Source: a virus
Strand: one strand, 5' to 3'
Length of the DNA stretch: 42,946 bases
IMG/VR virus record: IMGVR_UViG_3300032315_001764
Span: 1 to 42,946 of that record
Under the pieces are notes generated by a model. It had not been told where the DNA came from. It was given only the letters and a program-made list of their open reading frames with translations, and searched no databases. This document shows positions 1-42,946 of the stretch, one piece after another; the stretch's first letter is position 1, and the number at the start of each line of letters is the position of its first letter. A program made the position numbers and the translations under genes.

Positions 1-261
1 CTGTTGAAAATAAGTGAAAGGTCAAAAGGTCAAAACAATCCAAATTATGGTGGTAAATTACAAAATGATGAATATCTAAACAAGCAAATTGAATCGAATA
101 GTAAAACTCCAATTAAGTCAACTGATATATTGACAGGAGAAATAGCCTACTTTAAGAATTCAAAAGAATGTGCTACATTCTATGAGTGTAGTTCATCCTC
201 TGTTAGAATGAGTAAAAATAGATATCTATTGAAGAACAGATATAAAATAGAAAATGTTTAA
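1..261 (+). CDS. Homing endonuclease C-terminus (NUMOD-type), 5' truncated by window edge
   Basis: The frame is open to the first base of the window, so only the C-terminus is present. Residues near the left edge (SKGQNNPNYGG) match the NUMOD3 DNA-binding motif, and the stretch TGEIAYFKNSKECATF followed by SSSSVR resembles a NUMOD1 helix-turn-helix. Both modules are typical C-terminal DNA-binding parts of GIY-YIG or HNH homing endonucleases in phages. The catalytic domain lies outside the window, so the nuclease type cannot be told. The gene ends just before a strong terminator, which it shares with the convergent minus-strand operon. Confidence 0.7.
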   Translation: MLKISERSKGQNNPNYGGKLQNDEYLNKQIESNSKTPIKSTDILTGEIAYFKNSKECATFYECSSSSVRMSKNRYLLKNRYKIENV

Positions 262-270
262 AAATTAAAA

Positions 271-295
271 CCCTACTTTTCAGTAGGGTTTTTTT
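271..295. terminator. Bidirectional rho-independent terminator
   Basis: A perfect 7-bp stem (CCCTACT / AGTAGGG) with loop TTTC is followed by a T-run on the plus strand and flanked by an A-run that serves the minus strand. It lies between convergent genes: the homing endonuclease end and the PPK2-led operon. Confidence 0.85.
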
Positions 296-1052
296 ATTTC
301 TGTTTAATTTCTAAATACCAGTTTGGAAATCCTTGATTCCACCAAGGTGATATATTAACATAGAATTTTAATCCATGTTTTTCTTCCTTTTCTTGTTCTT
401 GTGAAAGTCCTTCACCCCACCCATCTGAGCATTGTCCTTCTAAATAATCTTTGATTGAGTCAATCTCATCACCTGTTAAATCTCTATTAGTTTCAATTTC
501 ACCAGTAATAATATTTTCATCTTTAAGTCCGGTTATTTCCATCCTTAAAATCTTAAAATTTTGATTAAATTCTCTATAAGGATAAAATTGTTTCAAATCT
601 TCTTCATTAAAAGTAATTTGGATAGCATCAAATTCATCTTTACCAATTTCATTTTCTTCAAAATCTAAATCATACATTCTGAAAAACTTAGACATATCAT
701 TGTTATAAACTTGTTCAATCCATCTTTCAAAATATTCATCGAAGTTAGCTTTAACTTCTGATTTACTTAACTCTGGAGCTTGGTATTCTTCTTCCTCATC
801 ATCATAATCTCCAGCTGTTCCGTATCCTAAATCTAATTCATTAGCAATATCTTGACAAATATCATTACCTCTTTCATATTTTAAGAAGTCGATTAAATTA
901 TCATCTACTAAACTTCCCTCATCAATATTGAATACTTTTTTAACTGGAAACTCAAATGTGTAAATCGATTCGTTTTTTCTATCCTTTGGATTTTTTAACC
1001 AATCTGTGAATGTTCTTTTTATTTCTGCTTCAAATATTTTTAAGTGTTTCAT
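294..1052 (-). CDS. Unknown 252-aa protein with N-terminal FE-type leader
   Basis: Not recognised as a known family. It begins MKHLKIFEAE, one of the clearest examples of the short leader shared by many proteins in this window. The body is acidic, with a run of D/E around residues 80-90 (GDYDDEEEE), and it has no predicted membrane segment. Its ATG overlaps the TGA of the upstream gene (ATGA), so it is translationally coupled as the third gene of the PPK2 operon. The stop sits at the edge of the terminator. It may be packaged in the virion if the leader is a capsid-targeting signal; this is inference. Confidence 0.8.
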   Translation of the reverse strand: MKHLKIFEAEIKRTFTDWLKNPKDRKNESIYTFEFPVKKVFNIDEGSLVDDNLIDFLKYERGNDICQDIANELDLGYGTAGDYDDEEEEYQAPELSKSEVKANFDEYFERWIEQVYNNDMSKFFRMYDLDFEENEIGKDEFDAIQITFNEEDLKQFYPYREFNQNFKILRMEITGLKDENIITGEIETNRDLTGDEIDSIKDYLEGQCSDGWGEGLSQEQEKEEKHGLKFYVNISPWWNQGFPNWYLEIKQK

Positions 1053-1282
1053 AAAGTGATAATAAATGATTTAATTTTTTCTAGTTGAACTACATCAAAA
1101 TCGTTTTCTTCTAATAGTGTAAGTATATCAATTTTAATAGTTTCAATATCATTGATTGTTTCAGTTGAATATTCATCAGGTTTGTAAGTATTATTTCTTA
1201 CAACTCTTGAATCTGTATTAACTTGGTCAGAGCCTAAGTGTGTTCCTCCAAAAAAGTTTTCATATTTTTTAAGATTCCTCAT
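1049..1282 (-). CDS. Small unknown protein (77 aa) with leader, coupled to PPK2
   Basis: The frame can be extended upstream to a TTG, but the ATG at 1282 is preferred. It overlaps the stop codon of the upstream PPK2 gene (TAATG), and it produces a leader, MRNLKKYENFFGG, of the kind seen on its operon neighbours. The C-terminal half (ETIKIDILTLLEENDFD...) looks helical. Its end overlaps the next gene by ATGA. No family was recognised. The tight coupling suggests it works in stoichiometry with the PPK2 and the 252-aa protein. Confidence 0.75.
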   Translation of the reverse strand: MRNLKKYENFFGGTHLGSDQVNTDSRVVRNNTYKPDEYSTETINDIETIKIDILTLLEENDFDVVQLEKIKSFIITL

Positions 1283-2433
1283 TAATCTAAAATATTTATT
1301 ACTTCTGGGTACCAATTACATTTTGTAGTGTCTTTGCCCTCATAATCTACTTTATCTAAAACATATCTGATAGCATTCAATCTGCCCACTTTTTTATCAT
1401 TTGAGTTAACAATAATCCAAGGAGATATTCTCGATGCTGTTTCAACAAACATTTTGTTTTTAAACTCACCAATTAATTCGAATTGGTCAACTACTTTTGC
1501 ATCATTAGGTGAGAATTTCCAATATTTAAGTGGAGATTCTTGTCTTAATTTGAATCTAAGTAATTGTTTTTCTTTTGTGATAGAAAACCAGAATTTAATT
1601 AATATTACTCCTTCACGAATCATCTTTTCTTCCCAGTCAAGAACATTTCCCATGAAGTCATTATATTGGTCCTCTGAGCAGTAACCCATAGCTGGTTCAA
1701 CTACAGCTCTATTATACCAAGAGCGATCAAAGAAAACTATCTCACCTGGGTTTGGTAAGTATTTTTCATATCTACCAAACCAATTATTTTTTTCCTCTTC
1801 AGTTGGAACTCCCAAAGCAACAACTCTGAAGTGTTTAGGATTCATATATTCAACAAATCTTTTGATTGTCGATCCTTTACCAGCGGCATCACGTCCTTCA
1901 AAAACTATAGCTACTTTCTTTTTATTTTTAACTACCCATTCTTGTAACTTCATTAACTCAACTTGAAGATCATATTTTTCACCTTCATATTTCTTTCTTG
2001 GTAGAATTGACCATTCACCATCATCAAAATGTTCATCATCTGATAGAGTTTCTTTTTGTCTTCTAATTCGAGCGGCTAATGTGTTTATGTAAGCTACAAA
2101 TTCTTCTTTAATTCTACGTCTTGTGTTTCTTTTTTCCAGAACTATAATTTGAGATATTTTTCTGAAAAGAGCTTCAACATTTAGTTCTCTAACTGCATCT
2201 TCTCCGAATTCTTTATTCATGATACCTAATAAAAAATTAACATCGATATTTTTAAATCCATCATTGAATTTAATTTTATTTGTTGTTGTATCATATTCGA
2301 TATGTTTAAGAATACCAAGCTTTAGTTCTTCTAAAGTTATAACTAAATCATTTTTGAGCTCATCTAAATCACTATCAGATAGCTTATTGAAGTCATATTT
2401 TTCATTAAAGTTTTTAAATAGTTGAAATCTCAT
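1282..2433 (-). CDS. ppk2: Polyphosphate kinase 2 (PPK2) family protein
   Basis: PPK2 enzymes move phosphate between polyphosphate and nucleotides. The catalytic domain (about residues 145-375) shows Walker A GRDAAGKGS at 180-188, the second motif DRSWYNR at 236-242 and the lid region RFKLRQESPLKYWKFSP, all intact. Residues 1-145 are an extra N-terminal region that starts with MRFQLFKNFNE, resembling the shared leader. At 383 aa it is longer than a minimal PPK2 (about 230-300 aa). It is first in a coupled three-gene operon in which every protein carries the leader. A TAATATATAA element lies about five bases before its ATG. Class (ADP- or AMP-preferring) cannot be settled by eye. Family assignment is firm; role in infection is inference (nucleotide supply or control of host polyphosphate). 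Confidence 0.93.
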   Translation of the reverse strand: MRFQLFKNFNEKYDFNKLSDSDLDELKNDLVITLEELKLGILKHIEYDTTTNKIKFNDGFKNIDVNFLLGIMNKEFGEDAVRELNVEALFRKISQIIVLEKRNTRRRIKEEFVAYINTLAARIRRQKETLSDDEHFDDGEWSILPRKKYEGEKYDLQVELMKLQEWVVKNKKKVAIVFEGRDAAGKGSTIKRFVEYMNPKHFRVVALGVPTEEEKNNWFGRYEKYLPNPGEIVFFDRSWYNRAVVEPAMGYCSEDQYNDFMGNVLDWEEKMIREGVILIKFWFSITKEKQLLRFKLRQESPLKYWKFSPNDAKVVDQFELIGEFKNKMFVETASRISPWIIVNSNDKKVGRLNAIRYVLDKVDYEGKDTTKCNWYPEVINILD

Positions 2434-2437
2434 ATAC

Positions 2438-2447
2438 TTATATATTA
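2438..2447 (-). promoter_or_regulatory. TAATATATA promoter-like element before PPK2 operon
   Basis: TAATATATAA on the minus strand, with only five bases between TAATATATA and the ATG at 2433. If this is a -10 element, transcription would begin at or very near the start codon, giving a leaderless message. It overlaps the 3' edge region of the upstream 43-aa gene. Confidence 0.5.
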
Positions 2448-2449
2448 AT

Positions 2450-2581
2450 TTATCTATCGAATTTTATTATTATTCTGCGGCAAAGATTGTCCTCTTCGCG
2501 ATAATTTATCTTATTCATCATATTATCTGTAATATCTTTGGCTGTAAAAAAGTATTGACTTTCGTTAAATCTTAGTATCAT
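2450..2581 (-). CDS. Small unknown protein (43 aa), translationally coupled
   Basis: A short frame starting MILRFNESQYFFTAKD and ending KFDR. Its ATG overlaps the TGA of the upstream 301-aa gene (ATGA), the same coupling used by real gene pairs elsewhere here. It fills almost all of the otherwise empty gap before the PPK2 promoter. The N-terminus (LRFNES) is faintly leader-like. No family was recognised; the case for a real gene rests on the coupling and the gap. Confidence 0.5.
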   Translation of the reverse strand: MILRFNESQYFFTAKDITDNMMNKINYREEDNLCRRIIIKFDR

Positions 2582-3483
2582 ATCTTTTTATCAAATATGT
2601 AGAGGTCATAAATGTTATTGCCCCTAACTTTTTTTATACTTGTTAGAATTTTTCCAGTTGTTGAATCCAACACTTTAAAAACTCCTAAAGTTCTACCTTT
2701 ATCAGTAATAATTTTTACAGTATTTCCCGGTTGTCCCATAGCTCCTAAAACCGCCACATATTGATTTCCATAAATTGATTTTAAGAACGAAATTCTTACA
2801 TTTTCTGTGTTTTTCAAATTATTAATATAGGGATTTTCAGTAGCTTTAGTCAAGTCAAGTTTAGTATCAGTTGTTTTAACTTTAATTGAAACAAATTTTC
2901 TTTCTTCAGTTCCTAATGAAATTTCTTCTCTACTTTGAAGAACATTTTGTTTAACTAGATTTTGTTGATTTTTACGGATAACATTAAAATCAGATTTGGC
3001 TATTATACCACCTCTCATACCTTTATCGTTCATATTATAACCAATTGGTGGTAATCGATAAAATGATCCAGTAAATGTCATAGAAAGAACTCTATCAGCT
3101 CTAAACAGTCTCCAAATTTTTTCAATCTTTCTGTTTTGAGATACTGACCATCCATTTAAGTGCCAACCTCTAATTAAAATTTTACCTTTTGATGATCTTC
3201 CTATAACCATAAATTGCACAGCTCTTTCATGTCCAGCAAAGTGATTATCCTTTTCGCCTTTATAACTTATTAAGAAAATCATACCATATTTTATAGCTTT
3301 AATTGCTATCTCATCTGAATACTTAATTGGTTCATTAATTGGAACATTTTCAAAGTCTTTAATTCCTTTTAGAGAAAACTTAGGCAAAAATTCTCTATCT
3401 TCCTTTAAATCATTATAGGACTCTCTCACAACATATTCAACTGGTTTGGTATTGTAGTAGGTTTTAGCTTGTGTCAAATTCAT
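2578..3483 (-). CDS. Unknown 301-aa protein, possibly with a WYL-like domain
   Basis: Not firmly recognised. Residues about 60-150 (IKYGMIFLISYKG ... FRADRVLSMTFTGSF) have the strand pattern and the late Arg-Asp-Arg signature of WYL-like ligand/regulatory domains, which bind nucleic acid or nucleotides in bacterial regulators and phage proteins. This is a weak resemblance. The C-terminal 80 residues (GAMGQPGNTVKIITDKGRTLGVFKV) look like a small beta-barrel. There is no membrane segment. It is coupled to the 43-aa gene downstream, and a TTTAATATATAC element lies about 20 bases upstream of its ATG. Confidence 0.75.
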   Translation of the reverse strand: MNLTQAKTYYNTKPVEYVVRESYNDLKEDREFLPKFSLKGIKDFENVPINEPIKYSDEIAIKAIKYGMIFLISYKGEKDNHFAGHERAVQFMVIGRSSKGKILIRGWHLNGWSVSQNRKIEKIWRLFRADRVLSMTFTGSFYRLPPIGYNMNDKGMRGGIIAKSDFNVIRKNQQNLVKQNVLQSREEISLGTEERKFVSIKVKTTDTKLDLTKATENPYINNLKNTENVRISFLKSIYGNQYVAVLGAMGQPGNTVKIITDKGRTLGVFKVLDSTTGKILTSIKKVRGNNIYDLYIFDKKI

Positions 3484-3502
3484 TAAGTCTAAATACTTTT
3501 CT

Positions 3503-3514
3503 GTATATATTAAA
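3503..3514 (-). promoter_or_regulatory. TTTAATATATAC promoter-like element
   Basis: Minus-strand copy of the recurring AT motif, about 20 bases upstream of the ATG at 3483 and just downstream of the lipoprotein terminator. Confidence 0.4.
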
Positions 3515-3527
3515 CTTTAATAGGCAC

Positions 3528-3558
3528 AAAAAAACCCCAGATAAATCTGAGGTTTTTT
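3528..3558 (-). terminator. Rho-independent terminator of the lipoprotein gene
   Basis: Hairpin CCCCAGAT / ATCTGAGG. Read as minus-strand RNA, the one imperfect position becomes a G-U pair and a U-run follows. On the plus strand it is a C-A mismatch. The asymmetry points to function on the minus strand, matching the small gene upstream. Confidence 0.8.
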
Positions 3559-3576
3559 GTTAAGTTTTCGGTGAGA

Positions 3577-3747
3577 TTACTTAACTGCTGTAGTTGTATC
3601 AACAACTGTTGTAGTTGTATCAACACATACTACTGTATCAAGAACAACAGCTGTAGAGTCAGTTGTAGTTGTGGTAGTTTCAGCTGGATTGCTTGTGCAA
3701 GAAGCTAAAGCTAAAGTGATTCCGAAAATTAAAATTAATTTATTCAT
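3577..3747 (-). CDS. Small Thr-rich lipoprotein (56 aa)
   Basis: The frame encodes a basic start (MNK), a hydrophobic segment (LILIFGITLALA) and a lipobox LASC with Cys17, followed by a 39-residue mature chain made mostly of Thr, Val and Asp (TTTTTT, VVLDTVV, VDTTTTVVDTTT). This is a type II signal peptide, so the product should be anchored in a membrane facing the periplasm or cell surface. It has its own TAATATATAA element about 20 bases upstream and its own terminator, so it is a stand-alone transcription unit. Possible roles, all inference: outer-membrane spanin subunit, superinfection exclusion or surface masking. Confidence 0.75.
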   Translation of the reverse strand: MNKLILIFGITLALASCTSNPAETTTTTTDSTAVVLDTVVCVDTTTTVVDTTTAVK

Positions 3748-3767
3748 GTAATTTAGTTTATTTTTAT

Positions 3768-3777
3768 TTATATATTA
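3768..3777 (-). promoter_or_regulatory. TAATATATAA promoter-like element for the lipoprotein
   Basis: Exact copy of the recurring motif on the minus strand, 20 bases before the lipoprotein ATG. Confidence 0.45.
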
Positions 3778-3838
3778 CGAATTGATTCTTTTGTTTTATA
3801 ATTAAATAATTTTTTTTTGGTTTTTTAAGATTTAAAAA

Positions 3839-3850
3839 TAATATATATAC
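3839..3850 (+). promoter_or_regulatory. TAATATATATAC promoter-like element
   Basis: Plus-strand motif copy ending so that the last TATATA is five bases from the ATG at 3855, the short-spacing class. Confidence 0.45.
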
Positions 3851-3854
3851 TGTT

Positions 3855-4610
3855 ATGATTAGAAATTCTGAAGATGCTAATAAGTATTATCAACTTATCA
3901 ATCAGTATATAGATGAATATACTGATACTCATAAGATAAAACCATCAAAACTGGGAAATTATCTTAAAAATAATCAAAAACTAGTTCGATTTATCGAAAG
4001 AAAAGGTTTAAAAGAGGTTAAAAATATTAACCAAGTAATTAATGATGTTATAAACGATAGAATAGCCATGGAAAAAGATTTAGTAAGAACATTTGAAAGC
4101 TTTAAATTTTTTGAATCCGAAGAATTTAAGATTATTAATCTGAGACAATGTTTATATAAAGGTATTGATAAATCTAATATTCACCACGAAAAAATACTAG
4201 CTGATTATTTTGATGTTTCTTTAAGTCACGTTGATATAATTGACTCAGATAAACACATTTTCAAAATTGAATCTTTAATGGGTGATTTTGAATGCGTTAT
4301 TTACACCCAAAATGAATTAGAAATAGTCAAAGAAAATATGAAAGAATATTGTTTTGAACAGGTTTTCAATAAAAGAATTAAGTTAGAAGGTGTTTCTATT
4401 GAACTCAATGTAAATGTTAAAGATTTTATTGATACTGAAAAGTTTAATAATCATATTAATGAAATATTGACAATTGATAAAGTTAAAGAGATAGTTAGCG
4501 TGTTACTTTCTTGTGATAAATCGTTTCATATCCGTGGTTTGACAACAGAGCCGGATGAAAAGGGTAATTTTATCGGAATAAATCCTACTCATGTCAATAT
4601 CCTTAGATAA
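3855..4610 (+). CDS. Unknown 251-aa protein
   Basis: Not recognised. It is a soluble, largely helical, charged protein. The first 70 residues resemble a helical bundle (YYQLINQYIDEYTDTHKIK). An internal methionine at about residue 71 is followed by KDLVRTFESFKFFE, which echoes the leader seen on other proteins, though here it is internal. It is transcribed alone on the plus strand from a motif five bases before its ATG, and it converges on the 88-aa gene with only nine bases between the stops. Confidence 0.75.
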   Translation: MIRNSEDANKYYQLINQYIDEYTDTHKIKPSKLGNYLKNNQKLVRFIERKGLKEVKNINQVINDVINDRIAMEKDLVRTFESFKFFESEEFKIINLRQCLYKGIDKSNIHHEKILADYFDVSLSHVDIIDSDKHIFKIESLMGDFECVIYTQNELEIVKENMKEYCFEQVFNKRIKLEGVSIELNVNVKDFIDTEKFNNHINEILTIDKVKEIVSVLLSCDKSFHIRGLTTEPDEKGNFIGINPTHVNILR

Positions 4611-4619
4611 AATTTTATT

Positions 4620-4886
4620 CTAACTTACCAAATCTTTTATTTTTAAATCTCTGATTTCTTTTTTAAAAAAGTCAGTAGTATTAACTTGTCCAGGATCAGG
4701 TATTCTTTTCTGTAATAGTCGAACTAAGATATGACCAGGTAATCCAGTCATATCTATTGTACATTTCGACCTTTTTGATTTTTGTATATGTATTTTAGTA
4801 TCAAAAAGTTGATAACTTTTGATTTCTTTGGTTTCTACTTTCGTGTCCAAAGACTTAACTATTTTTGATTTTAAGAATAAATTCAT
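4620..4886 (-). CDS. Small unknown basic protein (88 aa)
   Basis: Not recognised. Lys-rich N-terminal half (MNLFLKSKIVKSLDTKVETK) and a central segment TIDMTGLPGHILVRLL. No signal peptide or membrane helix. It lies 30 bases downstream of the glutamyl-tRNA synthetase gene on the same strand, with no terminator between them, so it is probably co-transcribed with it. Confidence 0.65.
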   Translation of the reverse strand: MNLFLKSKIVKSLDTKVETKEIKSYQLFDTKIHIQKSKRSKCTIDMTGLPGHILVRLLQKRIPDPGQVNTTDFFKKEIRDLKIKDLVS

Positions 4887-4916
4887 ATAAAAAGCTGCAA
4901 CATCATGATATAACTA

Positions 4917-6383
4917 TTATATAATTTCTGAAACTAAGTATCCTTTTAGCCTGTCTAGAGTTTCTCTTTTACCTAAAATAAACATAGAATTTTTAACATC
5001 AATACCTTGTGAATTATAAATAACTGTCTTCCTCAATAATCCTAATACTTTTCCTGATTTTAATCCGTTAGAATTAATATAGTCAGTTAGTATATTTGAA
5101 ATATTATCAAATGTCCAATCGGTAATGTTATTTAGTGAATTAATTACACCACTTACGATACCTAAATCGACATCATCTATCTTTACATTATCTTTCCTTG
5201 AGAAAAGATTGTTTATAATCGGCGCAAAATCGTGCTTGAAATTACAACGTTTTTTTGCTTCTGTGATTAATGCAGATTTTTGTACATTTGATAGGTTAGA
5301 AAGGTCTAATCCGTCAACTAATACATCATCGGACACTTTGTGTTGAATCCATTGTGAGTTTATCCAAATAGCTTTTGGCATATCGAATCTTGCTCCAGAC
5401 TTATGAACTCTATCTAAAGAGAATGAATTAATCATATCATCCATAGTTAACAATTCTTTATCATCACCTGGGTTCCAACCTACAAGTGCCAATGCGTTAA
5501 TAAAAGCATTAGTATCATAACCTAAATCTTTCCAACCTTTTTGATAAACTCCATTATCATCAGTATAACCGATTGGTGCAATTGGAATACCGTATTTAGC
5601 TGCAGTTCTTTTAGAAAGTTTACCTTTACCGTCTGGATTCATAATCAGGGGTAAGTGGGCAAATGTTGGAATATCCCAACCAAAAGCTTTATAAACCAAG
5701 ATATGAAAAGGAGTTGAAGGAACCCATTCTTGACCACGAAGAACGTGAGTCACTCCCATATCGTGGTCGTCACAAACATTACAAAGATGGTATGAACCAA
5801 TTCCGTTAGATTTAAGTAAAACCTTATCATCAAGTTGGTTTGTATTAATAGAAATATCACCAAGAATAGAATCAGTGAAATTAATATCAATATTAGCAGG
5901 AACTTTGAAACGAATAACATAAGATGTTCCAGATGCTAATAGTGTATCAACATCAATATTGGACAAACTAAGTGAGTTTTTCATACTCATACGAGTAGAA
6001 GCATCATATTTGAAATTTGAGTTACTTTTATGAGCGACATCTAAATCATCTTTGGTGTCAAAAGCATAATAAGCAAAACCGTTATCTAACAAGAATTTAA
6101 TCTTATCGGAATAATCTCTTTCAGATTGAATAAAGGAACCAACAGAAGGATCTGGGTTCCAGTAAGAAGCATCAGGAACTATACCAAGCCAATCAAGTGT
6201 ATCCTTGAAATATTGTAGGAATGATGGTGTGTAACGATCACGATCGGTATCTTCTAAACGAACAATAAATTTACCTCCATGTCGTTTAGCTAAGAAGTAA
6301 TTATAAAGTAGAGTTCGTAAATTGCCGATGTGCATGAAGGAATTCGTTGGACTCGGAGCTATCCTTGTTACTATTTTTGACAT
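4917..6383 (-). CDS. gltX: Glutamyl-tRNA synthetase
   Basis: Class I aminoacyl-tRNA synthetase that charges tRNA-Glu. It is full length at 488 aa. The N-terminal HIGH-type motif is in RIAPSPTNSFMHIGNLRT; the tRNA/glutamate-binding region SYHLCNVCDDHDMGVTHVLRG is present; the KMSKS-type loop is GKLSKR. A helical C-terminal anticodon-binding region follows (from about residue 300), so it is not a truncated paralogue. The sequence around STPFHILVYKAFGWDIPTF follows the bacterial discriminating or Bacteroidota-like pattern. Upstream on the same strand are the two small genes and the phosphoesterase. A complete synthetase is rare in phages. Whether it charges host tRNA-Glu, a phage tRNA or something else is not visible here. 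Confidence 0.95.
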   Translation of the reverse strand: MSKIVTRIAPSPTNSFMHIGNLRTLLYNYFLAKRHGGKFIVRLEDTDRDRYTPSFLQYFKDTLDWLGIVPDASYWNPDPSVGSFIQSERDYSDKIKFLLDNGFAYYAFDTKDDLDVAHKSNSNFKYDASTRMSMKNSLSLSNIDVDTLLASGTSYVIRFKVPANIDINFTDSILGDISINTNQLDDKVLLKSNGIGSYHLCNVCDDHDMGVTHVLRGQEWVPSTPFHILVYKAFGWDIPTFAHLPLIMNPDGKGKLSKRTAAKYGIPIAPIGYTDDNGVYQKGWKDLGYDTNAFINALALVGWNPGDDKELLTMDDMINSFSLDRVHKSGARFDMPKAIWINSQWIQHKVSDDVLVDGLDLSNLSNVQKSALITEAKKRCNFKHDFAPIINNLFSRKDNVKIDDVDLGIVSGVINSLNNITDWTFDNISNILTDYINSNGLKSGKVLGLLRKTVIYNSQGIDVKNSMFILGKRETLDRLKGYLVSEII

Positions 6384-6499
6384 ATGGGAATGTTGTTTTT
6401 AATATAAAATACAAAAGTAAGGAATATTTTTATGAAAACAAAATTTATTTATTGTTTAATCAGTTTCTAATACTTCATTCCAAATATCATATTCTTGTT

Positions 6500-6763
6500 T
6501 CATACTTTGAGTAATTCTTCTAATTTAAGTTCTCTTATGATGGGTAAAAGAAGGATTTCTATTTCAGAAATATTTGGTTCTATTGGTAAATCTATTCTCG
6601 TGTTTAACTTCACTACTTTAGACCATTTTGAATAGTCCCAACTTTCAAATCCTCTTGATGTTTTTATTACAAAAACATGATTTCCTTTATCAGTTGAACT
6701 AAACCACCCGTAAATTACAGATTTTAAATATTTTTCCTTTTCTTCTTTGTCTATTGAAATCAT
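6500..6763 (-). CDS. Small unknown protein (87 aa)
   Basis: Not recognised. Starts MISIDKEEKEKYLKSVIYGW and has a central region rich in W, K and beta-branched residues (FESWDYSKWSKVVKL). It starts 13 bases after the stop of the preceding minus-strand gene and is part of the phosphoesterase operon. A 15-codon frame overlaps its stop (ATGA) but is too short to claim. Confidence 0.65.
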   Translation of the reverse strand: MISIDKEEKEKYLKSVIYGWFSSTDKGNHVFVIKTSRGFESWDYSKWSKVVKLNTRIDLPIEPNISEIEILLLPIIRELKLEELLKV

Positions 6764-6776
6764 ATTCCTAATTCTT

Positions 6777-7004
6777 TCAAGGCTTTATCCTATAATATTG
6801 TTTATCGTGGTCTATTTGACTACGTGAAATCCAAATCTCTCTTTCAGTAATTGTATCTAAAACTTTAACATCATGTGAAAAACCGCTCCAATTAGTGGAT
6901 TCCTCAATAACTTTACACTCGATATGTAGTCCACCGCCTATACAACAAACACGGTCTCCTTTTTGATAAACTTTATCAGAATTGTGAAAGTCTTTCCTAT
7001 CCAT
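6777..7004 (-). CDS. Small unknown protein (75 aa), SH3-like strand pattern
   Basis: The sequence YQKGDRVCCIGGGLHIECKVIE followed by SHDVKVLDTITEREIWISRSQID has the rhythm of a small SH3- or KOW-like beta barrel, but no named family can be given. Its start overlaps the end of the upstream phosphoesterase gene by eight bases, so the two are coupled. Confidence 0.65.
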   Translation of the reverse strand: MDRKDFHNSDKVYQKGDRVCCIGGGLHIECKVIEESTNWSGFSHDVKVLDTITEREIWISRSQIDHDKQYYRIKP

Positions 7005-7563
7005 GATGGTCTATTTTCTCTAACGATTTTGTTTTCATAATCTCGATGATTTCATTAATATGAAATGGTCTGAACTCTCCGAATAACCTGTAAGCCACAT
7101 CAATTCCAACATCCATACTTTTGTTGAAATCTTCTATACTACCGTGTGAGTGTCCATAAAGGTGTATAACTCCTTTATGTGAACCGTTCCATACTCGGTG
7201 TGAATAGTGTGATAGAAAAAACTTATTTTTGCCGTGTTGAATGTAATCAACATCTTTTATAGTTAAAAATGAGTCCTTATATAAATCTATATGTTCATCG
7301 TGATTGCCTCTTAAAATATGTATATTCTGACATCTTAGAGAATCTCTATAAATTGGTGTTTTATTGTGTCCACCGAAACAGAAATCACCTAAATGATAAA
7401 GTATATCATCTTCTTTTACATACTTGTTAAAAGTTTCAGTGATGTTTTTGTTCATTTCATTTACTGAATCAAATATTCTATATCCAGATTTCCAATTTGA
7501 AATCTTTGGTCCCGCTATGTTAGTGTGTGAAAAATGTGTGTCACTAGTTATCCAAATGTTCAT
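6997..7563 (-). CDS. Calcineurin-like metallophosphoesterase
   Basis: All blocks of the two-metal phosphoesterase fold are present in order: SDTHFSH near residue 7, LGDFCFGG near 58, LRGNHDEH near 83, LSHYSH near 118 and LYGHSHG near 135. At 188 aa it is the short stand-alone type common in phages and bacteria, related to cyclic-nucleotide or nucleotide phosphodiesterases. The substrate cannot be deduced. It is divergent from the 89-aa gene, and the 43-base gap holds an AT motif readable on both strands. Not to be confused with the longer gp47-type enzyme at 41.6 kb. Confidence 0.88.
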   Translation of the reverse strand: MNIWITSDTHFSHTNIAGPKISNWKSGYRIFDSVNEMNKNITETFNKYVKEDDILYHLGDFCFGGHNKTPIYRDSLRCQNIHILRGNHDEHIDLYKDSFLTIKDVDYIQHGKNKFFLSHYSHRVWNGSHKGVIHLYGHSHGSIEDFNKSMDVGIDVAYRLFGEFRPFHINEIIEIMKTKSLEKIDHHG

Positions 7564-7587
7564 AATACAAATATAAGGTAATTTTTT

Positions 7588-7600
7588 CTAAATATATAAT
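7588..7600. promoter_or_regulatory. Two-way AT promoter-like element
   Basis: CTAAATATATAAT lies between divergent genes. On the plus strand AATATATA ends eight bases before the ATG at 7607. On the minus strand ATTATATATTTAG lies about 25 bases upstream of the phosphoesterase. Confidence 0.4.
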
Positions 7601-7606
7601 CTTATT

Positions 7607-7876
7607 ATGAATTATTTAGATGATTATGGAAAGTTTAATCCTAAAACTAAGTTAGATGCTAAAACTTATGTTGAAAATAATTATTATGCCTTAAAACAGA
7701 TAATGAATATTGATGAGGATGATTATGATTCAATTGAAGATGTTAGGAATGTTCTTATAGAATATTTTACTCGTTTTCCAGATCAAATATCACGAGTTAG
7801 TTTAAATACATTTGGAGTTTCTAAGAATTATGTTCCAAGGTTAAATAATATAGGCGGTGTTATTAAATATAGATAA
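7607..7876 (+). CDS. Small unknown acidic protein (89 aa)
   Basis: Not recognised. Helical, Tyr- and Asp-rich N-terminal half (MNYLDDYGKFNP, NIDEDDYDSIEDV). No signal peptide or membrane segment. A monocistronic plus-strand gene with a motif close upstream and a strong terminator directly after its stop. Confidence 0.7.
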   Translation: MNYLDDYGKFNPKTKLDAKTYVENNYYALKQIMNIDEDDYDSIEDVRNVLIEYFTRFPDQISRVSLNTFGVSKNYVPRLNNIGGVIKYR

Positions 7877-7878
7877 AA

Positions 7879-7910
7879 AAGAAACCCAGAAATTAATTCT
7901 GGGTTTCTTT
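7879..7910. terminator. Bidirectional terminator with a gene's stop codon in its loop
   Basis: A perfect 14-bp stem (AAAGAAACCCAGAA and its complement) closes a four-base loop TTAA. The loop contains the stop codon of the minus-strand gene that ends at 7893, so the last codons of that gene form one stem arm. It serves both convergent genes. Confidence 0.9.
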
Positions 7911-8096
7911 TATTTTATCTATTACACCTCTTTCAAAAAGTTCTTTCAGAACAGATTGACAAGTGTAGGGTTTATCGTAGTAATATTCGATATTTTTTAG
8001 AATGTTATTTATACCAGCTTGATATAAAACATCTAAGTTATATCTTCTTATTTCTAAGTTTCTTTGACTTAACAAATTTATAATTATCTGTTTCAT
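7893..8096 (-). CDS. Small unknown protein (67 aa) downstream of UvsX
   Basis: Not recognised. The frame remains open to an ATG at 8162 (and another at 8135), but those starts lie inside the end of the UvsX-like gene. The ATG at 8096 (MKQIIINLLSQRN) is 16 bases after the UvsX stop and is preferred. The product is small, basic and helical (QSVLKELFERGVIDKIKE), compatible with a small nucleic-acid-binding or winged-helix-like protein, unproven. It is probably co-transcribed with UvsX. Confidence 0.6.
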   Translation of the reverse strand: MKQIIINLLSQRNLEIRRYNLDVLYQAGINNILKNIEYYYDKPYTCQSVLKELFERGVIDKIKETQN

Positions 8097-8112
8097 ATCA
8101 GTTGGTTTATTT

Positions 8113-9339
8113 TTAGTTGAAAAGATCTCCAGCATCAAATGATTCTGAATCCATTGTATCATCTACATCATTTCCAATAATATCACTGAATTGTTTTTCA
8201 GTTTCTTCTATCTCATCTAATGATTTGAATCTGAAATAATCATTTACAATAGGTTCCATTTTCTTTAATACATCCATTGTGAATATATCCGATGTGAATA
8301 GTTGTTTTGTTGTAACTGACTTATCTAAGTGATAAATATACCATCTGTTTCCACCTGGTGTGAAATTCATTTCTCCTGTTTTCTTATCAACTTCCATTTT
8401 TCCTTGAGCAATTCCAATTTGATTAAAATATTCTGGACGACAGAAGGCATCTAATCCAGTATATGGATTCATACCATGTGCGAATGAAATATCAAATCTG
8501 ATTTTCTTAGGTTTTGCAAGACGGTTTTTAGCTGTTTTAAATAGAACTGATATACCTGATTGTCCTAAGTCCATATCATCTTCTTCTCCAGTTTTTAGTT
8601 TTGATTTTGACATGAATCCAATAACTGATGCTGAGTATAAGAGACCATTTCCACCTTTTAATTTTTCCTGTGGAAAAAGATCTAAAGTTAGATATGTGTG
8701 ATTACATACTATCATAGGAATATCTAAATAACCAAGATCTGTGTTGATACTTCTAAACATTGAGCCAAGAGCTTTTGCTTTTGTCATATCTTGTTTAATA
8801 TCACCTTTTAATAAATCTGCTTTTTCTTTATTTGATGCCATTTGACCAAGTGAATCTAATACAATCATCAATTTAGGTAGTTCAAATCCTGCTAATTTTT
8901 GTTCTTTCAATTCATCAACCAGTTGAGTTAGTGTTATATTGACATCTTCAACTTTATTTGAACGAACTAGTCTGAACTTTTCTAATGAATTATCAATTCC
9001 AAATTTTGGTAGATCTTCTAAATCAATTGCTTGTTCAGTATCAATATAAATAATTGAATAACCAGATTTCTGTGCATGTTTTGAAACTGAGTAAGCTATA
9101 AATGATTTACCCGCTCCTGATTCACCAGCGAATGCTGTGATTCTATTACTTGCGATACCACCTCCTAATAATCTACCTGATAGAGCGACATCTAATAAAT
9201 AGACACCAGTTGTAATAAATGTTTTTTCTTTAATTTCTTTTTCGATTTGAATTGGAATCGTTTTAGCAATGTTGTCTAATATAGAACCTACTTTACTGAA
9301 TTCGAATTTTTTGATTTCTTTTGTCTGTGATTTAGCCAT
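8113..9339 (-). CDS. uvsX: UvsX/RecA-like recombinase
   Basis: Strand-exchange ATPase for phage recombination and recombination-dependent replication. Walker A GESGAGKS lies at residues 72-79, the Walker B strand LMIVLDS at 157-163, and a RecA-type core runs through about residue 300 (NHTYLTLDLFPQEKLKGGNG is the loop region). At 408 aa it is close to T4 UvsX (391 aa). It ends in a Glu/Asp-rich tail (DVDDTMDSESFDAGDLF), as in RecA and UvsX. A small helical protein follows. A GTATATATAC element sits about 30 bases upstream. Confidence 0.93.
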   Translation of the reverse strand: MAKSQTKEIKKFEFSKVGSILDNIAKTIPIQIEKEIKEKTFITTGVYLLDVALSGRLLGGGIASNRITAFAGESGAGKSFIAYSVSKHAQKSGYSIIYIDTEQAIDLEDLPKFGIDNSLEKFRLVRSNKVEDVNITLTQLVDELKEQKLAGFELPKLMIVLDSLGQMASNKEKADLLKGDIKQDMTKAKALGSMFRSINTDLGYLDIPMIVCNHTYLTLDLFPQEKLKGGNGLLYSASVIGFMSKSKLKTGEEDDMDLGQSGISVLFKTAKNRLAKPKKIRFDISFAHGMNPYTGLDAFCRPEYFNQIGIAQGKMEVDKKTGEMNFTPGGNRWYIYHLDKSVTTKQLFTSDIFTMDVLKKMEPIVNDYFRFKSLDEIEETEKQFSDIIGNDVDDTMDSESFDAGDLFN

Positions 9340-9366
9340 TTTTTTAAATAGTTATTTTTTTATACT

Positions 9367-9376
9367 GTATATATAC
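9367..9376 (-). promoter_or_regulatory. TATATA promoter-like element upstream of uvsX
   Basis: GTATATATAC (self-complementary) about 28 bases upstream of the uvsX ATG. This is the long-spacing class of the recurring motif. Confidence 0.35.
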
Positions 9377-9434
9377 CAAATACATCACCCCTTTTCAACT
9401 TTTTTCAAAATAATTTTGAAAGAGGGTATAGATT

Positions 9435-9446
9435 TTTAATATATAG
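9435..9446 (+). promoter_or_regulatory. TTTAATATATAG promoter-like element
   Basis: TAATATATA followed by exactly five bases and the ATG at 9451, the short-spacing class. Confidence 0.45.
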
Positions 9447-9450
9447 AAGT

Positions 9451-10140
9451 ATGACAAGATTAGAATTTCTAGAGAAAGCAAGGAATATTCACGGTTATAA
9501 GTATAAATATCCAAATTTGGATGATAAAATAACTTTAAAAGATAAAATTGAAATCTTTTTAGAAGAGGATTCTTTTACTCAAACCGTTTCTAAACATTTG
9601 ATGGGTAAATGTCCTGAAAAACAAATCAATAAAAGAAGTAGTAAAGATTTTATAGAAGAAGGTAAAGATGTTTGGGGTGAAAAATATGATTATTCATTGG
9701 TTGAATATAAAGGTTCTCTTAGTGAGGTCAAGATTATATTAGATGGTTTTATCTATTCGCAAAGAGCATCATCTCATTTACAAGGTATATCACCAGAATT
9801 TAGAAAATTGAAGGAACATTCAGATTTAGAAAATTCAGATATTATTGGTGGAAAAGAAATAGAGGAGTTTTTATTGAAGTATAAAATACCACATCAAAAA
9901 AATAAAAGATTTGGATGTTTAAAGTTTCAATTTTATTTAACTGAAATCAGAACTGTTATTGAATATCAGAGTCAATTACATTACAATTTACAAAATGTGA
10001 TTGACTGGAATAATAAAAAAAGAGATTACTGTGAAGAAAATTTTATTAATCTTATTATAATTAAGTATGATCAAGAGAATATAATTTGGGAGTTGTTATG
10101 GGATAATTTAAAACTATTCATAAATGATAAGAAAACATAA
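9451..10140 (+). CDS. Homing-endonuclease-like protein with altered active site
   Basis: Two tandem modules (about residues 4-60 and 65-120) share the pattern FLEKARNIHGYKYKYPN / FIEEGKDVWGEKYDYSLVEY, the DNA-binding repeat (DUF723-like) of a common phage endonuclease family. The C-terminal part (about 135-225) matches the PD-(D/E)xK or Vsr-like nuclease region, where the usual core reads roughly FDFYL...IEYDGxQHY. Here it reads FQFYLTEIRTVIEYQSQLHY: both Asp positions are Gln, while Glu and His remain. The cysteines that usually close each repeat are also missing. It may be a catalytically dead or repurposed nuclease. Its last 27 bases overlap the convergent 148-aa gene. Confidence 0.75.
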   Translation: MTRLEFLEKARNIHGYKYKYPNLDDKITLKDKIEIFLEEDSFTQTVSKHLMGKCPEKQINKRSSKDFIEEGKDVWGEKYDYSLVEYKGSLSEVKIILDGFIYSQRASSHLQGISPEFRKLKEHSDLENSDIIGGKEIEEFLLKYKIPHQKNKRFGCLKFQFYLTEIRTVIEYQSQLHYNLQNVIDWNNKKRDYCEENFINLIIIKYDQENIIWELLWDNLKLFINDKKT

Positions 10141-10560
10141 TCCAAAAAATAGTGGAGATAGTTTTTCCGGCACATCAATCAATTCAAATTTAGAAGTAAT
10201 TTGTGAAAGTTGAGATTTTAGATTATGTATAGATTCATCGAATAAATTCTGAGAATTTTCATCTAAATAAATTTCAAGTCTAGATCCATCACCTATACCT
10301 TCATTATTGAAATCAACTTTTATACATTTTTTGTACTCACCATCAAATTTCTTTGATTCTTCTGGGTATTTTCTTTTTAATTTACTTAGAAGTCTATCTG
10401 ACATGAAGTGATATCCCGGTATAAATTTTCCTCCCTCAAAACTTATTATCATTCCATAGTCAGTGATGTAATCTTCAAAACATTCTTTTACACTTTCTTC
10501 TATTTCATCGATTATCTTCCCATCATCAAATGATTCATTGAATCTCTTAATATGTTTCAT
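10114..10560 (-). CDS. Unknown 148-aa protein with leader
   Basis: Begins MKHIKRFNESFDDG, close to the leader consensus. The rest is acidic (DEIEESVKECFEDYITDYG, NEGIGDGSRLEIYLDEN) with a hydrophobic C-terminal end (LSPLFFGLCFLIIYE) that may be a short membrane-interacting segment. Not recognised. Its stop region overlaps the convergent endonuclease-like gene by 27 bases, suggesting that gene was inserted tightly against it. Confidence 0.75.
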   Translation of the reverse strand: MKHIKRFNESFDDGKIIDEIEESVKECFEDYITDYGMIISFEGGKFIPGYHFMSDRLLSKLKRKYPEESKKFDGEYKKCIKVDFNNEGIGDGSRLEIYLDENSQNLFDESIHNLKSQLSQITSKFELIDVPEKLSPLFFGLCFLIIYE

Positions 10561-10564
10561 AATT

Positions 10565-10588
10565 GTATATATAAAATTAAATATATAG
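10565..10588. promoter_or_regulatory. Pair of divergent AT promoter-like elements
   Basis: On the minus strand TTATATATAC ends close before the ATG at 10560 (five bases after TATATATA). On the plus strand TTAAATATATAG at 10577-10588 precedes the fibre gene by 22 bases. The two motifs are almost adjacent and serve divergent genes. Confidence 0.4.
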
Positions 10589-10610
10589 TACAGAAAAAGA
10601 TTTTTTAAAT

Positions 10611-12701
10611 ATGTCTAAAAACAAAGGAACATTAGTATCATCAACTATAAGACCAATTTCAGCATCATCAAGTTATCCAACAGCTCATGCTAATGAATTG
10701 TTAGGTGGTTTCCAAACTGTGAATGATATTATCTCAAGAGATAACATTGTCACTCAGAGAAGGGCTTTTGGTATGTTAGTTTATGTTGTAGTAACTGATG
10801 AATTTTATCAGTTAAAAACCGTAAATTCTCTAAATCTTTCGGATAATTTAAACTGGTCTTTGGTTCCTTTTGGTGCCTCTTCTAACAATACTGACTGGGT
10901 CAATTCTGTTATAAGTAGAAGTAATACACCACCAGGTTCTCCTAACATTAATGATAGATATTTAGTAATAATTGGTTCTGGTGCTTGGGGAGGATATGAT
11001 AATTTAATAGTAGAGTGGAATGGAACTATTTGGGTAGCTACAATTCCAAGTGAAGGAATGGCTGTCAAAGTAGATGATGAAACTAATTCAATTTATTTTT
11101 ATGAAGGAAGTTATTTTCCACTTGGTTCTTGGAATCGTAAAGATTTTGTCTTAAATCCTTTAGAGATTTTATATAATATTCCTAGTGTAGATACGATAAA
11201 TGTTGGAACTAACTCAGAGTATTTAATTTTTGGTAATTTAAATGTAGATGGTCAGATAAACACCTGGGGAAAAGTTGTAATTTTAAATGGTACAATTTCT
11301 GGTACTGGATCTGTTGGTATTTATGGAAGTGGTTCTGTTGAACAATATAATCTTTTAACTGAGATATATGGTGGAACTGGTATTTCTATTGCTACTCAAT
11401 CACCTTATACTAGAATAGTAAGTGTTGATTTGATTGCTGGTACAAGTATATCAATTAGCAATTCAGGTAATTCTGTTGTTATTTCTGCTCAACATCAATC
11501 TCAAGATTATCCAAAACATGTTATTGTACCAGGTGAAACAATTACTATTCCTGATTATCAAGAATATTGGATATATGGTGATTTAACAGTTTATGGAACA
11601 TTGGATATTGGAACTTATGGTAAAGTAGTTGTGGCAAATGGTGCATTTATGGCTGCTACAGGTTCATTGGTTAATAATATGGGTAATGTTGAAGTTTATG
11701 ATTTACTAACTGTTGCTGATGATAATTTGAAGATTGATATAACTGAGATTAGATATGGTGGTGCTAATAGAATTCTCTTTGAAAGTGATTTGAAATTTAT
11801 TCCACTTATGGGAACCTATGCGAGAGTAATAACTGAATCAAGTAAATTTGTTTATTCGACTTCAAGTTCTTACACTACTTCAACGACCCCTTTGGGTTTA
11901 GAGAATTACTTAGGAGTTGGTACATCTGATCCGTTAAAAAAGTTTCATGTTAAAAACTCAGGTATCTTAATTGATGGTATTTATCCTGAACAATCACTTG
12001 GATTGGGTAATCCAAACTATGCTAGATTTGTTATCAATACAGATACAGGTAATACTCAGGATTTCCTTAATTTTAGAAATAATTTAGGCACAGTTTTAAA
12101 TGTCGCAGGTGGTATAGATGGTGGTATTAGATATCCAAGTATTTCAATTGGAACGAGTTCATCAACAGGAGTTGTGAGTATTTACGATTATTCGGGTAAT
12201 AACCTACTTTCATTATCAAGATTAGGATCATTTAGTCAAACTAACTTAACTAATGGATTTCAATTAGTTAATGGTATGGTAGATTTTGGTCTGGCAACAA
12301 TCGAATTATCTGGTTCTTATTGGGACAATGGTTCTGGTACTTATAGACTCACAGGAATCGCTGGTGCATTACCCGGTGGAACTTATGGTGTGGGTTCATC
12401 AATCTATGATTCAAATACGGATTTATGGAATCAAATGATAGTTCAAAGTGATTATGTTTATGCTTCCGTTTCTGATTTGACAAATTCAATTTATAATAGT
12501 ATGATGATATATACACATAGTGTTGTTTTATCTTACATTGGTTTATCATCCTATGATATTACTTTAGATGATATTGGTGCTAGATTATCAAGTATTCCAC
12601 AATATGCTAATGATTCAGCAGCTGTATCTGGTGGATTACTTTCTGGATATTTATATGCAACTAGTTCGGGTGGTGTTACAAGACTTTGTATAGTTCCTTA
12701 A
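10611..12701 (+). CDS. Tail-fibre/appendage-like structural protein
   Basis: Residues 1-95 (STIRPISASSSYPTAHANEL, then RRAFGMLVYVVVTD) follow the N-terminal module seen on many phage fibre proteins. Residues about 105-175 (GSPNINDRYLVIIGSGAWGG ... IVEWNGTIWVATIPSEGM) match a DUF2793-like domain. An internal duplication follows: residues about 204-250 (YLIFGNLNVDGQINTWGKVV) and 319-366 (YWIYGDLTVYGTLDIGTYGK) are copies of one beta-rich unit ending in YNLLT/YDLLT. The rest is Ser/Thr/Gly-rich beta structure with little charge, typical of trimeric fibres. No S74 domain is present at its own C-terminus. Its stop overlaps the convergent 103-aa gene by four bases. Confidence 0.8.
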   Translation: MSKNKGTLVSSTIRPISASSSYPTAHANELLGGFQTVNDIISRDNIVTQRRAFGMLVYVVVTDEFYQLKTVNSLNLSDNLNWSLVPFGASSNNTDWVNSVISRSNTPPGSPNINDRYLVIIGSGAWGGYDNLIVEWNGTIWVATIPSEGMAVKVDDETNSIYFYEGSYFPLGSWNRKDFVLNPLEILYNIPSVDTINVGTNSEYLIFGNLNVDGQINTWGKVVILNGTISGTGSVGIYGSGSVEQYNLLTEIYGGTGISIATQSPYTRIVSVDLIAGTSISISNSGNSVVISAQHQSQDYPKHVIVPGETITIPDYQEYWIYGDLTVYGTLDIGTYGKVVVANGAFMAATGSLVNNMGNVEVYDLLTVADDNLKIDITEIRYGGANRILFESDLKFIPLMGTYARVITESSKFVYSTSSSYTTSTTPLGLENYLGVGTSDPLKKFHVKNSGILIDGIYPEQSLGLGNPNYARFVINTDTGNTQDFLNFRNNLGTVLNVAGGIDGGIRYPSISIGTSSSTGVVSIYDYSGNNLLSLSRLGSFSQTNLTNGFQLVNGMVDFGLATIELSGSYWDNGSGTYRLTGIAGALPGGTYGVGSSIYDSNTDLWNQMIVQSDYVYASVSDLTNSIYNSMMIYTHSVVLSYIGLSSYDITLDDIGARLSSIPQYANDSAAVSGGLLSGYLYATSSGGVTRLCIVP

Positions 12702-13009
12702 TTTGAACTAAGATTTAATAAAACAGTTTCTAGGTTTTCTTGTGTGAATCCGTGTAGTGGTTTTCCGCCATTTTTCAAATAATCTTGATACAATTGTTGA
12801 TAATCGTTGTAAGTATATAGATTTGAAGTTATTTCGGAATAAAGAACATCAGTATCATCTTGAGAAATTGTGCTATTTCTTAATTTAATAGAACCATAAT
12901 TTGGTCCCATTGGTCCAACTGGTGCGGTTGTTCCCCCACTAGCACCACCAACTGTTTGGTCAGCAATTGGAATATTTCTTTCATTAAATTGTTTCCAAGA
13001 TTTAATCAT
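12698..13009 (-). CDS. Small unknown protein (103 aa) with leader
   Basis: Begins MIKSWKQFNERNIP, fitting the leader consensus with FNE at residues 8-10. A Gly/Pro-rich linker follows (TVGGASGGTTAPVGPMGPNYG), then a helical C-terminal half with Tyr-rich NLYTYNDYQQLYQDYL. Leader plus flexible linker plus small domain is the layout expected of a processed, packaged protein. Its start overlaps the upstream gene by eight bases. Confidence 0.75.
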   Translation of the reverse strand: MIKSWKQFNERNIPIADQTVGGASGGTTAPVGPMGPNYGSIKLRNSTISQDDTDVLYSEITSNLYTYNDYQQLYQDYLKNGGKPLHGFTQENLETVLLNLSSN

Positions 13010-13478
13010 TTTTTATTGGTAATTTTTCAAAAAACTCATCTTCCATCTCTAAAGAGAATTCATCTTTATTTGTATTGTAGATTATATTGTAGAGAATATT
13101 ATCCATTAATTTAATTTTCTCACCATTTTTTAGAGTCATTATTGAAGTTTCATCATCAAATTTGTTATAAATCTGTAAGATTTGTATACCGATTTTGCCA
13201 TCTTTATCAACTAAATTACAGATAACTTTTTTACCTCTTTCTAACAATTGAGATATTTTGGTAAAAGTTGATTCTTTTGATAACATTCTAAGATCCATCA
13301 TATCTTCTTCTGATGTTTCATCATAGTGGTCTAAGAAATCTTGTTCAGATTTAGATAGTTTAATTTTATTAGATATTTTATCTAATATTTGATTCAAACG
13401 AATCTCTTTGAGAGATTCATCTAATTTGAAATAAGATATGAATTTATTGAATGTCATGACGTTATTTCTATTTTTCAT
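13002..13478 (-). CDS. Unknown 158-aa acidic protein, leader-like N-terminus
   Basis: Two starts are possible. The ATG at 13478 lies six bases after a TAATATATA element. The ATG at 13457 gives MTFNKFISYFKLDES, which fits the leader pattern better. The body is a charged helical protein (DKISNKIKLSKSEQDFLDHY) followed by a strand-rich region (VICNLVDKDGKIGIQILQIY). Not recognised. It is coupled to the 103-aa leader protein by an eight-base overlap. Confidence 0.72.
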   Translation of the reverse strand: MKNRNNVMTFNKFISYFKLDESLKEIRLNQILDKISNKIKLSKSEQDFLDHYDETSEEDMMDLRMLSKESTFTKISQLLERGKKVICNLVDKDGKIGIQILQIYNKFDDETSIMTLKNGEKIKLMDNILYNIIYNTNKDEFSLEMEDEFFEKLPIKND

Positions 13479-13482
13479 ATAA

Positions 13483-13494
13483 CATATATATTAA
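13483..13494 (-). promoter_or_regulatory. TTAATATATATG promoter-like element
   Basis: TAATATATA on the minus strand, six bases from the ATG at 13478. The short-spacing class. Confidence 0.4.
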
Positions 13495-13508
13495 GAATGA
13501 TAATAGAA

Positions 13509-13519
13509 TTTATATATAC
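13509..13519 (+). promoter_or_regulatory. TTTATATATAC promoter-like element
   Basis: Plus-strand variant of the motif, 22 bases before the ATG of the 1094-aa protein. The long-spacing class seen before structural genes. Confidence 0.35.
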
Positions 13520-13541
13520 TTCATAACCTAAAGTTAATTAG

Positions 13542-16500
13542 ATGGATAAACAACTTTTAAATGCCTTAGATAATTTATCTGTAGCTCTAGAGACACTTTC
13601 ACAATCTCTTGATAAGAAAAATGGTGAGTTAAAATCACCAACTGGAACAGCTTTGCAATCTGGTGATTTTTCTAAAGAATTAACAGAGATTAATAGAAGT
13701 ATTCAAGATATTAAATCTGATACTAAGAAAATTCTTGATAATCAAAATACCATTATCAAACTTCAAAAAGAGAAGAAAGATGGAAGTATGAACGTTTTTG
13801 AGGGTAGTGGTAAAGACCAATCCAAAAAGATGGTGAAAGATGGTATAGGAGTTATTATTTTAATAGCTGCTGCTGTTTTGGCAATAGGTTTAGCTTTTAA
13901 GTTAATCGGAACTGTTGATTGGACATCTGTTTTGGCAATTTCATTAGCTCTTCCTATGATAGCTTTTGCCTTCGAAAAAATGGCAAAAATAAAAGATTTA
14001 ACACCAAGTAAAGTAGTTCTAATTGGATTGTCACTTGTGGGGTTATCAATAGCTATCATGTTATCATCGAAGTTTTTAAGTCTTGTTACACCTATAAGTT
14101 TATTCCAGGCACTGACAGTGGTTTTTATCGCCGTTGCATTTGGGGCAGCTGCATTTGGTCTTGGTAGTCTTCTTAAAGCATTTAAAGACATAAAAGTGAC
14201 TGATGCTTTGAGAGCTTCGTTAGTTTTACCAATAGTTTTATTAGCTGTGAGTATTGCAATTGCAGCTTCTTCAGTTGTTTTACAAGCAGTTCAACCAATA
14301 GGATTATTTCAAGCTCTTACCGCAATTTTGATAGCAGCCGCATTTGGCGTTATGGCTTATGGATTAGGAAAACTAATTGGATCTTTTAAAGGCATAGATC
14401 CTCTAACTGCCTTAGTCGCAGCAACTGTTATGCCAATTGTTTTGGTAGCTTTGTCTATGGCAGTCGTTGGAGCATCTTTCTATTTTCAATCTATTGTTCC
14501 AATTGGTTTGTTCCAGGCTTTGACCGCGATATTAATTTCAGCGACTTTCGTTGTCTTATCCTATTCGGTCAAGCCTCTTTTGGAAGGTGTTAAAGGTGTT
14601 AGTCCGAAGGATATATTTGTTGGAACTTTAGCAATATTAGCATTGACTGGGGCTATTGTTGGAGCATCTTATCTTATTAATCAGATGGAAATTGTACCAT
14701 TAGGTACGTTATTTAATTTTGTAATGACTTCTATCGCAGTTGCTATAAGCACTGTCATTGTTGCATTAGCTGTTAGAGCTGTCAGTACGATTGGTAGTGT
14801 AAAGCAATATTTACAGGGTGCTATTTCAATGGTTATATTAGCAGGTGCTATCGATTTATCTTCTCAACTTATATCTTTGGGTAGTTATGACATTTATCCT
14901 GGTTGGGAATGGTCATTAAGTGTGGCTTTGACTTTAACTATATTTGGATTTGCTGGAGCTATTCTTGGAACTCAGGCCATGAATCCAACTTTTTATGCAG
15001 GATTATTATTAATTCCAGTTGTGGCACTAACGATTGTGGCTACTGCGGCGGTTCTTGGTGCTGGTGTTTATGATACCTATCCAAGTCCTTCTTGGGCATT
15101 AGGAGTTGGTTTATCTTTAGGATTTTTTGGATTGGGTGCAGTTCTTTTAGGAACACAGGTATTTAATCCGTTTTTCTATGCTGGTTTAGGAATGATTTCG
15201 GTTGTTGCTGTTGCAATAGTGGCGGTATCTTATATTTTTGAACAGGGTTCTTATAAAGTTTATCCTCCTTCTGATTGGGTTATACCAACGATGTTAATAT
15301 TGGGCAGCTTTGCTGTTATGTCTGTTGTTTTAGGTATTATGAGTCCATTTATAGTATCTGGTGCAATAGCCGCGTTGATGATTGCAGGAACAATTTTTGC
15401 GATAGATTTAGCTTTCACACAAGGTTCTTATAAAGTTTATCCTTCTTCAGAATGGACCACTTCTTCGATTGCATTGATAGGAGCTTTTGCTGGTTTGGCA
15501 GTATTTGTTTCTTTACTTAGTCCGTTAATTCTTATAGGATCACTGACACTAATTGGTGTTGCCGCTACCATTCTAGCTATTGATGAGATTTTCAATTCAG
15601 GTGAGTGGAAGATATTCCCAAATAAAGATTGGGTTGATGGAAGTATATCAGCTATTACTCAATTCCAAAAATTGATGTCTGAACAGAGTGTATTGGGTGC
15701 CATTGGAGAGGGAGTTTCTGGACTATTTGGGGCTAGCTCAGGAGATTCAATAACTGGTATTGCTCAGATGATTCTAAGTGTCGATAGAATATTCAGTATG
15801 GGTGATTTCACTAAGTATCCAACTCAGAATTGGATAACTGGTGTTCATGTGAGTTTACTTCAATTTAAAAATGTATTAAATGATGAGTCATTGGAAGATA
15901 TTGATAGTGCTGATTCGGTTGTAACTATTGCTAAGTCAATTGGTTTGGTTTCACTTGCTTTATCTATTGGTGATTATACTAAATATCCAAGAGCTGAGTG
16001 GATTGATGGTACAATTTATGCTTTATCAAAATTCAAATCAATAATTAATTTATTAAATTTTAATGATTTAGGTGGAGGTGGTATATTTGGAGGAATATCT
16101 TCGTTGTTTGGTGGTACAAGTCCATTAGAACAGGCAGTATCAAATATTACTCTTCTTTCAATTGCTTTTGAGAAATTGGGCCAGGCTATGAATTCATTCA
16201 CTAATGCTATTCAAGGTATTGATATGGATAAATTATCAACTATTAAGGGTATGACAAGTAATGTTATTCTGTTGTCTTTAATGGATGCTGATATGTTGGA
16301 TAGTGTTTTGGATAAGATGGAGGAAAGGGGTGGTGTTTTTGCCGATCTTATTAAAAACTTTGAAGATGATAAGAGTGGTTCTAAAGTTTCAACACCTGTT
16401 AAGCCAACTGCTAGTGCTGGTTCCAATCAAAAATCAGATGCCCAAGTATTAGGTGAGAAGGTTGATAATATGACAGCTATATTAGCTGATATTTCTACTG

Positions 16501-16826
16501 TGGTCGGTTCGAGAGGTACACTTAAATCGTATTTAAATTCTATCAAAGAAAAACAATTAACTGGTGGTTCTAATGCACCTTCTTCAGTTGGTCGTTCAGA
16601 TAAAAGATTAAAGAATATTATTAAGAAAATAGGAACATCAATCTCAGGTATTAATGTTTACTTATTTACATATACATTTAATCCAAAAGTTATTTATCAA
16701 GGTGTAATAGCACAGGAGTTAATTAATACTTCATATGAGGAAGCTCTTTTAGTCGATAAAAATGGATTCTATTCAGTAGATTATTCTAAAATAGATGTGG
16801 AATTTAAACGACTTAAAACAACTTAA
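13542..16826 (+). CDS. Polytopic repeat protein with C-terminal S74-type domain; candidate tape measure or tail membrane protein
   Basis: Residues 1-95 are a charged coiled coil (LDNLSVALETLSQSLD). Residues about 100-690 hold many hydrophobic segments. Two repeat tiers are visible: PI(S/G)LFQALT at 184, 252 and 320, spaced 68 residues apart with a weaker copy near 386; then seven copies of G-x-aromatic-x-x-(Y/F)-P-x-x-x-W at 447, 508, 569, 628, 687, 754 and 810, spaced 56-67. A Ser/Gly linker (about 945-965) leads to SDKRLKNIIKKIG at 1019, then YLFTYTF, QGVIAQEL and YSVDYSKI, the pattern of the peptidase S74 intramolecular chaperone that usually ends fibres and cleaves itself off. The hydrophobic core would suit a tape measure or membrane-inserting tail protein, but an S74 end on such a protein is unusual. 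Function remains inference. Confidence 0.75.
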   Translation: MDKQLLNALDNLSVALETLSQSLDKKNGELKSPTGTALQSGDFSKELTEINRSIQDIKSDTKKILDNQNTIIKLQKEKKDGSMNVFEGSGKDQSKKMVKDGIGVIILIAAAVLAIGLAFKLIGTVDWTSVLAISLALPMIAFAFEKMAKIKDLTPSKVVLIGLSLVGLSIAIMLSSKFLSLVTPISLFQALTVVFIAVAFGAAAFGLGSLLKAFKDIKVTDALRASLVLPIVLLAVSIAIAASSVVLQAVQPIGLFQALTAILIAAAFGVMAYGLGKLIGSFKGIDPLTALVAATVMPIVLVALSMAVVGASFYFQSIVPIGLFQALTAILISATFVVLSYSVKPLLEGVKGVSPKDIFVGTLAILALTGAIVGASYLINQMEIVPLGTLFNFVMTSIAVAISTVIVALAVRAVSTIGSVKQYLQGAISMVILAGAIDLSSQLISLGSYDIYPGWEWSLSVALTLTIFGFAGAILGTQAMNPTFYAGLLLIPVVALTIVATAAVLGAGVYDTYPSPSWALGVGLSLGFFGLGAVLLGTQVFNPFFYAGLGMISVVAVAIVAVSYIFEQGSYKVYPPSDWVIPTMLILGSFAVMSVVLGIMSPFIVSGAIAALMIAGTIFAIDLAFTQGSYKVYPSSEWTTSSIALIGAFAGLAVFVSLLSPLILIGSLTLIGVAATILAIDEIFNSGEWKIFPNKDWVDGSISAITQFQKLMSEQSVLGAIGEGVSGLFGASSGDSITGIAQMILSVDRIFSMGDFTKYPTQNWITGVHVSLLQFKNVLNDESLEDIDSADSVVTIAKSIGLVSLALSIGDYTKYPRAEWIDGTIYALSKFKSIINLLNFNDLGGGGIFGGISSLFGGTSPLEQAVSNITLLSIAFEKLGQAMNSFTNAIQGIDMDKLSTIKGMTSNVILLSLMDADMLDSVLDKMEERGGVFADLIKNFEDDKSGSKVSTPVKPTASAGSNQKSDAQVLGEKVDNMTAILADISTVVGSRGTLKSYLNSIKEKQLTGGSNAPSSVGRSDKRLKNIIKKIGTSISGINVYLFTYTFNPKVIYQGVIAQELINTSYEEALLVDKNGFYSVDYSKIDVEFKRLKTT

Positions 16827-16850
16827 TTATTGATTTTACTTATAATAAGT

Positions 16851-17282
16851 ATGGGAATTTTTAAAGATTTAAGATTATTTTATTCTTATAAAAAGGCGAT
16901 TAAGAAAAATCGAGTTCAATTAGAAAGTCAATTTTTTATCAGAATTGATAATGCGGATAGAATGTATACCGTGTTGAATGTTCCAACAAATTTAGTGGAT
17001 GAACCTTACAATTTAAGGAAAGAAGACATTGATTTGATATCTCAAAATTACATTAAAGAGTATATTTCTGAGTTATCAAAATATTTGAATTCTGTTGGAG
17101 TTTCAGAGATGTATGATTTCTATGAACCTATCAAAAAAGTTGATAAATATTCTTACCTAATTGTTTTGGGTTTTAAGCAATTGGATTCAGTTGAGATAAA
17201 TAAAATCATGTACAGAGTATTAATACCTACAATCAGTGTTTTGAGTTTGATAGGTTTCATAATATTCTTATTGAAAAGTTAA
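16851..17282 (+). CDS. Unknown 143-aa protein with C-terminal membrane helix
   Basis: The ATG at 16851 (MGIFKDLRLFYSYKKAIKKN) is preferred; the upstream extension uses a TTG and adds an unlikely MILLIIS. The N-terminal 20 residues are basic and amphipathic, the middle is soluble, and the C-terminus (VLIPTISVLSLIGFIIFLL) is one membrane helix, so it is probably tail-anchored in the inner membrane. It starts 24 bases after the 1094-aa gene and is probably co-transcribed, so it may act with that protein. No family was recognised. Confidence 0.7.
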   Translation: MGIFKDLRLFYSYKKAIKKNRVQLESQFFIRIDNADRMYTVLNVPTNLVDEPYNLRKEDIDLISQNYIKEYISELSKYLNSVGVSEMYDFYEPIKKVDKYSYLIVLGFKQLDSVEINKIMYRVLIPTISVLSLIGFIIFLLKS

Positions 17283-17326
17283 ACAAACCTTTTTAATTTT
17301 TTTATAATTAAAAAATAAAATCTATA

Positions 17327-17752
17327 ATGAGTAAATTTTACGAGGTATCAGAAGATGGTCAACAACAATTCTTCAAAGTTTTCAACAAGAAGTCATTTCC
17401 AATTTCAGTTGGATTTCAGTTTATTGGTTCTGAAAAGCAAAAACAATTAATCAAAATATCAAAATTGGCTGACCAATATGGTTTCCTTTTGAATAAGGAA
17501 TTATTAGTATCAATCAATGAGGATCTTTTGAATGTATTTGATGAAGAATCTATTTCGATCTTAATTGAACAGGAAATTGATAAGGTTTCAATCGAAACTG
17601 AATCAGGAAAAATTAAAATGATTAAACCTGATTTATCAACATTTTCATCCCTAATCACTAAATATGGTGTTGAAAAGGTTGCTAAGGCAAACCAAGTTGA
17701 AGAGTTATATCAACAACAAAAAGTTGATGGATCTGAAGAGTTTAGTTTTTAA
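17327..17752 (+). CDS. Unknown 141-aa protein, layout like a phage metallopeptidase without the zinc motif
   Basis: The order of blocks, a strand VSINEDLLNVFDEESISILIEQEID, then SGKIKMIKPDLSTFSSLITKYG, is reminiscent of the putative phage metallopeptidase family. In those proteins HExxH sits where this one has EQEIDKV, and the downstream Asp-x-x-x-F-x-x-x-x-x-x-Y/H-G block is kept. No His ligands are present, so peptidase activity is not expected. The resemblance is by eye and tentative. It is first in a compact plus-strand set of three genes (gaps of 25 and 8 bases) that ends at the terminator at 18.69 kb. Confidence 0.7.
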   Translation: MSKFYEVSEDGQQQFFKVFNKKSFPISVGFQFIGSEKQKQLIKISKLADQYGFLLNKELLVSINEDLLNVFDEESISILIEQEIDKVSIETESGKIKMIKPDLSTFSSLITKYGVEKVAKANQVEELYQQQKVDGSEEFSF

Positions 17753-17777
17753 AAAATAAATAGAAAATAAATAGAAA

Positions 17778-18008
17778 ATGAATTTAACAAAAAGATATAT
17801 TAGTGCTCTTACTAAGAAGTATGAGGCACAAATAGAAGAAGCAAAGGCTAATTTAGCACTTTACTTTTCAGGCACAAATTTAGCTGCAATTGGCGAGCAC
17901 TCTGACTTATTGACTGAACATGATAGATGGGTGGGTCAATATGCTGATGCTAAAGATAAATTAGAATCATTAAATCTTCTCATAGAAGAATTAGGATTAA
18001 AAAAATAA
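17778..18008 (+). CDS. Small helical protein (76 aa)
   Basis: Two long predicted helices (KRYISALTKKYEAQIEEAKANLALYF and HDRWVGQYADAKDKLESLNLLIEELG) with heptad character form a likely helical hairpin or coiled coil. No family was recognised. It is the middle gene of the three-gene set, with eight bases to the next start. Confidence 0.7.
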   Translation: MNLTKRYISALTKKYEAQIEEAKANLALYFSGTNLAAIGEHSDLLTEHDRWVGQYADAKDKLESLNLLIEELGLKK

Positions 18009-18016
18009 ATAAAAAT

Positions 18017-18679
18017 ATGAGTCAAATAATTGAAACAAATGTAGTTAAACCAGAACTTTCATTTTTTGAAAATGAGGTTTTAAATCGTCTTTTAAATTTT
18101 GATAGAGAACTATCGCTAGATTCTAAATCAGAAGCTGTTGATAGTTATATCAAAAATAATCCGGGTCATGGATTAACAGAAATTGAAAAAGATGTTCTTT
18201 ATGCACAATCACAAGAGTTGTATAAAGAATACAAAAATACATTAAGGGAAGTGAAATTCAACTTCTATCTTAATAGATCAGAATATAATCTGATAACAGA
18301 TTTAATTCTTAAAAAATTAGAATATGATGTAAATACCGTTTTCATCGCAATTGAACTAACAGAGTTGATGGGTGGAATGAGTGGTGTTAAATATTCTAAT
18401 GATGTTGAAACTAAATGTTTTGAAGTAACTGCTACTGAGTTAACTTACATTTATCACTTGATACAAAATCACAAAGTAAGAGGTCTTACAAAAGAAGCTT
18501 ATTCTTTTTCAAAAGTTCTTGTTAGAATTGGCAACACTTCTAAAGTGATTAATTACTATGATGCGTTGGCAAAGAGATTACCGGAGGAAATACAACAATG
18601 GGCTCTTAGAATGGATGCCTCTGATGTTGTAAAGGGTGAAGCTTTAGAATGGATACCAACAACACAAACAGAAGTTTAA
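18017..18679 (+). CDS. Unknown 220-aa helical protein
   Basis: Soluble and helix-rich (IEKDVLYAQSQELYKEYKNT, YNLITDLILKKLEYDVNTVF). No recognised motif, signal peptide or membrane helix. It is the last gene of the 17.3-18.7 kb set and is followed within five bases by a strong terminator. The set's strand and compactness match the late structural or assembly genes around it, but nothing in the sequence fixes a role. Confidence 0.72.
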   Translation: MSQIIETNVVKPELSFFENEVLNRLLNFDRELSLDSKSEAVDSYIKNNPGHGLTEIEKDVLYAQSQELYKEYKNTLREVKFNFYLNRSEYNLITDLILKKLEYDVNTVFIAIELTELMGGMSGVKYSNDVETKCFEVTATELTYIYHLIQNHKVRGLTKEAYSFSKVLVRIGNTSKVINYYDALAKRLPEEIQQWALRMDASDVVKGEALEWIPTTQTEV

Positions 18680-18684
18680 AAAAT

Positions 18685-18710
18685 AAAACCCTCTCCGGAG
18701 GGTTTTTTTT
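18685..18710 (+). terminator. Rho-independent terminator
   Basis: Stem AAAACCCTC / GAGGGTTTT with a TCCG loop, followed by a run of nine T. It lies directly after the 220-aa gene stop. Confidence 0.9.
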
Positions 18711-18716
18711 TATGAT

Positions 18717-18851
18717 ATGAAAGAGAAAATTAAAAAAATTAAGTATTTGAGATGTAAAAGAAATCCCTTAATTTTTAGAAATTACACTGTTATTTGTATC
18801 AATAATAAATTAATCTCTTATTCAGATTATTTGTTGAAAGTTGAAGAATAA
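18717..18851 (+). CDS. Small basic protein (44 aa), probable gene
   Basis: A frame beginning MKEKIKKIKYLRCKRNPLIF and ending LLKVEE exactly fills the gap between the terminator and the convergent DUF3008-like gene, whose stop is one base away. The product is highly basic. Its start lies close after the terminator T-run and no clear TAATATATA precedes it, so expression is uncertain. It may depend on terminator read-through. Confidence 0.45.
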   Translation: MKEKIKKIKYLRCKRNPLIFRNYTVICINNKLISYSDYLLKVEE

Positions 18852-18852
18852 T

Positions 18853-19257
18853 TTATTCTATATCTCCTCTTTTTCTAAGAGTGTGAAGTATTTGAATTAT
18901 AGTTTCTTCACTAATATCTGATTCGATTGAAAGTTGTTTGATGTCAGTCAAACCTTCCTCATAAAGTTCCTTAACAAAATCCATATCACTTAGTGTGAAG
19001 TCTTCAAATTTATAATTTTCCTTAATAAAACTTAAAAAATTTAAAATTCTTTCTTCGACTTTAGTTACTTTTTCTGGTAATCCTTTGTGTTTTGTTTTAG
19101 CAAAATCTTTAAGAGATTTAGTTCCTTTCTTCTTACCTTTTTTCATAAAAGATTTTGCTACATCTTTAATTACTTTTGGCGCATCTTTTAATTCACCCTT
19201 TGCATAAGCATAAGCGGCTCCTAATAATCTTTGTTGTGCTTTTGATTTAGCTGGCAT
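18853..19257 (-). CDS. DUF3008-like basic protein with C-terminal HTH-like extension
   Basis: Residues 1-65 (MPAKSKAQQRLLGAAYAYAK ... LKDFAKTKHKGLPEKV) match the DUF3008 family of small basic proteins found in phages and bacteria. Residues 66-134 form an added helical domain (SDMDFVKELYEEGLTDIKQL then SDISEETIIQILHTLRKRGD) with a helix-turn-helix rhythm. DNA binding is plausible but unproven. The usual family length is about 60-70 aa, so this one is a fusion or extension. A TAAATATATAG element lies 19 bases upstream. Confidence 0.78.
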   Translation of the reverse strand: MPAKSKAQQRLLGAAYAYAKGELKDAPKVIKDVAKSFMKKGKKKGTKSLKDFAKTKHKGLPEKVTKVEERILNFLSFIKENYKFEDFTLSDMDFVKELYEEGLTDIKQLSIESDISEETIIQILHTLRKRGDIE

Positions 19258-19270
19258 GTTAGTAATTAAT

Positions 19271-19711
19271 TTAATCTATATATTTAATATTAATATTTAA
19301 AAGTTCTTTTCCGTATTTGATTGATAGTTCTTTTCCTTTTTCTGTAAGAGTTATTAACTTGCCTTTTTGGTATTCAGATAATTTCCAAATACCATCACCT
19401 TCATATTTTTCTATGAAAGCTAATCCGGATTTACTTAAATCTTTAGTATAGTATCTACTTCTTTTGTTTATCAAAATTGCTAGTAATTTTAGTTTTAAAG
19501 CTATTTTATATTGAGAACCTCTATACTCTTTTTTAACGGACATTACTTCGTGATAAGGTATTTCATCATCTGAGATACTGAATATTACACGACCAACTAG
19601 TACATCACTTTGATATGCTTCGATACAATAGGTATCATAATATTCTTTTGGTCCTGCATAGATTATTTCTTCTTTAGATTCTTTTATAAACTCTTTAAAT
19701 TTGTTAATCAT
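19271..19711 (-). CDS. GNAT-acetyltransferase-like protein with leader
   Basis: Begins MINKFKEFIKESKEE, which is especially close to the T4 capsid-targeting pattern (F-I-x-E). The body resembles a GNAT fold: strands VLVGRVIFSISDDE and VMSVKKEYRGSQYKIALKL (the V-x-x-x-YRG acetyl-CoA loop region) and later LSKSGLAFIEKY. The classic R/Q-x-x-G-x-G/A loop is degenerate here (YRGSQYK), so activity is uncertain. It lies between the isochorismatase-like and DUF3008-like genes on one strand with short gaps. Confidence 0.65.
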   Translation of the reverse strand: MINKFKEFIKESKEEIIYAGPKEYYDTYCIEAYQSDVLVGRVIFSISDDEIPYHEVMSVKKEYRGSQYKIALKLKLLAILINKRSRYYTKDLSKSGLAFIEKYEGDGIWKLSEYQKGKLITLTEKGKELSIKYGKELLNINIKYID

Positions 19712-19720
19712 TTCTATTTT

Positions 19721-20338
19721 TTATTTTATAGGACAATGTGATCCTGACCAAATATATTTATAATTTCGTTTGATTTTAACACCCAATTTTTCTGCTAAGG
19801 TGACAACATCTTCTAAACATTCTGAATCAGAACCACCCACTATTTCTACGGTTTTACTTTTTAATGATTGTAAAATATCATAAAGCTTTTTTGGAGAGTG
19901 AAACCAAACGTGATTATTACCTATGTAAACAATAACGGTTCCTTCTTTAGTTGGAAAGATATCTCCTTTTTTAAGTTGTTTTTTATCTTCTAATTCAGAT
20001 ATTTTTTGATATGTTTCTTTATCAAGGATTTTCTTGTAGAAGTCTGCATCAACATCATAGTTATATCTTTTTTCTATTCTTTCTTTTACGTTAGGAAAAT
20101 TGTAGAATTCATCTGAAATAGGAATATCTGGATTTTCATCATATAGATAATCTTTATCTACATTTTTTCCCTCGTGATGATTATCGAATATTTGATAAAC
20201 ATTTTTAAAGTTATTACAATATTTAGTTAATTGGTTTATATACATTTCTGTAAAGAACTTTGAGAAGCTCCTCTGAACATCCACGATGATTAAGTTTTCA
20301 ATTGTGTTGTGATTTTCAAATGTTTTAATCCATTTCAT
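19721..20338 (-). CDS. Isochorismatase-like cysteine hydrolase with leader
   Basis: Begins with the leader MKWIKTFENHN, then LIIVDVQRSFSKFF, the first family block with the catalytic Asp. The block VEIVGGSDSECLEDVVTLAEKLGVKI near residue 170 holds the nucleophilic Cys in the usual position followed by a helix. The family includes nicotinamidases, isochorismatases and ureidoacrylate hydrolases. A nicotinamidase-type role in NAD metabolism would be attractive for a phage, but the substrate cannot be read from sequence. It ends CPIK. A TAATATATA element lies four bases from its ATG. Confidence 0.72.
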   Translation of the reverse strand: MKWIKTFENHNTIENLIIVDVQRSFSKFFTEMYINQLTKYCNNFKNVYQIFDNHHEGKNVDKDYLYDENPDIPISDEFYNFPNVKERIEKRYNYDVDADFYKKILDKETYQKISELEDKKQLKKGDIFPTKEGTVIVYIGNNHVWFHSPKKLYDILQSLKSKTVEIVGGSDSECLEDVVTLAEKLGVKIKRNYKYIWSGSHCPIK

Positions 20339-20341
20339 ATA

Positions 20342-20352
20342 GTATATATTAA
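20342..20352 (-). promoter_or_regulatory. TTAATATATAC promoter-like element
   Basis: T-tract followed by TAATATATA and four bases before the ATG at 20338 on the minus strand. The closest spacing seen in the window. Confidence 0.45.
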
Positions 20353-20393
20353 AAAAAGAATATCACAAAATATTGAGCTTGAGCTTGTCCTTT

Positions 20394-20403
20394 TTATATA
20401 TAC
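20394..20403 (+). promoter_or_regulatory. TTATATATAC promoter-like element for the HNH gene
   Basis: Motif variant 18 bases before the ATG at 20422, in the gap between divergent genes. Confidence 0.35.
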
Positions 20404-20421
20404 AATAAAATAAATTTTTTT

Positions 20422-21048
20422 ATGGAATATAAAAAGTGCACTCAGTGCGGAATTGAAAAAGAGATATCGAGGTTTTCAAGAAGAAAAAATTATTACAGAA
20501 GCGGTTGTAAAGATTGTGCAAAGAAATATGATAGAGAATATCAAAAAACTGATAAAAGAAAATCATATCTCGAGAAATTGAAGACCGATAAGAAAAGAAT
20601 AGAATACAAGAGAAATCATAGAAAAGGATATGAAAGTAGTGAAACGAGGAAAGTGTATGAAAACTCAGAAAAGTATAAGGACTATAAACGGACATATAAT
20701 AGAAACTATATTAAAAAGAGAAAACAAATCGACACTCTTTTTAAGATATCAATTTCAATCAGAAATAGGATACGTGAAAGTCTAAGCCAATTTGGTTTTA
20801 CTAAGTGTTCAAAAACAAGAGAAATTCTAGGATGTGAAATTAATGAATTTAAAATTCACTTGGAGTCATTGTTTCTCGATGGAATGTCTTGGGAAAACTA
20901 TGGAAAAGACATGAGTGGTTGGCAGTTGGACCATATTGTTCCAGTTTCAAGTGCCAAAAATTGTGACGACTTGATTAGACTTAATCACTATACAAATTTT
21001 CAGCCACTGTGGGCTTTGGATAATCTAAAAAAATCAAATAAGATTTAA
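20422..21048 (+). CDS. HNH homing endonuclease
   Basis: An N-terminal zinc finger (CTQCGIEKE ... CKDCAKKY) is followed by a very basic helical linker (about residues 40-110) and a C-terminal HNH domain: WQLDHIVPVSS gives the first His, LNHYTNFQPLW the Asn/His block, and DNLKKSNK the last part. This is a standard free-standing phage HNH nuclease. It is on the plus strand inside a minus-strand group, its stop overlaps the convergent gene by four bases, and it has its own AT motif, all consistent with insertion as a mobile gene. Confidence 0.9.
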   Translation: MEYKKCTQCGIEKEISRFSRRKNYYRSGCKDCAKKYDREYQKTDKRKSYLEKLKTDKKRIEYKRNHRKGYESSETRKVYENSEKYKDYKRTYNRNYIKKRKQIDTLFKISISIRNRIRESLSQFGFTKCSKTREILGCEINEFKIHLESLFLDGMSWENYGKDMSGWQLDHIVPVSSAKNCDDLIRLNHYTNFQPLWALDNLKKSNKI

Positions 21049-21629
21049 AGTGGAAGTTCTTCACCAGTTTCTTCTTCTCCTTGACCCTCTTCTTTTTCTT
21101 CGCCTTCTTCACCAACCTCTTCATATTCTCCTTGACTTTGCGGTTCAGCTTCTGTTTGAACCTGAACTTGACTTTGTCCTTGTGCCTGTGCTTGCGGCTG
21201 TGCCTGTCCTTGTGGTTCAGTTTCTGTTTGAACTTGTACCTGTGGTTGAGCTTGTCCTTGTGTTTGTCCTTGTGTTTGTCCTTGTGTTTGTGCTTGTCCT
21301 TGTGTTTGAGGTTCGGTTTGCATCTGACCTTCTGGTGTTGTTTGAGCATCACCAGTAAGAGCTCCAGCTGGAACCTGATCAACGTTTGTGAAGTTTAAAG
21401 TTACATATTTCACGATTTCTTCTGCTATATCTATATCACCAAAGAATTGTCTTAGATTTTTTCCAGTATTATCTTTTACTTTTTTAACATAGGCGTTAAT
21501 AAGAGATTGTGGAATATCAATCAAAGTTCTTACTTTATAGATATCGTTCACTTGAAGAACGGATTCTTTAATGATTTCATCTTTTCTCTTGTTATTACGA
21601 TAAGATTCAAATTTTCTAATGTGTTTCAT
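21045..21629 (-). CDS. Leader protein with Gln-rich repeats and acidic tail
   Basis: Begins MKHIRKFESYRNN. Residues 1-100 are an ordered, helical domain (VRTLIDIPQSLINAYVKKVK, DIDIAEEIVKYVTLNF). Residues about 105-165 are low-complexity Gln/Thr/Pro (QTQGQTQGQ, QVQVQTETEPQ), and residues 166-194 are almost all Glu/Gly. The layout suggests a processed protein with a disordered acidic tail, as in phage scaffold or internal proteins; this is inference. The Gln region comes from a tandem DNA repeat listed separately. Confidence 0.75.
   Translation of the reverse strand: MKHIRKFESYRNNKRKDEIIKESVLQVNDIYKVRTLIDIPQSLINAYVKKVKDNTGKNLRQFFGDIDIAEEIVKYVTLNFTNVDQVPAGALTGDAQTTPEGQMQTEPQTQGQAQTQGQTQGQTQGQAQPQVQVQTETEPQGQAQPQAQAQGQSQVQVQTEAEPQSQGEYEEVGEEGEEKEEGQGEEETGEELPL
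21130..21325. repeat. Coding tandem repeats (12 bp and 72 bp)
   Basis: A 12-bp unit (CTTGTGTTTGTC) is repeated about four times around 21251-21312. A longer unit beginning GGTTCAG occurs at 21142 and again at 21214, 72 bp apart (24 codons) with a few substitutions. The periods are multiples of three, so the frame is kept. The repeat also makes false open frames on the other strand. Confidence 0.8.
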
Positions 21630-21651
21630 CCTATTAATATATTTTTTATAA

Positions 21652-21682
21652 CATATATATTACTTGTAAAAAGTCATTTTTT
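21652..21682 (-). promoter_or_regulatory. Promoter-like region with AAAAAATGACTTTTT upstream element
   Basis: On the minus strand AAAAAATGACTTTTT (21682-21668) is followed by five bases and TAATATATATG (21662-21652). The same 15-base element with similar spacing precedes the tail-tube gene at 40.25 kb. Confidence 0.4.
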
Positions 21683-21683
21683 G

Positions 21684-22205
21684 TTATTTTGTTCCGAGAA
21701 ATATACCAAGAAAAATTGCTATCGCTGAAACAACACCAGTTGTTGTCCATCCAGCTATTCCTTTAACTTTTGCTTTAGTTAGATCTTGTTTTAATCCTTT
21801 AATGATTGTTGAATCATTATTTCTTTGTTGTTCACATAATTCAAGTCTGAAAATTGCATTAGCTACTTGTAATTTGAGATCTTTGACCATATCATCTTGT
21901 TTTTTCATTGCTTCGTCTTGCTTTGTCACTTTGTAGTTTAAGATTGTAATTTTATCATTCATACTATTGATAACACCTACATAGTAAGTATCCAAACTAT
22001 CGCATTTAATTGAAAGTTTTTCAAATAAACCTAGCAGTTCTGTATTATTGTCCAATTTTTGAACTTGTTCGATAGTTAGAAGAATTCCGATTGTATCACC
22101 ATTTTGAACATAGTATTGTGGTAAATCTGCTTTTACGAAAGATGTCTGTGAGAATCCTAACATAACTGTTAGAATTAAACCTAAGGTTAGTAATAAGCTT
22201 TTCAT
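21684..22205 (-). CDS. Exported coiled-coil protein with C-terminal membrane helix (candidate lysis/spanin partner)
   Basis: Residues 1-20 form a signal peptide ending GFSQ, in flavobacterial style. The mature part has a long coiled coil (about 60-140: KITILNYKVTKQDEAMKKQD, LKLQVANAIFRLELCEQQRN) and ends with a glycine-rich membrane helix (GVVSAIAIFLGIFLGTK). So most of the protein sits in the periplasm, tethered at its C-terminus. It starts two bases after the stop of the neighbouring coiled-coil membrane protein. Together they look like an envelope-spanning pair. No lipobox is present, so it is not a classical o-spanin. Confidence 0.7.
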   Translation of the reverse strand: MKSLLLTLGLILTVMLGFSQTSFVKADLPQYYVQNGDTIGILLTIEQVQKLDNNTELLGLFEKLSIKCDSLDTYYVGVINSMNDKITILNYKVTKQDEAMKKQDDMVKDLKLQVANAIFRLELCEQQRNNDSTIIKGLKQDLTKAKVKGIAGWTTTGVVSAIAIFLGIFLGTK

Positions 22206-22207
22206 AA

Positions 22208-22660
22208 TTATTTTGTTTTTTCTTTTATAGATTCTAAAAGATTGTCACCCGTTCTTTTAATTGGATTATCTTTTAAACCTTGAATTTCAGCTTTAGTTTT
22301 TAACATACTCGTTTTGAAATCTTTCAAATCTTTATTGGCTTTGGATATTTGAGCATCTTTATCTTTTAATTTGATATCTAAATATTTTATTTCAATTTTA
22401 ATTTTTTCTAAATCTGTTGAATCTTTTTCAAATCTTTTTTGAAGTTTATCAAAGTCTTTCACTAAATCTTCTTTTTGTTTTTGTAATTCTTTGTTTTGTT
22501 TTTCAAGAGATATCCTTTCTTTTCTATGATTTTCACCGCCGAAATACCATTGTGTGAAAAATATTCCAGCTATGAGAAATAGAATCACAATCATAATTGA
22601 TTTTATGTCCAGCGTATTTGACTCTGGTTTCATAAATAAACTTTTGAGTAGTGTTTTCAT
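22208..22660 (-). CDS. Membrane-anchored coiled-coil protein (i-spanin/Rz-like candidate)
   Basis: One membrane helix near residues 20-42 (IKSIMIVILFLIAGIFFTQW) is followed by an unbroken charged coiled coil to about residue 135 (LEKQNKELQKQKEDLVKDFD). Short N-terminus inside, long coiled coil outside is the Rz i-spanin layout, though at 150 aa with no sequence signature beyond topology. It is co-transcribed with the exported coiled-coil gene and divergent from the HAD gene across a shared AT motif. Confidence 0.7.
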   Translation of the reverse strand: MKTLLKSLFMKPESNTLDIKSIMIVILFLIAGIFFTQWYFGGENHRKERISLEKQNKELQKQKEDLVKDFDKLQKRFEKDSTDLEKIKIEIKYLDIKLKDKDAQISKANKDLKDFKTSMLKTKAEIQGLKDNPIKRTGDNLLESIKEKTK

Positions 22661-22690
22661 TTTTTAATTATTTTTTGTATATTAGCTAAC

Positions 22691-22709
22691 TTAATATATA
22701 TATACAAAT
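22691..22709. promoter_or_regulatory. Shared divergent AT promoter-like element
   Basis: TTAATATATATATACAAAT between the minus-strand coiled-coil operon and the plus-strand HAD/ClpS operon. The tail TATATATACAAAT is nearly identical to the elements before 27311 and 30194. Confidence 0.45.
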
Positions 22710-22724
22710 TAATCTCTCATTTTG

Positions 22725-23246
22725 ATGAAAAAAATAGTAAGTTTTGACTTTGATGGAACAATGTGTTATACACCTGAGCCAATAGAGGGTGAAAAGGTTT
22801 GGCAGGAAAAAACAGGAACCGTTTGGCCCTATACTGGTTGGTGGTCTAAAAAAGAAACGCTTGACCAAAATATATTTCATATACCCATAAATCCTTTTGT
22901 TTATAGAAAGTATCTCGAATCAGTAGCTGAAGATGATACTATGGTTATTTTAGCTACTGGTCGTCTTGTTAAACTTCAAAAAGAAGTAGAGAAAGTCTTG
23001 AGGTCTCACAATTTATCTTTTGACTTGATTGCTTGTAATAGCGGTGGTGAAACTTACCGATTTAAAACTAAACTTTTTGAAGAATTAATTAATAAGTATA
23101 AACCAGAGGTTTTTGTTATGTATGATGATCGTCACGATCATCTTGTTCAATTCGAGATGTGGGCAAGGTTTCAACCATGTCGTGTTGAGATTATTGATGT
23201 GACAAAGTCTGATAAAACCCCTATCGTAATAAATTCAACAAAATAA
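22725..23246 (+). CDS. HAD-family phosphatase (RNA-repair 'Swiss army knife' type resemblance)
   Basis: The ATG at 22725 is preferred to the TTG one codon earlier. Motif I is SFDFDGTMCYTPEP with both catalytic Asp, motif II is ILATGR, a Lys in the FKTKLF block serves as motif III, and motif IV is VMYDDRHDH. The FDGT..TP.P opening followed by WPYTGWW is typical of the HAD_SAK group, linked to RNA end-healing and repair. At 173 aa it lacks any fused ligase or kinase domain. ClpS follows one base after its stop, so the two are co-expressed. The substrate is not established; 2'- or 3'-phosphate removal is inference from the family. Confidence 0.82.
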   Translation: MKKIVSFDFDGTMCYTPEPIEGEKVWQEKTGTVWPYTGWWSKKETLDQNIFHIPINPFVYRKYLESVAEDDTMVILATGRLVKLQKEVEKVLRSHNLSFDLIACNSGGETYRFKTKLFEELINKYKPEVFVMYDDRHDHLVQFEMWARFQPCRVEIIDVTKSDKTPIVINSTK

Positions 23247-23247
23247 T

Positions 23248-23529
23248 ATGGCAACAATTACAAAAAAGAAAACTAAAACTGAAGTAGATAGAATTATATC
23301 TCAACCTTGGAAGTTAGTATTGGCGAACGATGATTTTAATTCCTTTGATTGGGTAATCACTTGTTTAATTAAGATTTGTGGACACGAGTATGAACAGGCC
23401 AATCAATGTGCTCATATCGTTCATTTCAAAGGTGAATGTGATGTTAAGTATGGTGATTTTGAAAAGCTTTCTCTTATGAAAGAGAAGCTTCAGAATGCTG
23501 GACTTTGTGTAACTTTAGAGGAGAATTAA
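23248..23529 (+). CDS. clpS: ClpS-like adaptor of the Clp protease
   Basis: ClpS hands N-degron substrates to ClpA/ClpC-type unfoldases. The core LVLANDDFNSFDWVITCLIK carries the NDD substrate-pocket signature, AHIVHFKGEC carries the pocket His, and the end AGLCVTLEE matches the family's last strand. At 93 aa it has the usual length with a short basic N-terminal extension (TITKKKTKTEVD). It is translated right after the HAD gene and overlaps the terminase stop by four bases in the convergent direction. The phage may use it to redirect host proteolysis; this is inference. Confidence 0.9.
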   Translation: MATITKKKTKTEVDRIISQPWKLVLANDDFNSFDWVITCLIKICGHEYEQANQCAHIVHFKGECDVKYGDFEKLSLMKEKLQNAGLCVTLEEN

Positions 23530-25748
23530 ATTTGGTCTTTTTGATCCAGTCCCCAACCTTTTCTAGCTTCTTGAATTCTTCTACTAGATGTTAAGTGTCT
23601 TCTTCTAACATCTAACAGTTGCTTATAGTCAACGCCTTCTGTATATTCAATTCTTTTTAAGACTTCATCAATTAGATTTTGTATTTCTGTGTTTTTTAAT
23701 TCTGTAAATAAATCCTCTACAATGCCCTTAAAGTCATTCTTAGCATAAATTGCTGTTAAGTTTACAAGTGTCATTACTGTATCATCGTGTGATGAACCAT
23801 CAGCTGCATATCTAACATTCCCAGCAGATGTAGTGTGTTTGATGAATGTAGTCATTTCTTGGATAGTTTCGTGTTCACTTACAATAATGGATCTATTGTG
23901 TAAACGGTCTTGATAATCTTTAACCATTAAGTTTTTATTCTCTCCAACTTTTAGTCCAATCTTTTCTTCTAAAGCATCAACTCGATGTTTAAATCGGAAA
24001 AATACACCAGATCCATAGTCATTATTACCACCAAAAACATTTGGTAAGTGAGCTAATAACTCATTACCATAGGTATTCACCTCTAAAACCGATTTAACGT
24101 TATCTGAATTAAAATGTTCAAATGATAAAAGATAAACTATTTCAGCTAAATCAGCCACAGATACAATATTACATCTATAAATACCGATTTGTTCTAATCT
24201 AACAAAATCTAAAACATCTTTATAATTGGCTTTTTGTGAGTTGATTAAATCAATCGGTTTTGGAGTCATTTTGAATATGTTAATTACTGAATAATCCAAA
24301 CCTAATCCTTCCGCGACATCAATAGATAGAACTATTTTATATTCTTTTCTTAGTTGTGAATTATAAACCGATTCATCGGTTGACCATTTTAAATCTTGAT
24401 ATGAGAATCTTAACTTCCTATCAAATTCATCAATAGGTTTCCATTCAAATTGTTTTTTGTTTCTGGTTAATTCTTCAATAAGTGCCTCATCTAATAAACT
24501 TCTAGATGAATTGATGAATCTTAAATCGAATTCTTGATTGAAAGCTTCTTCACCACCAATATCTTTAATTGTTTCTTTTTTCCAAGTTGTAATCTCTGCG
24601 ATTTGTGGTAGTTTTACTTCACCAATTGATTCTCTGATAATATCATCTTCAGAACAATCTATTGAATTGAAAATATTAACGACCCACTTTTTCAACTCTT
24701 CATTGTAGTATAGTTCGGTGTTATTATTTGGAAATCTTTCTTTTAAGTGATTTAAAACTTCTTCACTTGTTATATTAAATTCTTCTAATTTCTTAGGAAG
24801 TAAACGAACATAAGTTATAAATCTTTTTGGAACTTGCCACCAGTAAACTCTGTTAGCTACATAAGATGATTTTTCACCTTCTGGTTTTTCTGCTTCCATT
24901 AATAGTCTATGGAATAGATTAAATCCGTTTGGTGTAGAAGTAATAATAATTTTTGAGTTCTCAATGTTGGCAATAGTCGGGAAAACTGACTTATAAAACT
25001 TATCAGCAATGTTGTCAGGTAGATAAGCAAACTCATCTAAATAAAGAAAGTCGGCAGATTGACCGATAGAAGCTGTTTTAGTTGTAGCAAAACCTTTAAT
25101 TCTACTTTTGTTTTCAAATACCATGAACTTTTGGTTCCAGTTTAGAATACCTTGTTGTAAGAAAAAAGGTAATCTTTGATAAATCTCTCTCATTTTATCA
25201 AGAACCTCTACTGCTGTGTCTAATTTGTTGGCTGTTACAAGTACGTTTTTATTATTATTGAAAAGAACAAAGTGTAACATCATAATAGATGATGAGATGG
25301 TATTGTGTGATAATATACCGTTTGTGTAGTATCTATGGTTTATGTGATCTATTGATAAGTCAAACATAGATGATTTGAATTTATCTTTTTTAATAAGTAA
25401 AACCTTTTCTAATCCATTTGTCGTTTGTATTGATTGACCTACTTTCAGGTCCTTGACTCTTATTTGGCTAAATTTATCATCAAATACTAAGTGGTTGTCA
25501 GCGCAAACTAATCTGTGTGTGTCTGTATTAAGAATATAATTTGTGTATGGTTGTGTTATATGAATCGAATCAACATTTTCAAATCCTGTGTCAGTTGATG
25601 TTCTATATCCATCAATTGAAATAGAATTTAATATTTTTTTTGAGTCATCATTTTCGTCTAATTTAATATTTCTATATTCTATTTTTTCGATGACCTGAAT
25701 ACAAAATTTGAGAGTGTATATTATTATTGATTTAAAAAATTCAAACAT
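23526..25748 (-). CDS. Large terminase gp17, C-terminal fragment, preceded by C-intein half
   Basis: Residues 1-149 are the C-terminal part of an intein: a block-B-like CADNHLVFD at about 82-90, then MFDLSIDHINHRYYTNGILSHN ending in the essential His-Asn. Thr150 is the first extein residue. The terminase part has Walker B FLYLDEF near 234-240, the motor motif STPNG near 271, and the nuclease acids Asp477 (LSIDVAEG), Glu556 (VLEVNTYG) and the pair in SHDDT near 654. So ATPase and nuclease parts are intact, but the P-loop itself is on the other fragment. DNA packaging needs trans-splicing of the two products. The start overlaps the end of the endonuclease gene by 25 bases. Confidence 0.93.
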   Translation of the reverse strand: MFEFFKSIIIYTLKFCIQVIEKIEYRNIKLDENDDSKKILNSISIDGYRTSTDTGFENVDSIHITQPYTNYILNTDTHRLVCADNHLVFDDKFSQIRVKDLKVGQSIQTTNGLEKVLLIKKDKFKSSMFDLSIDHINHRYYTNGILSHNTISSSIMMLHFVLFNNNKNVLVTANKLDTAVEVLDKMREIYQRLPFFLQQGILNWNQKFMVFENKSRIKGFATTKTASIGQSADFLYLDEFAYLPDNIADKFYKSVFPTIANIENSKIIITSTPNGFNLFHRLLMEAEKPEGEKSSYVANRVYWWQVPKRFITYVRLLPKKLEEFNITSEEVLNHLKERFPNNNTELYYNEELKKWVVNIFNSIDCSEDDIIRESIGEVKLPQIAEITTWKKETIKDIGGEEAFNQEFDLRFINSSRSLLDEALIEELTRNKKQFEWKPIDEFDRKLRFSYQDLKWSTDESVYNSQLRKEYKIVLSIDVAEGLGLDYSVINIFKMTPKPIDLINSQKANYKDVLDFVRLEQIGIYRCNIVSVADLAEIVYLLSFEHFNSDNVKSVLEVNTYGNELLAHLPNVFGGNNDYGSGVFFRFKHRVDALEEKIGLKVGENKNLMVKDYQDRLHNRSIIVSEHETIQEMTTFIKHTTSAGNVRYAADGSSHDDTVMTLVNLTAIYAKNDFKGIVEDLFTELKNTEIQNLIDEVLKRIEYTEGVDYKQLLDVRRRHLTSSRRIQEARKGWGLDQKDQI

Positions 25749-26713
25749 TTTTCTATTGTTTCTTTTTTGTTCTTTTTGAATTCAGAATCCCAGATAACTA
25801 AAACTTTGAATCCATTATCTTCCGCTGCTTTTATCTTTTCAGCATCTTTATTCCATATTTCTTTGGATGTAGGACCATTTTCTTTAAAAAATGGGTGTGG
25901 ATAATCATCTTCTTTAAATTTTTCTGGATTCGCATGAAAATAATCACCGTTGTATTCTATTATTTTCATTTTATTGATATCAACAAAGTCGTATGAGTAA
26001 AATCCCTTTCCTTTTATTGATAAAAAGTATTCTTTATTTTTTGTTGCAAAATATACTTTATTAAGTAATTCATTTTTTTGATATCCATTTAATACTTCAT
26101 AAAATAATTCTTGACTGATTCTTGAAAATCCACACTTCATATTTCCATTTTCCAATAGACTTTTTTGCCATTTAGATTGTCTTTCTGAGAATATTTTAAT
26201 TCCCTCTTCTTCTCCATATTTATCTATACATTTTTCTAAATTAAATGTGGATTGTCTTTCTTTTCTTTTTATTAAAGACTCTTCTTCTGAGAATCCTCTA
26301 TCCATCCAGTATGATAGTTGAGTGCTGTTGGATTTATATTTATTTATATTTGATATAAATAAATTTTTTTCATCGTCTGATTTCCAATTAATAAAATTTT
26401 TTGAAAAAGGACTTCTAGATTTTCTCTCTTCTTCTGTTGTCCTACTTTTATGATTTGGATTATTCTCACCAGAAAACATCTTTGAAAACATTTTTTTATA
26501 AACTTCACTCTTCATGTGTTTTCCTGAGTTTTTAGAGGTTGATTTTAGATCTTCATTCGCCATTATGGGAGCATCAGGAAACATTTTTTTATATTCTTTT
26601 GTTGTTATGTTTCCATGTTTGAATTTTAAATGTTTTCCGTATATCCTCTTACACTTTTCTCCACATATCCTACAAGTTACTAATTCATTATTATCTATTA
26701 TTTCAAAACTCAT
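25724..26713 (-). CDS. Vsr/EDxHD-like homing endonuclease between intein halves
   Basis: Residues 13-35 (CRICGEKCKRIYGKHLKFKH) are a MucR/Ros-like zinc finger. Residues about 75-95 (MFSGENNPNHKSRTTEEERK) are a NUMOD3-type DNA-binding motif. The C-terminal nuclease part (about 215-329) carries YDFVD, IIEYNGDYFHANP and KVLVIWDSEF: the Asp, Glu, Asp and His of the Vsr-like core are all present, unlike the altered copy at 9.45 kb. Intein-associated nucleases of this fold are known from fractured genes. It would spread the element by cutting intein-free terminase alleles. A TTAATATATAA motif lies upstream in the short gap after the N-half. Confidence 0.88.
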   Translation of the reverse strand: MSFEIIDNNELVTCRICGEKCKRIYGKHLKFKHGNITTKEYKKMFPDAPIMANEDLKSTSKNSGKHMKSEVYKKMFSKMFSGENNPNHKSRTTEEERKSRSPFSKNFINWKSDDEKNLFISNINKYKSNSTQLSYWMDRGFSEEESLIKRKERQSTFNLEKCIDKYGEEEGIKIFSERQSKWQKSLLENGNMKCGFSRISQELFYEVLNGYQKNELLNKVYFATKNKEYFLSIKGKGFYSYDFVDINKMKIIEYNGDYFHANPEKFKEDDYPHPFFKENGPTSKEIWNKDAEKIKAAEDNGFKVLVIWDSEFKKNKKETIEKCLNFLNQ

Positions 26714-26729
26714 ATAAACTTTTTTTATT

Positions 26730-26740
26730 TTATATATTAA
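26730..26740 (-). promoter_or_regulatory. TTAATATATAA promoter-like element for the endonuclease
   Basis: Minus-strand motif overlapping the stop of the N-terminal terminase fragment and 16 bases before the endonuclease ATG. It suggests separate expression of the nuclease. Confidence 0.4.
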
Positions 26741-27249
26741 AACGATGGCTTCCCCTCAATCAGGAAAATAGTATCATATATTTTTATTTTAATCCTTTCT
26801 AATATTGATAATTTTCTTTGTTGAGATATCATAAAATAGTACAATTTTCCTACCCTTGTGTAAATTTTTAATCCGTTTTTCTCTATCTCTATTATGGTAT
26901 TAAAATTGGAGCATTTACCTGTTTGCCTACTCGCCATTAGAATATTGAACCGGTTATAAAAGAAGTTATCTAGAATTTCTTTTTGATAATCTCTCAGTTT
27001 TAATTTAACCGGTTCACCCTTTTCACCTTTGATCCAACAATATTTTTCAGCGAAATATTGTACATCCATTTTACATTTTACATATTCATCAATCTCTGCG
27101 GATGACATTCGGAATGTTAATCCGGATTTTCTTAATCCAATTGTATTTTCGTAGAAAGGATTTTCTATACGAGTCAAAACGAAACCGTTATTAATCTTTT
27201 CAGAGGCTTCATCTATCATTTTTGTGTTCCATATTATTTGTTTTGACAT
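26737..27249 (-). CDS. Large terminase gp17, N-terminal fragment, followed by N-intein half
   Basis: Residues 1-112 are terminase: the adenine-binding region KLRDYQKEILDNFFYNRFNI and the P-loop ASRQTGK at 106-112. Cys113 starts the intein (CSNFNTIIEIEKNGLKIY, block A), and the frame stops 58 residues in, after IFLIEGKPSF. Only two residues of Walker A's usual tail (T, then S/T) are missing, supplied by the other fragment. The half ends in a hydrophobic, basic helix (ILERIKIKIYDTIFLI), and the C-half begins with a similar one (FFKSIIIYTLKFCIQVIEKI). These helices may help the halves pair. Confidence 0.92.
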   Translation of the reverse strand: MSKQIIWNTKMIDEASEKINNGFVLTRIENPFYENTIGLRKSGLTFRMSSAEIDEYVKCKMDVQYFAEKYCWIKGEKGEPVKLKLRDYQKEILDNFFYNRFNILMASRQTGKCSNFNTIIEIEKNGLKIYTRVGKLYYFMISQQRKLSILERIKIKIYDTIFLIEGKPSF

Positions 27250-27283
27250 AAAGGAAATAAACTTTTTTTACTATATACTTTAC

Positions 27284-27299
27284 ATATATATACAAATAA
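27284..27299. promoter_or_regulatory. Shared AT promoter-like element between terminase genes
   Basis: ATATATATACAAATAA lies between the divergent large-terminase and small-terminase-candidate genes. It is shared in form with elements at 22.69 and 30.16 kb. Confidence 0.4.
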
Positions 27300-27310
27300 T
27301 ACACTCACTT

Positions 27311-27937
27311 ATGGGAACTCAATCAAAATTAGAAAAAGAGAAAAGTAGACTAACTGATGAATTTGATTTAATTCAAGAAGAAAATAGAGAGTTTGATATC
27401 AGTCAACACTTAGCAACAATCGATGATTTGCCAGATTTAGGTCAGATCGAGTTGTATGATTATGATGCTGATTTAACTATGGTTACTCAGAAGGGTATGG
27501 AAGTTCTTGAATCATTGGTTGATCTTTATTTAGGTGAATTTCCAGAATTGAAACATAATGCTTACATCAGAAATAAAGTAAAGGAGGATTCACTTGTTTA
27601 TGCGGAAACTCTTTTTTTACAAAAGATGACTCGTAAAAACTTTCTTTCACAATTGAGACAAGTTGATAATGGTGATAATTCTGCTAGAATGCACGAAGTT
27701 ATCAACCAAACTATTAGAGAGGTTCGTGAGAACTCTAAATTTGCTTCTACGATGAGATCGGATTTAGAAAAATTCTACAAAGATTTCAGAGGTGATTTGA
27801 TTGAAGTTGCTGACAAAATGAAACAAAATAAATCACAATCTACATCTAATGATTCAGAAGAAGATGATGGTCAAGTGGTTGATTCTAAGAAATTGAATGA
27901 TATGATTAACGAAGCCCTTTTAAAGAAGAAAAGTTAA
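27311..27937 (+). CDS. Small terminase subunit candidate (gp16-like)
   Basis: The ATG at 27311 (MGTQSKLEKEKSRL) is preferred over an upstream GTG extension that begins with an improbable hydrophobic Tyr-rich stretch. The 208-aa product is helical, with NAYIRNKVKEDSLVYAETLF and then DNSARMHEVINQTIREVREN, which recalls the A-R-x-x-E-V helix pattern of T4-type small terminases. Divergent adjacency to gp17 supports this. An acidic linker (SNDSEEDDGQ) precedes a basic end. T4 gp16 is 164 aa, so this is slightly longer. The assignment is moderate; other head-assembly roles remain possible. Confidence 0.65.
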   Translation: MGTQSKLEKEKSRLTDEFDLIQEENREFDISQHLATIDDLPDLGQIELYDYDADLTMVTQKGMEVLESLVDLYLGEFPELKHNAYIRNKVKEDSLVYAETLFLQKMTRKNFLSQLRQVDNGDNSARMHEVINQTIREVRENSKFASTMRSDLEKFYKDFRGDLIEVADKMKQNKSQSTSNDSEEDDGQVVDSKKLNDMINEALLKKKS

Positions 27938-28775
27938 AGCTTTCAAAGTTCTTAATTACATTTGAGTATTCTAAATCAACAATAGTTTCGTTAAATTTCT
28001 TTGATTTATTGTGAGTGTATTCTTTAACTACAAGAACATTATCTACTTTAAATATCTTTTCTTTAACTTTCAATTTAACTTCTTTTTCAGTTTTTAGAAG
28101 TAGTGATTCTAAGACATGATTAATTCTTTTAGCCAACTCAATGGCCGGTTTGCTATCATCATAGAAGGTAATTTGAGTATAATCAGTTATTTCTTCATTT
28201 ACTATTTTATCCATTTCAGTTTTCAGGCCAATTAGATGTTGTAAAATCAGTTTAACTTTAAGATGTGCTATATCATCTTCATTTTTATTAAAAAATGTTT
28301 CTGAAATAAAGTAATAGTTTTTAATTTGAAGTCCTAATTCCTTTAATTTTTCTTCAAGTTTTAGAATCTGTTTTTCATAGTTTCTTTTAGTATTTTTAGA
28401 ACAGATAATATAGATATCGTCATCTTGATTTATTATCGGATTAAAGATTGACATATCTAATGTGAATGGAATATTCTCAACTAATTCTTTATTTAGATAT
28501 TCTTGCATTGAAATAGCAAGATTTGAAATATCTGCTCTATATTTTTTTGATGCCAATTTAACTTTATTCATAAACTCATTGGATAAGTAAAATGTTTTTC
28601 CATTGAATTCTAATTTGTTATTTTGATTTCGGTAGATTCCTGATTGGAATATTCTGAAATCTGAAGGTTCAATTTTTAAAATAGGAATATTAGGATTCTC
28701 TTTAGAAACAATCCAGGGCTTTGATTCTGTTTTCAATAAAATATCTAAATCTATAAAATGAGCAGCATTTATCAT
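27906..28775 (-). CDS. Divergent HAD-like protein
   Basis: Four weak HAD motifs appear in order: HFIDLDILLK near residue 6 (D-x-D), IYIICSKN near 125 (motif II Ser), HLKVKLILQH near 172 (motif III Lys), and ITFYDDSKPA near 205 (motif IV Asp-Asp). This makes a second HAD in the window, far from the clear one at 22.7 kb. The last 60 residues (KVKEKIFKVDNVLVVKEYTH) are an added strand-rich tail. Substrate is unknown. Its end overlaps the convergent small-terminase candidate by 32 bases, and TAATATATA lies five bases before its ATG. Confidence 0.62.
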   Translation of the reverse strand: MINAAHFIDLDILLKTESKPWIVSKENPNIPILKIEPSDFRIFQSGIYRNQNNKLEFNGKTFYLSNEFMNKVKLASKKYRADISNLAISMQEYLNKELVENIPFTLDMSIFNPIINQDDDIYIICSKNTKRNYEKQILKLEEKLKELGLQIKNYYFISETFFNKNEDDIAHLKVKLILQHLIGLKTEMDKIVNEEITDYTQITFYDDSKPAIELAKRINHVLESLLLKTEKEVKLKVKEKIFKVDNVLVVKEYTHNKSKKFNETIVDLEYSNVIKNFESFNFSSLKGLR

Positions 28776-28779
28776 ATAT

Positions 28780-28815
28780 CTATATATTAAAAAACCCAGT
28801 CATTTTTGACTGGGT
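28780..28815 (-). terminator. Terminator joined directly to the next promoter motif
   Basis: Stem ACCCAGTCA / TGACTGGGT (28794-28815) with a TTTT loop ends the upstream 149-aa gene. Its minus-strand U-run flows straight into TTAATATATAG (28790-28780), the promoter-like element of the HAD-like gene. Confidence 0.8.
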
Positions 28816-28824
28816 TTCTTTTTA

Positions 28825-29274
28825 TTAAGCTATTTCTTTTTCTATTGCGAAATTGTATAGTGTTGTTAAGTTTACATGTTTTAAAAATCCTGTTCTAACA
28901 TCTTTGAGAGTTTTAGATTTTTTAAGAATTGATATTATTATGATACCAAATTCTTCTTGGAAGTCAAGTTGAACTTCGTGCCAGTATTTTTTGTAATTTT
29001 CACCATCTGTCCATTCTTCATTTCCACCTGATAACCAATATAAACATTTTGAAGGATCAATGTTATAATAGTCAGTATCGTTAATTTTAAGGTTCCAAAT
29101 CTCATCATTCCATTTTGATTTCATTCTCATTAAAATTGCCACCGATTCCGCTAAATCCATTGTTACTTCTGTGCCGATTTCAAAATAATAACTATCTAAA
29201 TCCTTACTTATTTTGATAAGTTCTGAATCCCAAACATTGTTGGGTCTCATTACAGCAACTTTCTTCTTTTTCAT
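28825..29274 (-). CDS. Unknown 149-aa protein
   Basis: Not recognised. Basic start (MKKKKVAVMRPNN), a Trp-rich centre (MKSKWNDEIWNLKIND, YWLSGGNEEWTDG) and a helical end. No signal peptide or membrane helix. It follows the repeat protein on the same strand (18-base gap) and ends at the terminator 5 bases beyond. Confidence 0.7.
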   Translation of the reverse strand: MKKKKVAVMRPNNVWDSELIKISKDLDSYYFEIGTEVTMDLAESVAILMRMKSKWNDEIWNLKINDTDYYNIDPSKCLYWLSGGNEEWTDGENYKKYWHEVQLDFQEEFGIIIISILKKSKTLKDVRTGFLKHVNLTTLYNFAIEKEIA

Positions 29275-29292
29275 GTTAATACGGTTGTTTTT

Positions 29293-29592
29293 TTATATCT
29301 TTTCAGATTGTAAATTAATTCCTGATTTCCATTTGCCTCTAAATTTTCCGTTTTCGAAAATACCATTAATAAATGTTCCATGGAAATTACCGGATTTGAA
29401 TATACCATAATGCCAATCGCCAGAATAGAAATCACCAGAATGCCAAATAAGAGTATTATTTTTAATCTCTATTTGGGCCATTTCAATTTCAGAGTCGATT
29501 AACCAATAAAATTTATTAGATTTAAGTAGTGAGTCAATTTGACTCTGTGATTTGATTGATTTGCCATCAATCAAAAGTTCTTTGTATCTCAT
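29293..29592 (-). CDS. Small repeat protein with five-residue aromatic-Gly repeats
   Basis: The first 45 residues are a helical cap (SIKSQSQIDSLLKSNKFYWL). From about residue 49 the chain has a strict rhythm of (W/F)-x-x-G-x: WHSGD, FYSGD, WHYGI, FKSGN, then FHGT, FINGI, FENGK, FRGK, WKSG. This recalls pentapeptide-repeat or MORN proteins and should fold as a short beta solenoid or stacked hairpins. Such folds bind proteins or DNA-like surfaces. Function is unknown. It shares a transcript with the 149-aa gene. Confidence 0.72.
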   Translation of the reverse strand: MRYKELLIDGKSIKSQSQIDSLLKSNKFYWLIDSEIEMAQIEIKNNTLIWHSGDFYSGDWHYGIFKSGNFHGTFINGIFENGKFRGKWKSGINLQSEKI

Positions 29593-29616
29593 ATAATACT
29601 ATCAAAATTCTTATAG

Positions 29617-29627
29617 TTATATATTGA
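29617..29627 (-). promoter_or_regulatory. TCAATATATAA promoter-like element
   Basis: Minus-strand motif copy 24 bases upstream of the repeat-protein ATG. Confidence 0.35.
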
Positions 29628-29674
29628 TGTCTAAAAATCAGTTTGGAGTAAAGATGGATTTTTTTAGAAAAAAC

Positions 29675-29702
29675 AAAAAACCCAACTAAAATAGTCGGGT
29701 TT
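29675..29702 (-). terminator. Rho-independent terminator
   Basis: Stem CCCAACTA / TAGTCGGG. As minus-strand RNA the odd pair is G-U and a U-run follows, so it fits the minus-strand 126-aa gene just upstream. Confidence 0.78.
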
Positions 29703-29716
29703 GTCATTACTTTGAG

Positions 29717-30097
29717 TTACTTAGAATTCCTTTTCAAGAATAGTTTTTCTCTTGTTGTTAAGGAATTGATTCCTTTCTCATTTATTTTATCAAGTAAATC
29801 ATCTATCTCATAATCTAATTTCATCGTTGAGTTGGATTCCAACATTGTTAATGGTTGAATATTGGAAAGAGTTTTTTCCATATCTTCTGTTAGTGCAAAG
29901 GAACCATCTTTTCTAACAACTGCGACAACGATTCCGTTCTTGATATCAACATAAGCCTTAGAAAACTTGGCTCTCATTTCTATCATAGATTCTGGAATAA
30001 GAGGAATATTATTATCTTCAGCTAGTTTCTTATATTCTTCGATTGTTGAATACTTATTCAAACTTACTGATATTACATTGAAATTGTTGAAGTTCAT
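29717..30097 (-). CDS. Unknown 126-aa protein with a Bacteroidota-type C-terminal motif
   Basis: The C-terminus, DYEIDDLLDKINEKGINSLT followed by TREKLFLKRNSK, matches a short motif common at the ends of Bacteroidota proteins (D-x-I-L-D-K-I-x-x-K-G-x-x-S-L-T-x-x-E-K-x-F-L). Together with AT-rich composition, this supports a Bacteroidota host. The N-terminal 80 residues (YKKLAEDNNIPLIPESMIE, FSKAYVDIKNGIVVAVVRK) are unrecognised. It is a monocistronic unit ended by the terminator above. Confidence 0.7.
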   Translation of the reverse strand: MNFNNFNVISVSLNKYSTIEEYKKLAEDNNIPLIPESMIEMRAKFSKAYVDIKNGIVVAVVRKDGSFALTEDMEKTLSNIQPLTMLESNSTMKLDYEIDDLLDKINEKGINSLTTREKLFLKRNSK

Positions 30098-30159
30098 ATT
30101 CTTGTTGTTTGTTTTACAAATATAGTAAATATTTTTAAATAAAAAAGAACTTTAAAAAA

Positions 30160-30174
30160 TTATATATACAAATA
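30160..30174 (+). promoter_or_regulatory. TTATATATACAAATAG promoter-like element
   Basis: Lies 19 bases before the ATG at 30194 and is nearly identical to the elements at 22.69 and 27.28 kb. The long-spacing class. Confidence 0.4.
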
Positions 30175-30193
30175 GAAAAAATAAAACCACTCT

Positions 30194-33100
30194 ATGAGTA
30201 AAATTTTAACCAGAAGTCAATATTTAGATACATTGAGAAATCAAGCTTATACCAGATATACCGGTATAAAAACTAATGAGGCATTTTCAAATGACGTGAA
30301 TTGGGGGGATTCTTGGGTTGGTCGAATGATAAATTCTATTATCAGGAAAGGTAAAGTTGCTGTTAATTTAAGAAGAATAGATTCTTTAGGTAAGAGATTG
30401 GAATCTCTTTTTGATGAATTGGTTGAATCTGGTAAAATAGTAGCGGATAATTCAACTAAATCTTTCATAACAACCAGTTGTCTTTTAGGTCAGTTGGAAG
30501 ATATGGTTAAAGGAAAAAAGGGAGATGAGGGAACAGAGGAAGATATACCAAATATCATTTCACATATTACATTTTTGATTGGTCAGGTTCAGGGTTATAA
30601 CCTTAGAGATAAGGATGAGTTGATTGGTGTTTTAGACGAGTTTATGAAATATTTAGAAGAACTTCTAAAAAAACAAGGAAAGAGTGAGGATGATGAGACT
30701 GGTGATGAAGATGAAGTTGGTGATAAAGAGTCTAAAGAGAGTGGTGATCCAAATCAAATATTTTTTCAAGAATCTAAAAAGTTTTTGCAATCAGTTGTTG
30801 ATTTACATAATATGATTAAAAATAATGTTGTTAGATTTTCAGAAGAAGAATATGGTAAGAAGTTCAATGTAGGTGTTCAATTTGATTTAGCGAAATTCAA
30901 TTCACTTAAAACTACATATGAAAAGGCTAAGCCAGAGAATAAGTTGGCAATTTTGAGACAGCTTGTCCCTATGATAGAGGCTGGTTTAGATTCTTATAAA
31001 GTGAAAAAGGATAAAATAAATACTACTTTATTCGATTCTTATTTTAAGAAATACGCTGGAATTTTAAGTGGTATGGAAAGAGATTCTCTTGATAAAAATA
31101 AGAAAAAGGAAACACCTCTTGATGATTTAAAAAATTTACCAAAGGTTGAGAAAACACCAACGCCAACTAAAAAGTCAGTCGATGAGATTGCTAAAGAATT
31201 AGAAAAAAAATGGATAGCTTCACAAATATCTCAAGGTAAAAACATAAAACCTGGTCAGGGGACTCGAGAAAGATTTGAAAAAGAAGCCAAAAGAATTGCA
31301 AATGAATCAGTTATTTTTGAGGAAGTTGAACAAAATTTAGAAAAAGGAGAAAATCATGCAAGAAACGCTTGGAAAAAAGTTGTGGATGCTTATAATAAAT
31401 CTGGTGTTACTAAATATATTCCGCAAATTGAAGAACTCTTGTCAACTGGCATCAAGGATGGTAAGGAAAAGACAATTCAGGCCAAGAAAAATATTATTTT
31501 AGTTTGTAAGCAAATTTTAGCTAATAAATCAACAGTTGGTAAACCGATTGCATTCGATGATTTAATTAAGGAAGGATTGTATGATAATGATATGCCTAAA
31601 GCTATATCTTTATTCGGTAAGGTATTACTTTCATTTAATGAAGATTTGGGATTAGCTGGTGCTTATGGATCTAGAGGAAGGGATGCTAGTGGAAAACCGC
31701 TTGGTACAAATCCATTAAAAGTTTTTGTAGAATCTTTCAATGCTCTTGAAAAAACACTTTCAAAACTTGGAGGTTCAAAAAAATCAGAATACAAATCAGG
31801 TGATATTGTAAAGTATAAGCTTTCAAAAGGCGGAGAAGGAGAGAAGGAAATTATCAAAATTGAAGGAGATAGATTTTTCTTCAAGAGTAAGGATGGTAAA
31901 GAATTATCTGCACCTCTTAAAAGTATAACCGGTAAAGTAGAAAAGAAACAAGAATCTGTTATCACAAAATATGATAGTTTTAGAAAATTATTTGAAAAAA
32001 CTGAAGGTGTTGATTATGATGAAGTTTCTAATAAGTTTGATGAGTTATTCACGGATGAAATAATTGAGAAATTTCAAATTGAAGAATCGACTATTGAGGA
32101 AATTAAAAAATCTGGTAAAGAGGGAGACACCATATTAATTACTGGTGCTGATCCTATTATGGAAATCGTGAGATTGTTCCAAAGAGCTTGGAGAATGCAC
32201 ACTCCGGGTATAATTCCTTCTGGAAGAACTGGTGGTAAAGTTTCTACTTCAGTTTTTATGGAATATGAAAACTTGGGTGATAGGGATGGCACTCCTGATT
32301 CGCCGGGTTCTGGTCCTTATAGGAATATTGAGCTTTATGAGAAGTGGAATGAGGCTGTGACAAACATATTGAGTAATACTAAATATAGAACGACTATATT
32401 TAGTGATGATGCTAAGTTTGCTTGGGAGTATGATAAAAAAACCGAAAGATCTAAAATGCTAATTGATAAAAGTAATTTTAATAGAGGTACTGAGGGTAAA
32501 GTTTCTGAAGTCTCAAAGCCACTTGGTAAAATTTTGTTAAGATTCATCAATAATTTATTAACGGATACCGAGATGTATAAGAAAAACGGTGCACTGCCAA
32601 AATTTTTACAAGAATATTTTGGACTTGGTGATGATCAGGTAAAGGAATTAGGCAGTCCTAACTTTGGAGGACCTTTTTCGAAAGATAGTGATAAAAATTC
32701 AGGAACAGCTGACGATATGCCTACTCAAACAGTCTGTAAATTTGTAGATAGAGAAAAAATATCAGATTTTATAACCAAATCTGATATTTTTGGATTTATT
32801 TCTGAGAAAGTAAGAAACAATGGTGTTAACGATATTAAAAATATGTTAATAAAGGTTACAACTGATGATAATCCAGTTTATCTTTTATTTTTAGGTATAA
32901 GTGGTACTGATAAAACTAAGTTATATTTCTTAATGTTAGATAGTATGTATTTTGATCTGACTAACTTTAGGATGGGTAGTACAACAGATAGAACTACCCG
33001 ACCTAAAAAGGTCGATTTAATTGAAATTGAAACAACCGAGAAATTAATTACGGAAGGTGAATTCAAATTTACTAAGTGGTCACTCTTAACTGAAAACAGT

Positions 33101-33250
33101 AATCCGGAAGATTCAAGAATTAAACCAAAGAAAATTACAATTTTAGTTGATAAAAATGAGGATGTTTTCTTGGATTTGAAAATGGAAAGATTAAAAAGAG
33201 AATTCAAAATAGTAAATAGAATAAAAAAACAAAAGAAGAATTTATTATGA
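30194..33250 (+). CDS. Very large unknown protein (1018 aa)
   Basis: No domain was recognised. It is highly charged and mostly helical. Residues about 155-185 are an acidic linker (KSEDDETGDEDEVGDKESKE). Residues about 545-580 (SGDIVKYKLSKGGEGEKEII, SKDGKELSAPLKSI) look like a small beta barrel of KOW/SH3 type. The C-terminal third is folded (NPVYLLFLGISGTDKTKLYF). A long acidic-basic helical protein just before tail genes could be structural, scaffold or head-packaged. The N-terminus (MSKILTRSQYLDTLRNQ) is not a clear leader. Its TGA overlaps the ATG of the next gene (ATGA). Confidence 0.75.
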   Translation: MSKILTRSQYLDTLRNQAYTRYTGIKTNEAFSNDVNWGDSWVGRMINSIIRKGKVAVNLRRIDSLGKRLESLFDELVESGKIVADNSTKSFITTSCLLGQLEDMVKGKKGDEGTEEDIPNIISHITFLIGQVQGYNLRDKDELIGVLDEFMKYLEELLKKQGKSEDDETGDEDEVGDKESKESGDPNQIFFQESKKFLQSVVDLHNMIKNNVVRFSEEEYGKKFNVGVQFDLAKFNSLKTTYEKAKPENKLAILRQLVPMIEAGLDSYKVKKDKINTTLFDSYFKKYAGILSGMERDSLDKNKKKETPLDDLKNLPKVEKTPTPTKKSVDEIAKELEKKWIASQISQGKNIKPGQGTRERFEKEAKRIANESVIFEEVEQNLEKGENHARNAWKKVVDAYNKSGVTKYIPQIEELLSTGIKDGKEKTIQAKKNIILVCKQILANKSTVGKPIAFDDLIKEGLYDNDMPKAISLFGKVLLSFNEDLGLAGAYGSRGRDASGKPLGTNPLKVFVESFNALEKTLSKLGGSKKSEYKSGDIVKYKLSKGGEGEKEIIKIEGDRFFFKSKDGKELSAPLKSITGKVEKKQESVITKYDSFRKLFEKTEGVDYDEVSNKFDELFTDEIIEKFQIEESTIEEIKKSGKEGDTILITGADPIMEIVRLFQRAWRMHTPGIIPSGRTGGKVSTSVFMEYENLGDRDGTPDSPGSGPYRNIELYEKWNEAVTNILSNTKYRTTIFSDDAKFAWEYDKKTERSKMLIDKSNFNRGTEGKVSEVSKPLGKILLRFINNLLTDTEMYKKNGALPKFLQEYFGLGDDQVKELGSPNFGGPFSKDSDKNSGTADDMPTQTVCKFVDREKISDFITKSDIFGFISEKVRNNGVNDIKNMLIKVTTDDNPVYLLFLGISGTDKTKLYFLMLDSMYFDLTNFRMGSTTDRTTRPKKVDLIEIETTEKLITEGEFKFTKWSLLTENSNPEDSRIKPKKITILVDKNEDVFLDLKMERLKREFKIVNRIKKQKKNLL

Positions 33251-33897
33251 ACAGATTATTAAATTTTGAGGAATACTCAACTAATGAGTTATTTGATTTT
33301 TTGAGTAAAAAATATGAATTCGATTCTCGTGCTAAAGAAGTTTTCAAAAAACTACTTGATAATATAGATAATTTGGAAGTTCAAGAGTTTGCTGATTATA
33401 GAAGAGAGGTTTCTTTGAGTAAAAATCCAAAAGAAGAGAGTAAAGAAGTTAAGAAAAAAGAAGATATTGAAGAAGTTGAAGTAAAAGAGGCTAGAACTAT
33501 GAGAGTACCGAGAGTTCAAAAAGTGACTCAAACTTCTCAGACTGTAACAGGAGAAACACCATCATTCAAGCAAAAGTACAAACAGGGTGGTGATATTAAA
33601 GTAACAGTAATGAAGAATTACTCAAAACATAGAACTAGTTCTAAAATATGGGGTTCGGGAAAAGAAAGTACTTTTTCTTTAGCTATTAATAATCAACATT
33701 TTATAAGTGATGAGAGAGGAAAAGAAGGAAAGCTTTTAGTTAATCCTAAGATTGCTGTGATGTATTGGAATTTTCTTTCAGATATTGGTAATGTTCAAGC
33801 AAAGTATAAAAAAAGAAATATAAGTGAATCAGAATATGATTCAGAAATCGATAGGATCAAGAGTAAATATTCGGTAGAATTATCAAAGTTTAAATAA
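33247..33897 (+). CDS. Unknown 216-aa protein with leader, coupled to the 1018-aa gene
   Basis: Begins MNRLLNFEEYSTNEL, a leader variant with FEE. A Lys/Glu-rich linker (about 65-85: EESKEVKKKEDIEEVEVKEA) separates a helical N-terminal part from a basic C-terminal domain (GGDIKVTVMKNYSKHRTSSK, NPKIAVMYWNFLSDIG). No family was recognised. ATGA coupling makes co-production with the 1018-aa protein likely. A bidirectional hairpin terminates the pair. Confidence 0.75.
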   Translation: MNRLLNFEEYSTNELFDFLSKKYEFDSRAKEVFKKLLDNIDNLEVQEFADYRREVSLSKNPKEESKEVKKKEDIEEVEVKEARTMRVPRVQKVTQTSQTVTGETPSFKQKYKQGGDIKVTVMKNYSKHRTSSKIWGSGKESTFSLAINNQHFISDERGKEGKLLVNPKIAVMYWNFLSDIGNVQAKYKKRNISESEYDSEIDRIKSKYSVELSKFK

Positions 33898-33901
33898 ATA
33901 A

Positions 33902-33934
33902 CTAAAAACCCTCGAAATATTTGAGGGTTTTTAG
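33902..33934. terminator. Hairpin terminator
   Basis: Stem CTAAAAACCCTC / GAGGGTTTTTAG with further A-T and G-U pairs toward a three-base loop. It lies between the 216-aa and 208-aa genes. Confidence 0.88.
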
Positions 33935-33942
33935 TTTTATTA

Positions 33943-33954
33943 TTCAATATATAG
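33943..33954 (+). promoter_or_regulatory. TTCAATATATAG promoter-like element
   Basis: The AATATATA core ends five bases before the ATG at 33959, the short-spacing class, directly after a terminator. Confidence 0.45.
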
Positions 33955-33958
33955 ATTT

Positions 33959-34585
33959 ATGAAATTCTTAAAAGATTGGAAGCTTTTTCTCGAAGCAGAC
34001 GAATTTGAGCCTGAAGATAATACTCAACAGACTGAAATTACACAACAAGGTGATATTTTGAGTAAAGAGAATGATAAAGCTAATGGTGAAGCTCTGAAAC
34101 AGATTCAAACAGATTTGAGTTATTATAAATCTAAATCTCAGGTTATGATGGATATTTTCAAAGACTCTTCAAAGTTAGAGTCAGATCTGAATTCTCAAAT
34201 CCAACAGAAAGTGTATAATAATCAGAAAGATGCTAAAAAAAGAAATAAGTATTTAGTTGATCTTGAGGGATTATATAGAATGAAGAGAAGAGTAGATAGG
34301 ACTAATCTTGATATCATTGAAAATACGAATAGAAAGGAAGGAGTTCAACAACAAATGAATGACTTAAAAGATAGGTTTAATCAAAGTGAGGATACGACTC
34401 AGAAAAATAAATTATCTGAACAGATTGAAAAGAGTAGAAATTATCTAAAACAATTGAGTGATACAGTTATTTCTAAAAAGAAGGAGTTATCACAATTAGA
34501 TAAAAACTACCAAGAAAAGAGAAAGAAATTTGAGATGATGATGAAGACAGAAGAAAATAGAATTAAAGATTTAAGTCGAAAATAA
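33959..34585 (+). CDS. Coiled-coil protein with leader, scaffold- or internal-protein-like
   Basis: Begins MKFLKDWKLFLEADEFEPED, a leader with F-L-E followed by A, close to the T4 cleavage style. Residues about 40-208 are one long coiled coil with no proline or aromatic core (LKDRFNQSEDTTQKNKLSEQ, KKKELSQLDKNYQEKRKKFE). A leader-bearing, fully helical, charged protein of 208 aa is what one expects of a scaffold or internal head protein, but no family match can be claimed. It lies 85 bases upstream of the sheath gene. Confidence 0.75.
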   Translation: MKFLKDWKLFLEADEFEPEDNTQQTEITQQGDILSKENDKANGEALKQIQTDLSYYKSKSQVMMDIFKDSSKLESDLNSQIQQKVYNNQKDAKKRNKYLVDLEGLYRMKRRVDRTNLDIIENTNRKEGVQQQMNDLKDRFNQSEDTTQKNKLSEQIEKSRNYLKQLSDTVISKKKELSQLDKNYQEKRKKFEMMMKTEENRIKDLSRK

Positions 34586-34632
34586 AATTTAAATAGCAAC
34601 TAGTCAAAATCGACAAAAGTCACATTTTTTTC

Positions 34633-34643
34633 TTAATATATAA
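34633..34643 (+). promoter_or_regulatory. TTAATATATAA promoter-like element for the sheath gene
   Basis: Lies 27 bases before the sheath ATG. Just upstream is AAAAGTCACATTTTTTT, which resembles the reverse complement of the element before the tube gene. Confidence 0.45.
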
Positions 34644-34670
34644 CATAAATAAAAAATAATATTAAAGAAT

Positions 34671-37600
34671 ATGGCAATTCAAATCGGTAAATACAAAAGA
34701 CCAGGAATCTTCATCGAAGAATTTGATAATTCAGTAATTTCAAGTCCGATTGTAGAGGGAATCACAAATACCGTGATTGGAGTTTCCAAAAAGGGACCAG
34801 TCAATACTCCAATTTTGTTAAAAACAATCGGAGAGTTGGAGAACATTTTTGGACCTCTTGATAGACAACTAGAGAGAAAGGGATCTTTCTTTCATAGAAC
34901 AATATCTAAGATGTTAGAGGCATCTCCAATATACGCTATTAACTTATTGTTGACAGATGATACTCTCGATCAAATTGAATATCAATCATTATCTTGTCAA
35001 ACAACTGCACAAAACGATATTGAGAGAGTAGCTCCTTATAGAAGATTCTTTGATACTACTGGTTTCTGGAAAAGAGATACTGACTCTTTCTTGAATGTGG
35101 CTAAGGCTAATGTTGATTATGAAAAGAGATTATTAAACTTCACTAACTTATCTGATAAGTATGTGACTATATTTGTTTTCAAATCACAAATCACTGGTTT
35201 CGATAGAAACTTATTAGAGTGGTATGGTGGTATTGAGAAAATGCCTCCTTATGTTTACCCTACTGATTTAGCATCTGACTATTTAGTGGATGTTGTGGTT
35301 ATTGCCGGAGATTATTCTGATTATAGAAGTTTATCTGTTGATCCAAGATTCTCTAACTACTTCTCAGCAACTGGTTTGAGAAAAGATCAAGTTAGAAACT
35401 TTGCTAATGATAGAAATATCACTACTCTTGGTTACTTGGATGGACTTTCTTTAATTCCATATTTTAGAGATTTGAACGGTAATAATATCTTTATTGAAAC
35501 CGTTATTAATAGAGGTACAGACCAACACGGTATTTTCTGTGCATTTAATATTGATTTGTTTGAATCAGATTATCCAAAAGGTTTAGTTGACTTGATTGGT
35601 AATAACATGGTTGGTGATGATTTAACATCAAATCCACCAACATCTGATTACACATATTATGGATCTTTGGATTCAAATGATGGAACTTCAGATGGTGAAA
35701 TTACTATTGATTATCTTTCTTATAAAGAAACTATCACTGAAAGTAATCCATTTACTCAGAAGGTACTTGATAGACCGGGTAATGTTATGGCTTTATTTGG
35801 TACGCCGTCATATAAACCTAGTGCAGCTGGAGCACACTCTTATTTTAATAATACTGATATGCCTGGTGTTTTAGGTGGTATTAAAGAAGGATATGTTAAC
35901 TTAACAGAAAGAACTTATTGGTTTACTGAAGGTTATGTAAATGATTTATTTAGAGATAATACTCAATTTGTAGTTAGTGGTCAAACAATTTCTGTTGTTT
36001 ATGATGTAGATCCTACATCAAATAACGCGTATGGTGTAATTAACAGTCAATTAGTTGATATTACAAATACATCAAATGCTGGTGGTAGTAATGGTGTTTT
36101 CAACATTAAATCATCTTACTACTCAAACTCTTTAACTGCGACAAATTCATACTATGTGGCTTTTGCTCTTGATACAAATGGTAACATTAAATCATATCAA
36201 ACATCCACATTCAATACACCTCCTTTGGTTAGTGCAACTGATGTTGTACTTGGTTTTATGACATTTAGTTGTCATGCTGGTACTTTCTCAGGCGTTAATT
36301 TCACTGATTTAACAATCGGTACAGCAACTGGTGGTGGTGATGCGGCATTTAAACAACTTGAATATGGTGTTGATTTTCAATATACTATAACTGGATCATC
36401 TTCTGTTAAAATTGAATTTTTGACTACAAATAGTTCGATCACTACAAGAGATTATGCAAAATATAGAAGATTAAAAACATTTAATACTCTATTGGATTAT
36501 TTGAACTCTTCTACATCTAACAAAGGTTGTATGTTGTTAGATCCTCTTCCTAATCTAGCACCTTTAAATGGTTACAGTGAAAAGGCAAGCCTTTCTTTTA
36601 TCACAGTATCGGATATTAAAAATGTCAATACTTTGAATAGAAGTTTTGTTTTGAATACTTCATTACCAATTACAAATTCAAATCCTTCAACAAATGTTGT
36701 AGTTGATGATGATTATGTTGATAGTTATTTTGAAACTGCTCAGGATATAACTTCAATATTTGGAGCTGCAAATCCACTTCCTTTTGTTATCTACAAAATA
36801 GATGATGAGTTTATTTTAGGAACAGATGGTGTTGAAACTAAAGCAACAATTGCGGCTACTATGGGTGTGGCAGCTAGATATTCAAATTTCTATCAATCAT
36901 TCTTTGATGGTTTAATTAATGTTAAGGATGTAATTTACCAAAAAACAAATTACTCTCCGATTACTGCTCAATTCATCAATGGTGAATCTGTTACAGCTTC
37001 ACTTGCTGGATATGATTATTTAGTATTTGGGGTTAAAAATAGTGAGTTGAATTACTTAAACCTTACAAGAACTAACATCATAGATAATAATAAAAACTAT
37101 TTTGACGCAGTGAATGCTTCAGGTGCTGGTTATAAATTCTTATTGACTGGATCATTGAATAGTGGTTCATTTGAAACTAAAAATGATGAGGGACTAGTAC
37201 CAGCTGATAACCCATCATTGGGTGGATATGTTCCACCATTTTCTTTCCCATATACTGCTACTAATAGAGCAGATATGTTAGATCAGTTATCAGGTTACAC
37301 TCTTGGATTAACATCATCTGGTACATATAGTTTCTTTGCATTTGAAATTAATGAGAATGTTAAAGATGAAACATTGAGTAATGTTGTTAACTTGTTCTCT
37401 TATACTAAGGGTCTTGATGATCAACCAGTTTATCTTGATATGGGATTAGATGCAAACCTAAACTTGATTTGTAAATTCCAAGATAATGAGTTCAGTGCTA
37501 CTGTTCCATTACAAAGTGTTGATATTGCTGGTAATGCTCTTTGGGCAAACGGAACAGTTTATGTTAAATCACTTGATTCTAACTATAAGCAAAGTGTTGA

Positions 37601-38933
37601 GGTTGAATATCCAGCAAACTATATAACAACTCCAAATAAGATTCTTGTTAGAGGTTCTAGATACTCTGAAATTAAAGTTGGTGACTATTTAGAAGCTTAT
37701 TATGATGGAACAATTTTAGAAGCAGACCAAATGCCTAAGAAACTTACAAGAATTCTTAGTAAGAGAACTTGGAGTGGAGATGCTACATTGGTTGAAATCA
37801 GTTGTGATTCTGAAATTAAGATTTCTACATTCAACGGTGATCCTCAAACATTTAGATATACATCTATCAATGATTATGTTTCTACATATAAAGCAATTAG
37901 TTTGAAAGGATTTAGAGTTAGACAGGATTCAATGCCTGATGGTACTGAGGTTAAACAATCAGATATTCTTGACTTGGTAGCTAAAGGAACACCTTTATTC
38001 AAGGCTATCACCAATAAAGAAGCTTTTGACTTCAGATACTTAATCGATTCATTCGGTTTAGGTTTGACTGAAAGAAGTAAGCAACAACTTGTTGATATTT
38101 GTGGTGAGAGATTGGATGTATTTGGTATATTAAACATGCCATCTATGAAATCATTCAAGAATTCATCTTCACCTTCATTCGTAAATTCTGAAGGAGTTCT
38201 TCAAGTTGAATTCATCGCTGAAGGTGCTGATCCACAAAGTAGTCCAGCATTCCTTTACTCATTCGGTGATGGAAAAGGTACAACAACAGTTGGTTATTTC
38301 ACTCCTTATTTAACTGTAAATGATAATGGTAGACCTGCTGACGTTCCTCCATCAGCTTATGTTGGATTGACATTTATGAGAAAACACAATTCAACAGTTA
38401 CTTCAATTGTTCCTTGGACAATTGCGGCTGGTGTAACCAATGGTAGAATTACCAACATCGCTGGTTTAGAGCAAGATTTCTCTTTAGAGGATATCGAGTA
38501 TTTGAACCAAGCTCAAATGAACCCAATAGTGTTCAAGAGAAATAGAGGTTACATAATTGAAACTGAGAATACAGCTCAAACTCTTTATAGATCGGCTCTT
38601 TCTTATATTCACGTAAGAGAAGTATTGATTGAACTTGAAAGAGAACTATCAAGAATGTTGTTAGATTTCCAATGGAAATTCAACACACCTGAAATCAGAT
38701 CTGAAATCAAGTTGAGAGCAGATGTTATCTGTGAGAAATATGTATCAAGAAATGGTTTATACAACTACTTCAACAAGTGTGATGAAGAGAATAATACATC
38801 TGAGATTATTGATAATCAAATAGGTGTTCTTGATACTTATGTTGAACCAATTAAGGGTATGGGAATTATTGTAAATAACATTACAATTCTTAGAACCGGA
38901 GCAATTCAAGCAGGTGGTTTCATTAATTCTTAA
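34671..38933 (+). CDS. Contractile tail sheath protein (gp18-like), unusually large
   Basis: The N-terminus (KYKRPGIFIEEFDNSVISSP, then IVEGITNTVIGVSKKGPVNT) and C-terminus (QTLYRSALSYIHVREVLIEL ... YFNKCDEENNT ... VEPIKGMGIIVNNITILRTG) are the conserved sheath handshake regions that link subunits around the tube. At 1420 aa it is more than twice T4 gp18 (659 aa). The extra length lies between about residues 320 and 1000, rich in Ser, Thr, Asn and Gly with beta-strand patterning, and probably makes domains on the outer tail surface. It is transcribed alone on the plus strand and terminated 34 bases after the stop. Confidence 0.93.
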   Translation: MAIQIGKYKRPGIFIEEFDNSVISSPIVEGITNTVIGVSKKGPVNTPILLKTIGELENIFGPLDRQLERKGSFFHRTISKMLEASPIYAINLLLTDDTLDQIEYQSLSCQTTAQNDIERVAPYRRFFDTTGFWKRDTDSFLNVAKANVDYEKRLLNFTNLSDKYVTIFVFKSQITGFDRNLLEWYGGIEKMPPYVYPTDLASDYLVDVVVIAGDYSDYRSLSVDPRFSNYFSATGLRKDQVRNFANDRNITTLGYLDGLSLIPYFRDLNGNNIFIETVINRGTDQHGIFCAFNIDLFESDYPKGLVDLIGNNMVGDDLTSNPPTSDYTYYGSLDSNDGTSDGEITIDYLSYKETITESNPFTQKVLDRPGNVMALFGTPSYKPSAAGAHSYFNNTDMPGVLGGIKEGYVNLTERTYWFTEGYVNDLFRDNTQFVVSGQTISVVYDVDPTSNNAYGVINSQLVDITNTSNAGGSNGVFNIKSSYYSNSLTATNSYYVAFALDTNGNIKSYQTSTFNTPPLVSATDVVLGFMTFSCHAGTFSGVNFTDLTIGTATGGGDAAFKQLEYGVDFQYTITGSSSVKIEFLTTNSSITTRDYAKYRRLKTFNTLLDYLNSSTSNKGCMLLDPLPNLAPLNGYSEKASLSFITVSDIKNVNTLNRSFVLNTSLPITNSNPSTNVVVDDDYVDSYFETAQDITSIFGAANPLPFVIYKIDDEFILGTDGVETKATIAATMGVAARYSNFYQSFFDGLINVKDVIYQKTNYSPITAQFINGESVTASLAGYDYLVFGVKNSELNYLNLTRTNIIDNNKNYFDAVNASGAGYKFLLTGSLNSGSFETKNDEGLVPADNPSLGGYVPPFSFPYTATNRADMLDQLSGYTLGLTSSGTYSFFAFEINENVKDETLSNVVNLFSYTKGLDDQPVYLDMGLDANLNLICKFQDNEFSATVPLQSVDIAGNALWANGTVYVKSLDSNYKQSVEVEYPANYITTPNKILVRGSRYSEIKVGDYLEAYYDGTILEADQMPKKLTRILSKRTWSGDATLVEISCDSEIKISTFNGDPQTFRYTSINDYVSTYKAISLKGFRVRQDSMPDGTEVKQSDILDLVAKGTPLFKAITNKEAFDFRYLIDSFGLGLTERSKQQLVDICGERLDVFGILNMPSMKSFKNSSSPSFVNSEGVLQVEFIAEGADPQSSPAFLYSFGDGKGTTTVGYFTPYLTVNDNGRPADVPPSAYVGLTFMRKHNSTVTSIVPWTIAAGVTNGRITNIAGLEQDFSLEDIEYLNQAQMNPIVFKRNRGYIIETENTAQTLYRSALSYIHVREVLIELERELSRMLLDFQWKFNTPEIRSEIKLRADVICEKYVSRNGLYNYFNKCDEENNTSEIIDNQIGVLDTYVEPIKGMGIIVNNITILRTGAIQAGGFINS

Positions 38934-38966
38934 TAATACTTTCCAGATGGTTAGATAAGTAAAATT

Positions 38967-38997
38967 AAAAACCCAGAGAAAAATTCTCTGGGTTTTT
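38967..38997. terminator. Bidirectional terminator between sheath and gp26-like genes
   Basis: A 14-bp stem AAAAACCCAGAGAA / TTCTCTGGGTTTTT with an AAA loop, between convergent genes. Confidence 0.9.
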
Positions 38998-39017
38998 ATT
39001 TTATCGAAGATCCTTTA

Positions 39018-39266
39018 TTATTTAAATTTATTTGCCATACTATTCATATTGTTCATGTAGGAACTTGGATTAAAATTTGGTTGTGAACCTTGTTGTTTCT
39101 CTTCTTCCTTTTTCTTTTGTTTTTCCTCTTCGTCAGTTAGTTCATTGACAATTGAAATATTTTCCTCTAACATCCAGAAGGGCCATTCATCAATAGATGA
39201 TTCAGCAACATGATAATGTTTTTGTAATAAGAGTTTATTTTTTAATAAAGGTCTCAAAGGCATCAT
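39018..39266 (-). CDS. Small protein overlapping the gp26-like gene (82 aa; possible frameshift domain)
   Basis: The ATG-ATG at 39266/39263 gives MMPLRPLLKNKLLLQKHYHV; the upstream extension needs a GTG inside the neighbour's frame. The segment HYHVAESSIDEWPFWMLEEN followed by a Lys/Glu-rich, Gln/Asn-rich tail resembles the second domain of tail-assembly chaperones or baseplate chaperones. Its first 10 codons overlap the end of the gp26-like gene. It may be made separately, or as a fusion by frameshifting at the A6 run at the end of that gene. Confidence 0.68.
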   Translation of the reverse strand: MMPLRPLLKNKLLLQKHYHVAESSIDEWPFWMLEENISIVNELTDEEEKQKKKEEEKQQGSQPNFNPSSYMNNMNSMANKFK

Positions 39267-40179
39267 GAACAACGAAAATACTTGACGCTCCGTTGGGAAA
39301 TGACATATCAGTGTGGACCTCCACTCCACACGAAGAACAGGTTTTAACCAATTCTTTTACACCAAAAGTCATTTTACCAACAGCGGCATTTAAAAACTGA
39401 AATGAAATATCATCAAGTGATTCAAATTCTACTAATTTAGCTTTAATTCCCTCATAAGTAATAGTATTTCTACCATTTAACATAAATGGAATAATCTTTA
39501 AGAACGCAAGGTTTGGAGTTCTCTTTTCGTTATTTTCTTTGATGATGTACTCAGCAAATGATTTTTGTAGACCAATATTTGGTGGGGTTAATTCAAACTG
39601 TTTATTGTTGATAGTTATAAAAAAGAAAGAGTTTTTACCTCTATCATAGAAAGAATCTAATTTTTCATCAATTGGATGAAATTTAAAGTTCATTCTTTTT
39701 AACTCAATTGAGTTCTCAGTTCCACAAGAACATTTTACATTGACAGATAAAGCATTTCCTTGTTGGAAAGTTAATTCTCTGATTAGGAAAATTAGATATA
39801 GTCTATCTTGGTCTTTTACATCAAGATAAGTGCCCATTTTTCCATCTGGATATTTAACTCTGACACAAGCTTGGAGCATATCGTTCATTTTCTCAACTAT
39901 ATCATAAAAGTTATTATCATCAACCATTGAATACGATTGAATTTCTTTGACTTGTGCGGCTCTCACCATAAAAGTTGTTCCTTGTGGATAGAATTTACCA
40001 CATGGAAGTTCTTTTATATCAAAGGAAAGAAATTGTAAATCAGTTGTTCTTGTTCCAGTTGTTTGATTAGTTGGCACTATATTATCAAAAAAACCACCGG
40101 TCGTTTTATCGCCAGATGATTCTAATGAATCTATGTGTTGCTTCAGATATTCTTCTTCTGACATGCTATTTTTAGACAT
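39235..40179 (-). CDS. gp26-like baseplate hub/assembly protein with two Cys pairs
   Basis: Residues about 50-160 follow the T4 baseplate-protein (gp26-like) pattern: IKELPCGKFYPQGTTFMVRA, DMLQACVRVKYPDG, LYLIFLIRELTFQQGNALSV. KCSCGTENSIEL then supplies a first CxC pair. A second pair, CSSCGVEVHTDMSF, lies near residue 282; together they may bind zinc. At 314 aa it is longer than T4 gp26 (208 aa). It converges on the sheath and is divergent from the tube gene, inside the tail cluster. Probable role: baseplate hub assembly or tape-measure chaperoning. Confidence 0.75.
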   Translation of the reverse strand: MSKNSMSEEEYLKQHIDSLESSGDKTTGGFFDNIVPTNQTTGTRTTDLQFLSFDIKELPCGKFYPQGTTFMVRAAQVKEIQSYSMVDDNNFYDIVEKMNDMLQACVRVKYPDGKMGTYLDVKDQDRLYLIFLIRELTFQQGNALSVNVKCSCGTENSIELKRMNFKFHPIDEKLDSFYDRGKNSFFFITINNKQFELTPPNIGLQKSFAEYIIKENNEKRTPNLAFLKIIPFMLNGRNTITYEGIKAKLVEFESLDDISFQFLNAAVGKMTFGVKELVKTCSSCGVEVHTDMSFPNGASSIFVVHDAFETFIKK

Positions 40180-40202
40180 AATAATTAGTTATTTTTTATA
40201 GG

Positions 40203-40212
40203 TTATATATAC
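40203..40212 (-). promoter_or_regulatory. TATATATA promoter-like element for the gp26-like gene
   Basis: GTATATATAA on the minus strand, 23 bases upstream of the ATG at 40179. Confidence 0.35.
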
Positions 40213-40249
40213 TTATATCAGAACTTCCTTGTTATGTTCATACATTTAG

Positions 40250-40280
40250 AAAAAAATGACTTTTTTTAATTGATATATAA
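40250..40280 (+). promoter_or_regulatory. Tail-tube promoter-like region with AAAAAATGACTTTTT
   Basis: AAAAAATGACTTTTTTT at about 40251-40267, five bases, then ATATATAA (40273-40280). The ATG is 74 bases downstream, leaving a long AT-rich untranslated leader. The same upstream element precedes the gene starting at 21629. Confidence 0.45.
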
Positions 40281-40354
40281 TAGAGACAAAAAGAATTAGA
40301 ATATATAAATTATAATTAGGTCAAACTAGTTATTCAAAAAATAATATAAATAAG

Positions 40355-40978
40355 ATGCCATTGCCACATTTTACACAATTGCAAATGACCGGTTCTCCAG
40401 GGGGTCCAGGTACTCAGCCTCAAGAGCCAGTATATATGAATTTATTTGAGATAACATTCGTGTTACCTACAATTTTACAAGCTCAGGGTAGAGATCCTGT
40501 GTTACTTTTACAACAAGCTAAAAATTTTGATTTGAGTGTTACTAACAAGGATATTGCATCTAGTAACCAACGTTTCAAATATTCAACTCGTGAATTCTTG
40601 AATGCTGGTCCTGATAAATCTTCTGGTGAATTTAACATTAAATTCAACGTCAACGTGAATAGTCAAGGTTCTATGGAAACATGGAACACTTTAAGAGCTT
40701 GGTACGATTTGGCTTGGAATTCACAAAATGGTTATCTTCATTACAAGGCTGATATGATTGGAACAGTTATTGTGAATCAGCATGATAAAAAAGGTCTAGT
40801 TTTAAGAAGAGTTACTTTCCAAAACTGTCAATTGTCATCCGTTTCTTCTCCTAGCTTAGATTGGGGTGGTCAAGGTATATGGGAAGACTGTGATGCTAAA
40901 TTTGTATTTGATTATTGGATTGACGAGTACATTGATAATAACTTCACCATTCAACCTCCATTTGTTGCAGGTTACTAA
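40355..40978 (+). CDS. Tail tube protein (gp19-like)
   Basis: A 207-aa protein with the tube fold order: N-terminal YMNLFEITFVLPTIL, the loop region, NIKFNVNVNSQGSMETWNTL with the conserved Trp, LRRVTFQNCQLSSVSSPSLD, and the last strand DCDAKFVFDYWIDEY, matching gp19's ..LALDYW ending. T4 gp19 is 163 aa; the extra residues are N-terminal (Pro/Gly-rich GSPGGPGTQPQEP) and in loops. It is on the same strand as the sheath, with the gp26-like pair between them on the other strand. A strong terminator follows within 30 bases. Confidence 0.9.
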   Translation: MPLPHFTQLQMTGSPGGPGTQPQEPVYMNLFEITFVLPTILQAQGRDPVLLLQQAKNFDLSVTNKDIASSNQRFKYSTREFLNAGPDKSSGEFNIKFNVNVNSQGSMETWNTLRAWYDLAWNSQNGYLHYKADMIGTVIVNQHDKKGLVLRRVTFQNCQLSSVSSPSLDWGGQGIWEDCDAKFVFDYWIDEYIDNNFTIQPPFVAGY

Positions 40979-40994
40979 TAAAAGTAAAAATCAA

Positions 40995-41040
40995 AAAAAA
41001 CCGATAAGATTTTTTCTTATCGGTTTTTTTAATATATAAT
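40995..41040 (+). terminator. Terminator followed at once by a promoter motif
   Basis: Stem CCGATAAGA / TCTTATCGG with a TTTTT loop and A/T flanks (40995-41029) ends the tube transcript. Its T-run merges into TTAATATATAAT (41029-41040), the likely promoter of the next unit. Confidence 0.88.
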
Positions 41041-41197
41041 AATAAAATTTAACATCGGCAGCTGCGAAGGCGCAACGGTTGTAAATAAAAACTAACCAAT
41101 CTATTTCGGAGATAAAAGTGAAAAAACACAACGTGTAAATAAGACTAAAAGAATTAGACTATTAAAATTGAAATACACTTAAAAAATAAATTAAATT
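41041..41197 (+). ncRNA. Long 5' leader with GC-rich patch; candidate structured RNA
   Basis: About 150 bases lie between the promoter motif and the ATG at 41198 with no open frame starting at ATG. Bases 41054-41080 (CATCGGCAGCTGCGAAGGCG and following) are about two-thirds G+C in a very AT-rich genome. TGCG-AAGG-CGCA makes a small hairpin. A near-repeat occurs twice: CAACGGTTGTAAATAA at 41073 and CAACGTGTAAATAA at 41129. It could be a regulatory leader, a small RNA or a binding site. Nothing identifies a known riboswitch class. Confidence 0.35.
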
Positions 41198-41572
41198 ATG
41201 AAATATTTAAAACTATTTGAAAATTTTGAACAACCAGAAGGAACTGGAAAAGATACCGCTTGGGAGGTGGAAGTTGATGGTGAGACTGTAAAAGTAACAT
41301 TGGCTGATGTTATGAATTATCTTGATGATTTGGTTGAGATAGAACCTGAGGAATTAAAACATCTTTTAATTGATGTTGAAAGAGATCCAAAGAGAGTTGG
41401 TGCTGCTGATTTATCATATCCTATTATTTTAGTTTCGAGTGGTGAAGAATATACTTCTATAATAGATGGACAACACAGAGTTGTTAAAGCTCTTAGAGAT
41501 GGTGTTCCAGTTAAAGCTAGAATACTAGATTTAGATAATGCTCCTGAAAAGTTCAAGGCTGTTTTTGGATAA
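41198..41572 (+). CDS. ParB-like domain protein with leader
   Basis: Begins MKYLKLFENFEQPEG, a clear leader. Residues about 65-124 match a ParB/sulfiredoxin-like fold: LSYPIILVSSGEEYTSIIDG then QHRVVKALRDGVPVKARIL, with the D-G-Q-H-R signature of the nucleotide-binding motif. The family includes ParB CTPases and DndB/Srx-like or small phage ParB proteins. No DNA-binding HTH is present, so it is not a classical partition protein. It is read from the long leader region and lies upstream of gp47. Confidence 0.78.
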   Translation: MKYLKLFENFEQPEGTGKDTAWEVEVDGETVKVTLADVMNYLDDLVEIEPEELKHLLIDVERDPKRVGAADLSYPIILVSSGEEYTSIIDGQHRVVKALRDGVPVKARILDLDNAPEKFKAVFG

Positions 41573-41585
41573 TCTTAAACCAATC

Positions 41586-41609
41586 TTCAATTTTCGACTA
41601 TAAATTGAA
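41586..41609 (+). promoter_or_regulatory. Hairpin upstream of gp47
   Basis: TTCAATTT / AAATTGAA, an 8-bp AT-rich stem with an 8-base loop, 15 bases before the gp47 ATG and with no T-run. It may limit or tune translation rather than end transcription. Confidence 0.35.
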
Positions 41610-41624
41610 AATCATTTCAAATGA

Positions 41625-42734
41625 ATGCGAGTATTTATTACTACTGATTGGCACTTTGGAGTTTATCTTAATAACTTAGATAAGTGGCTCAATATGATGG
41701 AAGATTACTTCCAAAATTTCTTTATACCTTACTTAAAAGAAAATGTTAAACCCGGTGATATTATGGTACATTGTGGTGATCTTTATGATAATCGAACTTC
41801 TATTCCGATTATAGCTTCTTATAAGGCTGAGAAAATATTAACTGAAATATCAAAAATTCTACCAGTTCATTTAATTGTTGGTAATCACGACCTTTGGAAT
41901 AAAGGATCCAATGATGTTAATTCAGTTCGACTTTTTAATTTTGTTGATAATATTCATGTTTATACTGAAACTTCATCTATTCAAGTCTTTGATAACAAGT
42001 TAGTACTTATGCCTTGGGTTGAGAAGAGATTAGATATGATTAAAGAGATTAAGAATAACCCTGGTGATTATCTGTTTTGTCATTCTGATTTGAATGGTTG
42101 TAGAATGCACCTTAATTCAGTTGCTCATCGTAATCCTGACAAAATTGATGTTTTAGAGTTTAAAGGATATAAACACGTATTTTCGGGTCATATTCACATA
42201 CGTGATACACATAATAATTTTACATTTGTGGGATCACCATACCAAATGGACCGTAATGACATGGGCGATCAGAAGGGAATCACAATTCTTGATTTGATTA
42301 CAGGAAAGATTGATTTTGTTCCTAACACACATTCACCGGTATTCAAAAAATTCACCATTAAAGAAGAATCTGATATAGATGAATTAGATACTTTAAAAGA
42401 TACTAAAGATTATATTGATTTGACTATTTCTAATAATTTATTGGTTAATAATAGAAAATTGAGAAGAAAATTAGAGATGTTGTTGACAAGTGGTAATTTT
42501 GCCTCAGTTGAGTATTTGAATGATATTGTTTTGTCGGAAGAAGAAAAAGAAAAAAGTCCTCCAATGACTGAGGAGGAATTACAAGTTTCTATTCAATTAG
42601 ATTATGAGGAATTTATCAGGAAGTATATTATTGACCAGAAATATGAGAATGATAAATTTAAATCAGGTATGATGAAAGAATTTACTGATATTATTCGTGT
42701 TTATAATGAGAGCTATAAAGTAAAAAATGATTAA
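41625..42734 (+). CDS. gp47-like recombination endonuclease subunit (SbcD/Mre11 family)
   Basis: Nuclease subunit of the gp46/gp47 complex that resects DNA ends for recombination-dependent replication. Metal-binding blocks appear in order: TTDWHFG near residue 6, HCGDLYDNR near 49, LIVGNHDLWN near 84, LFCHSDLNG near 150 and FSGHIHIRD near 185. At 369 aa it is close to T4 gp47 (339 aa). The C-terminal 130 residues are a charged capping or partner-binding region. The expected ATPase partner gp46 is not next; a membrane protein gene starts downstream. The ATG at 41625 matches the family start MRVFITTDWH. Confidence 0.92.
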   Translation: MRVFITTDWHFGVYLNNLDKWLNMMEDYFQNFFIPYLKENVKPGDIMVHCGDLYDNRTSIPIIASYKAEKILTEISKILPVHLIVGNHDLWNKGSNDVNSVRLFNFVDNIHVYTETSSIQVFDNKLVLMPWVEKRLDMIKEIKNNPGDYLFCHSDLNGCRMHLNSVAHRNPDKIDVLEFKGYKHVFSGHIHIRDTHNNFTFVGSPYQMDRNDMGDQKGITILDLITGKIDFVPNTHSPVFKKFTIKEESDIDELDTLKDTKDYIDLTISNNLLVNNRKLRRKLEMLLTSGNFASVEYLNDIVLSEEEKEKSPPMTEEELQVSIQLDYEEFIRKYIIDQKYENDKFKSGMMKEFTDIIRVYNESYKVKND

Positions 42735-42856
42735 GTTAGAGAGAGTTTCTAAACACTGAAGGAAAAAAAGTTGAATTGTTTAAAAACTATCCTATATAAA
42801 AATATTTTAATAAAAATTCAATTAAAATATTAATTATCTAGTGTATATATGATTAA

Positions 42857-42868
42857 TTTAATATATAA
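42857..42868 (+). promoter_or_regulatory. TTTAATATATAA promoter-like element
   Basis: Motif copy 16-20 bases before the ATG at 42884. The 149-base gap after gp47 holds nothing else recognised apart from AT-rich sequence and a second weak TATATA at 42844. Confidence 0.4.
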
Positions 42869-42883
42869 ATTAAATTAAAATTT

Positions 42884-42946
42884 ATGTCCGAGATAATTAT
42901 ATTTATACTTATATCCACAGGTACATTAGTATACCTATTTCTAGCC
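42884..42946 (+). CDS. Start of a membrane protein, truncated by window edge
   Basis: The first 21 codons read MSEIIIFILISTGTLVYLFL and continue in frame off the window. They are almost entirely hydrophobic: a probable N-terminal membrane helix or signal anchor. Product unknown. Confidence 0.5.
   Translation, partial: MSEIIIFILISTGTLVYLFLA

Follow-up and report, generated by a model that had tools for sequence, protein, structure and literature searches.

A predicted capsid-targeting leader of the T4 internal-protein type on many unrelated proteins of Mahaphage-clade megaphages

We analyzed a 42,946-nucleotide stretch of viral DNA (the window; IMG/VR record IMGVR_UViG_3300032315_001764) in which a dozen proteins with unrelated bodies start with a similar short peptide. 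Judged from sequence, about one in eight of the proteins of this phage and its relatives appear to begin with this leader. We consider it probable that the leader serves capsid targeting in the manner of T4 internal proteins, that it has been greatly multiplied in the Mahaphage clade, and that its cargo proteins would be packed into the head, cut, and ejected with the DNA. The original prediction, that many unrelated proteins bear a capsid-targeting leader like that of T4, has gained strong sequence support, from a blind test on T4, repeats in the prohead scaffold, site motifs of the protease and capsid protein, and conservation among orthologs.

Leader proteins in the window

All 12 N-termini translated as first described and at the same positions, with 5' ends at 1052, 1282, 2433, 10560, 13009, 13457, 19711, 20338 and 21629 on the minus strand and 33247, 33959 and 41198 on the plus strand. 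A regular expression made from the 12 leaders matched 11 of 50 N-termini in the window and none of 223 internal methionine positions. The bodies behind the leader were indeed unrelated: the window's 12 fell into 12 clusters, and the 96 leader proteins of the 634-kb Mahaphage LR745206 fell into 88. On this clustering we rejected gene duplication as the source of the shared leader, though five LR745206 leader proteins have a common xxELKDxGF-like domain.

The first three leader proteins are on the minus strand: a 252-aa protein starting MKHLKIFEAE (294..1052), a leader kept in its ortholog (G012:10301); a 77-aa protein starting MRNLKKYENFF (1049..1282, ATG at 1282; MKKLKKYENFF in ortholog G012:11059); and MRFQLFKNFNE joined to polyphosphate kinase 2 (PPK2; 1282..2433). 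The PPK2 domain spans residues 146-368 (Pfam E=3.2e-76), and in most PPK2 orthologs a leader, of class I or of class II, is retained (MRIFNYKIFNES, MLKRFQNFILED, MKLKPFNTFLNEE, MPVYNFHKFINEE). PPK2 was the only proposed body name that Pfam bore out; those called isochorismatase-like, GNAT-like and ParB-like had no Pfam match. A 43-aa ORF starting MILRFNES (2450..2581, minus) is a possible extra leader ORF, weak and picked out only by eye.

The next minus-strand leader proteins are MKHIKRFNES (10114..10560, 148 aa; MKHLKRFNES in G012, MKHLKPFNES in G011) and MIKSWKQFNER (12698..13009, 103 aa), whose orthologs retain the leader with different spacing (W01 MIKKFYQFINE, G002 MKIKSFKQFNEE, G010 MIKRFKEFNES). 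An unusual variant, MTFNKFISYFKLDES (13002..13457, minus, 151 aa), starts at an in-frame ATG within a longer ORF (13002-13478). Its orthologs read FKLNES, FSLKES, YILGES or YLLNES, and a phi-x-E-S site is present in five of six (KLNES twice, SLKES, ILGES, LLNES) and lost in G009.

A short plus-strand ORF (18717..18851) is kin to small scaffold-repeat proteins of G011 and G012 (YSQYISESIDKSISYTDYLSQ), with its repeats decayed; across 39 aa it shares 51% identity with G012:33971, a protein with repeats that match those of the protease-scaffold described below. The adjacent DUF3008 protein (18853..19257, minus; Pfam E=1e-6) has an internal leader-like FLSFIKE↓N at residue 74 (↓, putative cut) followed by an HTH-like tail, and this is the window's class II runner-up at 14.8 bits. 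The highest-scoring class II site, at 18.7 bits, is the most T4-like leader, MINKFKEFIKES, on the 146-aa protein once called GNAT-like (19271..19711, minus; G012 ortholog MINKFKQFIKES).

The 205-aa protein starting MKWIKTFENH (19721..20338, minus) has a conserved core. Across seven aligned orthologs F7 and E8 are invariant and residues 2-6 and 9-14 vary; in the model the leader region has pLDDT of about 40. We dropped the proposed isochorismatase fold: the AlphaFold model had low confidence (pLDDT 60), a structure search gave no PDB match under E=0.1, and a PDB sequence search gave no useful match. Ahead of its body, near residue 22, the 194-aa protein starting MKHIRKFESY (21045..21629, minus) has another conserved site, IIKE↓S; its tail is Q-rich. 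In all 48 of its distinct orthologs position 4 is I or L, position 7 is F or Y, and the E of this site is present.

On the plus strand, a 1018-aa protein (30194..33250) is not of the leader type and has a predicted processed propeptide ending at the same N-E site (KTNE↓AFSND, E29; in orthologs KSNE↓A, YTKINE↓A, VINE↓S, SINE↓E and RVNE↓E at the equivalent place). It is followed by MNRLLNFEEY (33247..33897, 216 aa; G010 MKHLVKIEEF, G012 MRIDRFSDFKVNE, G011 MKTLNFDQYSKNE) and by a coiled-coil-like 208-aa protein, MKFLKDWKLFLEADE (33959..34585), with a late-type box immediately upstream and a leader ending F(L/I)E in five orthologs (KLFLEA, ELFLEA, SLFLEQ, KIFLEA, KLFIEE). The last, MKYLKLFENFEQPE (41198..41572, plus, 124 aa), is the protein earlier called ParB-like, for which a PDB sequence search gave no useful match.

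Leader anatomy and enrichment across related megaphages

A position weight matrix (PWM) was trained on the window's 12 leaders only, and internal methionine positions of each genome served as background. In LR745206, 96 of 921 N-termini matched, compared to 13 of 3185 internal methionines (OR 28, p=1e-49). Corresponding counts were 58/622 vs 11/2549 in G002, a 476-kb IMG/VR contig (p=2e-31); 45/456 vs 10/1788 in the held-out 436-kb contig G001 (p=5e-23); 15/68 vs 5/265 in G012; 14/75 vs 4/308 in G010; and 27/555 vs 9/2245 in a segment of the 735-kb LR756501. In total the leader was enriched in eight related megaphage records besides LR745206; the PWM transfers to genomes outside its training set. 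The PWM was negative or weak at the N-termini of Tenacibaculum phage PTm1 (1/301), Sphingomonas phage PAU (4/290) and Lak-A1 (3/411).

By pairwise identity, the core structural genes of the window side with the 634-735 kb genomes, which places it with the Mahaphage clade. Its tail sheath is 54% identical over the full length to that of LR745206, 53% to LR756502 and 44% to LR756501, and about 30% to those of Lak, PTm1 and MaF61. The window also encodes a Glu-tRNA synthetase, one of the genes used for Bacteroidetes host prediction in Al-Shayeb 2020 (PMC7162821). Our literature search turned up no account of leaders like these in either Mahaphage or Lak; the RaK2 'N-terminal motif' is a tail-spike domain.

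The leader consensus is MKxLKxFxE (107 proteins), and the peptide is probably helical. There are two forms, M-K-x-[L/I/Y]-K-x-F-[N/E] and M-I-K-K-Y-x-x-F-I-x-E; a hydrophobic position 4 with F at position 7 occurs in 142 of 244 leaders, and F otherwise falls at 6-10. Within residues 2-30, leader proteins had phi-x-E in 90% of cases and other proteins in 56%; for phi-N-E the figures were 39% and 8.7%, the 39% partly overlapping the profile itself. The closing site is often F-N-E, which is looser than the L/I-x-E of T4. Trimming directly at F-x-E, as originally proposed, fits the FNE, FINE and FIKE types; in FE-type leaders the likely site is often further in, as in the 21045..21629 protein. When only downstream sites were counted, 13% of FE-type leaders had one, compared to 3% at internal positions and 6.7% of non-leader proteins. 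Many leaders are of the FE type and lack a protease motif where it usually sits, and no such motif occurs within 28 residues in 32 of the 244 leaders.

Resemblance to T4 head proteins and to the prohead scaffold

The T4 capsid-targeting sequence MKTYQEFIAEA is found on IPI, IPII, IPIII and Alt (Mullaney and Black 1996, reviewed in PMC9026906), and in IPIII residues 4 and 7 are needed for targeting and residues 8 and 10 for processing (PMC9026906). We applied the class II profile, which represents one leader subclass, blind to T4 sequence, over a segment with 15,120 positions. IPIII (Y4-E10) ranked first, IPII (Y4-E10) second, and gp23 (FGSFLTE↓A) third, at the known end of its 65-residue propeptide. 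The portal ranked fourth. Because the T4 portal is known to be unprocessed (PMC5694885), single class II matches are unreliable. The window's class I profile fails to recognize T4 (2.3 bits for IPIII, 5.3 bits for IPI), so equivalence with T4 rests on class II together with the shared frame.

Over internal positions, the class II profile picked a fusion of a gp21-like protease and a scaffold as the top protein in all five tested Mahaphages having it. In LR745206 this protein had seven internal matches and the next had two (921 proteins); it was also top in G002, G009 and LR756501, and in the held-out G001 it had six and the next protein one. The protease and scaffold form a single protein, about 700-800 aa long, that carries a 14-aa repeat in tandem, in about 11 copies (AYSEYIAENLDKNI; motif Y-x-E-Y-I-A-E-N). 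Since these repeats are matched by the profile, the leader appears to copy a scaffold repeat. The chance of a match for a single 14-aa repeat is about 0.002, and the seven matches within a single scaffold amount to only one resemblance.

A search for a gp21-like protease gene nearby had been suggested. The gene lies outside the window, which is why a PF03420 search of the window alone was empty, and it is present, scaffold-fused, in most large relatives. PF03420 was found in 13 of 20 records, above the curated cut-off in five; fragments without the gene do not show absence. Gp23 was matched at E=3e-26, and S77 at E=8e-6 with 26 bits, slightly below the cut-off of 27. The expected cleavage site of the major capsid protein (MCP), SINE↓N (INE↓N), resembles the FNE↓S and INE↓E of leaders, and in two leader proteins an MCP-like GMGAV...GSGD arm directly follows the leader's Glu.

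These resemblances suggest a mechanism. The leader, resembling one scaffold repeat, would let unrelated proteins bind into the scaffold core during head assembly. Cleavage after the Glu of phi-x-E sites (FNE↓S, FIKE↓S, INE↓E), by the prohead protease that is part of the scaffold fusion, would then release the cargo inside the head, to be ejected with the DNA. Packaging and injection of the leader proteins are inferred, as are their binding, their cutting and any role in a new host. A fuller version, to which we incline only slightly, is that the scaffold repeat serves as a transferable address tag on more than 100 proteins per genome, scaffold mimics that the fused protease would release and that would be injected as a preloaded kit of RNA repair, nucleotide and counter-defense functions. 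With such a kit the phage would begin infection with a large ready-made proteome.

Cargo, alternative readings and known systems

Recognizable leader cargo includes PPK2, RNA ligase, PolyA_pol/CCA, RlaP, NUDIX (Sa_NUDIX), GrpE, MazE-like proteins, and a 2H-exonuclease with a weak Acb1 match. PADLOC, run on the leader set, reported a CBASS/DRT-associated NUDIX-type protein, a DEDDh exonuclease and two weak matches. The RNA ligase, PolyA_pol/CCA, RlaP, 2H-exonuclease, Sa_NUDIX and MazE-like cargo fits early counter-defense; a D-Ala-D-Ala carboxypeptidase, also among the cargo, is odd for a head interior. The net charge per 100 aa is -6.3 for leader bodies, which are acidic, and -1.6 for non-leader proteins. 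In T4 the internal proteins are basic and DNA-associated, a typical rather than a defining property.

It is possible, but unlikely, that the leaders target proteins to the head core as assembly or scaffold parts, which are then removed or stay there, with only a minority injected or active in a new host. This is a sub-case of head targeting and is compatible with the targeting step that we favor. T4 IPIII also has a role in head morphogenesis (PMC9026906), and several leader proteins are small and acidic, some with the MCP-arm motif; however, many cargos are complete enzymes, for which an assembly role is implausible. Less likely still is a docking or localization signal for somewhere else (a replication compartment, membrane or host factor) on proteins that act only in the infected cell. 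PPK2, RNA repair and NUDIX enzymes could work there, and the acidic bodies differ from T4 internal proteins, but such a signal leaves unexplained the match to T4 capsid-targeting sequences and the gp23 cleavage site, the recurrence within the prohead scaffold, and the presence, at the leader's end, of the Glu motif that the protease would be expected to cut.

Shuffling at the DNA level, in which a promoter and start cassette was copied before many genes and the peptide has no role, is very improbable. A box, AATATATA, is upstream of 44% of leader genes vs 16% of others (p=3e-11), and leader genes cluster (25 adjacent pairs vs 9.9 expected). The box is also found at portal and protease genes, and it was not enriched at leader genes in the window, G009, G011 and G012, where numbers are small. 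We rejected the cassette because leader codons follow genome usage and orthologs swap leader class; in addition, the amino-acid pattern survives changes between the key positions, and spacing varies. Chance has a negligible probability: genomes of 28-31% G+C make K, N, E, I and F common, so that M-K-x-L-K-x-F-E might be an ordinary AT-rich start region, but only about 0.4-2% of internal-methionine and shuffled controls from these genomes passed the PWM cut-off, and neither PTm1 (30% G+C) nor PAU showed the enrichment.

If capsid targeting by the leader is correct, the largest known phages have an N-terminal tag that predicts, from sequence, which of their hundreds of uncharacterized proteins are carried in virions. 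The tag would point to a preloaded set of counter-defense and RNA-repair enzymes, suggest a scaffold repeat as what T4's capsid-targeting sequence mimics, and offer a protein-delivery system from nature, highly permissive and with both tag and protease defined. We also propose a scaffold for the giant heads of Mahaphages, a component that has been lacking for other giant phages (PMC5694885).

The leaders resemble those of T4 internal proteins and Alt in having about ten N-terminal residues, a hydrophobic residue at 4, Phe at 7 and a Glu cleavage motif. As with T4 Ip1-3, which have only the leader in common (PMC12373910), the bodies are unrelated, and gp21/gp23-type head genes are present within the phage group. 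In contrast to T4, which has three such proteins plus Alt (at least ten are reported across its relatives), each genome here has over 100 leader ORFs; the leaders are mainly class I (FNES/FENF), with T4-like class II besides; and the bodies are acidic, many are recognizable enzymes, and the leader resembles a tandem scaffold repeat. The protease domain is of the S77 family and the scaffold is studded with cleavage-type sites, as in T4 gp21 and gp22, but here both are joined in one protein with a 14-aa tandem repeat. In phage P1, N-terminal residues similarly direct the large injected protein DarB into the head, although the Dar proteins have no common consensus (PMC9024508), whereas a single consensus serves many proteins here. 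The phiKZ-like SPN3US is likewise a giant phage with many inner-head proteins, as predicted for Mahaphages. Its ejection proteins are cleaved after Glu by the prohead protease, and their propeptides are thought to target the prohead; unlike the leaders described here, these propeptides are mostly at least 100 residues long and share no common short leader, and no gp22-like scaffold has been confirmed in SPN3US (PMC5694885).

Window identity and genomes compared

The window, 42,946 bases long, is a virus fragment of the Mahaphage type. Sheaths on other IMG/VR contigs share up to 73% identity with its tail sheath (34671-38933); the values are 54%, 53% and 44% for LR745206 (634 kb), LR756502 (642 kb) and LR756501 (735 kb), and about 30% for the Prevotella Lak phages and Tenacibaculum PTm1. 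Al-Shayeb et al. assign both the Lak phages and the genomes of 634-735 kb to the Mahaphage clade, with Bacteroidetes hosts predicted (PMC7162821). We called ORFs in the window, LR745206 (W01), parts of LR756501 (W03), LR756500 (W04), PTm1 (W05), Lak-A1 (W06, 400 kb), PAU (W08), a 50-kb T4 segment, and the IMG/VR relatives G001, G002 and G009-G012. Each ORF was started mechanically at its first ATG, so some starts are miscalled and leaders are probably undercounted.

The window encodes a full-length glutamyl-tRNA synthetase with catalytic and anticodon domains (4917-6383, minus strand). Its large terminase gene (23526-27249, minus) is apparently split by an intein within the Walker A motif: one ORF (26737-27249, minus) reads ...ASRQTGK/CSNFNTI... 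(slash, apparent split), another (23526-25748, minus) has an intein-like end, ...NHRYYTNGILSHN/TISSS..., and an endonuclease-like ORF (25724-26713, minus) lies between them. The terminase of G009 is similarly split, and that of LR745206 is a single 710-aa ORF.

A shared leader on unrelated proteins

The leader is a real, genome-wide, protein-level feature. All twelve leaders named in the original prediction are real, and the proposed profile search extended them to related phages. A profile trained only on the twelve was scored at the first ATG of each ORF, with Met codons inside the same proteins as the comparison. There was an N-terminal excess in W01 (96/921 first ATGs vs 13/3185 internal Met codons; OR 28, p=1e-49), G002 (58/622 vs 11/2549), W03 (27/555 vs 9/2245), G012 (15/68 vs 5/265), G010 (14/75 vs 4/308) and the held-out G001 (45/456 vs 10/1788, p=5e-23). 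The counts in W04 were 19/615 vs 9/1793, and no significant excess was found in PTm1, PAU and Lak-A1. When leaders of both classes (class I, M-K-x-[L/I/Y]-K-x-F-[N/E]; class II, M-I-K-K-Y-x-x-F-I-x-E) are counted, W01 has about 117 among its 921 ORFs and G002 has 78 among 622, a few of them chance matches.

The bodies are indeed unrelated: the 96 leader proteins of W01 fall into 88 clusters, and aligning 107 leader proteins mechanically gave the consensus MKxLKxFxE and essentially no downstream conservation. Leader codon usage equals genome usage, and orthologs keep the leader pattern while other residues vary. In the family of the 19721-20338 (minus) protein, F7 and E8 are invariant and positions 2-6 and 9-14 variable; among 48 distinct orthologs of the 21045-21629 (minus) protein, every one has I or L as residue 4 and F or Y as residue 7. 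Orthologs of the PPK2 protein (1282-2433, minus) switch leader class (MRLQLFNQFNEK, MLKRFQNFILED, MKLKPFNTFLNEE, MPVYNFHKFINEE), and the key Phe of leaders ranges from residue 6 to 10. Adjacent pairs of leader genes number 25 across W01, with 9.9 expected. About a dozen near-consecutive leader ORFs form a cluster at W01:440351-458342.

Leader ORFs more often have the box AATATATA upstream than other ORFs do: 44% vs 16% in W01 (p=3e-11), 47% vs 18% in G002, and 44% vs 23% in held-out G001. It also precedes the portal and protease genes, and similar boxes stand ahead of those for the capsid protein and sheath. The box may mark late genes, a label kept tentative because the UvsX gene also has it. 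Window examples are upstream of 10560 (minus), 20338 (minus) and 33959 (plus). Genome-wide in W01, two distances from box to ATG are preferred, 0-9 nt and 20-29 nt; the shorter would produce nearly leaderless mRNAs.

Protease-scaffold repeats and cleavage-type sites

A gp21-like protease gene, sought near the leader genes, is absent from the window but present in relatives: PF03420 (gp21) matched in 13 of 20 records, five exceeding the curated cut-off, and in G009 the gene is found past the tail sheath, about 28 kb away. In Mahaphages the protease forms the N-terminal part of a larger protein of 700-810 aa, with about eleven 14-residue repeats, AYSEYIAENLDKNI, in its middle. A second profile, built from 105 class II leaders (hydrophobic-x-x-F-I-x-E-S; T4 excluded), was run across the internal positions of every protein in each genome. 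The protease-scaffold ranked first in W01 (7 matches; runner-up 2), G002 (7), W03 (5), G009 (3) and held-out G001 (6; runner-up 1). Because the repeats are copies, these matches amount to one resemblance, with a chance of about 0.002 per 14-mer. The W01 proteins with two internal matches include one small protein of the same repeats. We read this as a new clue, that the leader may be a tag imitating the scaffold's own repeat. Small proteins with scaffold-type repeats (YSEYIAEN) also occur away from the protease-scaffold gene (18717-18851, plus; G012:33971; G011:41968; W01:460435; W03:619760), and are possibly a second route into the core.

The capsid protein matches Gp23 (E=3e-26), and its propeptide, placed by eye, ends in SINE/N or QINE/N (slash, expected cut) where T4 has FLTE/A. 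The same N-E pattern closes leaders (FNE/S, FINE/E). It occurs within residues 2-30 of 39% of leader proteins vs 8.7% of others, a difference partly built into the profile, and is also raised downstream of the profile region (13% vs 3%). In the 30194-33250 protein and its six orthologs an N-E site stands ahead of the body (KTNE/A, KSNE/A, INE/A, VINE/S, INE/E, VNE/E). In the 21045-21629 family the Glu of IIKE/S is invariant in 48/48 distinct orthologs, despite a preceding VN, TN or KN. Two leader proteins (G009:69817 and W01:93266) carry the capsid GMGAV...GSGD arm directly after the leader Glu.

Small proteins in W01 and G002 resemble the capsid propeptide or this arm, the rest of the capsid protein being absent (W01:291407-291880, G002:165780-166214, W01:554784-555284, G002:421096-421608). 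DUF3008 proteins of the window (18853-19257, minus) and relatives have leader-like sites C-terminal to the DUF3008 domain; in that at G002:45894, leader-like RFDSFNES is followed by an unrelated body.

Putative cargo and comparison with T4

In T4 IPIII (MKTYQEFIAEA), targeting requires residues 4 and 7 and processing residues 8 and 10, and gp21 cuts after L/I-x-E (PMC9026906). The megaphage leaders likewise have a hydrophobic residue and Phe at positions matching IPIII 4 and 7. With every protein position of the T4 segment scanned, the best three of 15,120 for the class II profile were residue 4 of IPIII and of IPII (both YQEFIAEA) and gp23 residue 59 (FGSFLTE/A), the end of the 65-residue gp23 propeptide (PMC9026906, PMC5694885). 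T4 portal, which supplied the fourth-best match, goes unprocessed (PMC5694885), so that match is a false positive. The predicted T4-like nature of the leader is supported by the class II profile. Leaders of the FE type, as opposed to FNE, FINE or FIKE, often have no protease motif where one is expected. Judged from sequence, Mahaphages most likely possess a T4-type capsid-targeting system that has been greatly expanded, and we infer that its proteins are packaged, cut and injected.

Recognisable leader proteins include PPK2, T4-type RNA ligase, CCA/PolyA polymerase, RlaP and a DHH-type protein; a fusion of a 2H-phosphoesterase (weak Acb1 match) with a DEDDh exonuclease; and Sa_NUDIX, other NUDIX, GrpE, M15 peptidase, methyltransferase and a MazE-like match. 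Several would fit immediate delivery against RNA-cleaving or cyclic-nucleotide defences. The direct precedent is T4 Ip1-3, injected GmrSD inhibitors that have only their leader in common (PMC12373910). Unlike T4 internal proteins, the leader proteins have acidic bodies. The leader would allow what virions of the largest phages carry to be predicted and tested.
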